64,000 bases of DNA from Mesostigma viride (lineage: Eukaryota > Streptophyta > Mesostigmatophyceae > Mesostigmatales > Mesostigmataceae), in NCBI GenBank assembly GCA_009746045.1, contig RPFO01000154.1, positions 7,492,693-7,556,692 on the forward strand, in the 5' to 3' direction. The notes below the pieces were generated by a model that saw only the letters and a list, made by a program, of their open reading frames with translations, was not told the DNA's origin and made no database searches. A program made the translations under genes and the position numbers. Shown here piece by piece: positions 1 through 64,000 of this stretch. Every line of letters begins with the position of its first letter. The first letter of the stretch is position 1.

Positions 1-415
1 GTGTGGCCTGCGGTGTTTTGCAAGACCTCGATGGCGATTGCATTTTCCTTAAGGCGCTGGTCAATGTCGCGGAGCTGGGCGGTGATGGAGTCGGAGGGGG
101 GGGGGGGGGGGAGGCGAGGAGGGTTGCGGTGGCGGTGGCGGTGGCGGTGGGGATGGTGGGGAGCTTAGCAGCCAGCTTACGACCCAAAGCTTGCATTTCG
201 CAAGCGAGGGGCGTCACGTGCTGTGAGAGGTGGTGGAGGAGGGTGAATTCTCCCAAGGGGACGGGTTGCCAGAGTTCCGCTGAAGAACGCTTAAGGATGG
301 AAAAGAGGGCGGCAAGCTGAAGGCGCGGTCGCGACCAGCCAGACAGGTCACCTACGCGGAACTGAAACTGGCTGCGGAAGCATTTGTGGCGGAGAGAGCT
401 AGAGTGGATGCGGTA
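1..415 (-). pseudogene. LINE ORF1 fragment, minus strand, cut by the window edge
   Basis: This stretch is a diverged copy of the ORF1 coding region near 57200-57610, in the same orientation, and shares with it long blocks such as the reverse complement of cggagctgggcggtgatgga. It includes the same G-homopolymer (about 16 G here, on the plus strand) that corresponds to a proline run in the protein. It continues off the left edge. The reading frame is not intact, so it is a remnant and not a gene. The plus-strand open frame over it (glycine/valine rich) is a shadow. Confidence 0.75.
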
Positions 416-416
416 T

Positions 417-656
417 TCAAACTGGGCCAGCTGGGACCAGTAGGTCATCCAGCAACATCTGGACGTAGTTCGTGACATGTTTCCCTACCCTTTTGGGAAT
501 GCCCTTGGGGCCAGGCCAGGTCAGAATGTGCCGCCCTGGCTGGCCAAGCCGCTGGGGGCCTGCCAGACCAAGGGCGGTGTCGACCTGGCTGGTGCGAGCA
601 AGGTGTCCTACAAATGCTATCCTACGCTGTCTAATCTCGTCCGAAATATGAGGCAT
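417..656 (-). pseudogene. LINE ORF2 C-terminal fragment
   Basis: The minus-strand frame encodes a piece with the block RQRRIAFVGHLARTSQVDT followed by a GRHILTWPGP stretch. The same block occurs at the C-terminus of the LINE polyproteins at 21280 and 26290 (QLVGHLARTNQVDT, LAGHLARTDQVDT). It is therefore the end of a non-LTR retrotransposon ORF2, detached from its reverse transcriptase. The neighbouring ORF1 fragment lies downstream of it on the same strand, so the two come from separate insertions. Confidence 0.75.
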
Positions 657-2110
657 GGGATGGGATGGGATGGATGGAGCGAATTATGTTAGACCTAGTT
701 ACAGGGTTATGTGCTACGTGATCTCCCAACGGAGGCATGTTATAATTGCACACGCATTGATTGGACATTACTGTGTGAGACAACTATTCCTGGTTACGCG
801 TCATATCAATACACTCCAATTTATTAATTAGAATTTCGAGTGGCAACATCTTATTTATCGGACAAACAAGGGAAACTTGAAACTGGGCGGGCAAACGAGC
901 ACACCCGAAAAGAAAAAAATTCCAGCAACTCCTGCTTGGGAAGACTTGCCCTCGGTTCACCAATACTCGGCCCCAACATCAGAACTCCTGGACATTGTGA
1001 AGAAAATTAGCCCATCATCCCGCTTGACTTGCAACCACCTTGACTGCCCATGGCATCAAAGTAATGCTCCTAGTACTATAAACCTATGTCGGCAATCAAG
1101 AGAGAGCTGCCTGCTGGATCTAGCGTCACTAATAAGGTACCCCAAGAAAGGATGCACCACGCCTAAAAGCACATGGCACTGGATACAACCCGCGGCCTGT
1201 AAGCAGTTCAATAACCTGCCGGACAGGTAAAAGTTCAGACAGCAACGTTGCTGCTATCAACATGTCCCAGCGAGTCACCTCTGTGGTTCTAGTCATCAGG
1301 ACTGGACCTGTTCTGCGAGTCTGCGACACAGTGCCCTCAAGACCAGAAGGGGAGCTATCAGGTTCATTTTCCCTTTGCCCACCATCGTCCGGCGGCAGCT
1401 TGCATGTCGAAACCATTCAACCCCCAACTATCTGGCAGTTCATTTCTTGGACCCATCCTCGGCGAACACAGCATTTGGCCCCCTCTGTCTCCGGGACGGC
1501 CGACCTAAGAAGCAGCGACTGTGTGATGCAGTCGTCTCTTGAGGCCCAAGTGGCTCCGCATTACGGTTAACCTCACAGTACCACAAACATTTACACCAGC
1601 CCAGGGATGGAGCTTTGATTGCCTCCGCGGCCGCGCCGCACCTCCACAGAGCCCACCGCTGGCTGCCCCACCGCTGACCACAGAGCCCACCGCGATAACA
1701 GGGCTGCTCCACTTCCCCATGGGCCACAAACTGAGGGGCATTCTTACAGAAACACCACAACCGACCGAGCAACGGGATTTGCCACGCCCACAGATAAAAT
1801 CAAGGGGCACAATCATCCTGCGCATATCCTGGTGTAGCTCAGCAGGCCTCGTTCCACTCCACTTCTGACATCCTTGTCTCTGCCACCAGCCCGAGAAAAA
1901 GCTGCAGGGCGCGGCCAAGAAACCCTATACTTGCCACGTTCCTATTCCAGCATCGACCTCCATCCCTTCTCGGACACTGTCTCCACCCATCAAGTGCCCC
2001 ACGACTCTCCCAATGGAGGCACATGCATGGAAGAATGAGTGGACGGCCGCGCATGCATATGGTTGTCTCTTTGATATCTCCTTGCTCTGGCACCGGCCCT
2101 GCCTCCACCT
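657..2110. other. Intergenic region downstream of the phosphatase gene
   Basis: I see no convincing gene here. It contains the 3' flank of the minus-strand phosphatase gene and, near 772-825, a copy of a dispersed repeat (gtgagacaactatkcctgg-like) found again at 20356 and, inverted, at 24728. Open frames on both strands are short, overlapping and without recognisable domains. Confidence 0.5.
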
Positions 2111-5100
2111 CTACTCTGGCACTGGCCCCTCTTCGGACATCATCTCCAGCAGCTCCTCGGCCGCCTGTGCCTGCTCTAGCAGTATGGCCGACGCGCGCAG
2201 GCCGCGCTCCCCCAACGAGCGGTCCACCCCGGCGAGCTGCTTGCGCAGCGGGTTGGAGGCGGCCGAGGCCGCGCTGGGCCCAGAGGGGGCGCCCGCGGCG
2301 GCCTTGCTGTTGCCGCCGCTCCTCCTGGCGCTGTTGGGCTTGCTGGAACTGGCAAACCCGGCCGGCTTCGGGGGCTGCGTGGGGATGAGGGAGCAGGGGA
2401 GCGGGGTTGTGGGGGAAGTAGGGGGGAAGGAAATCAAGGGTGAGCAAGCCATGGGTGGACAATGGACTGTGTTTATGATGGCCATGACAAAAGGTACCAC
2501 CATGATGAATGCGCATCAAGCCCTGCAGCACTCAGTCGTCCGGCTTGTTACAGCTTCCAGCAGTCAAGTGCTTGTGGCAGCTGCCGGCAGTCGAGTGCTT
2601 GTTGCAGCTGCCAGCAGTTACATGCTTATTACAGCTGCCAGTTTCCCCTCCAATTTACAATTTATAATAGCAAGCAGACATTTATCCGCGCCCTCAGACA
2701 CGAATGGCAAGTGAACACCTTTCAAAATGGCAAGTAAACTGAGACTGCACGAGCTAGCGGGTAAAGAGCAACGGAGCGGAAAGAACCGAAATGGGGATGG
2801 ATGATGTATGGCCACAATCATGGTCATGGTCCGTTCTGGTGGTGGAAGGCCACCAGGGGGTGAACGCAGAAGCCGCACTTACTGCTAGGCCCACAGATAT
2901 GAACCAACACTGCATTACACGCATTTATTACACACAGACTGTGTATAGTACACAGAAAACTGACATTGTACTGTACCGGTTTGCTATGCATGGACCATGC
3001 AAAATACCACGGCACGACCATAGACCGTGCCAAGTATATGAGACCGTACCATGTTTAGGACATTGTACGTGAAGACCATTTGCGATACCATGTCGGGGAC
3101 ATCGTACGTGAAGGCCATTACAAATGGGCTATGAATGTGCCTCCAACATGTGGGAGGTTGCCTTGCGAAGCCCTAGTCCGCGCTAGTACATCTGCGGAAG
3201 TCGTCGCAACCACCCTGTGCACGTGCACTAGCCCTTCGCCAAGCGACTACATGAATAAGCAAACCAGCCAAATATTTTAACCCAACATTGCCTCGCAAAG
3301 CCGTCGCCCACATTGGAGACTAGATGGGACAGGCAGGCAAGCCATCCCTCACGTGGTCAACCAACGGACAGCCTTGGAGTGGCATCACAGCGGATGACAG
3401 CGTAGGCCGGATACCACCAACACACCCTCTTGGGCCTTGGCCTTGCCCAGGGAACAGGAACGGCCAATGCCAGTGCTCCGATGACAACGGGACTTGAAGG
3501 GGTAATTGTGAGGATTTTGAAAAGTCGCTGTAGGTACCAAGGTCACTGTATGCTGTCGATACCAAAGTTGGCACCTTTAGTGAGACACGTTCTTTGATTC
3601 CTCTTTGATTATTGCAATGTCACTGTAGAAGCTGGCAGAGCCAGTGTAAAGCCACTGTAATCATATGGCTGCACACTGGCAGAATGGCCGGGTAAGATGT
3701 CAAGATGGCCTCACCAGAACGTGCATGCTCAGCCGCGGCATGCGCGGGGGGGGGGAGGGGTTGACCAGGTCCTAAGTCCGCTGAAGCGGGAGCAGCCATC
3801 CATGAGAGGCAATGGCATGGGCAGCCACGCCATCGGAAGAAAAAAATGCATGAGCATTGGACGGGGCAGCATGAGCAGGATGCCCCTTAATCACCTATGG
3901 CAATCGCTCCAGTACCAGTACGAAACAAACAAACAAACAAACAAAAGTAGGAAGCTTGACACATACTAAAAAAAACTTTAAGAAGAACTTCACGAGAACA
4001 AAGTACTGGGATTGGTTCTCATGTAGATTACGAACTTGTAGATCGATATGTTGGCAATAAGGGTTGAGTGAGTCTAATGATGGACCTACTACCAGAGCTG
4101 TTAAAGAGGAAATCCACCAATTGATGATGTTCCATTATGGAGACCTGCTAGGTAAACGAATGCGCAAGGAAAATATGCCTCTAAACTGTTCTGCCTCGTC
4201 AGCTGATCCCCCCCTCCGATGCATTTCCCATGCATCTTGGCCCGCCCCCCCCCCCCCCCCCCCCTCCTTCCCCGGAGCTTACACTCTCCGCCATCACTTG
4301 AACTCAATGGACACCAGCTCCTATAGCTTAAGCCCGCACACACATCTTAATCACCAGAAAAAAGACATGAATTCATAACATAACAAAAATAAAACCCTCC
4401 ACTGACAAGGCCTTTTTCCTGGGACTTCACCCCACAACTGCACATGTGCAACCCCCACCAGGTTTTCCCCCCTATTGGCTCGCGTGCCCTCAACGCCAGG
4501 CCAATCCAGGAGGTCCCGCTATAGCTCCACATTCCTACCACCCCTTGCTTGTCATCCCTTGCTTCACAACCGTCACTCCTTACCCCTTCTCACCCCTCCG
4601 CCCTCACCTGCATGCCCCCCTTGCGCGCGGCCTCACCTGCACGCCCCCCTTGCGCGCGGCCTCACCTGCATGCCCCCCTTGCGCGCGGCCTCCTCCAGGC
4701 TGGCAGCCACAAGCTTGGCGCTGTCGGCCATCTGCTGGGCAACGTTGCGGCTCATCTCCAGCTCCTGACAGCGTGCGAAACAATAAGAAACATTTGAATA
4801 ACAATGAGAAACATATCAAGAAATTAATATGAGTGACACGATGAGAAACAAATGACAACCGCAAACACACACACACACACAACACATGTAACACAATCAG
4901 CAAACAAAGGGATGATTAGAACAAAGCCACCCATCATTACATCAAGCACAACAACTGCTGCACAAAATGAGCTAGAGAGGCAGTGCGCATCCAGCTGATG
5001 GCCACGGCAAACTATTTTCACAAAGGCAACCTCAGTAACGTCATTACCAACGGTGGCAGATATGGACAAAATGCCTAAACAAGCCATAGCTCCAAGACAT

Positions 5101-8100
5101 GTTTCGCGAGTATGACCACACCTACAACAAAACACCACCAGCATCGCGGTACCATCCATCACGCAACCCATCACTACAAACAGTGTTTGCGGCGGCCATC
5201 TCCTCCTTACGCCCTCCATCATGGGCATCGTGGCCTGCCCGCTTGTGGCAGTGACAGAAGCTAGTGCGAGCTCGTCGAGGGCGTCCTCCTCTCGTTGTGT
5301 ATAGGGGTCGAAGGTTCCTTTATCGGTACCCACCTGATGCAGTCTAAGTGATAATTTATTAAGCATGGGCAAGGTACACAAACTGCATGTCCATACACCA
5401 CTTATAACCACCCACCGCGTTGGCGGCAGCCAGCTCCTCGGCGCGCTTGGCGGCCGCCTGCAGGTCGGACCGCAGCGACAGCATCTCCTCCTCCTTGGAC
5501 TCGAGCGCGTGGCGCGCGGCCGCCAGCTCAGCGTCGCGCGTTGCTAGGGTCGCGTGCAGCTTGGCTGCCTCTAGCGCCTCCCCTTCCAGCTGTGAGCCCT
5601 TCACCTGCCGGCGATGGAGATAAGGGGGGACGTGTCTCATAGTGAGTATTAATGAGACAAACCAGCGCAGGCATGGCATTACTATACTATAGTGACCATG
5701 GTATCCATGACGCAACCAGCGCAGGCAAGAAATCTATACCATAGAAACCATAGTGAGTGCGTTTGTAAGGATGGGCCTCCCCTTCTATCTGCAGGCCCTT
5801 CACCTGAAGTGGTTGGATCCGATCATTACAGGGGGCACATAGCCAGGATCCGCCGAGGTGGGGGAGGGGTTATCTATAGCGGGGATGTATACTCGGACGG
5901 GCCAATGCAGGTAGGACTTTTTTAGTGGGCACGTTTTCAAGGATAGCGACAGTAAATCTATGATAGTAAAATCTGATAGGCCGGGGCAGAGGGCGGTGTC
6001 TTGTAGCCGTGCACCTGGCGTGACAGGTGGTTAGGCTAAGGACGGCAAGGGTGTCATGTGCAGGGTGTCACGGGGCAAGCACCCTGGGCTTACAGGGGTC
6101 GTCGTGTACACGTACACGTATACACTTATGAAGTCCAACACACGCACGGAAACCGCGGTCCGTAGAGGTACGCAAATTGTCAAGGGGTACGCAAATTGTG
6201 TTGGAATATTAGTTCAGTTCAGCACACTACTATTTTTCTTCCCCCCCCCCCCCCCTCCCCGCCTCCCCACATCATCAGCGCACACGGCATTTCCTGCTAG
6301 GTAGGTCGTGCTTGTTTCAATGTCAATTCCCTTTAAGAGACGTTTCATTACAAAAATAAATAAATGTGTAATTACAATGTTTACAGTTTTGTCCCCGTCT
6401 GGGTTCGTGCCGCCAGAGGCCGTGCTACTTCCACCACCAAGGCCGGGCTACTCTGCTACACCTACGGGGACCGCGCCACCTAAATGTACACCAAGTTTAA
6501 GACCAGTTTAACTATCGCCGCGATCGAAAAAGTTGATCTACAGGCATGCTCCGGCAACAACCGCCGCGCTTGTGAGGTCATTCTAGGGACATGCTCCGTG
6601 TGCGCCAGGGGGTCACAGGTGCCACACGGGCGGATGCCAGAAAAAGAGGAGGACGGAGACGGCGGTCAGGCACAACGGCGCGCCCACCTGCGCGCACGCG
6701 GGACGTGGCAGGTGGGTGGGGGCCGCGGCGGGCACAGGAGGGACGAGATAACGTAAGGAGACCAGCGGGGGCACACGGAAGAACACACGCGCGGATATCG
6801 AGACGAAAAAGGATATCGCAGATAAACACCGCGGACGAGGTAAACACTAATAATAATTTGACACAGTGAAAAAGGTAAGCGGATACCGTTTTGGAGACAG
6901 TCTATCGTATGGGACCGAAATTAATACCAATGTCCTTTAACTGCCACAGTCACCCGGGGAACCGTCGTCGAAAATAAGGTCTTTAGAAGATGACGAGCAG
7001 CTGGGCCATGTGCTTGACTTACTCGACTGAAATCGTTGCTTTTCTGGTCTCCGCCAGAAAGGAAAATAGATTGGTTAAGAGTTTTTACTAAACAGCAATA
7101 ACAGCAAGGCAATGGTTTCTTTCACAAAAAAGGGTGGAGGTGATGCAGCATTGCTGACCGGTGGCTAGAAATTCTCCGTTGCAAGCTGCAAAGCTTACAA
7201 GCACAAAACAAGCCCCATTGCGAAGCCGGCCTGCCTAAATCCAAACCGTGCCGACCACATTAAGTACATAGCAGCTTCTCACTGGTCTTCAAACTTTGCC
7301 AGCGTACATGCAAGCCGTGCAGCACCAGGCAGTCCCCGTCACTGCTAGAGGACAGCAGCGATTGTGACACGCCAGCCGTGCGGAAAAGAGCGCGTGATAT
7401 TGAAGCGGCGTCGCCAAGGCCCACATGATCCACACGACCCAGCTGACCACGACTACCATAATCACGCTTTCACCCTCATAACTACATCACACTGTATCGC
7501 AATGCCCTTGCGCCCCCCAAAAGGTTGAGGTAGCCCTACAGCCTCCCTAGTAAGCCCCACCCGTCAACCTGGCGGCCCTGTTCTAGCCCCCCAACCTCTT
7601 CAACTCACAAGCAGCCAACCACCGCCTTACAATATCACCTCCTATACTATATGATAGATGATAGCCTTTCATGCATGGTGCAGGCATTATACTGTGCTAT
7701 ACCGATGTCTCACTTAATCCCGATACCAGCCATGACCTGCTCGCTCTTGCCCCATGTCCAGAGATCCTGACCGATGGCCCAGGTACCACCCTGCCACCGG
7801 CTACAGTGACCGCTACAATCACCACCAGCACCGAAAGGAGACCCACCGCGAGGCTGAGCAGCTCCTCCAGTCGCTTCTGATTGGCCGCTAGTTCGTCCTC
7901 GAGCGCCTGCGTCTGTGCCTGGTAGAGCATCTTCACCGCCTCAATCGTGGCCTGGTGTAGGTAGGGCAACGTGGACAGGGGGAGGATATGGGAAGTGGGC
8001 TCAGGTCACCCAACATGAACCACACTGGGCAGTGATTAACGTACAAGGAATATCGCATATATATACAAGGAATATCGCATCGCCCGGCCCGTTAAGTTTG

Positions 8101-11100
8101 TTTGTGATGATCAATACGTGAAAAGACTACAGTTACGTGTACATCAGGGCATCCAGGCACATCTGCTCGTGCATGTGAGTATTCATTGGCAAGGCAAGTA
8201 CGGCAGCTAAGGTGCATAGGGTGTACAGGGTTGCATACACAGGGTAGATCTGCAGCTTGGCAAATTTGCAACAACGAAATGCCAGCGTTTCCTTTCGAAA
8301 CAAATCACAACTGGAGGTTACAATCTCGGACTATCTGCACAGGCAGGCATGGAAGAAATTTGTAAGGGGGGCACTCTCCTTGCTTTTGCTCGCATGCCCA
8401 TGCCATGAGAACACTCACCAGATCGGTTTCCACCCTCCGAGACATGTCAAACGAAATCAGTTTTTGCTGCAGGTGCCACAGCCCACGGTGGAAACCCAAG
8501 GCCAGGACGATGGCATTGACACACAGGAGGGAGGACAGTGCAGCGAGAAAAACCAGAGGTAAGAGCTTCAGCAAACGTGCGTCAGCACTCATCAACTTGT
8601 ATGTATGATGGCAACGAATGGTACAAGTCCAAAATTTTGCCAAGCTTAGGCATTTACTATAACGCCGGCAAGTGTTGCCATGCATGCCGGCAAGTGCTAG
8701 CATGACCAACTGGATCGCCAACACTCACAACGGAACTTGAATTGCATGTGCAAGGAATGGGTGGATATTTACTGGCACTACGTGCTACCCGAAGACAATG
8801 CAAAACCGACAAAGCATGTCATGATATCCGCAGGATGGTCACAAGCATGGGTACAAGGTGAGACTCTCTGGGAAGCAGCCAACCCATTCTGCCACACACA
8901 TACAAGCCCAGCTCTCCAGTGGCTTCTATCACAGCCATCCACTGCAAGGCACAACAAGGGCAAAGCGCTTCCATGGCTGCACATCTACAGCACCCACCTG
9001 CGCCCCCTTCCAGTCGGTGTCCATGTTGCCGTGCACGCCGCCCGCGCACCTCCCCTCGTAGATAGCCTTGGACATCATCGTCAGCTCGTCGTTGCGCAGG
9101 GCTGGAGAAACAAGGCCCAATAGTAAACCAATGGGTCCAGGCCCGCCGAGGCAAGCAAAGGCAGGCATGAGAGTGAAGGCATTGGGCATCATGGTCAGCT
9201 CCTTATTGCACAGCGACTATGCGGAAAAGGTCGAACCATCCCAGGATCAAGGCAAGGTGAGGCAAGGATGGGACATGGGGCCTTGGGGGGGGATGTCATC
9301 ATCAAGGACTGCGCCGCACACGCTTTGGGGAAGACGATTAATGAGCACCGAAGTGATGAGCACCAAACCAGGGGTTGAAGTTGTGACCACAACAGATGCT
9401 GCACCGGAGCGACCGAGTTTTAACATGCCAAATTATTAACCAGGGAAAACAGTGATTGGGCATGGATGCAAGAGCAAGCGGTCATTGCACTGGACTCAAC
9501 CTAGCTGCGCCATGCTTGCCATGTACAAATGCCACGTACCATTCAGTCCATGTCATTGTTTTGCGGGCAACGCGGAAAAGATAAGGGCAGGCTCGAGCTA
9601 CCATGTTCCGGATTCTCCCGATTTCTGGCCTGCGCTGGTTGTCTCCTTGATGTATGCCACGTACTCTCTAGTCTGCTTGTCTGCTGGTCGCTGAACCCTT
9701 GTGCTGGTCACTACACTCACCCAGGAAGCGCAGGCGCACCATCTCCCAGCAGTCCATGTAAGGGTGCGCAATCGGGCGCGCCGTCTTGATCATCTTGTGT
9801 GCCTCCTGCTGGCTGTGGCCCTGCGAAGCGCAGAAGCGATGGGTGGCGACAGGGGTGGGGGCGCAGATGCCAGCATGAACGAGGGCACAGACACAAATTA
9901 GTACCAGTGTGGGCGCACGCACGCAACAACGTAGGCGCATGGAGGCAACATCTGGCCGCATGCGGGCAAAGGCGCGTGCGCATGTCGAAGCCAGCTTGAA
10001 CAGGCACCAGGCACGGGTCCAGGTTCGCCCCCCAGATGCCAGCATAAACCACATATACCAACATGAGCATGCTGACGCCACATGCCAAACTCAACAGCAC
10101 CCATTTCACAGCTCCGCAAGGCAACGATGCCTTGGATTCGACCGGTTCTTGGTGGAGTATTCTCAACTCACACTTGGGACTTGGTACTCCCACACTTCTG
10201 TCATCTCCCATCCCATCCCTCCCAAACACGTCCCAGATGATCCAACCATGGCAAGTCCCCACTTGACCGCCACATCGCCTCACGGGTGAAGGGCGCATGC
10301 CCCCTCTCCCCCGCCTGTGGCGCACACGTACCAGCGCATATACGCATATTCCGTTTTACAACATGGTCGTATTAATGGATTGGGCACGCACCAGCACAAA
10401 GGGGAGCTACCCTCGTCGGCTTGCTCACGCCCATGACCACGCACCAGCACAAAGTGGAGCTACCCTCGTCGGCTTGCTCGCGCCCATGACCACGCACCAG
10501 CACAAAGGGGAGCTACCCTCGTCGGCCCATGACCACGCACCAGCACAACGGGGAGCTACCCTCGTCGGCATGCTCGCGCCCATGACCACGCACCAGCACA
10601 AAGGGGAGGTACCCTCGTCGGCTTGCTCGCGCCCATGACCACGCACCAGCACAAAGGGGAGGTACCCTCGTCGGCTTGCTCACGCCCATGACCACGCACC
10701 AGCACAAAGGGGAGGTACCCTCGTCGGCTTGCTCGCGCCCATGACCACGCACCAGCACAAAGGGGAGCTACCCTCGTCGGCTTGCTCGCGCCCATGACCA
10801 CGCACCAGCACAAAGGGGAGGTACCCTCGTCGGCTCACTAGCATCCATGTATTTATCCAGGGGCAACGCACCAGCACAAACGTGAGGTACCCCAGCACGG
10901 TGAGCGTAGCGCGGTTGATGCCCGCGGTGCAGTGCACGTAGACCTTCTTGTCCAGCGCGCGCAAGGTGGCCAGCACGCGCACCGCCTCAGGGAGCATGCG
11001 CGCCTGGGGGGAGGGGGGAGGGGGGCGGAGAGCAGAGGGAACCCACCAGTGAAAAGCAGATGGAGCGAAGAACATTATTAGGAATAGGAATAGAAGGAGA

Positions 11101-14100
11101 GCCAAGAACAATATTAAGGGAGCGAAGAACATAGATAATTGTTAGGAAGTGAGCAAAGAATATGACTAGGAAGGATTAATGGGGGGGGAGGGCGGGAGCG
11201 CCAGCTACACCGTGGCGGGGCAAGGTACGACAGGGCATGGGGGGGCGAGGCAAGGATCACCAGGGCCAACGGGAGCCAGGGGGGGGATGGACGGGGCAAG
11301 GTGAAGTGAGGGGAGCAGCAGGGCAAGCACACAGGGAAGGCGGGAACATTTACATAAAATGGAACTTGCGGTGCCCCAAATCTGGTGCATGCATCGTGAA
11401 GCATTTGGGGTAGGAGGGGGTAAGAAGGGAAATGCCTTAACTCCGCTTCATTGGATGACAAAGGGGCAAGCGGAGATTGATGGAGGGCGCAGAAGGTGAC
11501 AATGGTGTGGTTGGAGGTTGGGGGGACAGGGAGCCAGCCCTCACCTGGTCGTGGTGGTCAAAATCTCGAACCGCCACGTGGCACCAGAGCGCGCCCCTCT
11601 GCGCCGCACGAGCACGGATCTCCTTGTAGGGAATCTGCGCCATCGAGAATGATCAGCAACGAAAAAAAAAAAAGGCCAAGTGACGAGAAAGGACCGATCG
11701 CACTACATAAAGAGAGTCAGAACTGCAGCCACAGAACCAGCGTAAGCAAAATAAGCAAAGTTAACCATAATAAGAAAGTTAAATATATTGTGACCAAAAC
11801 ACTGCCGGGTTACAGCAGAAATGCAAAGGGGCATTTGTGCACGGGCCATGAAAAGCAACCCAAAGCAATCATTGGTAGCGGTGCGGTGGAACGAGGCACA
11901 TTCTCGCCATACCATTATCACATCACAGTGCCACCTGTTGCCACCGTTGGCAATGCCCCACACAGCGCGGCACTGACACCTAATCAGGCCAGCGACCCAG
12001 GCGCTGCAAACAAGCAGCTATACCCTCAACAGGACAAAATCTACCAAACATGTGTATCTGCCACCATCCGTTCTTTACGGTACCAATGGAATGCAGGGCC
12101 TCCACTCAACTTCCCACCATACCACCCCCACACTGCGCGCCAAACGCCCTACTAAACCATTCACATGCAGCGCCTCAAACGTGCCACCAAACCACTCGCA
12201 TCCAGAGCCTCAAACGTGCCACCAAACCACTCACATGCAGCGCCTCAAAGCATCCCTGGGACTGGAGGCACAGGATTGCGTTGCAGCCGGTAGAGTCGAT
12301 GATCGTGTCCTGTGCAAGGAGCAGGAAAAGGCAGACATGGGCACAAGAAAAGGGCACAGGACGCAATAAGGGCGAATAGAAGCTTGGCCGAAGATCCCCA
12401 TACGAGGACAAGACAGGCAGTGAAGTATCCAGGGAGGATAAACACACAGGTGATGGACCTTGCCACGCCTGCCATTCTATTTTCCTCCACCGATAATAGG
12501 CTGCCGACAATTGGTGCACCCCAAAAATGCACCCTACTCCACAACCCAAGCCATACCGAATAGAAGACTTGACAACAGCGTGGCCTCCAGAAACACCACT
12601 AAACTTTCTCAAGCACCCACCCACCCACCCACCCACCCACCCACCCACCCACCCACCCACCCACCCACCCACCCACCCACCCACCCACCCACCCACCCAC
12701 CCACCCACCCACCCACCCACCCACCCACCCACCCACCCACCCACCCACCCACCCACCCACCCACACCTCCCCAAGACCACACATGCCGACGCGCCCCATT
12801 CTTGGAGTACTGCGGTCAAGAGACGACATGAGACCTTGGGACGGATGGCTCTCCCCACACCATCTGTCCCCCAGCCACCCCCAGCCCACCCCACGGAGCA
12901 ACACCCTCCTGCCCACCCCACGCGCACGTACCACGTTCTCGGTGGACCGCGGGCACGAGCCGACATAGACCTCGGGTGTGATGCCACTCCAGTTGAGCGT
13001 CCACTTCCACGAGTCGATCCCCTTGTCCTCCTCCGCGTCATCGCCCGACGCCTTGGACTCCTCCTGCGCGTGTGCAGCGGGGGATATGTTGTGGCACGAG
13101 AGACTAAAGTGAGTAGATTGCGGAATAGATACAGACAAAGTTACTTTGTGGAACGCGACTGCATTAGCTGATTACATTGTGACTGCATGGAAAGTGACTG
13201 CAATAAACCGTGAATGCATCAGTTAAAAAGCAAAGCAGCAAATGGATAGATCACAAAGGCGCACTAGGTCCGGCTCCCACGAAGCCCAGCACAAATAAGG
13301 CGCATGTAGAGACCAACTGCAGATCTTCTCTCAGTGTGGAACGAGAAATGGTGTGGAGTTCAAACATTTACCATCTGTATACATCTTGTTCAATTTCGAA
13401 TTCCTTTTTATCCTCATAGGCTTGAATATGATGTTATATTATGAGGGGGGATATCGCAGGGATGCAGCGCGTGATCCTGATGGGATGCGGGGAAGACAGG
13501 CGATGCAGGCGGCGAAGAGAAAGGGAGGGAGGGAGAACACCAGCAACTTTGGCTAGCAGTGGCCGATAGATACTGACACAAATGAGCAAATCTTACAATG
13601 CTTCGAGCAGGAAAATCAGCAAATGCACAGCCAACTTTCGGAAAGGCTGCCGGGACATGTAAGGGGAAAGAAAAAACAAATGCAGGCTATCAGCACGGTG
13701 TACAAGCGCGCAGCTGCCAGTCCTGGCGGGCAGTTCTAAAGGCCACAGAGGCAAGTGAATTCAAAAGAGTGCAGGGGCGAATTCAATTATAAATTGCCAA
13801 GGCTGCCCCTGCCACCGCTACGACCTCAGCCCAAACCGATCAAGAAAAAAAAGGGCAGAAAAATGCAGCATCGAATACATGCACGCACCCTCCTCAAGAT
13901 TACATAGAGCACCAAATCCTGACAAGAAGCCATGATATACTGGAAACATACGAATGGCTGGCTGCGGCGCGGGATAGATCCATAGAACGACAGACTTTAC
14001 TACAGACTTCACGACAGATGCGCTATCGAGGCGACAGGATGGCCGCCGTCAACGGCAACGCAACATTACCATCGCTTTGGCGTTACGTCATACCTCTCGT

Positions 14101-14393
14101 TTCTTCCACGCCGCTTCTTCAGACATATCCTTGACTTCATCTTCCTTGAGGATATTATCGCTTGATGATGCCCTGGTGGACACAGTCCGGTGCTTAGCCT
14201 GCCTTCTCCCAGCAGCTAGGCGAAGATATGTGGGCTGGAGCGTGCAGGACACGGTGACGGGCGAAGGGCTACCGCATCCCCGACCGCAGTCACGCCTCGA
14301 CGCCGAAGGTCTTCTAGGTGTGCCTTGCCTGGAACGGAGTGCAAAGCTGCTTTCCCCGATGACAGAGCGCAGCAGCTCCAGTCGGCCAGCCAT
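2111..14393 (-). CDS. Glucan-phosphatase-like dual-specificity phosphatase with C-terminal coiled coil (12-13 exons)
   Basis: Exons, high to low: 14393-14094, 13063-12932, 12309-12235, 11634-11545, 11003-10872, 9820-9721, 9101-8998, 8466-8419, 7951-7847, 5604-5416, (5333-5211 doubtful), 4764-4666, 2374-2111. All introns are GT-AG and the phases join, giving about 545 aa (586 with the doubtful exon). Exon 1 has an Arg/Ser-rich, acid-poor start like a chloroplast transit peptide. Exons 2-6 form a dual-specificity phosphatase: TPEVYVGSCPRSTENV, an acid loop RDFDHHD, and the active site HCTAGINRA (CX5R), then AHPYMDCW. The CTAGINR loop resembles the SEX4/LSF2 phosphoglucan phosphatases of plastid starch breakdown. 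Exon 7 (EGRCAGGVHGNMDTDW) faintly resembles DUF2934. Exons 8-12 are Ala/Glu/Leu-rich coiled coil. The stop is TAG at 2111. Glucan as substrate is inferred. No carbohydrate-binding module was recognised. Confidence 0.85.
2527..2645. repeat. Short minisatellite, about 30-bp unit, four degenerate copies
   Basis: Repeated blocks of the type cagctgccrgcagtyrartgctt occur about four times. The repeat lies in the intron upstream of the last phosphatase exon. Confidence 0.7.
4601..4694. repeat. Triple tandem 5' splice site, 29-bp unit
   Basis: Three copies of a 29-bp unit (minus strand, each ending GCRTGCAG then GTGAG) place possible donors after 4666, 4637 and 4608. The first closes the 33-codon coiled-coil exon in phase with the last exon. 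Because 29 is not a multiple of three, use of the others would shift the frame. Confidence 0.85.
5211..5333 (-). other. Possible additional exon (41 codons) of the phosphatase gene
   Basis: This segment is bounded by an acceptor (ATCAG before GTGGGTACC) and a donor (GGC before GTAAGG). It is open in the phase needed to join its neighbours, and encodes an acidic stretch with QREEDALDELALA. However, its first bases (GTGGGTACCGATAAAG) resemble the donor end of the preceding exon's intron (GTGGGTGGTTATAAG). It could therefore be a duplicated junction and not a true exon. Confidence 0.35.
5773..5806. repeat. Intronic copy of the exon 5604-5416 acceptor edge
   Basis: On the minus strand the copy reads CAGGTGAAGGGC, then a short variable part, then GAAGGGGAGGC. 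This matches the true acceptor and first codons at 5607-5574, about 199 bp closer to the exon. Confidence 0.75.
9178..9217. repeat. Intronic copy of the exon 9101-8998 acceptor edge
   Basis: On the minus strand the copy carries GAGCTGACCATGATG followed by CCCAATGCC. The true exon carries GAGCTGACGATGATG followed by TCCAAGGCT, about 113 bp downstream in the transcript. The copy is degenerate but aligns over about 38 bp. Confidence 0.65.
9568..9655. repeat. Fragment of dispersed repeat R
   Basis: The fragment holds blocks gcaggctcgagctaccatg and ctggttgtctccttgat, shared with the R copy at 49800-49890 (same orientation). It lies in an intron of the phosphatase gene. Confidence 0.75.
10380..10865. 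repeat. 53-bp minisatellite built from a 5' splice site, nine copies
   Basis: Nine near-identical copies (unit 53 bp, one shortened near 10536) each contain, on the minus strand, a version of the end of exon 11003-10872: TACCTCCCCTTTGTGCTG followed by GTGCGT. The true exon end reads TACCTCACGTTTGTGCTG then GTGCGT. The array is directly downstream of the exon in the transcript. It makes long open frames that are not genes. Confidence 0.9.
12155..12250. repeat. Triple tandem 5' splice site, 35-bp unit
   Basis: The donor of exon 12309-12235 (TTTGAGGCGCTGCAT then GTGAGTGGTTTGG) is followed by two more copies at exactly 35-bp spacing. The middle copy has GCGAGT in place of GTGAGT and is probably inactive. 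The third has GTGAAT. Confidence 0.85.
12614..12765. repeat. (CCCA)n microsatellite, about 37 units
   Basis: An uninterrupted tetranucleotide run lies in the intron between phosphatase exons 2 and 3. It creates open frames on both strands (PTHP and GGWV repeats) that are artefacts. Confidence 0.97.
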
Positions 14394-15699
14394 GGCTGTG
14401 ACAATCGTCTTAACGAAGCAGAACGCTGGCGGTTACTATTCCGAGCAGATCCCCAAGGAGAATAGCAATTCCCTTGTATTAGTAAAATATTTCGCAAAGA
14501 AATTGTGCGCCCGGTGGGAGATTTGTTGATTGTTGAGGGGAAGGGGATGGCGCTAGTTACGGATATTAGTTACGGGTAAAATATGCCCTCCTCGGCGTGC
14601 CCTTTTTGTGTCCGACTGCCGACCCGAGAGATATTATTTTGTCCTCCGCTGTGGCGGTCGCATTTTCTGTAAGTTGCCTTCAAGTAAAAGGTTGTCCACC
14701 AGTTACGAAACAAGGCGGTCATGTCGCCTGCAGATACTGGCGGCTACTAAGCACAATTTTGGGATCCAGATTTTCTGGCCGCCGTCACGGATATTATCAA
14801 CCGGGCTTGTTCATCAGACGGTCAGAATCCGTGCAAAGATCTCCGGACCCCAAAGATGGCGCCAAGCCCGCACGCCAAAGCAGATCTGTGCAAGGTTGAG
14901 GCTCGCCTCACATGATCCCCGGCGGGGATCCAACTGACTGACTGACTGACATGTTCCCTGGCGTGGGAATGAACTGACACTGACGGAAAGCTGACACAGT
15001 GACATGTTCCCCGAATGAGGCCCAGTCGCCCAGTGTACAGTGTACACCCCCCCCCACGATTTAAGATTGGGGTCCGACCAATCCAGGGCTCACAATCTTT
15101 ACTTATCTTACTACTTTGATTCGATTCTACTACATTATATCACATTTTTATACTCCTCTTGCTTACTTCGAGGTCAAATCCAGGGTCTCAACTCTCAAGA
15201 TCATACAGTAAGCCTGAGAATCTAAAACTTGAGGGGGGGGAGTTTCGAATTTCGACTCGAGAGTCGATTTCGACTTTCGTTTCGGATGTGCGCCGCGTCA
15301 CCTTCATTATTTACCGGAGTATTTATTCGCTTTTTCACGCGTAGCATGCCCGCATAAGGCCATGACGTCTCGTTGACCACCACCATCGGCATGGCGGCAA
15401 TCGCGGCATCAACTACCGGGTTTATCATAAAACTGCGGCAATGCTTCCGACTTCCGACATCTTGGTAGCCACGGGGCGATTGTTAGAAACTTGTTGCTCT
15501 GCAATTGCCGATTTCATTATTTTTTAGATTTCGCGAAACGCTAATTAGAAGGAAAGTGCGGTATCCTACTTTGCCACCTCTTATATTCTTGCTTTTATTC
15601 TCGGCCGAATTTTGAAGAAAAGGGCACGGACGCAGATGGGAATTTAGGACGGGCAGCTTCGGCCTAAAATTCCAGAAGCCGCCTTCTTCTTATATAACT
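14394..15699. promoter_or_regulatory. Divergent intergenic region between the phosphatase gene and CSN6
   Basis: About 1.3 kb separates the two start codons, which point away from each other, so both promoters and 5' UTRs should lie here. It has a short (ctga)n run near 14934-14950 and a C-run near 15047. I see no gene and no clear core promoter motif. A tatataa-like string at 15691 sits only a few bases before the CSN6 start, so it is more likely 5' UTR. Confidence 0.5.
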
Positions 15700-18600
15700 A
15701 TGGCGACTTCACGAGGGCTGGAGCTGAAGCTCCATCCTTTGGTCATAATTAACGTATCGGATCATCATACGCGTGTCAGGGCACACACTAGCAAAGGTCC
15801 TGTTAACCGCGTTATTGGTTGTTTGCTTGGGGCGCAAGCAGGCAGAACAGTGGATATATCGAACTCTTTCGAGCTGATATACAAGATCGTGGACAATGCT
15901 GTCGTGGTGGATAGGGATTTTCTCCAGAAGAAAGAGGCTCAATATAAGAAGGTGCGTTGACCTCGTTGACCTCGACCCGGGCAGCCTTTTCGGCAAAACG
16001 TCTGCCACGTGTCCGTTCTTTTTGTGAGGAAGTCCACCGTTTTGAACAAAAATCTTGCACGCGAGCACAAGTGATTTCTATCCTTTTTCAACATGTTATT
16101 ATGCCTGGTGGCATTACAGGCATGTCCACAGTATTTTGCTCTCAGGCGCCATATACCTTGTGCTTACCGCGTTGTGGAACTTGTTTAGATCTTTTCTCTC
16201 AAACGCCTGTGCTGAAAACAGGCCTTTTTTGTCCCTCGTTCTTTTTTGGGAACTAGCATCTGTTATTCTGAAAGGGGCGGTATTGTTTGTCCTAATAGTT
16301 ATCTTGCCCCAAGTATCTATTGCCTGGTGTGTCATCTGTTTGTTCTCCTCTTGCTATCTATGGTAAGCATCGCTATCAACCGCCAAAGGTGCTCCCTGAC
16401 CTGGATTTTTTTTATCTCTTATGGTACCGCCTCCTCTCCCTACTTATCGATCTTCCAACTGACCTTACGAATACGTTTACCCCCCCGGTGTTCCCCAAGG
16501 TGGGCATCCACATTCCTTACATGGTATACAAATGTTTACAGCGTTTTTCAATACGGTTCATAACAACTACGTCCCCCAAGTGTTCCCCAAGCTGGGTATA
16601 TCACTAGCAAGCATTTCTGACGATTGTCGCCGTCTTTTCGCCGTCTCTTATTATTATAAAGCCCCAGGGCATCCCCGCGCTGGACAGATCCGACACCACT
16701 GGAACCAACTACTCTTGCTACTACGTTACCTTACAAACCTTGTCCGTCTTTGGCAGGTTTTCCCCAAGCGGGGCATCCCTGTGATCCGCAACAATTTCCA
16801 ATTATTATCACCCTCTTTTCTTGTTACTGACATCCCCGTTGGTTTTTCCCAACTGGACATCGACATTACCACCAACAAATACCTATCCACACAAACATCC
16901 ATGCGCCACCCCCAGGCGTTCCCCAAGCGGGACATTGGACACGCTACGAATGCCAGCGCTATCCCCACCATGTACAACTGGAACTTGCATCCTCCATGTG
17001 TTCCCCAAGCGGGACGTCATCAGCACTTCTGATGCCAACGCTTCCCCCAACAAACCTTACGGACCTATGCCCCCACCCCACCCCACCCCACCCCACCCCA
17101 CCCCCCTTCCCCCCCAAGCTGGACGTATACATCTATGAGACAACCAGCGCAGCCCAGAAATCTGGAGAATCCGGACCGTGGTAGCTCGCGTTTTTTAGTC
17201 GTTCACGATTATGGATATGAATGGACGTGGAAATGTGTAGCCTTGTTCGTTGAAATTATGGCTTGCTAACGCTAAGAGCGACTTGATGACCTAGGCGGTG
17301 GGGCCGGAAACATATTGCGTGATCAGGGCGTGTGTTTCGAGCCTAATTGGCCGGGAGTGTCTAGTGGTGAGCACCATTGCGGCAATCGCTCTCCTGCATT
17401 TACGAGGAAATACCCGCAAATGGAAAACCACTGAAAAGGTCTAGCGTATATATATACCCCAAGCTGGACATGTACATAATCTACCGCTTATAAGGCCAAC
17501 GTGTCCCCCAACAAACCCCAATAGATACATATACCCCCCAGGTGTTCCCAACCGGCACGTAATCAACACTTCTGACACATGTCCCTCAGCAAGACCCTAT
17601 GCATGCATCCACCCCCCAGGTGTTCCCCAAGCTGGACATCGTGGGCTGGTACTCCACCGGCCACCGCGTGCAGCCGGACGACCTACCCATCCACCGGCTG
17701 ATGACGGAGCGCAACGAGAACCCCGTCTACCTGCTGCTGGACCCGAGCGGCGCGACCGGTGGCGGCAACGTGGGCGGCTCGCTGCCCGTGACCCTGTACG
17801 AGAGCGAGGTGCACCTGGTGGACAACGTGCCCAGCATGACGTTTGTCAAGGTCGGGTATAGTGTGGCCACGGTGGAGGCGGAGCGCATCGCGATCGAGCA
17901 CGTCGCGCACATACTCCCGCAGGTAACACAGCGTGGTGGTCCTGCCGGTATGCCGAGACAATTACCAGAATATATCCTGATGCTTGCGCAGGTTGGAATG
18001 CTGTTTCTAGCTATGGGTCATATCTTTCTTTGATTGGAGCTTTATTCTTCTTGTATGTAGTCTATCAAACTTTGACTGGTGATGGTATATAGTGGAAACA
18101 TGGTGGTTATCATATAGGCATTATGGGTATCGCTAGTTAGGCAATAGTGTGTGAGTTAGTTAGGCAATAGCGTGTAAGTTAGTTAGGCAATAGTGTGTGA
18201 GTTAGTTAGCCAAAAGCGTGTGAGTTAGTTCGGCAATAGTGTGTGAGTTAGTTTGGCAATAGTGTGTGAGTTAGGCAATAGTGTGTTAGTTAGTTAGGCA
18301 ATAGTGTGTGAGTTAGTTTGGCAATAGTGTGTAAGTTAGTTTGGCAATAGTGTGTGAGTTAGTTTGGCAATAGTGTGTGAGGCGGAGTGTATGAGGCGCA
18401 TCGTGATGGACCGCGTCGCACTTGTACTGCCGCAGGCGGGTGCCGATGATAGGTGAGTCACTGTACCGTGGTGCAATGTGTGGCGATCGGTGTGTGGCAG
18501 TATTGAGGGTTTATGGGCGGTAGCAGCAGCACATCTGTCAAGGCGGAGTGTATAGTGTGGATGGTTGGATTGACTACCTTGCTCTGCTTGCTGCCGATTT

Positions 18601-19756
18601 GCATGCCTCCCCCCATCCCTGATTTTGCTCCTCTTTTTTTCCGCGGTTGACGTTCTTCCCTTTCATCCCGCATCATCTGCATGCATTCTTGTCCTCATTC
18701 TTCTGCACAGGGCGGCAAGGGCTCCAAGTCCTCCCAGATGACTTCGCACCTGACCTCGATGCACACTGCCACCAAGATGCTGCACGCGCGGCTCAAGGTG
18801 CTGCACGGCTACCTCAACCAGGTATGAGGTGGCCTGCGTATGTCGTCCGTGGTGGGATGAGAGGGACACGGATATGCTTGTCTGATTTAGTGTGTAGGCC
18901 ATACTTCAAAAGGGTGCTTGATGACTAAGTGTGAAGGCCATGGCAGAGGAACTTCAAAAGGGTGCTTGGTGGTTTAGTGGGTAGGCCATGGCAGAGGGAC
19001 TTCACAAGGGTGCTTGATGATTTAGTGTGTAGGCCATGGCAGAGGTACTTCAAAAGGTTGCTTGATGATTCAGTGTGTAGGCCATGGCAGAGGAACTTCA
19101 AAAGGGTGCTTGGTGGTTTAGTGGGTAGGCCATGGCAGAGGTACTTCACAAGGGTGCTTGATGATTTAGTGGGTAGGCCATGGCAGAGGTATTTCAAAAG
19201 GTTGCTTGATGATTCAGTGTGTAGGCCATGACAGAGGTATTTCAAAAGGCTGGTCAGGTGGTTGCATCACGTGCCCTTGCTGTATTCCACTCACATCCAT
19301 CCTGCCCCTGGTGGTTTGAACATTTGATTGTGCTACAAAAAATCGTGAAGTGATAAAAAGTGAGTTACCTATTTATCTAGCTCCAGATCAAGAAGATTAA
19401 TGCAAAGTCGGCCCCCCTTCTCCAAATTGCAAAAGAAGTACTGAGAAATTCTTTAAAAATTGGGAAAAAAAAATTTAATCGTGCATATTTTGTTGTTTGG
19501 TCATCCTTTGTCTCAGGTGTCGCAGGGGCAGGCCAAGTTTGACCACTCGATCATGCGCCAGGTAGCGTCGCTCGTGTGCCACCTGCCCAGCATCGACAGC
19601 GCCAAGTTCCAGGAGGACTACATGGTGGAGTACAATGACACGCTGCTGGCCACGTACCTAGCCAGCATGACGCGCGGCGCCAACCTCATCAGCGACTTTG
19701 TGGACAAGTTCAGCGTTGCGTACGACAAGCACGGGCGTGGCCGCAGCATGATATGA
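15700..19756 (+). CDS. CSN6: COP9 signalosome subunit 6 (MPN- domain protein)
   Basis: Exons 15700-15951, 17620-17922, 18711-18821 and 19517-19756 are all phase 0 with GT-AG introns, giving 301 aa, close to the usual length (about 310-320). CSN6 is the catalytically inactive MPN partner of CSN5 in the signalosome that removes NEDD8 from cullins. Visible family signatures: LKLHPLVIINVSDHHTR and GRTVDISNSFEL at the start; VFPKLDIVGWYSTG, NENPVYLLLDP and TVEAERIAIEHVAH in the middle; EYNDTLLATYLASMT near the end. There is no JAMM metal motif, as expected. Intron 1 (1668 bp) carries an array of copies of the exon 2 start plus a copy of repeat R, intron 2 a 23-bp minisatellite and a copy of the exon 2 end, and intron 3 a 48-bp minisatellite. 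The start was chosen as the first ATG before the conserved N-terminus. Confidence 0.96.
16300..17619. repeat. Degenerate ~80-bp array repeating the CSN6 exon 2 acceptor
   Basis: Copies of the junction tgttccccaagctggacat occur near 16486, 16578, 16755, 16844, 16913, 16997, 17105, 17453 and 17538, ending at the real site at 17611-17640. Fainter ones lie near 16303 and 16387. Spacing is mostly 74-85 bp, interrupted by repeat R at about 17150-17446. Copies at 16755, 16913 and 17538 keep an intact CAG before the pseudo-exon start. Confidence 0.88.
17150..17446 (-). repeat. Dispersed repeat R, inside CSN6 intron 1
   Basis: This is the reverse complement of 31755-31787 joined to 49574-49890, with moderate divergence. 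It is the copy that shows the intact R sequence across the point where LTR element A inserted elsewhere (acgaggaaatacccgcaaat). No coding capacity is seen. Confidence 0.85.
18137..18382. repeat. 23-bp minisatellite in CSN6 intron 2
   Basis: About ten copies of aggcaatagtgtgtgagtta plus gtt, with small variations, lie in tandem. Confidence 0.9.
18383..18440. repeat. Intronic copy of the CSN6 exon 2 donor edge
   Basis: Translated in frame this gives RRIVMDRVALVLPQ, resembling the true exon end ERIAIEHVAHILPQ. At the DNA level gaggcggag, cgcatcg, gatgga-like, gtcgca and ctgccgcag align in order. The copy has lost the GT after CCGCAG. Confidence 0.75.
18887..19245. repeat. 48-bp minisatellite in CSN6 intron 3
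   Basis: Seven to eight copies of a unit containing gtaggccatggcagaggtac recur every 48 bp. Since 48 is a multiple of three, both strands stay open, giving spurious 16-residue periodic ORFs. Confidence 0.92.
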
Positions 19757-20355
19757 TGATGTGGATGGGAAACCTGTTTTTCTCTTTTTTTTTCCTGCTC
19801 CATGAAATCGTGTGTAGCTTTGGTAGCTGGACTACGGCCACCAGTCACCCAGTCATCTTCAGGATTCGTATTCTGAGTTGACCAGTTCATGTGGACAAGG
19901 CAGCGTGGCGGTACTGATGCGTGGAATAATTTCCATGGCCGACAGCACAGCAATCAGGATAGCAATGGAGGGTTCACCGATTAAGGTATACAAAGTTCAC
20001 CATTTGCTTCTTTCCTCGACGCTATACAAAGTAGATGTAACTAAAAGCATAAGTAGAGAATGCTGGGGTTTCGCTAACGCAATTAGTTGAGACGAGATCA
20101 TGAGATCGATGACTGCAGCAGAGCCCTGTTGTACAGAGTAGGCATTAGGCACGGGACGTGCAGGAAATGAAGACATGCAGGTTGCAAATTTGCCTTGTAT
20201 CCATGTACGTACTTTGAGGTCAATGGACCCTGGTGTCACTTAGTGCATGAACGCTACTGGCTACCTTCTTGCCTTGCGCATGCATTGTCAAGTGCTGTAT
20301 TGCTGCCGACATGGATGATGAGTATGGGGCATTCAAATAATATTTGAATTACAAT
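19757..20355. other. CSN6 3' flank
   Basis: This holds the 3' UTR and downstream sequence of CSN6. I see no gene or clear repeat before the dispersed repeat at 20356. Confidence 0.5.
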
Positions 20356-20428
20356 TATGAAGTGAGACAACTATGCCTGGACGCATGGCGATCCAACGTA
20401 TATCACTCCATATTAGTTGTCAAAGCCT
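20356..20428. repeat. Dispersed repeat with a 42-bp perfect inverted partner at 24728-24769
   Basis: The 42 bases starting atgaagtgagacaactatgc are present as an exact reverse complement at 24728-24769. A diverged copy lies at 772-825. The family is short and its full extent is unclear. Confidence 0.75.
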
Positions 20429-21775
20429 TCGATTCCGTTTTCTGGCCTGCACTGTGGGACATCCTCGCTCTGTTCCGGATCCCTCGCCCCCTTATTGCTG
20501 TCATCCGCAACAGGTGTATGAAGGGTCCACCACTTCGGTGCGCACTTCCTACGGGACCACGCCACCATGCCCTTTACAGAAGGGTGTGTGGCAGGGCTGT
20601 GTGCTGTCGCCCTACCTGTTCATTATTGTGGTCAAATACATAATGATTCAGGCGCGCAAGCGATTTGCCCGCATCGTGGGTAGGGAACCAGGGGTGCAGG
20701 TCGAGAACCGTTTCTGGCATGGCGGGGCGGAAACGGAGATTCGGCTGGCGGACATCATCTATGCAGACGACACCACCCTCTTCGAGGACGCTGAGCACGT
20801 GCAGACGTGGCTTGACTGCCTGGCAATCGAGGCCCGCGCTGTGGGGCTTGAGGTCAGCAAGAAGACAGAGGCTCTGGCGATTGGGCTCACTCAGCCCCCG
20901 CCCGCCCTCTTTCTCCTTGACGGCTCTCGAGTCCTGTATCGGGACCGCGTCAAGTTGCTGCATGGGCAGCCTCCTCCCCAGCTGCGAGGCTGATGTGGAC
21001 CACCGCATCTCCCTCGCCTGGCACGCTTTACGCCAATACCGGGCCCTGTGGCGCAAGCCCCTGGGCAAGATAGAGAAACAGGACCTGTTTAAGGTCCGCG
21101 GGCCTCCCTGTTCTTACATACGGGGCCGAGACGTGGGCCCTCACCGCCGACCTGGCCCGCAAGCTGGACGGCGCGGTCACCAACATGCTGCTCTACATTT
21201 TCCGAGTAGGCTATGCTGCTCATGTTCGTAATGTGGACTTGTACCTCGGCATGCCATATATCACCAGCACCATTAAGCAGCGGCGCCTGCAGCTAGTAGG
21301 GCACTTAGCTCGCACCAACCAGGTAGACACCTCACGTGGCCCCCCCGCGGGGCTGCGCCCAGCTCAGCCTGGCCAGCACCTTCTTACGTGGGCCGGGCCC
21401 AGCAAATTATGCTCGCCGCCGCAAGGCCCGCACCTTCAAAGAACAGCTAGTCGCAGACATGGGGGGGCTAGGTCTCTCCGTGATTTGGAACAAGATGATC
21501 AATGGACAAGGCCAAGTGGGCCCAGGTCATAGAGGACAACGAACCCCCTCCCGTGGGGAAGCGCCCGCGTGTGCAAACATACGGGAAGCACGCCAGACAG
21601 GTCCACTAGGGTAGCGAGCTTAGACTAGTTGGCTTTTGATGTTGTAGATAGATGTTGTAGATAGATTAGACCGGTAGGACTGTTTGCATCCATCCATCCA
21701 TCGCCGGGTTAATGCTCCGTGACTCCCCAACGGGAGCACTAGTCTAATTATCAATTAATTAATTAACATTAGTTG
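20429..21775 (+). pseudogene. LINE ORF2 remnant with reverse transcriptase and 3' end (type T1 tail)
   Basis: Reading across several frameshifts, the sequence encodes reverse-transcriptase blocks KAFDSVFWPALWD, QGCVLSPYLF and IIYADDTTLFE (the YADD catalytic motif), then RLQLVGHLARTNQVDT and a basic C-terminus. The gene is 5'-truncated and broken. It is followed by a 3' UTR with short catc repeats, a hairpin-forming tgctccgtgactccccaacg segment and a (TTAA)n tail. The family is a non-LTR retrotransposon; the clade was not determined. Confidence 0.85.
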
Positions 21776-21782
21776 TGTAGTG

Positions 21783-22375
21783 CTGGTCTACGATCACCTG
21801 GACGCTGGATGACGACCTGACCCCCGCTCAGCAACAGCAGCGACGCGACCTGTGGCCGGAATACCTCCGCCATAAGCAGGACCCCCAGAAGCCCAAGGTG
21901 TACTGGAGGGGCGGGGACCTGATGATCAACCACAAGATGTGGACGCCCCCAGCGGGCTAGAATAGCAATAGCCCTAGCAATTGTAACCATTGGAGTCACT
22001 GCCGCTAAGGCAGCCATGCCTAGAATGTTCGCCTAGCTGTGCCAACATACCTAGTCACGTGCCGCCAACGCACGGTACACAACCAGCCATAGCCTTAGCC
22101 TAGTCCTAGTACAGCCATGCTACGCCCGTGCTATGGTCAGATTACTTGCCCACGCTAAACTTGTTATGCCCGGCCGCTTACATGGGTCTTATTGCACCCA
22201 CAGTTTGCCGGATCGTTAGCCTGTCCTTTTAGCTAGCACGCCCGATTGCAGCTGTGGCATGCCTTTGGCATGAAGGAGACTGGGGGTCTCTGCCCTTTCT
22301 CCTGTAGTGCACACACAGGGATTAAAAGCACTTCAGTGCTCCGTGACTCCCCAACGGGAGCACGTGTTTAATTAA
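21783..22375 (+). pseudogene. LINE ORF1 C-terminal fragment with its own 3' tail
   Basis: A short frame ending at 21960 encodes TLDDDLTPAQQQQRRDLWP and YWRGGDLMINHKMW, matching the end of the ORF1 at 56589-57197 (TLDDDLTLAQQQRRRELWP, YWKGAAIYVAGHKPW). About 400 bp later come the T1 hairpin and the TTAA tail, with no ORF2 in between. The tail is interrupted by the element at 22376-24064 and resumes at 24065. Confidence 0.8.
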
Positions 22376-24064
22376 CCCCTAAATGGTCTGAGATCCTGCC
22401 GATAAATCGGCTGGATCTTCACAATTTTGCAAACCAGATGCCATCCAACCTACCCATATCCAATGGCTGTCCTTGGGGGCCAAGCATGTCCATGAGTTGC
22501 CCTTCGGGTTGGTATATCACAACCTCACATATATGCAGGGTAGGCCATGTTTAACTGCCGTCAAAGTCAGGGGGGTCAAGACGCGCGTTTTCATTTTTGG
22601 TAGAATGTGCATTTTGAATTATGTTATAAGACCTAGGCACCTACCACTTCAGGGATGATAAACAATTAGTTGCTGAACAGTTTGAGCCATTGGGGTCATC
22701 ATTTGGGTGGGTATACCAGCAGTTACACCCAGTACAGCCCATAGGGGTACCGTTGGTAAAAAGCAACCAAGGGAGTAGGGGTGGGCATACTACCTACTAA
22801 TATGGCCACCAACCATGCCAAACAATACATTTCCCTTCCACAATGATGGGGAAACATAACTGCATCATCACACTGCCCTAACATGGCACCTATGTGCAGG
22901 TGCCACCTTGTCCATGCTCGTAGGTAACGTGGTACGGACACCCTACGCAAGGCATGCATTCTAGGAGGCAGCCACCAACAAACTAGTGATTTTAAGCCTA
23001 TTTCAGCCTGCCCTAGCAAGGATAAACTAGGCCTTAGCTGCTATAGCTTGCCAGGTGATGGCCAGCACACCTGGTGGCACATGCTGTCAATGGGAAGCTT
23101 TTACTCACCAGTTACGTGCTTGATGATGCCACAGAGACCAGCCAACTGCCTCACACTCATGCAATATGTGTATGGGAAATGTACGACAAACATATATGGA
23201 GGTATTCAAACCCATACACCCTCTAAAACTTATCACCATCACCCTGTGGCAGGTCAACTGACTGAGGGAAGCATCTAAGAAGGGTGTTTTAGAAAGGGGC
23301 CAGGCCAGGGTCAAGAAAGAGCATGAATAGTGCAAAAAGAATGTGCTACACAAGCTAGAACGTATATATAAACGTCAAACATCGATAGGAAAACGATGCT
23401 TACGCTTTACCAGGCATGGATGGCGTTACCTTGGCCCAGGCGGTGGCCGCAAAATGGCGCATTTCGGCACACCAAAGTTGTGCAGCATGGTCGCTGGATT
23501 CGGCGATTTCTGGCCACCCTTGCACGTTTACGACTACTATGTATCATAAAAAGTACAAAGAAACCAATATATCCTTTAAAATACGCCGGAAAGGTATTGC
23601 TGTCAACGTTTCTATCGTCCGGCCTGATCGCAGTTTTTTCCAGCAAGAACGCTGCCGACACCTATCAAATGGCATTCCCGCGAACCAAAAATTGGCCTGT
23701 ATGATCTTTAGGACGTATAAAATCAATATCCTAAGTTTGGCCAGAAAATTCGAACGCAAACGTAAATGCCATGCGTGGGCGCAAGCCGCCATGGCCAGGT
23801 CGTCGTTTTCCGGAATGCACGTTGTACGTGAAAAAGTACCCTGACCCCTTGTACTTTGACCGGCCAGAACACCTCTATAACTTTGTCAAAAGTATGCAAA
23901 CCCTAGTACCATGCTGTGAAGAATTTTATAAACTTTCGATCTTCTCAGCTAAACGTTTCCTAATTCTCAATAGATTTCGCGGCATCTGGTCCCCCGAGAA
24001 GGGGCCGATGCATCGGCTGGAACTCGATTTTTGGCGGAAAATCGGCAGCAAGACCATTTAGGGG
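22376..24064. mobile_element. TTAA-flanked terminal-inverted-repeat element (piggyBac-like, probably non-autonomous)
   Basis: The 1689-bp segment starts CCCCTAAATGGTCT and ends with the exact reverse complement of those 14 bases. The inverted similarity continues imperfectly inward (CTGCCGAT blocks). It is flanked on both sides by TTAA. A TTAA target duplication with ends beginning CCC is typical of the piggyBac superfamily. The open frames inside are short and none shows a recognisable transposase or its acidic triad, so it probably depends on an enzyme supplied elsewhere. It sits inside the TTAA tail of a LINE copy. Confidence 0.82.
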
Positions 24065-24890
24065 TTAATTAATTAATTAGTTAATTAATATGTAACATCT
24101 TATTCCTCTCACTGTTGTGTTTGTTCATCCTGTCCATTTTTTCACTGCCTACCCATTTTCACCTTACACTTTTTTTATTTGGAGTGAGCTGGGCAATGAG
24201 GCTTTAGACCCTGTTGGATAGGAGACCCCCGGCCGGGCACCATGCATGGGCGCTGAAAAATCGAACTCCTGACCCATACTTCAACATCGCCTGTGCCTCA
24301 CCACATCCCAGCAATGACCTTCCTTTATTCCATTTTTGTTTTTGTTATTATTATTACTCTTTACCTTGTTTTTATTTATTCTTGTTCGTATTATTACCTT
24401 TTACATTTTCTTTTCCTTTTTTCTTTCTTTCGATCTTTCTCTTTTTTCTTTTTCCCTTTAATTGTAATGTATACTCCTTACATATTCTTTTAGCCCCTTC
24501 GTGTATGTGTGTATGCGCTCCCTCTTTTCCTTCCTAGTTTTGGTTGTTTGTGTTGGTCGTGGTGGTGTGTGCGTGTGTGTATGTGTGTTTTCCCTATCAA
24601 CCTTTCTTGAATTACCCTCTGTGTCCCTCCATGCACTAGGTCTACCTAGACGGAGATAGCCACGCGCGGCTCCCGCGGCCTTCGCGTCTTTCCTCTCAGA
24701 TAACTACCCTAGTCCTTCCACGGCGTTGGATCGCCATGCGTCCAGGCATAGTTGTCTCACTTCATGTAACAAGGAAAAGTGAATTGTTGTTACATCCTTC
24801 AAGTTTTGTGAATGTTTGGCTTTTATTCGAGGTCTTTTGGCCAAGTGTTGAGAAAGTATGAGGTTTTCCGGGATATATAGAGATTAACCC
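24065..24890. other. LINE tail remainder and low-complexity region
   Basis: The (TTAA)n tail continues to about 24091. A T-rich, pyrimidine-rich stretch follows (24330-24530) that yields hydrophobic spurious frames, and then the inverted 42-bp repeat at 24728-24769. A string on the minus strand near 24255-24280 (GAGTTCGATTTTTC) loosely resembles a tRNA B box, but no tRNA fold was found. Confidence 0.5.
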
Positions 24891-25027
24891 CTGGCCGACC
24901 CCAACGAGCTACCGCCGTTCACCGAGCTCGAGCTGAGCACCGCCGCCAAGCAACTAGCTCCGCTTCTACGCCGCCGTTGGACCTGACCAGCTCCCAGCCC
25001 CGGTGATTAAGCTCACGGGGTTCCTGC

Positions 25028-26555
25028 TTGACGTCTGCAACCAGATCCTGCTTGCCGCCGCGCCGCCGATTCCTGAGTGGCAGCGGCAGCTACCGTATTA
25101 TGCTGTACAAAGACAAAGGTTCCCCTGACGACCCCGCCAACTACCGAGGAGTCTGCATCCAGAGCGCCGCACTCAAGTTGTTCATGCGCATGATCCTCAA
25201 CTGCCTTCGTTCTGCTCTCAACTGTCGAACCTAGGGGAAAGTCAAATGGGCTTTCGTCCTGGGCGCAACACCGTCATGGCCATCTTCGTCGCGCGTCGAT
25301 CGCCTCTTCGATCGAGGAAATCGCTCTCCTGCAACCTGCATGGTGAGTTTCCCGCCATCCTGATCTTCGTCGACTTCATCAAGGCTTTTGATTATGTCCT
25401 CTGAGACGCTCTGTGGGCTGTACTTGCTCGCGCTCGCGTCCCCACTCCCCTGATTACCGTCATCCGCACGCTGTATGAGGGGTCGACCACTTCGGTGCGC
25501 ACTCAACACGGCATTACCCCGCCATGCCCACTGCAGACCGGCGTCTGGCAGGGTTGCGTCCTGTCGCCGTACCTGTTTATTATTGTAGTGGATTATGTTA
25601 TGCGCCAGGCACGTATATAGTCGCTTTGCTAGCATCGCAGGCCGTGCCCCGGCCTAGCGATCACGAACAAGCTTGGAGTTCTAAGGGGGCCGACTAACAA
25701 GCAGAATTTACTAGCTGACCTCATGTATGCCGACGACATCACGCTCATCGAGAAGCCGGAGTCTGCCCGGCAACTTTGGCTGGACTGCCTGGCGCTCGAG
25801 GCTCGGGCGGTTGCATGGTCTAGAAATCAGCCCCAAAACGGAGGCCCTCCGCCTGGCCCTCGGCATGGCAGGGCCCCCACCCACACTCCGCCTCTTAGAC
25901 GACACCGAGGCCCGGCCTACCCTACTTCAGGCCGCTTCAAGCTGCTCGGCAGTTGGCTTCCCGACTGCGAGGACGACATGCATGACGACACGGATCGGCA
26001 TGCAGGCGTGGGCGCACCTCCATGACCACTGCCGCTGGTGGAGCGACCCCGCCCGGCGACCCCGGAATTCGTCAAGCGTGACCTCTTCAAGGTCGTCATT
26101 GTGACGATCCTGACCAATGTACAGCGCCGAGACCTGGACACTGACGCAGGAGCTGGAGCAACGACTCGACGGCAACGTCACCAAGATGCTGCGCAAGGCC
26201 CTTAACATCCCCTTTGGTTTGCACATTAGTAATGAGGATTTGTACGCTGATTTGCCCTATGTTTCCCACATTATTAGGCACAGGCGCCCGTGGGCCTAGC
26301 CGGGCACCTGGCCCGCACAGATCAGGTAGACACATCAGATAGACTAGCTGGCACCAAACCCGCCCAGCCCGGGCGATATGTCCTCACCTGGCGTGCCCCA
26401 TGCCGCGCGCGGCAGGGCCGCCACCCGTGGACTTTTTGTGATAGACTCGGCATGGACATGTGCTACACTAGACGCGACGGGCTCACGCCCGGGCAGCCTC
26501 CTGGTTTGTCTGTAATATGGAGGCAGATGGTACGCAAGGATAGATGGCAAGTATA
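25028..26555 (+). pseudogene. Second LINE ORF2 remnant (reverse transcriptase to C-terminus)
   Basis: Across frameshifts and at least one stop it encodes DDPANYRGVCIQSAALKL, MGFRPGRNTVMAIF, IFVDFIKAFDYV, QGCVLSPYLFIIVVDYVM, MYADDITLIE (YADD), then SAETWTLTQEL and LAGHLARTDQVDT. This covers reverse-transcriptase motifs 1-5 and the downstream region of the same family as 20429-21775. The copy ends abruptly at about 26555, where a different retroelement begins. Confidence 0.85.
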
Positions 26556-28128
26556 GTGATGGGGACCCCCTGGGACCCCTGTACTTTGCCGCCCCCCTCC
26601 AGGGTTGCCTCCAAGCGGTCCATGCTGCCCACCCGGCGGTCGCTATCCAGGCCTACTTGGATGATATCTATACCTCCTGGGCCCTGTGCCGGACACCACC
26701 GCGGCTCTGCTGGCACTGCAGACCGCGGTGGCCGACATCAACCTCCAGTTGACCCTGGCCAAGTGCGCGGTGTACTCGCCCCAAGGTGATTGCTCCGGCT
26801 TTCCGCCCCAGCTCTTGGGACGGGACGAGCGCCTCCATGGGTTGGATGTCCTCGGCGTTCCGGTTGGCGACCCCGAGTTTGTCATCGATGCTCTGCGGGC
26901 CGCCCTCGAGGCACGCACTGAGGTACTGCCCTTGATTGCGCGCCTTCATGATTCGCAGACCAAGGGTCTGCTTCTGTGGTTTTGCGCTCACCCTCGCGTC
27001 GTTCACTGGCTCCGGCCGGGGCGCTCTTCAGGCTCAGGTCCGGCTGGCCGCCGAGGGCCACGACGAACGCATCCAGTCGGCCTAAGTTGGCGCACCTGGT
27101 CCCGGGCCCCGACCTCCCGCCACATGCTATTCGCATTGCCTCCCTGCCTGCACGGATGGGTGGCTGTGGTCTGTCAGACTCGTGCCGCCCGGCTGGCCCC
27201 AGCAGCATTTTTGGGCTCCGTCGCTCAGTCGTGGGCGGAAAACTGCCGGCTCCTGCCCCTTTTGGCAACGGCAGCGCCTGACCTCCTGGACCCCAGCAGC
27301 CCTTTGCCCTTCGTCACCGCCATCCAGGGGGCCTATGCTGAGATCCAGCAGGCCTGTTCTCCCGTTCGTGCCGCTCAGGCGGTACAGCGCCACCTCCCTC
27401 GCGGCACTCCCTCGGTCGCCTCCGTTCAATCTCCCGCCGCATTCCCTGCTCGCGTCATCGATAAACACCAGAAAACCTACACGGGTATTCTGCACACTGC
27501 TGATTGGATGGCTCTTTTCGCGGACCTCAACGCCCAGGGACGTGCGTGGCTGTTCTCGCTTTCCTTGCGGAGTGTGGGCTCGGCGTACCTTCGTGCTCTT
27601 CCCATGGCCCCCCCATTCGCCTTAGCTCCCAGCCACTACTCGGTGGCGCTCCGGCACCAGCTATTTGCCCCGCAGCCTCTTGTTCCGGCCGGGCGGCCTT
27701 GTGGTAGCTGTGGGCAGCCGCTGGATCCCACGGGGACTCACTACCTTGCCTGCATGGGGGGCCAACAGAATCAGAATTGGTATTTGTATTTGCACACTGT
27801 CCTCCTGACGGTGGTGCTCGCCATGGTTCGGTCGGTTTTCCCCCACGCGAACATCCGGTCCGAGGATGCGGATGGCGCTGCCTTCTATTCCCCCAATCAC
27901 CGGCCTGACATCGTGGTGCTGGACTTTGAGGGGGGTGGCCGGCATCTGCTTATTGACGTTTCGGTGGCGCGGCCCTTGGCTCTTTTTTTTTTTTTTTTTT
28001 TTAGCCACGTGGCTGGGGCCTCCCTCACGGCAGGTTACACGGCGGACCGGGCGGAGCGGGCTGTCGCGTTTGCGTGCCATATCATCCTGGACTGGTCATT
28101 ACCGCTACTTGGAATGCATCCACTATAA
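26556..28128 (+). pseudogene. Retroelement with YLDD reverse transcriptase and restriction-like endonuclease C-terminus
   Basis: The first codons, in a second frame, read GDPLGPLYFAAPLQG and IQAYLDDIYTSW (reverse-transcriptase motifs 4 and 5, YLDD). The main frame from 26686 continues with KCAVYSP and GLDVLGVPVGD. Near the end are CGSCGQPLDPTGTHYLAC (a C-x2-C-H-C zinc finger) and HRPDIVVLDF followed by HLLIDVSV. The zinc finger followed by RPD and a second acidic residue is the pattern of the restriction-like endonuclease of R2-type and related non-LTR elements. A T19 run at 27985-28003 falls within the open frame. The N-terminal part of the reverse transcriptase is missing. The clade is not assigned. 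Confidence 0.75.
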
Positions 28129-29120
28129 TCAGCAGTAATCATGTGTGAGATATGCCACCTTTAAAATGAGAATGAAAGGTGCGGTCCTTTATGGCACCGC
28201 CACCTTCATGACAGGCAATCCGGCCCAACCAGCCGATTCTTGAGACCATGCTTTATCATTAAAGCAACCAAAAGACATTTCAATTCCAATGAGATACATG
28301 ACGAATTACAAAGAGTGTCGAGTTGTAATGTTGTAGTTATAAGAGCAGCTGTGAGGTCCCTTGGTTGACGCCACTGCAGGCCCCTTGTGGCGGCAGTACG
28401 CGTGTGTTCCCGACCTAGTTCCTACTGGCATTCTTGCCAACGACGACCAGGGTGCCCGAAGGCCCTGTCCCTTGTCTCGTTCTCAGTCTTACACACATTC
28501 TTAACAAAACCAATACATTGTCATATCCGTCAGTCCATCCTCATGGCAACTGACTGCATGCAACCACTCACGGGGGCTGCTCCGGGCTGCTCGAACTATT
28601 TCACCCCATGAAGACAACAAACCAGTTGTGAGGGAGAGAAACGGACGAACAACGACCACCATGGTTCGTTGCTCATCCTTCTATACTGCTCAATGCTCAA
28701 GCCTGGCGGCTGGCGCCACTAGCGCCACTTTAGACATCAGCCAATCATAACATTGTCTAATTTCCGACAAGCTAAACTTCAAGCTTTATCTGTCAAGCGA
28801 ACACAAATATACAAGGGCAAATCTATCGGCCATGCCAGGCACCGCCTGGGGCTTCCTTGCATTTGTGTCTGGTGTCCCACGTTGAAATCCTGAAATTGCA
28901 CATCTGCTCAGTGCCTCGCCGGCTTGCTGTGTACCAGCATTCGGCAAACTGCCCTTGTGACGAATGTTAGTGAAATTCAGGTCCGCCCAAAAGTTCCGTC
29001 AGCAAATTCAGCGGACTTGGCGCGTGAGTACAACTGAGATCTGCGGCGTCAGTACCGGGCCGCGGTATAGCAACCCGCACAAGGCTGCGGACGTCAGAAT
29101 TACGCTAAAATCTGAATTGC
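28129..29120. other. About 1-kb insertion splitting the endonuclease-type retroelement
   Basis: The coding similarity stops near 28100 and resumes near 29140 in the same orientation. The intervening kilobase has no recognisable coding region. I could not find clear terminal repeats, so the boundaries are approximate. Confidence 0.5.
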
Positions 29121-29124
29121 GGAC

Positions 29125-29770
29125 GTGATAGATCACGGACGCGACAGGGCCAAGCTCCTGGCCTACGGCGACGTCGGGCACCATCGTGTGGTGCCCTTTG
29201 TCCTGGAGGAGTTTGGGGCCATGGGGCCCCTGACCTCCGCCTTCTTCAAGGAGTGTTGCCGGCTCCGGGAGGACCGGCTGGACCTGGAGGGCCAGCGGGC
29301 CCCATGGTCGGCGCGGACCTGGACGTCATATTGGCGTCAGCGCTTGTCGGTGGCGCTGACTCGGGCCATGGCTGACATCATGCTCCGCCGTACGCGGGCT
29401 GATTTTGCGGTGCAGCAGGGCTATTAGGTTCCTCCCGTTAGGCGTTTCCATTGGTCTTATCGTAGTATAATAGAGCTTTGACATGGCTCTGTACATAGGT
29501 TTATAGCTGGGCGTTTGCTTTGGTTTGAGTGATTTCACTCTGCTGTAAGTAATTATATTTTTATAGTATAGTAGTGATGAAGGAGACCACCCCCAAGTCT
29601 GTGGGGCCGGGCTCCACGTGTGACCGCGTATGGCATTCATAGCGATTCGGGCCGCGGTGCCCACACCCCTGTAACTAGGACCTAGATAGCTTACACCATC
29701 CATTCCATCCCATGTTCCCCTCCCACTGAGGACTTATGCTCACGTGACGCAGTCACGTGTCTATTAATTA
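29125..29770 (+). pseudogene. C-terminal end and 3' UTR of the endonuclease-type retroelement (T2 tail)
   Basis: The frame to 29427 encodes VVPFVLEEFGAMGPLTSAFF and a basic C-terminus, a plausible continuation of the polyprotein interrupted at 28128. A 3' UTR of about 310 bp follows, ending in cacgtgacgcagtcacgtg (a perfect 8-bp stem with a 3-base loop) and a TTAA tail. Confidence 0.65.
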
Positions 29771-29849
29771 ACCTGGAACTTATGCTTTGTCAACCGACTT
29801 GTAGAAGCCTAGCTTATTGGTCGTCGCCTGATCCACGTGGGGTTAGTTT

Positions 29850-30080
29850 GTTAATTAATCAATTAATTAATTAATTAATAGACACGTGACTGCGGCGTCA
29901 CGTGAGCGTAAGTCCTCAGTGGGAGGGGAACATGGGATGGAATGGATGATGTCGCTATCTAGGTCCTAGTTACAGGGGTGTGGGCACCACGGCCCGAATC
30001 GCTATGAATGTCACCATACGCGGTCACACGCGGAGCCCCCACAGACTTGGGGTGGTCTCCTTCATCACTACTTGCCATCT
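29850..30080 (-). repeat. Inverted second copy of the T2 retroelement 3' end
   Basis: This is the reverse complement of about 29571-29763, including the cacgtgac hairpin and the ggagaccaccccyaagtctg segment. The two copies lie tail to tail, their TTAA tails about 85 bp apart. Confidence 0.9.
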
Positions 30081-30665
30081 TTCCTTGTGTACCATCTGCC
30101 TCCATTAATTAATTAATTATTAGTTAGGGGTTAGTTTGTTGGTTGGTACTACCAAGTCTTAAATGCTCCTTTGGGACTTCAGTGCTTACTACAGATTCAG
30201 GATCTCACCTCTGGATTCTGCCAGGCTGTGTGTGGTGTTGTTCTGTTGCGTGTGACTAGGAAGGATGAGGAGATCTTGTTTTGAGATTCCATGATTCTGA
30301 TTGGTTCCCTTGAGGCTAAGGTTGAGGCGAGCTCGACAAGCAGGTCGATATCAAGGACGTGGGGTCGCCATTGTTGACACGTTGGTTTTGATCCCTCGCA
30401 GATCATGGTATAATAAAGCTTGTCTTTGTTGTCCATTCTCCAAAAGTCCCTTTGATACTAGACTGCTTTCAGTTCCACAGAAGACGTCTAGGGCATAACT
30501 TGTCTTTGTGTCTGCAATGAATTAAGTTCCCTGAATCGCGTGCTGTGGAATCTCCATCTCAACGTCAACTGCTCGGATATCTATCTATATACTTGAAGAT
30601 CTGTGCATCAAGAACGCAACTCAGGTAAAGATCTTTCATATTTGGACTATGGATGATTCATTCTA
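30081..30665. other. Unannotated spacer
   Basis: I see no gene or clear repeat. A short (attaatta) run lies near 30104-30120. Confidence 0.4.
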
Positions 30666-30960
30666 ATGGATGATTGATTAATTAATGAATTAGGAAGATA
30701 ACTCCGTTGGGAGTATATGTAGCACATAGCCCTGAGAAGGGGCATATATGGCATCACATCCTGGGCTACTTCCTGCAGGTGCAGGGGGAATGTAAACTGC
30801 CACCTACTCTGGGTACCTGCCCATGCACCACTGTATTCAGGCACCTAAGGGGCGCCGACAGAGTTTGGGGGGAAGATCATCAAATGTGCCGCTAGACAAT
30901 GGCTAGAGCATGGCATCTCAGCAGAGAGCAGCTCTCTACGTGGGCACAGCATAGCTAAAA
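30666..30960 (-). repeat. LINE 3' end, type T3
   Basis: This matches 56150-56440 in the same orientation (actccgttgggagt hairpin, tagcacatagccctgagaag, catctcagcagagagcagct). The TTAA-rich tail is on its left side, so the element runs on the minus strand. Confidence 0.8.
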
Positions 30961-31787
30961 AAAGAAACTATGGATGATGAATGATGAAGAAACTATGGAT
31001 AATGATGATGATCATTTTTAGTCGTTACATTTGTATGTATCGGAGGATCTCTAGATACTTAGGTGTTTCTCTTGAGCCCGAATCTTCCGTGTAGTACAAT
31101 GTTGAAAGATCGATGTCTATCGTCCGGGAATAATAATGGTGTCGCGGAAAACTTCAACAAGTAAGAAAGAGAGAGACATATCCTCCTGTGACTGTCTTGC
31201 TCTTTCCGACCTGAAGGACTTCAGCCGTAACCGTTGTTAATACTTGGTAGACTTGTGAGCGCGACCCAATGTGGTGGTATATGAGTGGTTCAAAGACGCA
31301 ATCACCTTTATCCCCTACGGAATGCACCGACGGCTACTACACGTGTAATGTCGCTATAGTGCGCTGGTTGTCTCCTTGATAGTAGTAGTACCGGAATCAG
31401 ATGAACCTAAATCAGGTGTTTTCTGCAACGTCACCCACATCTGTTCGGTGCTGCCCCTTGGCACAAGCTCTACAAACACGTCGTGGACCGGCTGGATCGC
31501 GTAGTATCTCCGCACATGTGAACCCTATGATGCCCAGATCTCCTTTGCGGCCGTTCCGATCTTGGCAGCGGATTCGTTGTCTACACCGTTGAGTCGTTGC
31601 AGCAACACGATGTTTTCTGGCATATACACGGGCTTTTGGTTCCCACCACAAATTTGAACGTGCTGTCTTCCGGATTTTTGCCTTTGCACCGTGTGCGCAG
31701 TTCTTGGACGTTTGGAAACATGGCATGGCTAACGTATAATGACTGAAGTCCTAGCAAGACCTTTTCAGTGGTTTTCCATTTGCGGGT
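30961..31787. other. Left flank of LTR element A
   Basis: I see no gene. At 31367-31385 is a short piece of the R repeat end (gcgctggttgtctccttgat). From about 31755 to 31787 is the first part of the R copy into which element A inserted. Confidence 0.5.
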
Positions 31788-31792
31788 ATTTC
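31788..31792. repeat. Left target-site duplication of element A (ATTTC)
   Basis: ATTTC precedes the 5' LTR and is repeated at 49574-49578 after the 3' LTR. The R copy at 17150-17446 shows the uninterrupted sequence. Confidence 0.93.
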
Positions 31793-32192
31793 TGTTACGT
31801 CGCGTAACAATTCGTTGTAGTTACGGACGTAAATTAGGTCCTTGGCCTCGGTTGTCCCTAGGTTTACGTGTAGTTCTAGCTGGGACATGATTGTCCTCGT
31901 AACAGTACTGTGGTATATTGGGTGCCTTTGGGCGCCGCGCCGCGTACTTTATTAGTGGTCCTTATCCTTTGGTAGAATGTAGTGGACCGGCGTGCATCTG
32001 TGCACCTGCCTGTGTTTCTGTGTTTCTGCAGGCGAGGGCCAGGTCGGCCCGAGCCTGTTGGACCGTTGGTGACCATTTATGCACGTTCCACTCCTTGTGT
32101 GGTCACTCGGCGTGTGTTAAATGAATTAACACATATTAGCTTGGGTCACGGCAGTGTAGTTGTGTTTCCTTCCTCTATTCCTGGAGTAAACG
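31793..32192 (+). repeat. 5' LTR of element A, first part
   Basis: This matches 49002-49401 with about one substitution noticed (tgtccc against tgttcc). It is interrupted after AAACG by element B and resumes at 38354. Confidence 0.93.
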
Positions 32193-32874
32193 TGTAACGA
32201 ACCCAGATTTACACCTAAACCTGAGCTACGTCGCGAAAGATCAACTGTGCCGGTAATAGGAAGAATCAAGGTGGCCTAATGCAGATTGCGCTTCACGACT
32301 GGGGTCGTGTCAGAGATATCTGGCACCGCGACTTGATGCCAAGCTATTTAATACACACTTATAATGGCTAGCAAGACCAATTACAAATGGATAAGTGCCC
32401 CAGGTTCAATGTGTAGGCTTCATCGCACTTTACATTCATCAAACCAAGAAGACGAGACTCTCGTCCTCGGACCAATTTCACCTAGGTCTGACACCAAGCT
32501 GGCAAGTGGCGCCGACATGGCGCCGACCTTCCAGAGAATTACGAAGCATGCAGTCCACACAAGATCCTCGGGTCGACATCGACCCTCGCCAGGCTACAGA
32601 ATCCACGCATGAGTACAATATCTCAACCAGCTATAAAGTACGCAGCGCGGCGCGACTGCACCGGCCCCTAGAAGATCGCATACATCAACCTAGGCCCAAA
32701 ATAACTGGTCCGAATCACACAAACTATCATAATTCCATACAAAAGTCCTGACCAAGGGACAATTCCCAAATTAAGTCCCGAAATGAGTCCCAAAGTCCTA
32801 CGGACTATGACAACAAGCCAAAATACATAATTTATTCCATTGTTGCGCCCGTTCCAAGGGTCGGGTTCGCAACA
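32193..32874 (-). repeat. LTR of element B (3' LTR in its orientation)
   Basis: 682 bp, nearly identical to 37671-38348. The visible differences are one substitution near 32213 and a 4-base indel near 32311. Confidence 0.95.
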
Positions 32875-34497
32875 CTCCTCCCCCTCCCCGGGGGACGGTA
32901 GTCCCTACCGTCATGCAGGTAAGGACCAACAACGAAAGGGAGAAAGCACACAACAAACATACTACTAACCACGCAGGGTTACTCTACTTGCCACGCAGGG
33001 CAAAATCAGATTGACCATAGGGGTACTATGTCCCAGCCCTTGTTCTCCAACGGGCCAGTAAAACCATTTCCCCAAAACTCGCCACACAAGGACAAGTCTT
33101 GACGTAGTCAACGTATCTCCCTACTATAGGCCGAAGGGAGGAAACTAGATCCTATCACGTGAGGGCTTTCGGGTTTTGACCACAGAAACTTCTCCGCGTG
33201 GGTTAACAGTCGCCTGAATGAACAGCTCGTTTGACTTTTTCGCCATGGCGGGGCTTCCATGACTAGAGACTGCTCCAGACGGCGGGGATATTCCCAGTAC
33301 TGACGGTACAGGGCATCCATTGGCATTATAGGTGTGGGGCGCTCCACCTTGCCTGCTGGCTGTCTTCCCACCACGAAGTCATTCCTATAGTGTCCACCTT
33401 CCCACTCCCACGCTTGTCCTATCTACCGGGACCTTACACCAAGAACCAGGTCCAGGTTGGCCTAAGGCCGGCTACCTATACCCCAGGTCAAGCATGACAT
33501 TTCACGGTCGACTCAAGCAACATAATACCGTGCCCTCATCACATGAGGCACCACTGGAAACTGGAACAAATCACAGGGCAATGCACTGGGTGACTGGAAA
33601 CTCCGGATCTCTGGACTGGAACAACAGGAACAGGAACCCCATAATCCTTCCTGGAATCTCCCCCACTTCCCACAAATCCATCATTGAATCTCCCTCTCAC
33701 CGCTGCCCTCCCTGGCGACCGCGCTAGTGCAGGGCTGCGGCAGCATATAAAATTCCGCCAATGCTTATCACAACTGGGACAGTAATACGCGCGTGGCGGA
33801 CACGTTGCGCGCGACCATGCACAGCTAGCTAGTGGCGCGGGCACGCAATAATTGGGGTTCGCAACAGTGGTCCGCGGGGCGCGCACGCGCCATCATGTGA
33901 CAGCGTTGTAAACGCCACGGCCGAGCAAAGGCCAAAATATGGATCACCGCAGTCGTCATCAACGACTACGGGAGGTGCTCGCGTGCAGAACTGACCAATG
34001 CAGTCGATGCAGGGAGGACCGCCAAGCTGAATCACGTCTTGCCTGTGCGGAGATGCGCGCGCAAGCGCTGAACTCGCCATCCCGTCTGCAAGACCCCTGA
34101 TGTCGAGTCAACCACAGCGGAAGGCCACCTCCAGGTAAGGCAGAAGGCGGGGAGACCTCTGGGGCCTGCCCGTCGTTCCTATCTATGTTATTGGCCTCTG
34201 GGGCCGACGCGTCTGCATCTGGTGCGGGCGTCTGTTCTACCCGGTTGACTAACTCTACTCCTCCCTTCCCCCTCGTCCGAAGATGTCGTCCGGGAAACGT
34301 ATGAGCGAGAGGCACCAATGGCCCGCAGCTAGTTTGGTAGAATGACACAAGCACCAATAACAGCGACCATCACGTCTCCCGGGGGAAGTGACCGTGTACA
34401 CGTCGGCCTCCTCCGCCTCCTCTTGCTGGTCACGTGCCTGGTATAGGTACTCCGCCACGACCACAGGAGGGCCGAGAGGTTCCAGCGCACTGAGGGA
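32875..34497. other. Non-coding interior of element B downstream of gag
   Basis: It begins (minus-strand 3' side) with the polypurine tract. Only short frames without domains are seen where a pol gene would be expected. This is remnant or filler sequence of the non-autonomous element. Confidence 0.6.
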
Positions 34498-36503
34498 TCA
34501 AACCCGAGTGTGGGACCCCTCCCCTTCCCCAGGGGACCGCGCGTCCGCGCGCTGGTCGTCGTCATCCGGGGGGCCTTGCTGGAACTTGTGGGCCCACGTT
34601 GGAACACGTGTGCGCGTCTTGAGTCGCGGGCAGTCCTTCTTGAGGTGTCCGATCTCGTTGCACCTGAAGCAGCGGGCCTTGGACACGTCGATGGTGTGTA
34701 GCTGTGTGGCGGGCACCTCATCGTCCTCGGATTCCTCCTCCCGGACGGGTTCAACTTCCCGTGGGCTGGCTGAGCCCTGGTGCGTGATGATGTCGGCCAC
34801 TTGGAGAAGGTACTGCTGGACGGCGTGGATGTCAAGATTCGCCCAGGGCACCTCCGCGTAGTGCTTCTTAACCTCGTCCAGGAGGTCAGGGTGAATAGCC
34901 TCCAGAAACCGAATCTTGTACTCGGTCCACGTCAGGTCGCCGGTCAGCCGCGCCGCAAAGGAGTCAAAGGTGGTGAGGAACTCCGCCAAGTCAGTGTTGC
35001 CTTGACGTAGGCGGCCGAACTCAAACCGCTCGGTCAGTCGATAGCCGGGAGGGATGAGCTTGCGCCGGATGCGCTCCAGCAGTTCCTCAACCGTCTGCGG
35101 GTATGACTGAGCCGCCACACTCTCGACGTTAAGCATCCCGACTACTGATGGGTCCATGCACTTCACCACCACGTACGGGATCAGCACCTTGGTAGCCAGC
35201 TGCCACTCGTTGTGTTCACACCATACTGTGTACAGCTGCTGCCACATACGAGCCCACTCGTCGATCTCGCGGGGACTCATGCCCGCGTGGAGCTTGGGCA
35301 CCGCCTTGAAATCTGGCAGGGGCGGGGCCTTGACCGGCTCTCCCAGGGGCCCGCCCGTCTCGCAGTACGCGGGACTGGAAAAGGTGGGGGCTGTTGGCGC
35401 CTCGCCCACGCTTCATAATGGGACGGTCCATGGGAGGGGGCATACGGGGCAGACTCGCGCCGGGATACAAGAGCGTCCGCGCCGCGCCAAGCTGGATAGT
35501 CGCCAGTCCCACGTCGGGGCGCGTAGGCGTCAGATTGCCGCCGAAAGGCGAAGCGGTCCGACTCACGCCGCACGCGGACCGACGTGGGATGCTCGTAGCC
35601 AGGGTCGTCCAAGGGCAGTCGACTGAAGTTGACATTCGTGGGCGCGCTCCTGGCGGGTGTGTATGGTGGTACGGTGGGGAATGGGCTAGGAGGAGCGTGT
35701 CCATCGTCCCATGGGTCGCCGTGGACGTAGGCCGACGATCCTGGCGCTCTAGGCGGGGACCTGGACTCTCGCTCGTAAGACCCGAAGGATACTCGACGAG
35801 GGTCCCACCCGGGCTCCGGCCTCGACCCCCCCCGTCCACGCCCGGCCCATGCATGGGTCAGACGCGTGCTCCCGCGCGCGTACGTCGCCGGGTAGTACCG
35901 ATCCATGCGAGCAGCAGGCGGGGGTACGAACGGAGAGCTGGCTGTTGAGCTACCTGCGTCCTCTACATCCTCCTCCTCCTGCGCATCTTCCACGGAGGGG
36001 GGTCGCTGCGTAGGAGGTACCCTGTCCCAGTTGCCCATATGCTGGGTCAATAGCGTTCGCGGCTGCTGCTGCTGCGTCTGCTGTCGCTGTCGCTGCTGGT
36101 GCTGCTGCGGCTGTCGCGACGGCGGAGACTGCTGAGACTGAGGCTGTCGCTGCGGCGACTGCTGAGACAATTGCTGCCGCTGCGGCGACGGCTGAGGCAC
36201 ATGCTGTCGCTGCGGCGACTGCTGAGGCTGATGCTGTCGCTGCGGCGACTGCTGTTGCTGATCAAACCCTAGGGCAGCTTGTTCTATCTGCGACTCCAGA
36301 ATAGTCTGCCGTTGTGCGGTAACCCTAGCGGCTGCATCGGATCTCCGGGAGCCTCTGGACGTGCTAGATCTTCTGGAACCCTGACTGGACGTGCTGGATC
36401 TTCTGGAACCCTGACTGGACGCGCTAGCCGCGTATTCTTTCTCTCTATTGTCCTCTGGGGACTGTGCAGTACCTGTACCTCGCCTCCTATGCCTCCGGGG
36501 CAT
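34498..36503 (-). pseudogene. gag of element B (capsid-like region plus zinc knuckle; frameshifted)
   Basis: It starts at ATG 36503. The N-terminal part is Ser/Arg-rich, then Gln/Pro-rich with repeated SPQRQ blocks (about 36070-36260), then disordered. Near 35400 the frame shifts into a second open frame encoding DEWARMWQQLYTVWCEHNEW, LTWTEYKIRFLEAIHPDLLD and CFRCNEIGHLKKDC, the CX2CX4HX4C nucleic-acid-binding knuckle of retrotransposon gag. The layout matches the gag of element A (LSGAEVRARFLQGLSRPLL, CYHCKEVGHLKREC). The shift at 35400 is either a real mutation or a sequence error. The protein would package element RNA into virus-like particles. Confidence 0.82.
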
Positions 36504-37670
36504 TTAGGCCGTTGTACCTTACCCACACCGTACACTGCAAGCAACACCTCCCCAGTGAGAGAGAGAGAGAGAGAGATGACAACCGCGTAATGTATATATA
36601 CTTTAATAGTACTTATTACTGATATTAACTATTAGCTATTAACTATTAACACTAGGCTATGACCAGTAGTGCTATAGAGCTGCTGTATCAAACACTATCT
36701 AGTGCTTATGACCTAAAGGAGGTGCCCAGGTGGAGCTGCTCTAGTGCTCGCAACACATCATGTGCAGGTAGCTGTGTGAGATACCTAGTCTGGTGCAGCC
36801 CTTATGGGAGTAGTATATTATCCCTAATAGACTAATCTGCCTCTGTGATGAATACGTCTATAACCTCCGTCATTATTACGTCTATTGCGAGAGGTTCCCA
36901 TGAACTACCGATTAGGTATAAAGCAATATCACACGGTATTGAAGCATGAAATGCAGGAAGGGAAAGAAAAGGAGGACAGCCCACCCAGGATACCTCTACG
37001 TGCAGGTGACGTGCTCACAGCGAGAGAGAAACACAAGGCAGAAACAAAACGTTCACAAACAGTACCAAGAACGTTGAGGTACAGCCACCGGCAACACAGT
37101 AAGGCAACGGCCAGCCGGTGACTACCCTCGAGCCGTAGGCAGCGTTGCCCTCTGGGGGTCCGCCCACGGCTCACGAACGTTGGCCTCTGGGGCAACGTGG
37201 GTACCAACAGTCACGAACATGAAATCGGACACGACAGAAAACATATACCCCGTTGCTACGCGCGTGGGTAAGACAGGGGACAGGAAGGACTTATATATAT
37301 ATTGCTTTACCGATGCCTTACTGCCGTCAGTATCGTTGAAAACCCTGAGTTCTGGCCGCCACCTGGTGTCGTTGAAAGCCGGAGCTCTGGCCGCCACCGG
37401 GTGTCGTTGAAAACTGGGGCTTTAGCCGCTACCGTCGGCAGCCCAACACCACGGGATCGCTGCTGACCCCGCCGAGTATTCCTTACTGGCCGCTCGCCGT
37501 CTAGGTCGTCGTTGAATCCCTTGCGGGATTGCCGCCGACCTGTCCAGCGGTCGTTGAATAATGGAACCTCTATCTACACCAAGCTCCGCCTTGGTCTTCC
37601 TAACTGGCTACACTAGCTCTCTCTGCGAGAGTTAGCTAACCTTGCCAGCTACACAAACCTCCGATACCAG
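36504..37670. other. Leader region of element B
   Basis: This lies between the 5' LTR (in the element's orientation) and gag. It has a (ga)n run at 36558-36576 and about three short degenerate copies of a unit containing tcgttgaaarcc and tctggccgccacc at 37328-37425. The primer-binding-site-like sequence is at its right end (37658-37670). No gene is seen. Confidence 0.65.
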
Positions 37671-38348
37671 TGTAACGAACCCAGATTTACACCCAAACCT
37701 GAGCTACGTCGCGAAAGATCAACTGTGCCGGTAATAGGAAGAATCAAGGTGGCCTAATGCAGATTGCGCTTCACGACTGGGGTCGTGAGATATCTGGCAC
37801 CGCGACTTGATGCCAAGCTATTTAATACACACTTATAATGGCTAGCAAGACCAATTACAAATGGATAAGTGCCCCAGGTTCAATGTGTAGGCTTCATCGC
37901 ACTTTACATTCATCAAACCAAGAAGACGAGACTCTCGTCCTCGGACCAATTTCACCTAGGTCTGACACCAAGCTGGCAAGTGGCGCCGACATGGCGCCGA
38001 CCTTCCAGAGAATTACGAAGCATGCAGTCCACACAAGATCCTCGGGTCGACATCGACCCTCGCCAGGCTACAGAATCCACGCATGAGTACAATATCTCAA
38101 CCAGCTATAAAGTACGCAGCGCGGCGCGACTGCACCGGCCCCTAGAAGATCGCATACATCAACCTAGGCCCAAAATAACTGGTCCGAATCACACAAACTA
38201 TCATAATTCCATACAAAAGTCCTGACCAAGGGACAATTCCCAAATTAAGTCCCGAAATGAGTCCCAAAGTCCTACGGACTATGACAACAAGCCAAAATAC
38301 ATAATTTATTCCATTGTTGCGCCCGTTCCAAGGGTCGGGTTCGCAACA
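37671..38348 (-). repeat. LTR of element B (5' LTR in its orientation)
   Basis: 678 bp, matching 32193-32874. It ends TCGCAACA and is followed by the AAACG duplication. Confidence 0.95.
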
Positions 38349-38353
38349 AAACG

Positions 38354-38525
38354 GGTTTGGTTAAATGGCTTATGGCGTATTACAGTAGCACATACGTAAA
38401 TGCATTGAGATCTGGATCGTCTCGTTCGTCTTTCGCTAGGGGTTTAACTAGAGGCGGCCTTACTAGTCTAGGTAGCATTAGGCCAGGTAGAGGTAGAGGT
38501 GGCGGTAGAGGCTTGCGGCGTAACA
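38354..38525 (+). repeat. 5' LTR of element A, second part
   Basis: This resumes the LTR (ggtttggttaaatggct onward) exactly where it broke at 32192 and ends CGTAACA. It matches 49402-49573. Confidence 0.93.
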
Positions 38526-39043
38526 ATGAACTCGGAGGGATTTTAGATAGAGAGCGAGACGACGATCCTCTGCAACATACGTCATTGAATCAACCCTTCC
38601 GCGGCTGGGAAAATGAAGACGACACCTACTTGACAGGTAATGCATGGGCGGGTCGCCTGCGAGTTGGGGGGGTAGTGCTGCCCGATTCGGGACACGCCCT
38701 GCCTAGAAGATAGACCTGCTCGAAGCGGAAAATCCTTTTATAGATAGCTCCTTTTCCTCGTTTTGTTTTCCTGAGAAATGTTGCTTACTGTCGTAGATAG
38801 GTGATGGTTTCGGTTCGGTGTTAGTGAGACGATTAGCGTCTTGGTAGGTTCCACCTTTTCCTTCGTGTTGCTGTTCATTAGACGGCCGCACTTGCAGAAA
38901 TTCACTTGGTCGCTGACTTTAGGACTACGAGCGCTGGACCATTGCCGCCCTCGTCATTTCGGTGATCCAGATAACCCAGCTAAGTCGACTCCTACCCCTT
39001 CCACTCCTATCGTGACTACTCAAGAACAACAAGGTGCGTTAAC

Positions 39044-39436
39044 ATGAGCCAGCGGCGATCTTTTACTGCTCCTTCCCATTCTTCTAGCGATAATAGTCTA
39101 GCTAAATATTACGTAGTGATTACGCCTCAACGGTCCTCCATTTTCCTTTCTTGGTCCGACGCTAGGAAGATCGTTCAGAATCGTGTATACAACGTAATTA
39201 GGTATAAGAAATTTATGTCCTTCGAAGAAGCTCAGCAGTTCCTTATAGATCATAGCCAATCAGATTTAGGCCTGCATGTACGCCCTATTCCTCATGGTCG
39301 TCCTCCCGTAGAAGCTCTAGTCTTTGCTACCCCTCCTTCTTCTCCCCCTAAACGGGCTGCATCTTCATCTACCTCAGATACTCCTCTCACTTTGGAGTTT
39401 GGTTCCCTATCCATTACTGTTGTTAAAAAGGATTGA
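39044..39436 (+). CDS. Element A leader ORF: RNase H1 hybrid-binding / viroplasmin-like domain
   Basis: An intact 130-residue ORF from ATG lies between the 5' LTR and gag. Residues about 21-70 read AKYYVVITPQRSSIFLSW, then a KIVQNRVYNVIRYKKF and SFEEAQQFLIDH stretch. This is the pattern of the RNase H1 N-terminal hybrid-binding domain (Pfam Cauli_VI): a YYVV start, a SW turn, the RYKKF basic-aromatic cluster and the EEA-FL helix. That domain binds RNA/DNA hybrids. Here it stands alone without an RNase H catalytic core. The rest is Ser/Pro-rich. A role in replication intermediates or particle assembly is inference. Such an ORF is not a standard part of Ty3 elements. Confidence 0.75.
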   Translation: MSQRRSFTAPSHSSSDNSLAKYYVVITPQRSSIFLSWSDARKIVQNRVYNVIRYKKFMSFEEAQQFLIDHSQSDLGLHVRPIPHGRPPVEALVFATPPSSPPKRAASSSTSDTPLTLEFGSLSITVVKKD

Positions 39437-39527
39437 TTTTAATTTTGTTCTTGCTTCAGACCTTCAAGGTTTTTCCTTTTTCCTTTGTTGCTTTCATCTA
39501 GATTCCTATTCCTTTACTTAATTAAAG

Positions 39528-41272
39528 ATGGATCCAGTGGGTGGAGATATGTCGCCTATACCTACCAATACTAATAATAATACTAATAATAATAATAATA
39601 CCAATAACAATAACAATACTCGTGGTAACCGACGGGACTCCCTGGAAACGGTGCACCATCTCACTCCTCAAGGTAATCTGCGTACCTCACCCCCTTCTCC
39701 TGTTACTGGTGGTCGCCGTCGTCCCTCAATTACCCCACCTACCTATGAACAACGTATGCAAGTCAGATTTAGTGATGACCCTTCCTTTACCCTGAACCAG
39801 GCCCCTGCCCCTCCTGCAACCTTGGCTCAACCCTCCAGCAGGTCCTCACTAACTAACAATGCTTCTAGGCCTCCTTCCCACCCTGTGCCTTCCATGCCTG
39901 CCTTTAACACGGGTCGTACCTCTGCCCCTGTCGGCCCTTCTGGGCGCCCTAGTGCAGTTCCCTTTTTCCCACCTGCTTCCTGGTCCTACCCTGAGACGGC
40001 CTATGAGGCTGCCCAGGTCCCTACCCGTGTGGCTGATTTAGAAGTTAATAGTGATTTCAGCACCATGCCCCTAGATGATAGGAATTATGATCATTTTGCC
40101 TACTCCTCTCTTCGTGAGCAATATACTGTCCCCTTCTCCTATGGGCACCAGCCTGAAACGGTAGCCCCTTCTAGACCCTTACCCAAAACTTTTCCTATCC
40201 CTTCCTTCTATCCCGCTTATGTAGCAGTGGAAGATAGTGGCCCTATGGGAAAAACTGATTCTTCTAATCCCCCTAAGCCTCCTGCTCTTCCCCTCTTTGC
40301 CAACCTTCCTAAGCTGGATGTCAAGTCTACCCCTCGACAGTTTTTCACGTTTATTATGTTGCTCACCCAGAACACAGAGTCATGGCAGAACCATAATAGA
40401 TGGCGCCTCTCTGATGCTGTACTAGTTCCTCATTATCTTACTACCTGCATTACTCCTGAGCTTGCATGCTAACCTCATCCAGTGTGAGTCTCTTGCCTCT
40501 CATGCCTACCCAAACTCTGTAGCAGCGTTTAGAGAACCATTTAGTCCCTCCCGATGCAGATTGGCAGGATAGATTAGCCTTTGGTACCTTGCAGCAGGGT
40601 ACCAAATCCTTCAAAGAATATATGAAAGAGTTTGATGCCCAGATGGTACGAATTAGGGATTTGTCGGGCGCAGAAGTACGTGCCCGCTTCCTTCAGGGCC
40701 TCAGTAGACCCTTATTGCGTGAAGTCAAGCGCCAGTTCTCTGCCTACCGTTTTACTGACCTGCCCCTCAAGCATGTGCGCCAGCATCTCTTACGAGTAGC
40801 AGATTTCTTCACCACGCCTTCTCTTCCTACCCGTTCCCGTATTAATAATATTAGTCTTACCCCTGAGGAGGAGAACTCCTATGTAGAAGAATTAGATATT
40901 TGTGTTACTGACCTTTCAGCTCTGGATGTCTCTCACATCACATGCTATCATTGTAAGGAAGTAGGTCATCTTAAACGTGAGTGCCCCAAGTTCCTTTCGG
41001 GTGCTCCCCCTCATCCCGACGCTCGCCCTCCTCGTACCCCTCAGCGTGCTCCTATTCGTCCCACTTCAGGACGCATTCCCTCAGCTACCCCTAGTAGGCT
41101 GAATGCTGTGCAGACAGGACCCCCAGGGTTCCCCTATGATAATCAGGCTCCCGCACCCTCTTCGATCCCTCGTGACCCTCCAGCAGTGGCTTTTTCGCCA
41201 GGGTCTTCTTCGGGGTTAGTTCCTATGGATTTGGGGGGGAGGGGGAACAGTAGGCCTGTCAGCCGGGGGTAA
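39528..41272 (+). pseudogene. gag of element A (frameshifted)
   Basis: It starts at ATG 39528 after an (ATTAA)-rich leader. The first part is Asn-, Thr- and Pro-rich and disordered. The frame breaks near 40470, and the second frame (to 41272) carries the capsid-like segment TKSFKEYMKEFDAQM, ARFLQGLSRPLLREVKRQF and the zinc knuckle CYHCKEVGHLKREC (CX2CX4HX4C), then a Pro-rich tail. It would form the virus-like particle and bind element RNA. The break lies in the middle of the capsid region, so no full-length Gag is made unless the break is a sequence error. Confidence 0.85.
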
Positions 41273-41315
41273 CCTGGACAGGTCCTTAGATAGTACCCCA
41301 GATAATAATTTTTGC

Positions 41316-43347
41316 TTGCCTGTTTTTATAACCTCTGTAGGAGCTGAATCATCCCTACCACTACGTGTGCGTCCTCTTATGTTCTTGAATGGTGGTTTAA
41401 CCGTTCCTCATACTGTTGTAGACCCCTTCTTGCATGCTGATGAACTCTTGAATGTCTCTGTGTTAGTGGATAGCGGTGCGGCTAGCTCCTTTGTGAGCGA
41501 GGCCCTAGTTAGGCGTTTAGGACTAGTCCCTATCCCTCACACAAAAACGGTCACTGTCCATTATGCTGACGGTCGCACCAGTCATTCCCCGGGTACGGTG
41601 TCCCTTCCCCTGGTCATACAAGGACGTACGGTCAACCTGACGGCCACTATAGGCCCTATCACTACAGCTGATGTATTACTAGGATTAGATTGGCACCAGG
41701 ATAATAAGATTACTATTAATTATGATACTATGGTCATTTGGTTTCCAGATAGCTCTTACTGGGTACCGGAACGTCATTATAGATTAGAAAATTTATCCTT
41801 GGTAGATATTACTCCTCCTACACCTGTTGATCCTCCTGTGAGACCTATACCTGAAGTATTAATGTCCAATGACGAATTGCGATCTGAACTAAAGGAATAT
41901 GGATACCTATTATGTATGTTCCTTCAGTTAGAAGTACAAGAGATACCTATCACTAATAATAGTGTGGATATAGATGTAAACACAGTGGATACAATAGGAG
42001 TGGGATTTACTGAAAATGAAATAGTAAGATACATGGCTGTGATAGATTCCTCAAAAGTATTTGAAGAAAAGACCCCTTCTTATCCTCCTCCTCGTTCTGT
42101 TTTACACCGTGTAGTTATCAAGGACGGTGCAGTTCCTACGCACTCTCCGATGTATAGAATGGGCCCTACCGAATTAAAGGAACTAAAACAGATTTTAGTG
42201 TCACTATTAGAAGCAGGATTGATAGAGCCTAGTAACTCCCCCTACTCTGCTGGTGTCCTGTTAGTTCCTAAGCCAAATGGCAAGTTTCGCCTAGTTACTG
42301 ATTATAGGAAGTTAAACGATATTACTGTGAAGTCTAAATACCCTCTACCTCGTATTGATGATATATTTAATAAGGTTAAAGGTTCTACCTGTTTCACAGT
42401 ACTAGATTGTGCGGATGGTTTTTGGCAACTACGCATAGCTCCTGAGGATTGCCACAAAACCGCCTTTGCTACCCCTTTTGGGCATTACCAGTTTAGAGTA
42501 GCGGCTATGGGACTCTGTAACTCCCCTGCCTCTTTCCAAATGTTAATGAATGAAGTGCTTAGACCTGTTATGGGAAATTCTCACCTTCCTCAAGTGTCCT
42601 CTGATTTAAAGGATCCTTCCTTCTCCTCTGTTTCTTTATCTGAGCATGACCGTTCTTGTGCTCAAGCTTACTTAGATGATATCCTTATTTATTCTCCTGA
42701 TTTTGAAACGCACCTACGTGATTTAAAGAAAGTATTAGAAATAATGGCCGAAAATTCTTTATGGGCGCGCCGTGCTAAAGTTCGTTCGGGTAGGAGTGTC
42801 CCATTAATTTTAGGGCACGTTCTGTCAGATGCCGGGGTTGCTACCGACCCGGATAAAACTAAGTCAATTCAGGAATGGCCTACCCCTACCGACGTTAAAG
42901 GTGTACGTAGTTTTCTAGGAATTGCTTCTTACTATAGGCGTTTTATCCCGCGTTTCGCAACTATAGCAGCCCCTATTAATCATCTATTAAAGAAGGATAT
43001 CCCCTTTGTTTGGAGTAGTGAATGTCAGTCGGCTTTTCAGTGTCTAAAATCCCTACTCCTCTCCCCTCCCGTACTCATCCTACCGGATACTACTAAACCC
43101 TTTGTTGTAGCTACAGATGCTAGCAAGGTAGCTATAGGGGGCGTCCTTCTCCAGGATCAGGGTCAGGGCTTACAGCCAGTCGAGTATATCTCTAGGACAA
43201 TGCTTCCTGCGGAGCGTAACTATCCCGTACACCAGCAGGAACTATTAGCTGTGGTGTATTGTTGCCACGCGTGGCAGCACTTTCTTAAAGGCGCTCAATT
43301 TGATGTTTGTCTGAATGAACCCTGCGAGATAGATCCTTATAGATTAG
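41316..43347 (+). pseudogene. pol of element A: protease, reverse transcriptase and start of RNase H
   Basis: The frame is open through the protease motif LVDSGAASSFV (aspartic, near 41466), a linker, then reverse transcriptase: GVLLVPKPNGKFRLVTDYRK, FTVLDCADGFWQLRI, TPFGHYQFRVAAMGLCNSP and AYLDDILIYS (YLDD catalytic pair). It continues through the Ty3-type connection (VRSFLGIASYYRRFI) into RNase H (FVVATDASKVAIGGVLLQ, QQELLAVVYCCHAW). There is an extra Ser-rich loop of about 25 residues before YLDD. RNase H is cut by the insertion beginning at 43359. The reading frame would otherwise be intact here. Confidence 0.92.
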
Positions 43348-44226
43348 TTACAAGTTTTGCGGGCTTCGCCCGCGACATTAGAGCTTGTACTTTTTGTGGC
43401 CGGTCCCCGGCCAGGGAGCCCCGGCTAGGGAGATGTGAGTCACCACGTACCTCCGTCGAGTGCCAAGTGGCGCTAGTCCCGCCAAGGAGCGCGCGCTAGC
43501 TTTAGAGTTTCGACCACAAGATTCATGCAGTTTGGCAAAAGGGTGAAGGGAAAAAATCCAAAATATATTGGATAGACTTTCATGAAGGCTCGAACCCGGG
43601 TCGTCACGAGTGAATAAACGATGTATGCCTTTGCGCCTGAAGACTACGTAGGCAGCTTCAGCGGAAGTTTCACAATATGTACATTGCTACAAAGGGACAA
43701 ACTGCGCAACCGCGCAGTGGACGGAGCTCGCGAACTACTTGCGGAGTTCAAGCTCCAGATTGACTGCTACCCCTGCACGGGAGCGCGATGCGCGCGGGGA
43801 TGAGTGACCTCGCCAACCCCGCAGACAGCAGGGGAAAATCGCTTACAGGCGGTGGAGCAGAGGAAAATCCACGTGTGAGCTTCCTGCGCGTTTGTAACTG
43901 GTTCCTCAGGATAAAGTTTGGTCCAACAGCCCAAAAGTTTGCGACGGTTATATCTGGAGCTCGCGAACACAGGAAATCGCAGAGTTTTCTAGTAGGAGCC
44001 ATCTGGGCATACGGACCTCTGCCAAATGGCTCATCTGGATGTAACGCTTCAGAAACCTCAAAAATGGGCGCGCCGTGGTTTGACCTTTTCGTGATTGGTC
44101 GCAACGAAATTTCGCGCAGCTCATTCGTCAAGCGGACTGTAAGTCGCGCCGCTGAGTGGCTGGAGCCGAAAGCCGTTCGAAAGAGTGTTAGCTAAAATTG
44201 TGCCAGGGCTGCGTTTTACAAGTTTT
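43348..44226. mobile_element. 857-bp insertion in the RNase H domain, flanked by 11-bp direct repeats
   Basis: TTACAAGTTTT occurs at 43348-43358 and again at 44216-44226, bracketing 857 bp of unrelated sequence. A long target duplication like this fits a retroposon or a Mutator-like element, but I see neither clear terminal inverted repeats nor a poly-A tail. The left end forms a small hairpin (gcgggcttcgcccgc). On the minus strand near 43586-43600 is GGGTTCGAGCC, a good match to the RNA polymerase III B box; no full tRNA fold was found. No coding region is apparent. Confidence 0.75.
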
Positions 44227-44740
44227 AGTATATATGTTGATCCAGACGGATCACCGTCCCCTTACCCATCTTCTCTCACAACCCAACCTTACCCCTCGTC
44301 AAGCGCGCTGGATGGAGTTTTTAGCACAGTTTTCCCCTTTTAAACTTCAGTATGTTAAGGGTGTAGATAACATAGTACCAGATGCACTCTCTCGTCGTGC
44401 AGATTACTCCTTTTTCGAGGACCTTGATGTTCTCAATACTACTCTAGTTCCTACTACTATGGGTGTAACCCCTTATGGTGAACTACCTGATGATGAATCC
44501 TATGCCTACCTCTTTCATACAGCTGTTCGCATGCCTGATCTCCTTTCTCACGTAGGACTCTCTCTCCCGTGTGAGGCCCTTCCTGTGGCCTCGGTGGGGG
44601 GGGAGGGGAAAAATAAAATTTCTATACCGCTTAGCCATATAGCGACTAGGTCAGGGAAGTCTTATGAAAACATAGTCCCTCTAGGACCTCCCCTTCTCTT
44701 TGGCAAGGCGGTAGGAGACCTGTTCTGGATACCTCTGTAG
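44227..44740 (+). pseudogene. pol of element A continued: end of RNase H
   Basis: Resumes with TDHRPLTHLL, ARWMEFLAQFSPFKLQYVKG and IVPDALSRR, the standard Ty3 RNase H end. A spacer follows and the frame ends at a stop at 44738, just before the integrase frame. Confidence 0.88.
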
Positions 44741-44742
44741 CG

Positions 44743-45952
44743 ATGCCTACCTCTGATCTTGAACGCCTTATTAGTAGATTTACGGCCACTGAGCCGGAAG
44801 CATTAGCTGCCATTGCTGCCCATCCCCAACAATTAGGCAAGCACCCTTGTAAATTTGTAGGTGGGTTTTTATACGTGCAGATAGCAGATTCTCCCCCTCA
44901 ATGGCGCCTGTATGTCCCTCCTATCTGTCGCTCCTCCTTGCTCTTTGAGTTGCATGACTTAGCTGCTCATCAGGGTGGTAAACGGGTACGGGACCTAGTA
45001 GCCCGCTCTTACTACTGGCCTTCCCTTGTAAAGGATGTAGATGAGTATGTTAGAACCTGTCAATCTTGCCAGGAGATGAAACCCAACAATGTAGGACAGA
45101 TAGCAGAGCCTAGGACCTTACCTGATCCCATCATGCCGTGGGACTCCATTATGATGGATTTTGTAGGACCTTTTAGGAAGAATGATAGAGGTAACGCCCA
45201 GATCCTTGTTTTCGTAGATCGTTTTACTCGTATGTGTCATCTCGTGCCGTGTCCCTTAGAACTCACCGCACGCGATTGCGCACGCCTATACCTTAATAAC
45301 GTATATATAGATATCATGGTTTGAGTAGGCAGTTTATCAGTGATAAAGATAAGTTATTTACTTCTGATTTTTGGCAGCAGTTCTTCGCTGCTATCGGTAC
45401 CAAGGTCACCTTCGGTACTGCCTACCACTCCTCCTCTTCTCATTTAGTAGAACGTTTGAATAGGGTAGTGGAAGAAGCTCTGCGGCACTATGTGAATGGC
45501 TCTGGGAGTGATTGGGAGGATTATCTATGTCTGGTAGAGTTTTCCCTTAACAATGCCCTCAGGCTGCGCATGGTTATACGCCCTTCTTCCTAGATACTGG
45601 TAGACAACCTCTTACCCCTACCTCTCTGTTAGCTAGTCCTTTAAGGGACAAGGATGATGTGTCCCGGGATACTGTAGAAGGTGTGCAGGCGTTATTAGAT
45701 AAGATGAAGAATGCACACGACAACGCTATTGCAGGGTACCATAGGGCGCAGGCCAAGTACCTTGCTAGGTTGCGTGCCTCATTAGATAGAAGAGCACCTG
45801 AGATAGAAATAGGAGATTTAGTCTTAGTAGAAGGCCCCCGTGTTGGCCGATTCGCTCACAAGTTCGAAGCTGAACTGAAAGTGAAACTTAGGCCCGCCTT
45901 CTTAGGACCCTTCCGTGTGTTGTCTAGAGTAGGTAATTTCTGTATGAGATAG
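44743..45952 (+). pseudogene. Integrase of element A (frameshifted)
   Basis: The zinc-binding HHCC module is visible (HDLAAH and CQSC at the end of YVRTCQSCQ). The catalytic core follows: WDSIMMDFVGPF (first D), FISDKDKLFTS (second D, after a frame break near 45315) and HLVERLNR (E). A second break near 45595 separates the C-terminal part, which ends with a GPF/Y-like module (FLGPFRVL). Integrase inserts the cDNA copy into chromosomes. The breaks mean this copy is inactive as read. Confidence 0.88.
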
Positions 45953-46081
45953 ATATCCTACCTCTTGGCAGACCCACTCGCGCACCTTTCATAGAAGCCA
46001 GCTGAAGCTTATCATCAAAGCACGTTCGCTGGTAGAGAATTAGCCCCTGCCCCTTTAGAGCATAATCCTGATACTGGTGAG

Positions 46082-46246
46082 GTAGAGGACGAGGTAGAGG
46101 GTATCGTGGCCCATAGAGATATCAAAAAGGGCCGCGGTACCCAGCGCCAGTATAAGGTGAAGTGGATGTATGCTCGTAGTGAGGTAGATAAGGTCTGGTA
46201 TACGGAGAGTGAGCTAGATGGGTGTAGTCGCCTTGCAGGAGTATAA
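46082..46246 (+). pseudogene. Chromodomain at the end of element A's pol
   Basis: The frame encodes EVEGIVAHRDIKKGRGTQRQ, then YKVKWMYARSEVDKVWYTESELDG and a stop. The spacing of E-V-E, Y-x-VKW, W-x-x-x-x-L is that of a chromodomain, which in chromoviruses guides integration to particular chromatin. It is separated from the integrase C-terminus by a short broken linker. Confidence 0.82.
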
Positions 46247-46341
46247 AACCCTGCATAAGCTCTAGTTGTAGACCTTCTCCTCTCTTATGTTATGTCTGCT
46301 GTCGACGGGTGGTTGGTTGTCCCCTCCCCTCCGCAGCCGTC

Positions 46342-48629
46342 ATGTCAGAGCCTACCCCTCCGGCGGAGAGCCGCTGCCGTCCCCGCCCACCGGACCCTGA
46401 GCTGTACTTCGAGGCCCTTCCGGGCCGCTGGGTGTCACGGTCCAGTTATCCGGGTGGCATCGTGCAGCCGGCCCTCCAGGCCCAACATGCGATTTAGTCA
46501 GGGCTGCTCTCTTTGGGGTCGCGTGGTACGGCCCATCCCCTGATGACCGCACCAGCTTGTTTTGCACGGGTTCGACGATGCCGGGCATGTTGTTAGGATG
46601 TGGCTCCCGCTGTCCAGCCTTGGGACAGATAGCGCGGTTCTCCAGTGCTCCCGGTGTTCTCCTACCTTTCTACCCCTGTGGGCCGCTCCTGCCTACGGGA
46701 TGTGTTCCCCTGGCTTCCGGCTGAGGGTGATGCAGAAGTAGATGAGAACCCCTGCGACCTTCTACGGGCCGTAGAATTCATGGAAATCGCAGACCAGTCA
46801 GCGGGAGTAGCAGTTGGTGATCCTGCCCCTACGGACGCCCCAGCGAGGCACATTACACTCCAGAGTATTCAGCCTCGAGCGCTGCGTCCTCCTCCTCAGC
46901 GTCGCTCCCCCCCTGTCCCGTCGTCCCACGGTCGACCCGGCGTGCGTCAGTGGAGCCTACCCCTTTGGGTTTGCGCGAGCCTGATCATCTCTCGGCGACT
47001 GTTTCGGCGATGCAGGCCCAGATTCAGTCCCTGACCACGGCGTTCGGGGCCTTCATGGCGGCCCAAGCGCAGGCCCCGGCCACGCCAGGTGGGGTGTCTG
47101 TTGTGTCCGCGCCCCCTACCCCTTCGGTTGTTTCGGCACCTGTGGTTTCGCCTGCTCCGCGCGAGCCCTCGGTTGCTGCGGCTCCGACACCTCTGGTTGC
47201 CTCTGCGCCTGCGACCGACGTTCCTGCGCCGCGACGCGAGTCTTCCGCCCCAGCGGCTGTGCCCGCCGTCGCCGCCTCTGGGCCGCCCGCTGCGCCATCG
47301 CAGCCAGTGCGGGGTTTCTTCAGCGACACGGGCGATCATCCCAGGCTTTGGGAGGGTGGTCCCCCGCAGAGGATTCCGGTGCCCGACTGGAGCTTGGATG
47401 GTAACCAGTCTTATGCCGGACTGCCTGTCCCTACGGGCCCTATTTTCAATATGTGGCCTGAGGGTGCGCCGGCAACGGAGACCGGCGCGCCAGTTGCGGT
47501 GGCGGGCCCGTCACGGCCCTCTCTGGCTTCGGGTCCGGCGCGACCTCCTGTTGTACCAGTGCCCCTGCGTCGGTGTCGGTTCCTACCCCTGCTTCGGCCC
47601 CTGCCCCTTCGGCCTCGCGGTCTTTGGCTGCGGTTGTTCGGTCCACCGGTCAGGATCCTCGCGCCACCCGCGCTGCCGATTCCCTCCGGGAGTTGTCCCA
47701 GGGTGATCGGGACAGGGCCCCTTCTGTGGTGCATGCGACGCCGGAGTCGCGCGACACGCCCGTTCCTGGGTATGGTATGTCCGCACTCGCCTGCCGACAG
47801 TGTGACCTGCCGCGCGCCTCCGCCGAGCTTGCCATCTCGTCCATGTCCTACGGGTTCTCCCAGGTGTGTCGGGCGCCGCGGGACGTGGCCTACCCATTGA
47901 GACTGATCGGCCCCTTTCGACATGGTTATTTTAGCTGATCCTGTGTTCCAGGGTGAGATCCTGGTTCGGCGCGTTCTGTATCGCTGGGCTAGGCGCCACA
48001 ACGACTTGGACACCTACGGTGGGTTCCAGTGGGCTTACCCTCCGCCTCTGGGCATTATGGCTTCGGATGCCCTTACGGTAGAGTTTCCTGCGGTACCGGG
48101 TGCTACGTACAGCACGGTCCTCCAGCCCATCCTTGAGTGGGATGCCCGTCGTCCGGCGCCCATCCCGGGCCAGGGTCTAGACTCCCGTGGCCACCCTCCT
48201 CCTCGGGCCAGCGACTACCTAGAGACATTCGGGTCGCGACAGTGTGCTCGTCGGTGGCGCTCCCGAGAGGTTCGGCACATCCGGATGTGGCCGTCCAACG
48301 TGGAGCCCCTGGTGGATCTGTTCTTCCCGACGGGTTTGCGCCCTCGGATCCGGTACCATCGCCTCCTCCTGCGGGCCCTCTGTTTGATCGCGGTAGAGCC
48401 TTTCCTTCGCCTCTTTGCCTGTGGCTTCCTGGACTGGGCCCGTGGCCAGGTCGTTCTTACGCAGCATAGGTATTACTGGGCCTTTCTGGGCCTTTTTCCT
48501 GACGGCGTGTGGGCCGATGTTTTCCTCACTGTAGATAGGCATGACAATGTCGAGGATGTGGCCCACTACCAGGCCTACCTGGAGGTCCTGCTGGCCTCTC
48601 GTGGCACTTATCAGACGGATGGCCACTAG
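46342..48629 (+). pseudogene. Unknown ORF region downstream of pol in element A
   Basis: About 2.3 kb between the chromodomain and the polypurine tract has coding-like composition in three frame segments: from ATG 46342, from about 46645, and from about 46950 onward (46950-47900 and 47922-48629 share one frame). The middle has a short helical stretch (LSATVSAMQAQIQSLTTAF) followed by an Ala/Pro/Val-rich linker. The last 235 residues look globular (RRVLYRWARRHNDLDTYGGF; RYYWAFLGLFPDGVWADVF). I recognise no family and no clear signal peptide or fusion protein, so it cannot be called env. It could be an acquired accessory gene, now partly broken. Confidence 0.55.
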
Positions 48630-49001
48630 ATAGAGGGCCTTAGGCCCGACCTGAGGGTGTTGTCCCTCCGGTATATAGAGTCGCCCTCATATTCTGGCCA
48701 GTTGGTTGGCTGTTCTTGGTCCTTAGTACTGATGTGTTTACTCTGTGTGTCCTGCCCAGTGCCGTCCCCCCCGGCAAGGACTCCGTTCCAGGCAGTTAGG
48801 GGAACCTCCCACCAGGCTTGGTGCTGGCTAACCCTACACCACCCGGCGTGGTGGTGGAGACCGTGTGAACTATTGGTGCTTTGTATCTGGGATGGTCTAT
48901 CGATTGTGTTGGTGTGTGCTGGGTGCATTAGGTTTTTCCTACCCCTTTGGTTTCCTCCCTGTGCGTAGGGAGAGGGCTCCCTACCTTTTGTGGGGGGGAG
49001 G
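48630..49001. other. 3' untranslated region and polypurine tract of element A
   Basis: This is non-coding sequence ending in a G-rich purine run (gggggggagg) immediately before the 3' LTR, the expected plus-strand priming site. Confidence 0.8.
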
Positions 49002-49573
49002 TGTTACGTCGCGTAACAATTCGTTGTAGTTACGGACGTAAATTAGGTCCTTGGCCTCGGTTGTTCCTAGGTTTACGTGTAGTTCTAGCTGGGACATGAT
49101 TGTCCTCGTAACAGTACTGTGGTATATTGGGTGCCTTTGGGCGCCGCGCCGCGTACTTTATTAGTGGTCCTTATCCTTTGGTAGAATGTAGTGGACCGGC
49201 GTGCATCTGTGCACCTGCCTGTGTTTCTGTGTTTCTGCAGGCGAGGGCCAGGTCGGCCCGAGCCTGTTGGACCGTTGGTGACCATTTATGCACGTTCCAC
49301 TCCTTGTGTGGTCACTCGGCGTGTGTTAAATGAATTAACACATATTAGCTTGGGTCACGGCAGTGTAGTTGTGTTTCCTTCCTCTATTCCTGGAGTAAAC
49401 GGGTTTGGTTAAATGGCTTATGGCGTATTACAGTAGCACATACGTAAATGCATTGAGATCTGGATCGTCTCGTTCGTCTTTCGCTAGGGGTTTAACTAGA
49501 GGCGGCCTTACTAGTCTAGGTAGCATTAGGCCAGGTAGAGGTAGAGGTGGCGGTAGAGGCTTGCGGCGTAACA
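49002..49573 (+). repeat. 3' LTR of element A
   Basis: 572 bp, TGTTACG...CGTAACA, uninterrupted. It shows what the 5' LTR looked like before element B inserted. Confidence 0.95.
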
Positions 49574-49895
49574 ATTTCCTCGTAAATGGTGGGAGAGCGA
49601 TCGCAGCAATGGTGCTCACCACTAGACACTCACGACCATTTGTTAGGCTCGAAACACACGCCCTGATCACGCAAGCTGCTGTTTCCGGCCCCGCCGTCTG
49701 GGTCATCTAGTCGCTCTACACGTAAGCCAGCCATAATTTCAATGCACAAGGCTACATATTTCCATCTCCATTCATATTCATCATCCTGAACGACTCGAAA
49801 ACGCGGACAAGATAACGGCAGGCTCGAGCTACCATGGTCCGGATTCTCCCGATTTCTGGCCTCAATGCGCTGGTTGTCTCCTTGATAATTGTCAA
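49574..49895 (+). repeat. Second part of repeat R, target of element A
   Basis: It starts with the ATTTC duplication and continues R (reverse complement of 17150-17410), ending gctggttgtctccttgat. Confidence 0.85.
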
Positions 49896-50165
49896 CTAAT
49901 GAAATTGCCATGTGTGGGAATTAACTACCTAGTACGTCGACCTAATCAGTTAATTAAAAGCAGAGGTTTTTTGTTTATGATCATGCTAAGCTTATCGTAT
50001 GGCATTCATATAGCGATTCGGGCCGCGGTGCCCACACCCCTGTAACTAGGACCTAGATAGCTTACACCATCCATTCCATCCCATGTTCCCCTCCCACTGA
50101 GGACTTATTATGCTCACGTGACGCAGTCACGTGTCTATTAAGGTTAATTAATTAATTAATGCTAA
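49896..50165 (+). repeat. T2 retroelement 3' end copy
   Basis: From about 50000 the sequence matches 29630-29763 (gattcgggccgcggtgccca, then the cacgtgacgcagtcacgtg hairpin) and ends in a TTAA tail. Confidence 0.85.
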
Positions 50166-51033
50166 GCTTATTGTCACACCCTGCCGGTACGTATACGTAC
50201 TATCTATCAAGGAGACACTGTCTCCTTGGTTGGCAACCAGCGCACTGAGGCAAGAAATCGGGAGAATCCGGATATCGGGTATCTATGTACGTACAATCTA
50301 CTATGATAAATGCCGGCATTGATCTCCCATTGGAGTCATGTTATAATTTAATTTAATTTTTTTTAATATGCCGTCATCGACATGCACCAACGGCTACACC
50401 TGTAATGTCGCTATCCGGTAGTACATGAACCTCAATCATTATCATAACTGGTCAACAACTATTGAAATTGCCATTTGAAGAACTAGCTACTCTAGTACGT
50501 CGACCTAATCAATTAAAGCAGAGGTTTTTTGCTTATATTATCATGCTAAGCTTACTATCAGTATTTCCAGATAAATAGGTGTACGTTTATTCCAAATATA
50601 ACCAATAGTCAATCCCTAAGCTCATCATGCTAAGCTTACTGTCAGTATTCCACTTGTGACTTCAGTTTGAGCAACTAGTCACAAGTGGCATGGACACGTG
50701 ATCACTGAGAGGTACTTCGCATGCCGGCACAACAGCTTGTTGACGCGTGCTTACCGAAGGCAGCGCCACGTCCTCGCAGATGCGTTTTGCTGTGCCAAGA
50801 ATGTCAGCTGCTGGCTATCGTCGGTGCACCACGTGGCGCGGAAGGGAATCTATTGCTGCCATTAGAGCACCACGTCTACAGTTTACTAACCTGTAACCAT
50901 CAAGGTTATTTCAGCGAAGGTGATGGCGTGGTTTACGACAAGCATGCAGTAAACTAGGAGACCACGAACTCATCCGGACGCTTTCTTACATTGCCACAAC
51001 AATTGAACGCGTCCCTCCCTTCGTGTCGCAGCC
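50166..51033. promoter_or_regulatory. Upstream region of the P450 gene
   Basis: It contains fragments of dispersed repeats (near 50211-50270 and 50385-50440, similar to 31310-31400) and, close to the gene, unique sequence likely to hold the promoter and 5' UTR. A 78-codon open frame at 50721-50957 has no recognisable domain and is not called. Confidence 0.45.
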
Positions 51034-54000
51034 ATGGCTTTTTCATCAGCAGATAGTATCCCCATTTGCGCGGCAGTCATTGCGCTTCTCCTGTCGTTGT
51101 GGGCGAGGCATGTGTCGCCCGAGTCCGCCGAGCCCTGCTCCTTTCGTATACCTCCGCACGGAGCTATTCTCGTTTTCGGTTTGACCGTTTCCGCGTACCT
51201 TTACGGCAAATTGCCGCATTGGAAAGCGAGCTCATTACCTGGCCCCAAGCCGATATGGCTTCTTGGCAACTTGGCTGACATAACTGTCGAAGGCGGCATG
51301 GGCGAAGCTCTGGCGAAGTGGCGGACACTGCATGGGAATTTATTCAAGGTTGATTCAGATGCTCCCTAGGCTTTGCCAATCTTTCTGTCCACGAAAGTCA
51401 TCTTCCGTATCGTTCACCTCATCTATTTACGATCCGTTGCCGTCTCTCGACTGAGTTGAACTTAAACGTTTGGTTCCGTGCTCTGCGTCACGTTTGTCTT
51501 TGATGCTCGTGTTTTTTCCGGTTCAAACTCACAAACTCAGTTTTTCTTCGGGCGACAAGTAGTTGTGGTCGTCACGGACGCAGAGCTGGCGAAGGAAGTC
51601 ACCGAAAAGAAGTTCCGGGTTTTCGCCAATAGGTAATGATAGTGTGTCGCCCTTGGGCGTGGGCGTGGGCGTGGGCGTGGGCGTGGGCGTGGGCGTGGGT
51701 GTGGGCGTGGGGGCGGGCGCGGGCATGCATGCACATATAGTGCCTTCAGATGGGTGCATGTGGGCAAGTGCGCATGTGGGCAGCGTGTTGCCCATCGCGG
51801 CTATCCTTCCTTGACACTCGTCCTGGACCTCCACGGCATGCATGCTTGGTGCATGCTAATGCCACCCGCACTGTGGTCGGCCACTCGCCCTTGTTTTTTG
51901 TCCCATGCAGGCCACGGCTTCCGTTTATCACCAAGTTCAGCACCCTGGGCGTCGTGTTTTCTGAGTAAGTTCGTCCAGGCTGCATCCCAAATCTGTAGCG
52001 AGCGGTGATGCATATGGAGAAGAGCGAGGCGGACGCTCCATGCCTGGCCTGCAGCGCATGGTGGTGGGGCATGGCCTGCAGCGCGTGGTGGTGGGGCATG
52101 GCCTGCAGCGCATGGTGGTGGGGCATGGCCTGCAGCGCATGGTGGTGGGGCATGGCCTGCAGCGCGTGGTGGTGGGGCATGGCCTGCAGCGCATGGTGGT
52201 GGGGCATGGCCTGCAGCGCATGGTGGTGGGGCATGGCCTGCAGCGCGTGGTGGTGGGGCATGGCCTGCAGCGTATGGTGGTGGGGCATGGCCTGCAGCGC
52301 ATGGTGGTGGGGCATGGCCTGCAGCGCATGGTGGCAGATGCCACTGCTCACCACAAGACCCTGACCGCTCATCACTGTATACGCCGCCACTCATGACACT
52401 ATACGCCACCGCTCCTCACAGTACATGCCACCAATTGTCACCATACGTGCCGCAACTCATCAATGGATTCTCTTGATGGTGCTGGTCCACATCCCATCCA
52501 TGGACCGTGTGAATGCCAGGGGGGCGGACTGGTCCAGCGCCCGCAACGCACTGCTGCCGCTGCTGCATAAGGTACGGACAGGGGGACATGGCGCGACACG
52601 CAGTCAGGCCACATGGTAGAGCGTGCCAGTAGTATATGCCAGCGGCCGGTGTACGGTTCTCCGGGGCATGTGTGGGCTGGCCCATAGCATGCGGCGGTGA
52701 TGCATGACGCTGCTATACGAGGAACAACCATTGGGCCTTAGCCATGCATGGCACTGTGCAGAGTGAGTCCCTTGTGGCCTGCGTCATCTAGACCAGTGAG
52801 AGAAGCCGGGGGGGGGGCTTCCCTTCTTCTCATTGTGTATAGCGGTGTGCATAGCGGGCGTTGAAGACCTAATCACCGGTGCTCCCTGATTCTCACGTAG
52901 TTTCAATTTCAATTTAAATGGCGCTCTGGGAGGCGGGGATCATCAGCACTGGGTCGCAGCCCTTGAGTCCAAGCCAGTGCTTTGCGCACGTGTGCCAAGT
53001 TCTGGGTCTATTGGAGCTTGTATCTCATGGCGTGTGCTGGTATGCAGCCTTGTGTCACTGCACTGGTGTGCACTGTACACCCGCTCAGAGGATGTTACAT
53101 TTGCTTCTCACCAATCTGAGCCACGCGTTTGGAACCTGTCTCAATGACGTGCTGCTGGCCTTGGGTATGCCCTTGCATCCATCGTTGCTGGCAGAGCATG
53201 CTCCAAGACTTCCTACCCGTCATGGACCGTGCCGTCGGACAGCTGTCGGTCTGCCTGCGCCTGCTGCCCCCGGCATCGTCGGTCGATCTCAACGAGCTGT
53301 TCCACAAGCTGACGATTGACATCATCGGTGACGTGGCGCTGGGCGTGCAGTTTGGCCTGCTCAGGGACGTGCACCGGAAGATGGTGGCAGCGCATGCGCC
53401 GGCCGCCACCCTCGGCCTGAGCAGCGCTGCCGGTCATCGGACGGCACCAGCTGGGAAAACTGGTGCAGGGGTTGGCAACGTGCCATGCGCCCTCGAACCG
53501 TCCAATAGCGCTGGGGCTCCGCTTGAGGGTGCGGATGACAGCAGCAAGGCCGCTGGTGCAGTGCCAAGCTCAGAGAGTGTCGAACGGCCATCGCACAGGG
53601 GCCCAACAGGAGATGGGAACCGCAGCCAGCGGCTCTATGAGCTGCTCATGGAGTGGGTGCGCTTGAGCAACATCGAGGCATCAATCTCCATGCCACTCAT
53701 CCTGCTGTTTCCGCCGCTGGGCCGGCCGCTGCGGTGGCTGCTGTCGTACGTGCCAGGCACCAACGACTACCGCTTTCGCTTGAACCAGGTGTACGGCGTC
53801 CGCACATACGTGCAGATGTGCATCGACCGCCGGACCGCCATGCAGCTCCCGAGGCGTGTGGCAGATGCGAGTGACGCGGGCAAGAAAGGTGAGGAGTGCG
53901 GACCGCGTGCCGAGGGCGGTCGGGCAGATCCCTCTGGGGACGCGGCCTGGGACACCGGTGCCACCGCCACCCGGCCTGATGCTGGCAAGGATGCCATGAC

Positions 54001-54709
54001 GCTCCTTCTCTCTGCCGTCAACAAGGAGACCAAGCAGCCCTTCTCGATGGAGAGGGTGGCGTCGCTGGCCACGGAGCTGATCGCCGCAGGCTCCGACACC
54101 ACGGCCAACACGCTGGCGTTTGCGCTCTACTGCGTGAGCGGGGCACCCCACGTGGAGGCCAAGTTGGTGGAGGAGGTGCTTGCCCCAGGCAGGGGCCCCG
54201 GCGTGCCCATCAGCTACGCGGATTTGGACACCGGGTTCCTCTTTGTGGAGGCAGTGATCAATGAGGCGTTAAGGCTGTACCCCCCGGCATCCACCATGGC
54301 TCGCGTTGCGCAGGAGGACACGGTGATTGGAGGCCACAAGGTTGCGGCGGGGACGTGGGTGTTTGTGCCAGCGCTGCCCATGAACAAGGACCCTGCGATC
54401 TATCCTGACCCTGACGTGTTTCGCCCTGAACGGTTTCTTTATGATAAGGAGGGCAGCGGGAAGGCAAAATTCGCTGGCCAATTCAACCCGTTTGGCATGG
54501 GGCCCCGCATGTGCCTAGGCCACCGCATGGCCATGGTGGAGGCGAAGTTGGTGCTTATTCGCCTGTACCAAAGTTTCTCGTTTGTTAGGGCACCTCCGAC
54601 CAGCCTAGAAGAGCCGTTAAAGCTCTTTCACACGGTCGTCACCAAGCCCAAGAACGGAGTTTGGATGCATGTGCTTACAAGGGCTGAAAGGACTGCAACA
54701 AATATCTAG
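51034..54709 (+). CDS. Cytochrome P450, CYP711/MAX1-group-like
   Basis: Exons 51034-51348, 51541-51632, 51911-51964, 52520-52571 and 53195-54709 join in phase to about 675 aa. The N-terminus has a membrane anchor and the proline hinge [15 protein letters not shown]. Other landmarks: [18 protein letters not shown], the I-helix AGSDTTANT, the K-helix ExxR in NEALRLYPP, the PERF block (FRPERF) and the haem loop [13 protein letters not shown] with its cysteine ligand. The protein is about 170 residues longer than usual because of two disordered, Gly/Ala/Ser-rich inserts in the last exon (after [11 protein letters not shown] and after [10 protein letters not shown]). Spacing and wording ([21 protein letters not shown] near the end) recall CYP711, the strigolactone-pathway MAX1 clan, but substrate is unknown. 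It is an ER-bound monooxygenase needing a P450 reductase. Confidence 0.95.
51654..51722. repeat. (GTGGGC)n repeat in P450 intron 2
   Basis: About eleven hexamer copies in tandem. They give Arg/Pro and Gly/Val open frames that are not genes. Confidence 0.95.
52040..52335. repeat. 27-bp minisatellite in P450 intron 3, about 11 copies
   Basis: The unit contains cctgcagcgcatggtggtgg and varies at one or two positions (cgcatgg, cgcgtgg, cgtatgg). As 27 is divisible by three, all six frames can stay open, producing 9-residue periodic ORFs. Confidence 0.96.
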
Positions 54710-54860
54710 CTAGAGTATGTATGTGTACCCGCCTTGATCTTCCTTACCATGTTCGTCCAGCTACGTGTGCGTGTAGCTAGCTGCCATGACCTACAGCTAA
54801 ACGTTCTACTGGCATGACCTCTTTGACACGTACAATTGGCCATTTGCACTTGTGTAGACA
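54710..54860. other. P450 3' flank
   Basis: Short 3' untranslated region up to the LINE 3' end that begins near 54865 (agaccggtaggattg). Confidence 0.5.
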
Positions 54861-54864
54861 GCTT

Positions 54865-55125
54865 AGACCGGTAGGATTGCGTGTGCCCATCCATCCATCC
54901 ATCCATCCATCCATCCATCCATCCATCCATCCATCCATCCATCCATCCATCCATCCATCCATCCATCCATCCATCCATCCATCCATCCATCCATCCATCC
55001 ATCCATCCATCCATCCATCCATCCATCCATCCATCCATCCATCCATCCATCCATCCATCGGGGTTAATGCTCCGTGACTCCCCAACGGAAGCACGAGTTT
55101 AATTAATTAATTAATTAATTAATCC
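54865..55125 (+). repeat. LINE 3' end (T1) with expanded (CATC)n
   Basis: The flanks agaccggtagga and gttaatgctccgtgactcc are those of the T1 LINE 3' ends at 21665-21730 and 55763-55825, where only three or four catc units occur. Here the tract has about 43 units (54888-55060). A TTAA tail follows. Confidence 0.93.
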
Positions 55126-55205
55126 ATTCCATCCCATGTTCCCCTCCCACTGAGGACTCATGCTCAGGTGACTCAGTCACGTGTCTATTAATTAATTAAT
55201 TTATT
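55126..55205 (+). repeat. T2 retroelement 3' terminus
   Basis: It carries ccattccatcccatgttccc and a variant of the hairpin (ggtgactcagtcacgtg), followed by a TTAA tail. Confidence 0.8.
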
Positions 55206-55486
55206 AATGACCTGGGCCCACTTGGCCAAGGTTGTTCATCATCTTTTTCCAAAACACGGAGAGGCCTAGGCCCCCCATCTAGTCCTCTAAAAGCTGCTCT
55301 TTGAAGGTGCGGGCCTTGCGGCGTCTAACCTGGCTGGGCCCGGCCCACGTGAGGAGGTGCCGGCCCGGTAACATGGCCACATCACTACGCTTAACTAGTC
55401 TACACTACTGCTATATAGTCCCCTAGGCTGGGGTGGCTGGGGTGGCTGAGGTGGCAGGGGTCGCCTGCCAGATAAACTAACAAACC
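55206..55486 (-). pseudogene. LINE ORF2 and ORF1 C-terminal remnants, minus strand
   Basis: 55206-55375 is the reverse of the ORF2 3' coding end also seen at 58400-58600 (gacctgggcccacttggcc). 55383-55486 is a copy of the ORF1 3' end and flank seen at 56530-56640. Both are broken pieces. Confidence 0.75.
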
Positions 55487-55499
55487 GAGGGGCATGCCA

Positions 55500-55868
55500 C
55501 ATACCATGAAGTGCCTTCAAAGAACAGCTAGTAGAGGACATGGGGGGCCTAGGCCTCTCTGTGATTTGCATGGAAGAAGATGATGGACAAGGCCAAGTGG
55601 GCCCAGGTCATAGAGGACAACGAGCCCCCCCCAGTGGGGAAGCGCCCGCGTGTGCAATCCCGTGGGAGGCACGCCAGATAGCTCCCCTAGGGCAGCGTGC
55701 GGCTGCCTAGATAGATGAATGCTGTTAGATAGATGTAGTATGTAGCCGATGTAGATAGATTAGACCGGTAGGACTGTTTGCACCCATCCATCCATCCATC
55801 GGGGTTAATGCTCCGTGACTCCCCAACGGGAGCACGAGTCTAATTAATTAATTAATTAATTAATTAAG
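55500..55868 (+). pseudogene. LINE ORF2 3' end with T1 tail
   Basis: The segment repeats ttcaaagaacagctagt and gacaaggccaagtgggccca from the LINE at 21430-21560, then the 3' UTR, three catc units, the T1 hairpin and a TTAA tail. Confidence 0.82.
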
Positions 55869-56054
55869 TGCCTAGCTCTAGCGGTCACGCCGGGCGTTCT
55901 TCCCATGACGGGTGACGCTCTTCTTCCCCACTGGGGGGACCGATCATTGTCCTCGACAACCTAGGCCCAGATTAAAGAAGAAGATAGCTCCGTGTTGTCT
56001 ACATTCCCACCCTTGCAGGAAGTAGCTTAGCATTATTATAGGCCATATGCCCCT
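55869..56054. other. Spacer between LINE ends
   Basis: Repeat-derived sequence without a coding region. Confidence 0.4.
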
Positions 56055-56160
56055 TCTCTGGGCTATTAATTAATTAATTAATTAATTAATTAGACTCGTG
56101 CTCCCGTTGGGGAGTCACGGAGCATTAACCCCGATGGATGGATTAATTAATTAATTAATT
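56055..56160 (-). repeat. Isolated T1 LINE terminus, inverted
   Basis: It reads TTAA tail, then gtgctcccgttggggagtca (reverse of the T1 hairpin), a shortened catc tract and another TTAA run. Confidence 0.85.
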
Positions 56161-57973
56161 ATCAACATCACTCCGTTGGGAGTAGATGTAGCACATAGCC
56201 CTGAGAAGGGGCATATGGCTTTTAATGCATTCTAGGCTACTTCATGCAAGGGTGGGAATGTAAGCTACCCCTGCTCTAGGTGCACCAGGGCACCCGCACC
56301 CTCATGGTCTATCACGCTATGCCCGGGTAAGGGGGGAGCATGCCTGTGAGGGGGAAGATCATCATGGCTATACAAAAAACTAGAGCGTGGCATCTCAGCA
56401 GAGAGCAGCTCTCTGCATGGGCACAGCATTACTAAATAAAACTAGGCATCGTCTGGAGTGTGGCTCATCATAGGCACACATGTACATGATTAAATAAAGC
56501 GCGTGGCTTAGCTGGAATAGGGCCTCTAGGAGGCGTACATGTACATGGCCACGGTCTATCTATTCTACACTACTACTGCTGTATTCCCCTAAGCTGGGGC
56601 GTCTGGAGTCGCTGGGGCCGCGGGGGTCGCCTGCCAGGGCTTGTGGCCCGCGACGTAGATGGCCGCCCCCTTCCAGTACACCGGCTGCCCTGCCTTGGTC
56701 CGCCGGAGCTGGAGGTAGGTCGGCCATAGCTCCCGTCGCCGTTGTTGCTGCGCCAGGGTCAAGTCGTCATCAAGGGTGAAGAGAGTCTTCTCGAGCCGCT
56801 TGCGGCGTCTGAGAAAAGAAATCTTGTCCGCCGGGGTCTTAAAGGTGAGAAGGAGCGGGGGCGGCCCTGCCTTACCCCGCGCGCGGGGAAGGCGGTGGGC
56901 GGCCAGCTCGATCTCACCAGTAAGGCCCATGCGATCAAGGATTTCTCTCTCAAAAGCACGCGCAAGCTTCTCGGAATTCTCACCTTCCTCCATCTTGAGA
57001 TTCTTGACAATGACGTTGAGGCTGCGCTTGGCGAGCTCGGCCTCCTCGCGGAGGTCAAGCGTCTGCCGTTGAAGCTGGGCTGCGACGGCGGAGGTGGTGG
57101 AGGTGGTGTGTTGCTTAAGCATGTCCGCCCAGGTGGTGATGGGAGGAGCATCGCCGGCCAGGCCAGCCGGGGCTGGCTTGGCGGCAATGTCCTTCACCGC
57201 CTGGGCGGTGAGGCCTGCGGTGTTCTGCAGAACCTCGATAGCGATGGCGTTGTCCTTAAGACGCTGGTCGATGTCGCGGAGCTGGGCGGTGATGGAGTCG
57301 GAGGGGGGGGGGGGGTGGAGGCGAGGAGGGTGGCGGTGGCGGTGGCGGTGGCGGTGGGGATTTTGGGGAGCTCAGCAGCCATCTTACGACCCAAAACTTC
57401 CATGTCGCAAGCAAGGGGCGTCACATGCTGTGAGAGGAGGCGGAGGAGGGCGAATTCGGTCAAGGGGACGGGTTGCCAGAGGTCCGCGGAACAGCGTTGA
57501 AGGATGGAAAAGAGGGCGACAAGCTGAAGGCGCGGTCGCGACCAGCCAGACAGGTCAGCTGAGCGGAGCTGAAACTGGCCGTCAGACTGGCTGCGGAAGC
57601 ATTTGTGGCGTTGGAGGCGTTGGCACAGGTCAAGAAGGGAGGCATACGACCCATAAAACAGGAGCTCCAGCATCCGGATGTGTGGCCTGTCGAAATAGCC
57701 AGGTCTGCGGACGTCGAAGGTGGAAAATAACTCATCGACGTCAAAGTCGGTCTCAGACCAGCTAGGTTCGGTGGGGCGGCTGCGTTTGGGCTCGGGCGAG
57801 GCTGAAGGCGAGGCAGGAAGCCCGGGAGGGTGCTGGACGACCACCAGTGCGCGACTAGTGTCACCACTGCCTTCCGGCCCTGATGGCGAAGCTGCAGCCG
57901 GAGCTGCAGACGTATTTTCATTGCCTAACGCATTCGCCAGGCTGCGTTGCGTTGTTGTGCGTTTGCTCGTCAT
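56161..57973 (-). CDS. LINE ORF1 (RNA-binding protein-like) with T3 3' end, no ORF2
   Basis: ORF1 runs from ATG 57973 to the stop at 56589, in two frames joined across a C-homopolymer (plus-strand G-run at 57303-57314), so a one-base slip there probably explains the break. The N-terminal half has disordered Ala/Pro sequence, then FDRPHIRMLELLFYGSY and further helical sequence. The C-terminal half (56589-57197) has RSLNVIVKNLKMEEGENSEK, a AAHRLPRARG block, PPPLLLTFKTPADKISFLRR and TLFTLDDDLTLAQQQRRREL. This order is that of the RNA-binding and C-terminal domains of LINE ORF1 proteins. About 430 bp after the stop the element ends with the actccgttgggagt hairpin and a TTAA tail. No reverse transcriptase lies between. 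Confidence 0.78.
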
Positions 57974-58185
57974 AATAGCAGTTCGCGTAATAGCTGCAGG
58001 CGGGTCACAATACTGCGTTACAGCTGTAACCGTTTATAGTAGCAGATGCGCCTAGAAAAGATGCATCGGTTGCAAGTGATCTGACGGAATTTGGGGCTCA
58101 GACGCGAAAGTTCTGAGCTCCGCCGTCAGCCATGGCTACCTCGTGGCTCGTGGCATTTACGTACCGATCCTCATTAATTAATAGA
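57974..58185. other. Upstream flank of the ORF1 element
   Basis: This should contain the 5' UTR of the minus-strand element. No other feature is seen. Confidence 0.4.
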
Positions 58186-58655
58186 CACGTGACTGCATTA
58201 ACACCGATGGATGGATGGATGGATGGGTGCAAACAGTCCTACCGGTCTAATCTATCTACATCGGCTACATACTACATCTATCTAACAGCATTCTAACTAC
58301 AACATCTATCTAGGCAGCCGCACGCTGCCCCAGGGGAGCTATCTGGCGTGCCTCCCACGGGATTGCACACGCGGGCGCTTCCCCACTGGGGGGGGCTCGT
58401 TGTCCTCTATGACCTGGGCCCACTTGGCCTTGTCCACCATCTTCTTCCAAATCACGGAGACGCCTAGGCCCCCCATGTCCTCTACTAGCTGTTCTTTGAA
58501 GGTGCGGGCCTTGCGGCGTCTAACATCACTGGGCCCAGCCCACGTCAGGAGGTGCCGGCCAGGCTGGGCTGGTCGCAGTCCTGCGGGGGGGCCACGTGAG
58601 GTGTCTACCTGGTTGGTGCGAGCTAAGTGCCCTACTAGCTGCAGGCGTCGTTGCT
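58186..58655 (-). pseudogene. LINE ORF2 C-terminus and 3' UTR, T1-type, minus strand
   Basis: The minus strand carries the GHLARTNQVDTS-type block, the ARTFKEQL stretch and the KWAQVIEDNEPPPVGKRPR end, also seen on the plus strand at 21290-21600. Then come the 3' UTR with four catc units and the tail. It abuts a T2 terminus at 58170-58195. Confidence 0.82.
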
Positions 58656-58860
58656 ACATATACTCTGGGCTATGTGCTACATATACTCCCAACGGAGTTA
58701 TGTTCCTAATTAATTCATTAATAGCTCCGTGGTGAGCATATGGGCCCAGATGGCCTTGTTCTGCATCTTTCTCCATATAACGGAGAGGCCTGAGCCCCTC
58801 ATGTCCTCTACTAGCTGCATGCTCCTTGAAGGTGCTCACTCCATATCTCCTAGCTCACAT
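58656..58860. pseudogene. T3 LINE terminus (+) followed by another ORF2 fragment (-)
   Basis: 58656-58722 holds tgtgctacatatactcccaa and a short TTAA run. 58723-58840 is a diverged copy of the ORF2 end (cagatggccttgttctgcat; cctctactagctgcatgctc). Confidence 0.7.
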
Positions 58861-59638
58861 GCGCCATTTGCAGTTGTTTCACTTGATAATCATCAGCCCC
58901 TCGGATCGACGTGCAAGCGGGACTAGCCGTTGCATGCGCATGCCCCTGTCTACTGCATTAATTAATTAATTGTTCAGCCACTGGTGATGACATGGTCATG
59001 ATCGTAATCCTGCACGTATGAGGGCGGGCCAGCTGGCGGCCGGCTGCTGTATAGGAATGCAAAGGTAGGGCACTTTGGTACTGTTTGATAGACAGGTTGG
59101 ATATGAACATTTTGTGCAGAGGGCATTTGACAAACATTTGAAAAAGACAAGAACGAATTAAATTACCATTTATATCCCATTCATTTGAAACAAAACAATG
59201 CCTGGAGTAATGAGTTCAGGGTGCTGGCCACTCATCAACTTCTGGCACTACTGTTTGAACCATGCGCAACAGGTTTACATGTTGACAAAATCGTCAGCTC
59301 AGCCCAAGAGCAGACTGACGAAGCTGGCCCAGGTCATCCTGCTCGATCGGTCAACACCAATCTGAAAACCTAAACACGACTAGAGTGCAACGAGACTCGT
59401 CAGCCTTGATTCATGATGTGCGAGAACACCCTTTTGGACCCAAAGCCAGGGGATCTGCCTTCAATACAGCCACCATGACAGACACAAGCCGCTGGTCTCA
59501 CCGTTACAAACAGGCATCCCCACAAACAGCACTTAGTGCCTCATTGGCTATCAAGCCTGCGCAGGTTGCCGGATGCCTGATCGTCCATCAGCGACACCAC
59601 CAGGGAAGCACCCGTGGCAACTAATTCACAGCCGCTGC
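58861..59638. other. Intergenic region, NDHN 3' flank
   Basis: I see no gene. A TTAA run lies near 58958-58972. Sequence close to 59638 should be the NDHN 3' UTR. Confidence 0.5.
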
Positions 59639-62600
59639 TCACGGGGCGGGGGAGCACTGGGCGGGGATCGTCGGCCCCTCTGCGATCTCGATGAGCGGCT
59701 TCCATTCAAACCCGCGGCTGGAGCCGACCTCCACCACGACGCGCACGTTGGGCACGAGGCCAGGCAGCAGGGAAAGATAGCGCAGCTCGGCGCGGGAGAG
59801 CACCTGCGACAGACGTACACCGACGAATATTATCAGATAAGAACACAAAGCGTATTAGTAACAAGGGCTGCTAGCTGTTCCATACCATATTAGCTACCGA
59901 CAAAAATGAGAATCTAAGAAACTAGAATGAAAAACCAAAGGAGCAGGGTACAACAGGATACCGCATGTTGCGTTTATGGACACGTGTGACAACACGCGCA
60001 AATTAAGTGTGTAACCGCGGGCTAGCTATTATTACATTTATTCATTGACTAGCCACGCAGGGTTAACCATGGCTACAGGTTCAGCTGATTGATCCAGCGG
60101 CGCGGCATCGTTTGGGAGCGCGTAGCCACCCCTCGAAGCTCCTTGCCTTCAGGCGGCTCCCCGCAACGCCACCGTGCCGTGCAGCTCACGATCGCAGCAC
60201 GTGCCTCGTGGCCACATCACCAGCAAGGTCGATGAGAGACAGCCTGCTTATCTGGGGGACTGGGTCGCCGTACGCTGGTATGTTGCGGCAAGTCACCGCC
60301 GAGCGTGCACGCAAACGTGACCTGCCTAGTTCAGTACTCACGCCCCCCCCAACCTGCGCCACACAGACGACAAGGATTCTAAATAAAAATACTTGGTCTT
60401 TGTCATACCCCGCGGCGCCTTGATGACCCAGAGCATGGGAGATAGGTAACACCAAGCTGTTGTTACCTTGCCCAGTGACAGCTCATACCCGTGCAGGAAG
60501 GTATTCAATAATGACACATTTGTTTCCCCCACCATGCCCTCGATGATCCAGAGAACCTTACACCTTATACGCTACTAGCGGCGTGTTTGGGGTTCTTTAC
60601 TGGGCTCCTCCCCATGCCAGTCTAACTTGGATTGGTAAACAGAAAGTGCGTTTGCTGCCCTCACCTTGCCCTCAATGATCCACAGCACCACGCCCTTCTT
60701 GCTGTCGGGGATGACCGACAGCCGGTGCTCCAGCAGGCCCGGCTCAAAGAACATGGTCAGCGCCTGGCGGCCCAGGTGCGGCTGGTGGGGAAAGACAGGG
60801 GGGCAAGAGAGGGGGAGGGGGGGGGGGGAAGAGAGGCAGGGGAGCACAAGGTGAACGTGGGAAACAGGGGGTGTTGCAGGTTAGAATACAGCGAGGACTA
60901 GGGACGCTAAGCAACACGCATACCATTGTAAGGGTACTGAGGGTCACAAGGCACCAAAGAGGAGGACAGTTGCACATACGAGGAGAGCTATTCCCGTCAT
61001 TTAGCACTTCAACATCACAGGGCCGCTGTGGCAAGACTGTTAGATGAGAGCATTTGATAGTAGCGCGTATACTGCAGAACATTGGGGTACAAATAAGCAC
61101 AGACGGCTTCCCCATGCTAAAATTGGATCATCGAGGTAATGACAGCCTTTCAGTGGCATTTGAACGGTGCCACAACTTACAAAACCCTGACCTTCCAGGT
61201 GATGGTTAGAAAAAAAAAGAAAAAAAAAAGGCCCTGTATCCGACACAGACGGCAACTCTCCAAGCAGACAGGCAGGGGGCCAATGGGCTGACAGCAAGGC
61301 GTTGCTCGAGCACATAATGTGTGTCTGTCCCCACCACCACACAACACAGATACGAGGCCACACAGCATAATAGGGTTCCAAGCATGCTCCCAGTGGGGGT
61401 ATCTTTTTGATCTTACAAGAGAAAAAGGGAGAGAGCGAAGGAAATGGGGAAGGCAGAGCGGGAAGGAACACGAGGGACAAAGAAAAGAGGAGAACAGGCT
61501 GGGTGACTTGGCTCGTGACGGCAAAAGCACTCCCAAACACAGGGACTTTCGAAACAGAGAAACCCAGCAAAACTTCTCAAACAACAAGAGCATGGCAGGG
61601 TTCACATTCTCGCGCATACTGACCGAAACCCTTGCCGAGTGCGACTCTTTTATGTGACTAGAACTGACTAAGAACATGGAGAGTATGTGCACATCCTGCA
61701 AGTTTTCTAAAGCCCCTAAAAACTCTAGTACATAGAATAATGAGTCAAACAAACCTGGGAGGACAGGACCTTTCCCCCCCCCTTCCCCTTTTTATGTCTC
61801 GATTTTCATCCGACTATATCATTAAAGCCTTAACGCAAGCACAGCCACACTGGCCCAATGTCAGGCAAGCAAGGGTGTTTCTGCCCAGCAAGAACCACTA
61901 GTGAATGCTTGTTATGATGATGGTGATGAGGTCTGTAATACGACCTATACCGCACAACAGATATGACGGCGACAATAACAGCCATTAACACCAACCAACA
62001 TCAATAGGGCCCCAACATCACGAAAACGCCTGCAGGCAGCTGCACAGGCACTGGAAAGGAGTAGGATAAGGAAGAAAATGAACTTGGCCACGGCAATGAC
62101 AGCCGCCACATGGATGATAAACTTGTGAATGTATCATGGGGGTGAAGCCACACACAAAAAAGATAAGCTTGCTCTGATGTCGAGGTAAACCCAGACTATA
62201 GACACACCCAATAAACCACAACGGTGTAATAGAACAAGCAAGACCTTCACAAGCCACATCCCCCCACACCAGCATGCTAGAAAGCAACATGCATTACCGA
62301 CAAGAAAATAATCCTCGACGGCCTTGGATCATGGGAACGCCCAGCCATACCACCACGCTGACAGGTGAGCTACAACATCAGCTGCAAATGGTACATATAC
62401 AGTTTTTAAGGGGCTGTAGCCATCTTCCAATAAAATTTCAAGGCGAACTACCCAAAAACTTTCTGATGGGAACCCTCTGCAACTTTACGCACTTCTGGAA
62501 AAGGGCATTTTCACTCCTTTCACAGAGTTTCAGTGACAGGATAAGGCGTTAAAGCTTACCGGCGTAACACCGTGGGTCCTCATCAGGTAACCTTCCAAGT

Positions 62601-62991
62601 CGCCGAGACCCTTCGCCGTCAGGTTCAAAATGTGGAATCCCTCTCCCTTAAGCCGAGAAGCATAGCGACCCTCATATCCGCCCTCTGGGGGGGTGAAGCA
62701 ACCTACAGCGCCATAATTCTCGACATCATCCAGCCACTGTCCCAAGTCTCCCTTGATCAGATCCCCCCCCAGAAACTGAGCTAGACCCGCCTGCACCGTT
62801 AGGGTGGCCGCTTGTGGCAGAGCAGCCTTGGCTGGAGCGAGATGTAGCCTGGAGGCCGGAGCGCCCAAGAACGCACTCTTTTTAGAATTCGCAGCGGGCT
62901 GAGCACCCGAGGATGCCGCCTGCTTTGCTGGCCGCGGGATTGAAAGGGATCCAACTGGCAAGACAGCTGATCTGCACACGGAAAACGCCAT
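59639..62991 (-). CDS. NDHN: NAD(P)H-quinone oxidoreductase subunit N, chloroplastic
   Basis: Exons 62991-62560, 60781-60665 and 59803-59639 are all phase 0 with GT-AG introns (1778 and 861 bp), giving 237 aa; land-plant NDHN is about 210. NDHN is a nuclear-encoded stromal subunit of the chloroplast NDH-1 complex, which drives cyclic electron flow around photosystem I. The first 65 or so residues (Ser/Ala/Lys/Arg-rich, few acids) fit a transit peptide. Family signatures: GGDLIKGDLGQWLDDVENYG, EGGYEGRYASRLKGEGF, TAKGLGDLEGYL in exon 1; PHLGRQ and GVVLWIIEGKV across exon 2; LSRAELRYLSLLPGLVPNVR, VVVEVGS and WKPLIEIAE in exon 3. The start is the first ATG in frame. Intron 2 holds two degenerate copies of the exon 2 donor. 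Confidence 0.96.
60400..60562. repeat. Two intronic copies of the NDHN exon 2 donor edge
   Basis: On the minus strand the exon end is CTGTGGATCATTGAGGGCAAG before GTGAGG. Copies read CTCTGGATCATCGAGGGCATG before GTGGGG (60530-60560) and, weaker, CTCTGGGTCATCAAGGC (60415-60435). Spacing is about 125-130 bp, so a degraded tandem duplication. Confidence 0.75.
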
Positions 62992-63803
62992 GTTTCTCGC
63001 TAAAAACAAAATTAACTATATCCTCATTCAGCTACACACACCGGGATCGGCTAGTTGACGGGCGTTAACTCGCGACAAGCTCGTGCCCGCGAGGCCGTGG
63101 TGAGCGCGCTCCACCATTTACCCATTATCAGAAACACAACCGTTTCCTGTCGCCCCTCCTGTGCCGATCGATTGCTAGCCTACCAGGCTGTAACCGTGTG
63201 CGGACGAAGGGACGGCCATGCTACTGTATTCCGGTTGTTGGCAGACGCGCCGCGTCGAGCCCGGCAAGCTGGATCCCAGCGCACCGCGGCGGGGGGGTGT
63301 ATCCGTCGAGCCCGTGTAGTAGTAGGTCCGCGGTGCGCACAAGCCGAAGTCAACTGTGACGCGGCCAATTTTAGTGGAAGTTCATAAACGTTTTGTTGCT
63401 GACCAAACTTTTGCGAAGAAACGTACACTTTGTACTCTCCGCTGTTCTGGCACGAGTTTGTGCCCTTCTCCAATCTCCATCGCCCCATGCGTTTCTCGCC
63501 TTTTCACCACCAATTCGAGGGATTTTCCTCCTCGTTTTTCTGAATGGTGACCTTAAGAAGGCCTTCCCTTAAGCTGGAAAGGCGCTTCCTAGGGCACATC
63601 GCTTTTTGCGATCAACTGCATGTGAAACTGTCTTGAAATTGTCTTGCGTCAGTATGCATGGCACGGTGTCGTTTATGATGTGAATTTCTAGACACAAGCG
63701 TAGGTTACGGCGGCTAACCATCGTGAGCTAGCTCTTTAAAGATATGCAATTCCAGTAGTTTCTGGGAGAGCAGCCTTGCAGGAAGCATCTTTTTGCGAAC
63801 AGA
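62992..63803. promoter_or_regulatory. Divergent promoter region between NDHN and the RING-type gene
   Basis: The two start codons point away from each other over about 810 bp. The 5' UTRs and promoters of both genes should lie here. No motif could be assigned with confidence and no gene is seen. Confidence 0.5.
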
Positions 63804-63893
63804 ATGAGCGTCTCACTACTGGAAGGCGATGATCACATGCGAGCGGAGACGTTGAAGGCAATCAGCGATGGGCTCCAGTGCAGCATATGTCAG
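63804..63893 (+). CDS. First exon of a RING-type protein gene, cut by the window edge
   Basis: ATG at 63804 opens a 30-codon exon ending LQCSICQ before a GTACGG donor. A helix followed by L-x-C-x2-C near the N-terminus is how many RING-finger E3 ubiquitin ligases begin (for example the BRCA1/BARD1 and RAD18 types), with the first two zinc ligands in this exon. The rest lies outside the window, so the family is not settled. Confidence 0.55.
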
Positions 63894-64000
63894 GTACGGT
63901 TTCTCGCTAGCAGGCACCGCTCGAATGTATGTAGTCTACGTTACAGCAAAGTATGTAGTTTTAATTTGCTGTACTTGGTGCGTTCGGCTTGATGGTTGGT

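What the first reader, a model, noticed from the sequence alone, without database searches (positions are those of the whole stretch)
2111..62991. Recurrent tandem duplication of exon edges with their splice sites in three unrelated genes
In the phosphatase gene, CSN6 and NDHN, introns contain degenerate or near-perfect extra copies of the adjoining exon edge plus splice site. I count eight cases: donors at 4601-4694, 10380-10865, 12155-12250, 18383-18440 and 60400-60562; acceptors at 5773-5806, 9178-9217 and 16300-17619. Copy number runs from one extra to about ten, with units of 29 to about 200 bp. Ordinary minisatellites have no reason to be centred on exon junctions, so this suggests a shared process. 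Candidates are duplication between AGGT-like proto-splice sequences, which is a proposed route of intron creation, or template switching near junctions. It would lengthen introns and create competing splice sites.
Basis: partly seen in the sequence, partly recalled or inferred. Interest (0 to 1): 0.9.

Follow-up and report, generated by a model that had tools for sequence, protein, structure and literature searches.

The report
Exon edges duplicated into Mesostigma introns
In three genes of the green alga Mesostigma viride, introns carry extra copies of the neighbouring exon's edge together with its splice site, likely left by small tandem duplications that crossed the exon-intron border and would lengthen the intron without changing the protein.

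Summary
All eight cited copies are in the window, on the gene's strand and in the flanking intron. A systematic test finds copies at 9-10 of 32 exon edges of the three genes, against 3 of 480 edge-to-other-intron pairs. It adds two donors, one strong and one borderline. The DNA is Mesostigma viride. Three cases are young tandem arrays (29, 35 and 53 bp) at donors; the rest are decayed. That a process seeks out junctions is not established. A fourth gene, a cytochrome P450, has 0 of 8. With it, 9 of 40 edges compare with 5.4 expected from intron-interior repeats (P = 0.023). Allowing for the exon being a slowly changing reference, the excess is not significant (P 0.14-0.27). Intron birth by AGGT duplication has no support in 16 introns tested. 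Best reading: ordinary tandem duplications that straddle junctions, tolerated because the extra copies become intron. Unresolved: several old copies match the exon edge better than their spacers allow, and otherwise repeat-free introns still hold edge copies. The genome-wide test could not be run.

The parts
4602..4692 (-). Young tandem array, 29-bp unit, across the DSP exon 11 / intron 11 donor (exon edge at 4666); extra donors at 4637 and 4608
   Evidence: TRF 96% matches; 95% over 65 nt, E 2e-21; donor score equal to real. Exon 11 is my prediction, not in JGI model P0121
10385..10835 (-). Young tandem array, 53-bp unit, after the DSP exon 5 / intron 5 donor (exon edge at 10872, 37 bp beyond the TRF array); nine extra donors 10806 to 10392
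   Evidence: TRF 92% matches; 85-93% over 27 nt for eight copies listed; nine copies, all GT, score equal to real donor
12154..12249 (-). Young tandem array, 35-bp unit, across the DSP exon 3 / intron 3 donor (exon edge at 12235); copies at 12200 (GC) and 12165 (GT)
   Evidence: TRF 88% matches; E 8e-15
16376..17558 (+). Eleven decayed copies of the CSN6 exon 2 acceptor edge in intron 1, mostly 75-109 bp apart with one gap of 345 bp
   Evidence: seven at E<0.01; P 2e-7. Four copies (16389, 16668, 17107, 17452) are weak on their own
18361..18436 (+). Decayed copy of the CSN6 exon 2 donor edge in intron 2, 513 bp from the real edge
   Evidence: 68% over 78 columns, E 1e-6; P 7e-5
5775..5817 (-). 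Decayed copy of the DSP exon 10 acceptor edge in intron 9, 199 bp from the real edge
   Evidence: 77% over 43, E 8e-6; P 9e-8; exon 10 is my prediction
9179..9213 (-). Decayed copy of the DSP exon 7 start in intron 6, about 114 bp from the real edge; acceptor AG not kept
   Evidence: 80% over 35, E 1e-5; P 6e-5
5173..5205 (-).
   Evidence: Alignment; P 6e-5; exon 10 is my prediction
12742..12854 (-).
   Evidence: 58% gapped, E 0.005; P 2e-4, 0.0018
60519..60557 (-). Decayed copy of the NDHN exon 2 donor edge in intron 2
   Evidence: 82% over 39, E 3e-7; P 3e-7
60418..60435 (-). Second, weaker copy of the NDHN exon 2 donor edge, about 115 bp beyond the first
   Evidence: 18-nt alignment; significance not computed
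51034..54709 (+). Cytochrome P450 gene (exons 51034-51348, 51541-51632, 51911-51964, 52520-52571, 53195-54709), used as a hold-out: no edge copies
   Evidence: Model; PDB sequence matches; 0 of 8 edges, 0 of 176 mid-exon windows

Best explanation
Introns of three Mesostigma viride genes contain extra same-strand copies of the adjoining exon edge and splice site, likely left by local tandem duplications (slippage or unequal exchange at short repeats) whose unit straddled the exon-intron border and whose extra copies would be spliced out as intron. Shown: position and strand of the copies, the tandem structure of the young arrays, and, for seven edges, that the exonic part is conserved in homologues and so is the source. 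Inferred: when a unit straddles a junction, one complete edge and splice site stays in register, so the protein is unchanged and the rest is intron, whereas duplications inside an exon are usually removed by selection. The intron would therefore grow and the exon would not; repeated rounds would make arrays (nine and eleven copies), and neutral decay would leave relics such as those in DSP introns 6, 9 and 10, CSN6 intron 2 and NDHN intron 2. No special attraction to junctions is needed: the exonic reference changes slowly, so old copies there stay visible longer than old copies of intron interior.
For: Copies are local, same-strand and above chance: 10 of 32 and 9 of 32 edges, 0 of 32 on the reverse strand, 3 of 480 in other introns. 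Young cases are tandem arrays, and minisatellites also sit in intron interiors of the same genes. CSN6 intron 1 copies are evenly spaced and nine of its eleven spacers, the ones tested, are related above shuffles (z 4.1). The six mid-exon hits of 285 lie in three exons that bear an edge copy, within about 100 nt of that edge, as expected if units straddle the junction. Old copies lose splice dinucleotides (AG kept in 5 of 11 CSN6 copies: four rows plus one by the register). Edge residues are conserved in homologues for CSN6 introns 1 and 2, DSP introns 2, 3, 5 and 6 and NDHN intron 2. After correcting for the conserved reference, no significant excess at edges remains (P 0.14-0.27).
Against: For five old cases the sequence between edge and copy should resemble that beyond the copy; P(predicted <= observed) is 0.36, 0.040, 0.035, 0.015 and 0 of 200, so three or four of five fit poorly. 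In CSN6 intron 1 spacers have decayed more than the exon-derived core unless indels are as frequent as substitutions. In introns nearly free of interior self-copies, 4 of 20 edges still have one, or 4 of 26 with three P450 introns. Young arrays touch junctions more often than unit-limited random placement (3 of 10 against 0.44, P 0.008). No age gradient with distance was seen in CSN6 intron 1.
Confidence: 0.6

Rival explanations
1. A junction-directed copying process: short segments (about 25-75 nt of exon plus 0-14 nt of intron) centred on the splice site are re-copied into the intron, for instance by template switching during DNA synthesis or repair near exon borders.
For: Spacer homology is missing or weaker than predicted in three or four of five old cases (similar). 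Old copies stop 0-14 nt into the intron in the single-copy cases. 4 of 20 edges have copies in introns with interior rate at or below 0.03. Young arrays 3 of 10 at junctions, P 0.008.
Against: The young cases are tandem arrays with their own units. CSN6 intron 1 copies are evenly spaced. DSP intron 6 fits whole-unit duplication (P 0.36) and DSP intron 9 has weak spacer homology (p 0.006 against shuffles). The simulations did not model large insertions, deletions or later minisatellite growth. P450: 0 of 8.
Confidence: 0.2
2. The copies are kept because they work: decoy or competing splice sites, or copied exonic elements, that tune splicing of the host intron.
For: In DSP introns 5 and 11 all 11 copied donors have the score of the real donor, and one (10806, +66 nt) would add 22 codons in frame. 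In CSN6 intron 1 the exon-derived core is better conserved between copies than the spacer. Intronic minisatellites affect or accompany splicing elsewhere (PMC3948165, abstract start in search listing only; PMC4039745, passages).
Against: Splice dinucleotides are not kept in many old copies (AG 5 of 11 in CSN6 intron 1; GT lost in DSP intron 2, CSN6 intron 2 and the second NDHN copy). Young copies are too young to show constraint. Use of 10 of the 11 full-strength donors would frameshift or stop early. No RNA data.
Confidence: 0.08
3. Intron birth: these introns arose by tandem duplication of exonic segments carrying AGGT (Rogers/Hellsten model), and the edge copies are its traces.
For: Tandem duplications that include splice sites are present.
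Against: 0 of 16 introns tested show homology between upstream exon end and intron end, or between downstream exon start and intron start (lowest p 0.073). By direct reading, array ends share GAGG and TTTG, not AGGT. Copies lie one-sidedly within much longer introns (541-2291 nt).
Confidence: 0.03
4. Assembly or selection artefact: misassembled repeats, or cases picked from many chance similarities.
Against: Shuffle, reverse-strand and other-intron controls; decayed copies are unlikely to be assembly errors. JGI protein models of the same species agree with my exons for NDHN, DSP exons 1-9 and CSN6 except a 9-nt acceptor shift.
Confidence: 0.03

Closest known systems
Internal tandem repeats at exon-intron boundaries of human genes in segmental duplications (PMC2812944; passages read)
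   Same: Minisatellites of about 30-bp units straddling exon-intron boundaries, in numbers that alter gene structure; the authors mention exon and intron elongation.
   Different: Human paralogues with transcript evidence of changed splicing and new introns; here a single-copy algal gene set, no transcript evidence, both donors and acceptors, and many old decayed copies.
[quoted passage not shown] potato RdRp case PMC4974935, passages read; Drosophila cases PMC2891723, passages read)
   Same: Local tandem duplication that includes splice signals; extra sequence removed as intron so that the protein is unchanged.
   Different: Here existing introns are lengthened; none of 16 introns tested carries the signature of birth by duplication.
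Introns from tandem arrays (Zhuo et al. 2007) and internal gene duplication with intron creation (Gao and Lynch 2009), seen only as reference entries
   Same: By title, tandem arrays or internal duplications linked to splice sites.
   Different: Not read; the comparison rests on titles and on what PMC4974935 says of Gao and Lynch.
Intronic minisatellites linked to splicing (TERT intron 6, PMC3948165, listing only; C. elegans CeRep25B, PMC4039745, passages)
   Same: Tandem repeats within introns near alternative splicing.
   Different: In what I saw those units are not described as copies of the exon edge; no splicing effect is shown here.

Membership tests
Tandem repeats at exon-intron boundaries (PMC2812944) | Minisatellite array overlapping an exon-intron boundary | tested here: met
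   DSP introns 3 and 11 overlap the exon by TRF coordinates; DSP intron 5 ends 37 bp short but carries the edge copies
Tandem repeats at exon-intron boundaries (PMC2812944) | Copy number varies between paralogues or individuals | not testable with these tools
   No second Mesostigma strain or paralogue was available
Tandem repeats at exon-intron boundaries (PMC2812944) | Transcript evidence for altered splicing | not testable with these tools
   No RNA reads are held; JGI protein models use the outermost sites for the edges they cover
[quoted passage not shown]
   0 of 16 introns, lowest p 0.073; the four P450 introns were not tested
[quoted passage not shown]
   Direct reading of two arrays only: shared ends GAGG (DSP intron 11) and TTTG (DSP intron 3), from the alignments
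[quoted passage not shown]
   No orthologous gene structures were fetched
Junction-directed copying (template switching) | Copy consists of the edge alone, without a tandem unit | tested here: inconclusive
   Spacer homology lower than predicted in three or four of five old cases, large indels not modelled; young cases are whole-unit arrays
Functional decoy splice sites | Copied splice dinucleotides preserved in old copies | tested here: not met
   AG kept in 5 of 11 CSN6 intron 1 copies; GT lost in several old donors

The most novel reading that the evidence does not exclude
Mesostigma has an active process that re-copies exon edges with their splice sites into the adjoining intron (edge-only and junction-centred), a general engine of intron lengthening and of competing splice sites in an early-branching streptophyte.
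Probability: 0.15. Interest if true: 0.8.

Novelty: new variant of a known kind. Interest (0 to 1): 0.42.

Why it matters
If general, introns would carry a readable record of their own growth: because the exon is held still by selection, decayed copies of its edge date old duplications that intron sequence alone cannot show. It would offer one cause for the long introns of Mesostigma (mean 1142 bp, PMC6947507) and a way to measure the rate of intron lengthening. The young arrays are also natural constructs, with nine equally strong donors in a row in DSP intron 5, for asking how a spliceosome chooses among equal sites.

Tried and rejected
Age gradient (older copies farther from the junction) in CSN6 intron 1: not seen. 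Constraint on copied splice sites: not supported. AGGT intron birth: 0 of 16. A first spacer test with a fixed divergence was replaced by one conditioned on the observed edge score; one search also held DSP intron 2 (fits, but its spacer holds the CACC repeat) and the two NDHN copies against each other (no homology), which one search left out. tRNA and Rfam scans of the window found nothing. Rows dropped: one wholly exonic array (18773-18817) and arrays with units under 20 bp or score under 50, two of eleven spacers (one over 100 nt, one CCCCA-rich); simple repeats were masked. In one search one row (12091) is a spurious match and two rows (NDHN 60532, CSN6 17544) are one and two bases out of register; the counts here use the registers. 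These two registers were also used (NDHN; CSN6), where one or two bases matter little.
Full report
What the window is. Predicted CSN6, DSP-family phosphatase and NDHN proteins match Mesostigma viride models: P0001 (99%, jgi/Mesvir1/5543), P0121 (100% over 67% of the query, 5541) and P0241 (100%, 5547). Gene models were built by hand from reading frames and splice signals: DSP on the minus strand with 12 exons (2111-14393), CSN6 on the plus strand with 4 (15700-19756), NDHN on the minus strand with 3 (59650-62991). They are free of internal stops and have third-position GC of 0.87-0.91, as many of the other exons do. They are not confirmed by homology: the homologues listed cover at most 71% of my 545-residue query, and one search used P0121, which lacks these exons. 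JGI places the CSN6 exon-4 acceptor 9 nt downstream of mine.

Noticed in passing
51034-54709 (+): Cytochrome P450 gene with five exons; intron 3 carries a 27-bp minisatellite (52045-52334, 10.7 copies) that is not an exon-edge copy.
   Followed up: yes
19507-19530 (+): CSN6 exon 4 has two AG acceptors 9 nt apart (19517 and 19526); the JGI model P0001 uses the second.
   Followed up: partly
2111-5604 (-): Three further DSP exons with a coiled-coil-like sequence are predicted beyond the end of the JGI model P0121.
   Followed up: partly
18134-18436 (+): The 23-bp minisatellite in CSN6 intron 2 runs directly into the decayed exon-2 edge copy and shares an ATAGTGTG stretch with the exon, so it may have grown from that copy.
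   Followed up: no
18773-18817 (+): A 21-bp, in-frame duplication lies wholly inside CSN6 exon 3, the length class that selection would tolerate in an exon.
   Followed up: no
12614-12764 and 54887-55059: Two perfect tetranucleotide arrays (CACC about 38 copies, CCAT about 43 copies), unusually long and pure.
   Followed up: no
20361-21532, 39522-45952, 56589-58033: Reverse-transcriptase-like and pol-like open frames of retroelements between the genes; named by eye from the translations, no family search was run.
   Followed up: no
32507-32527 with 37981-38001; 38485-38511 with 49533-49559: Identical short repeat arrays recur about 5.5 kb and 11 kb apart, which could be paired long terminal repeats.
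   Followed up: no
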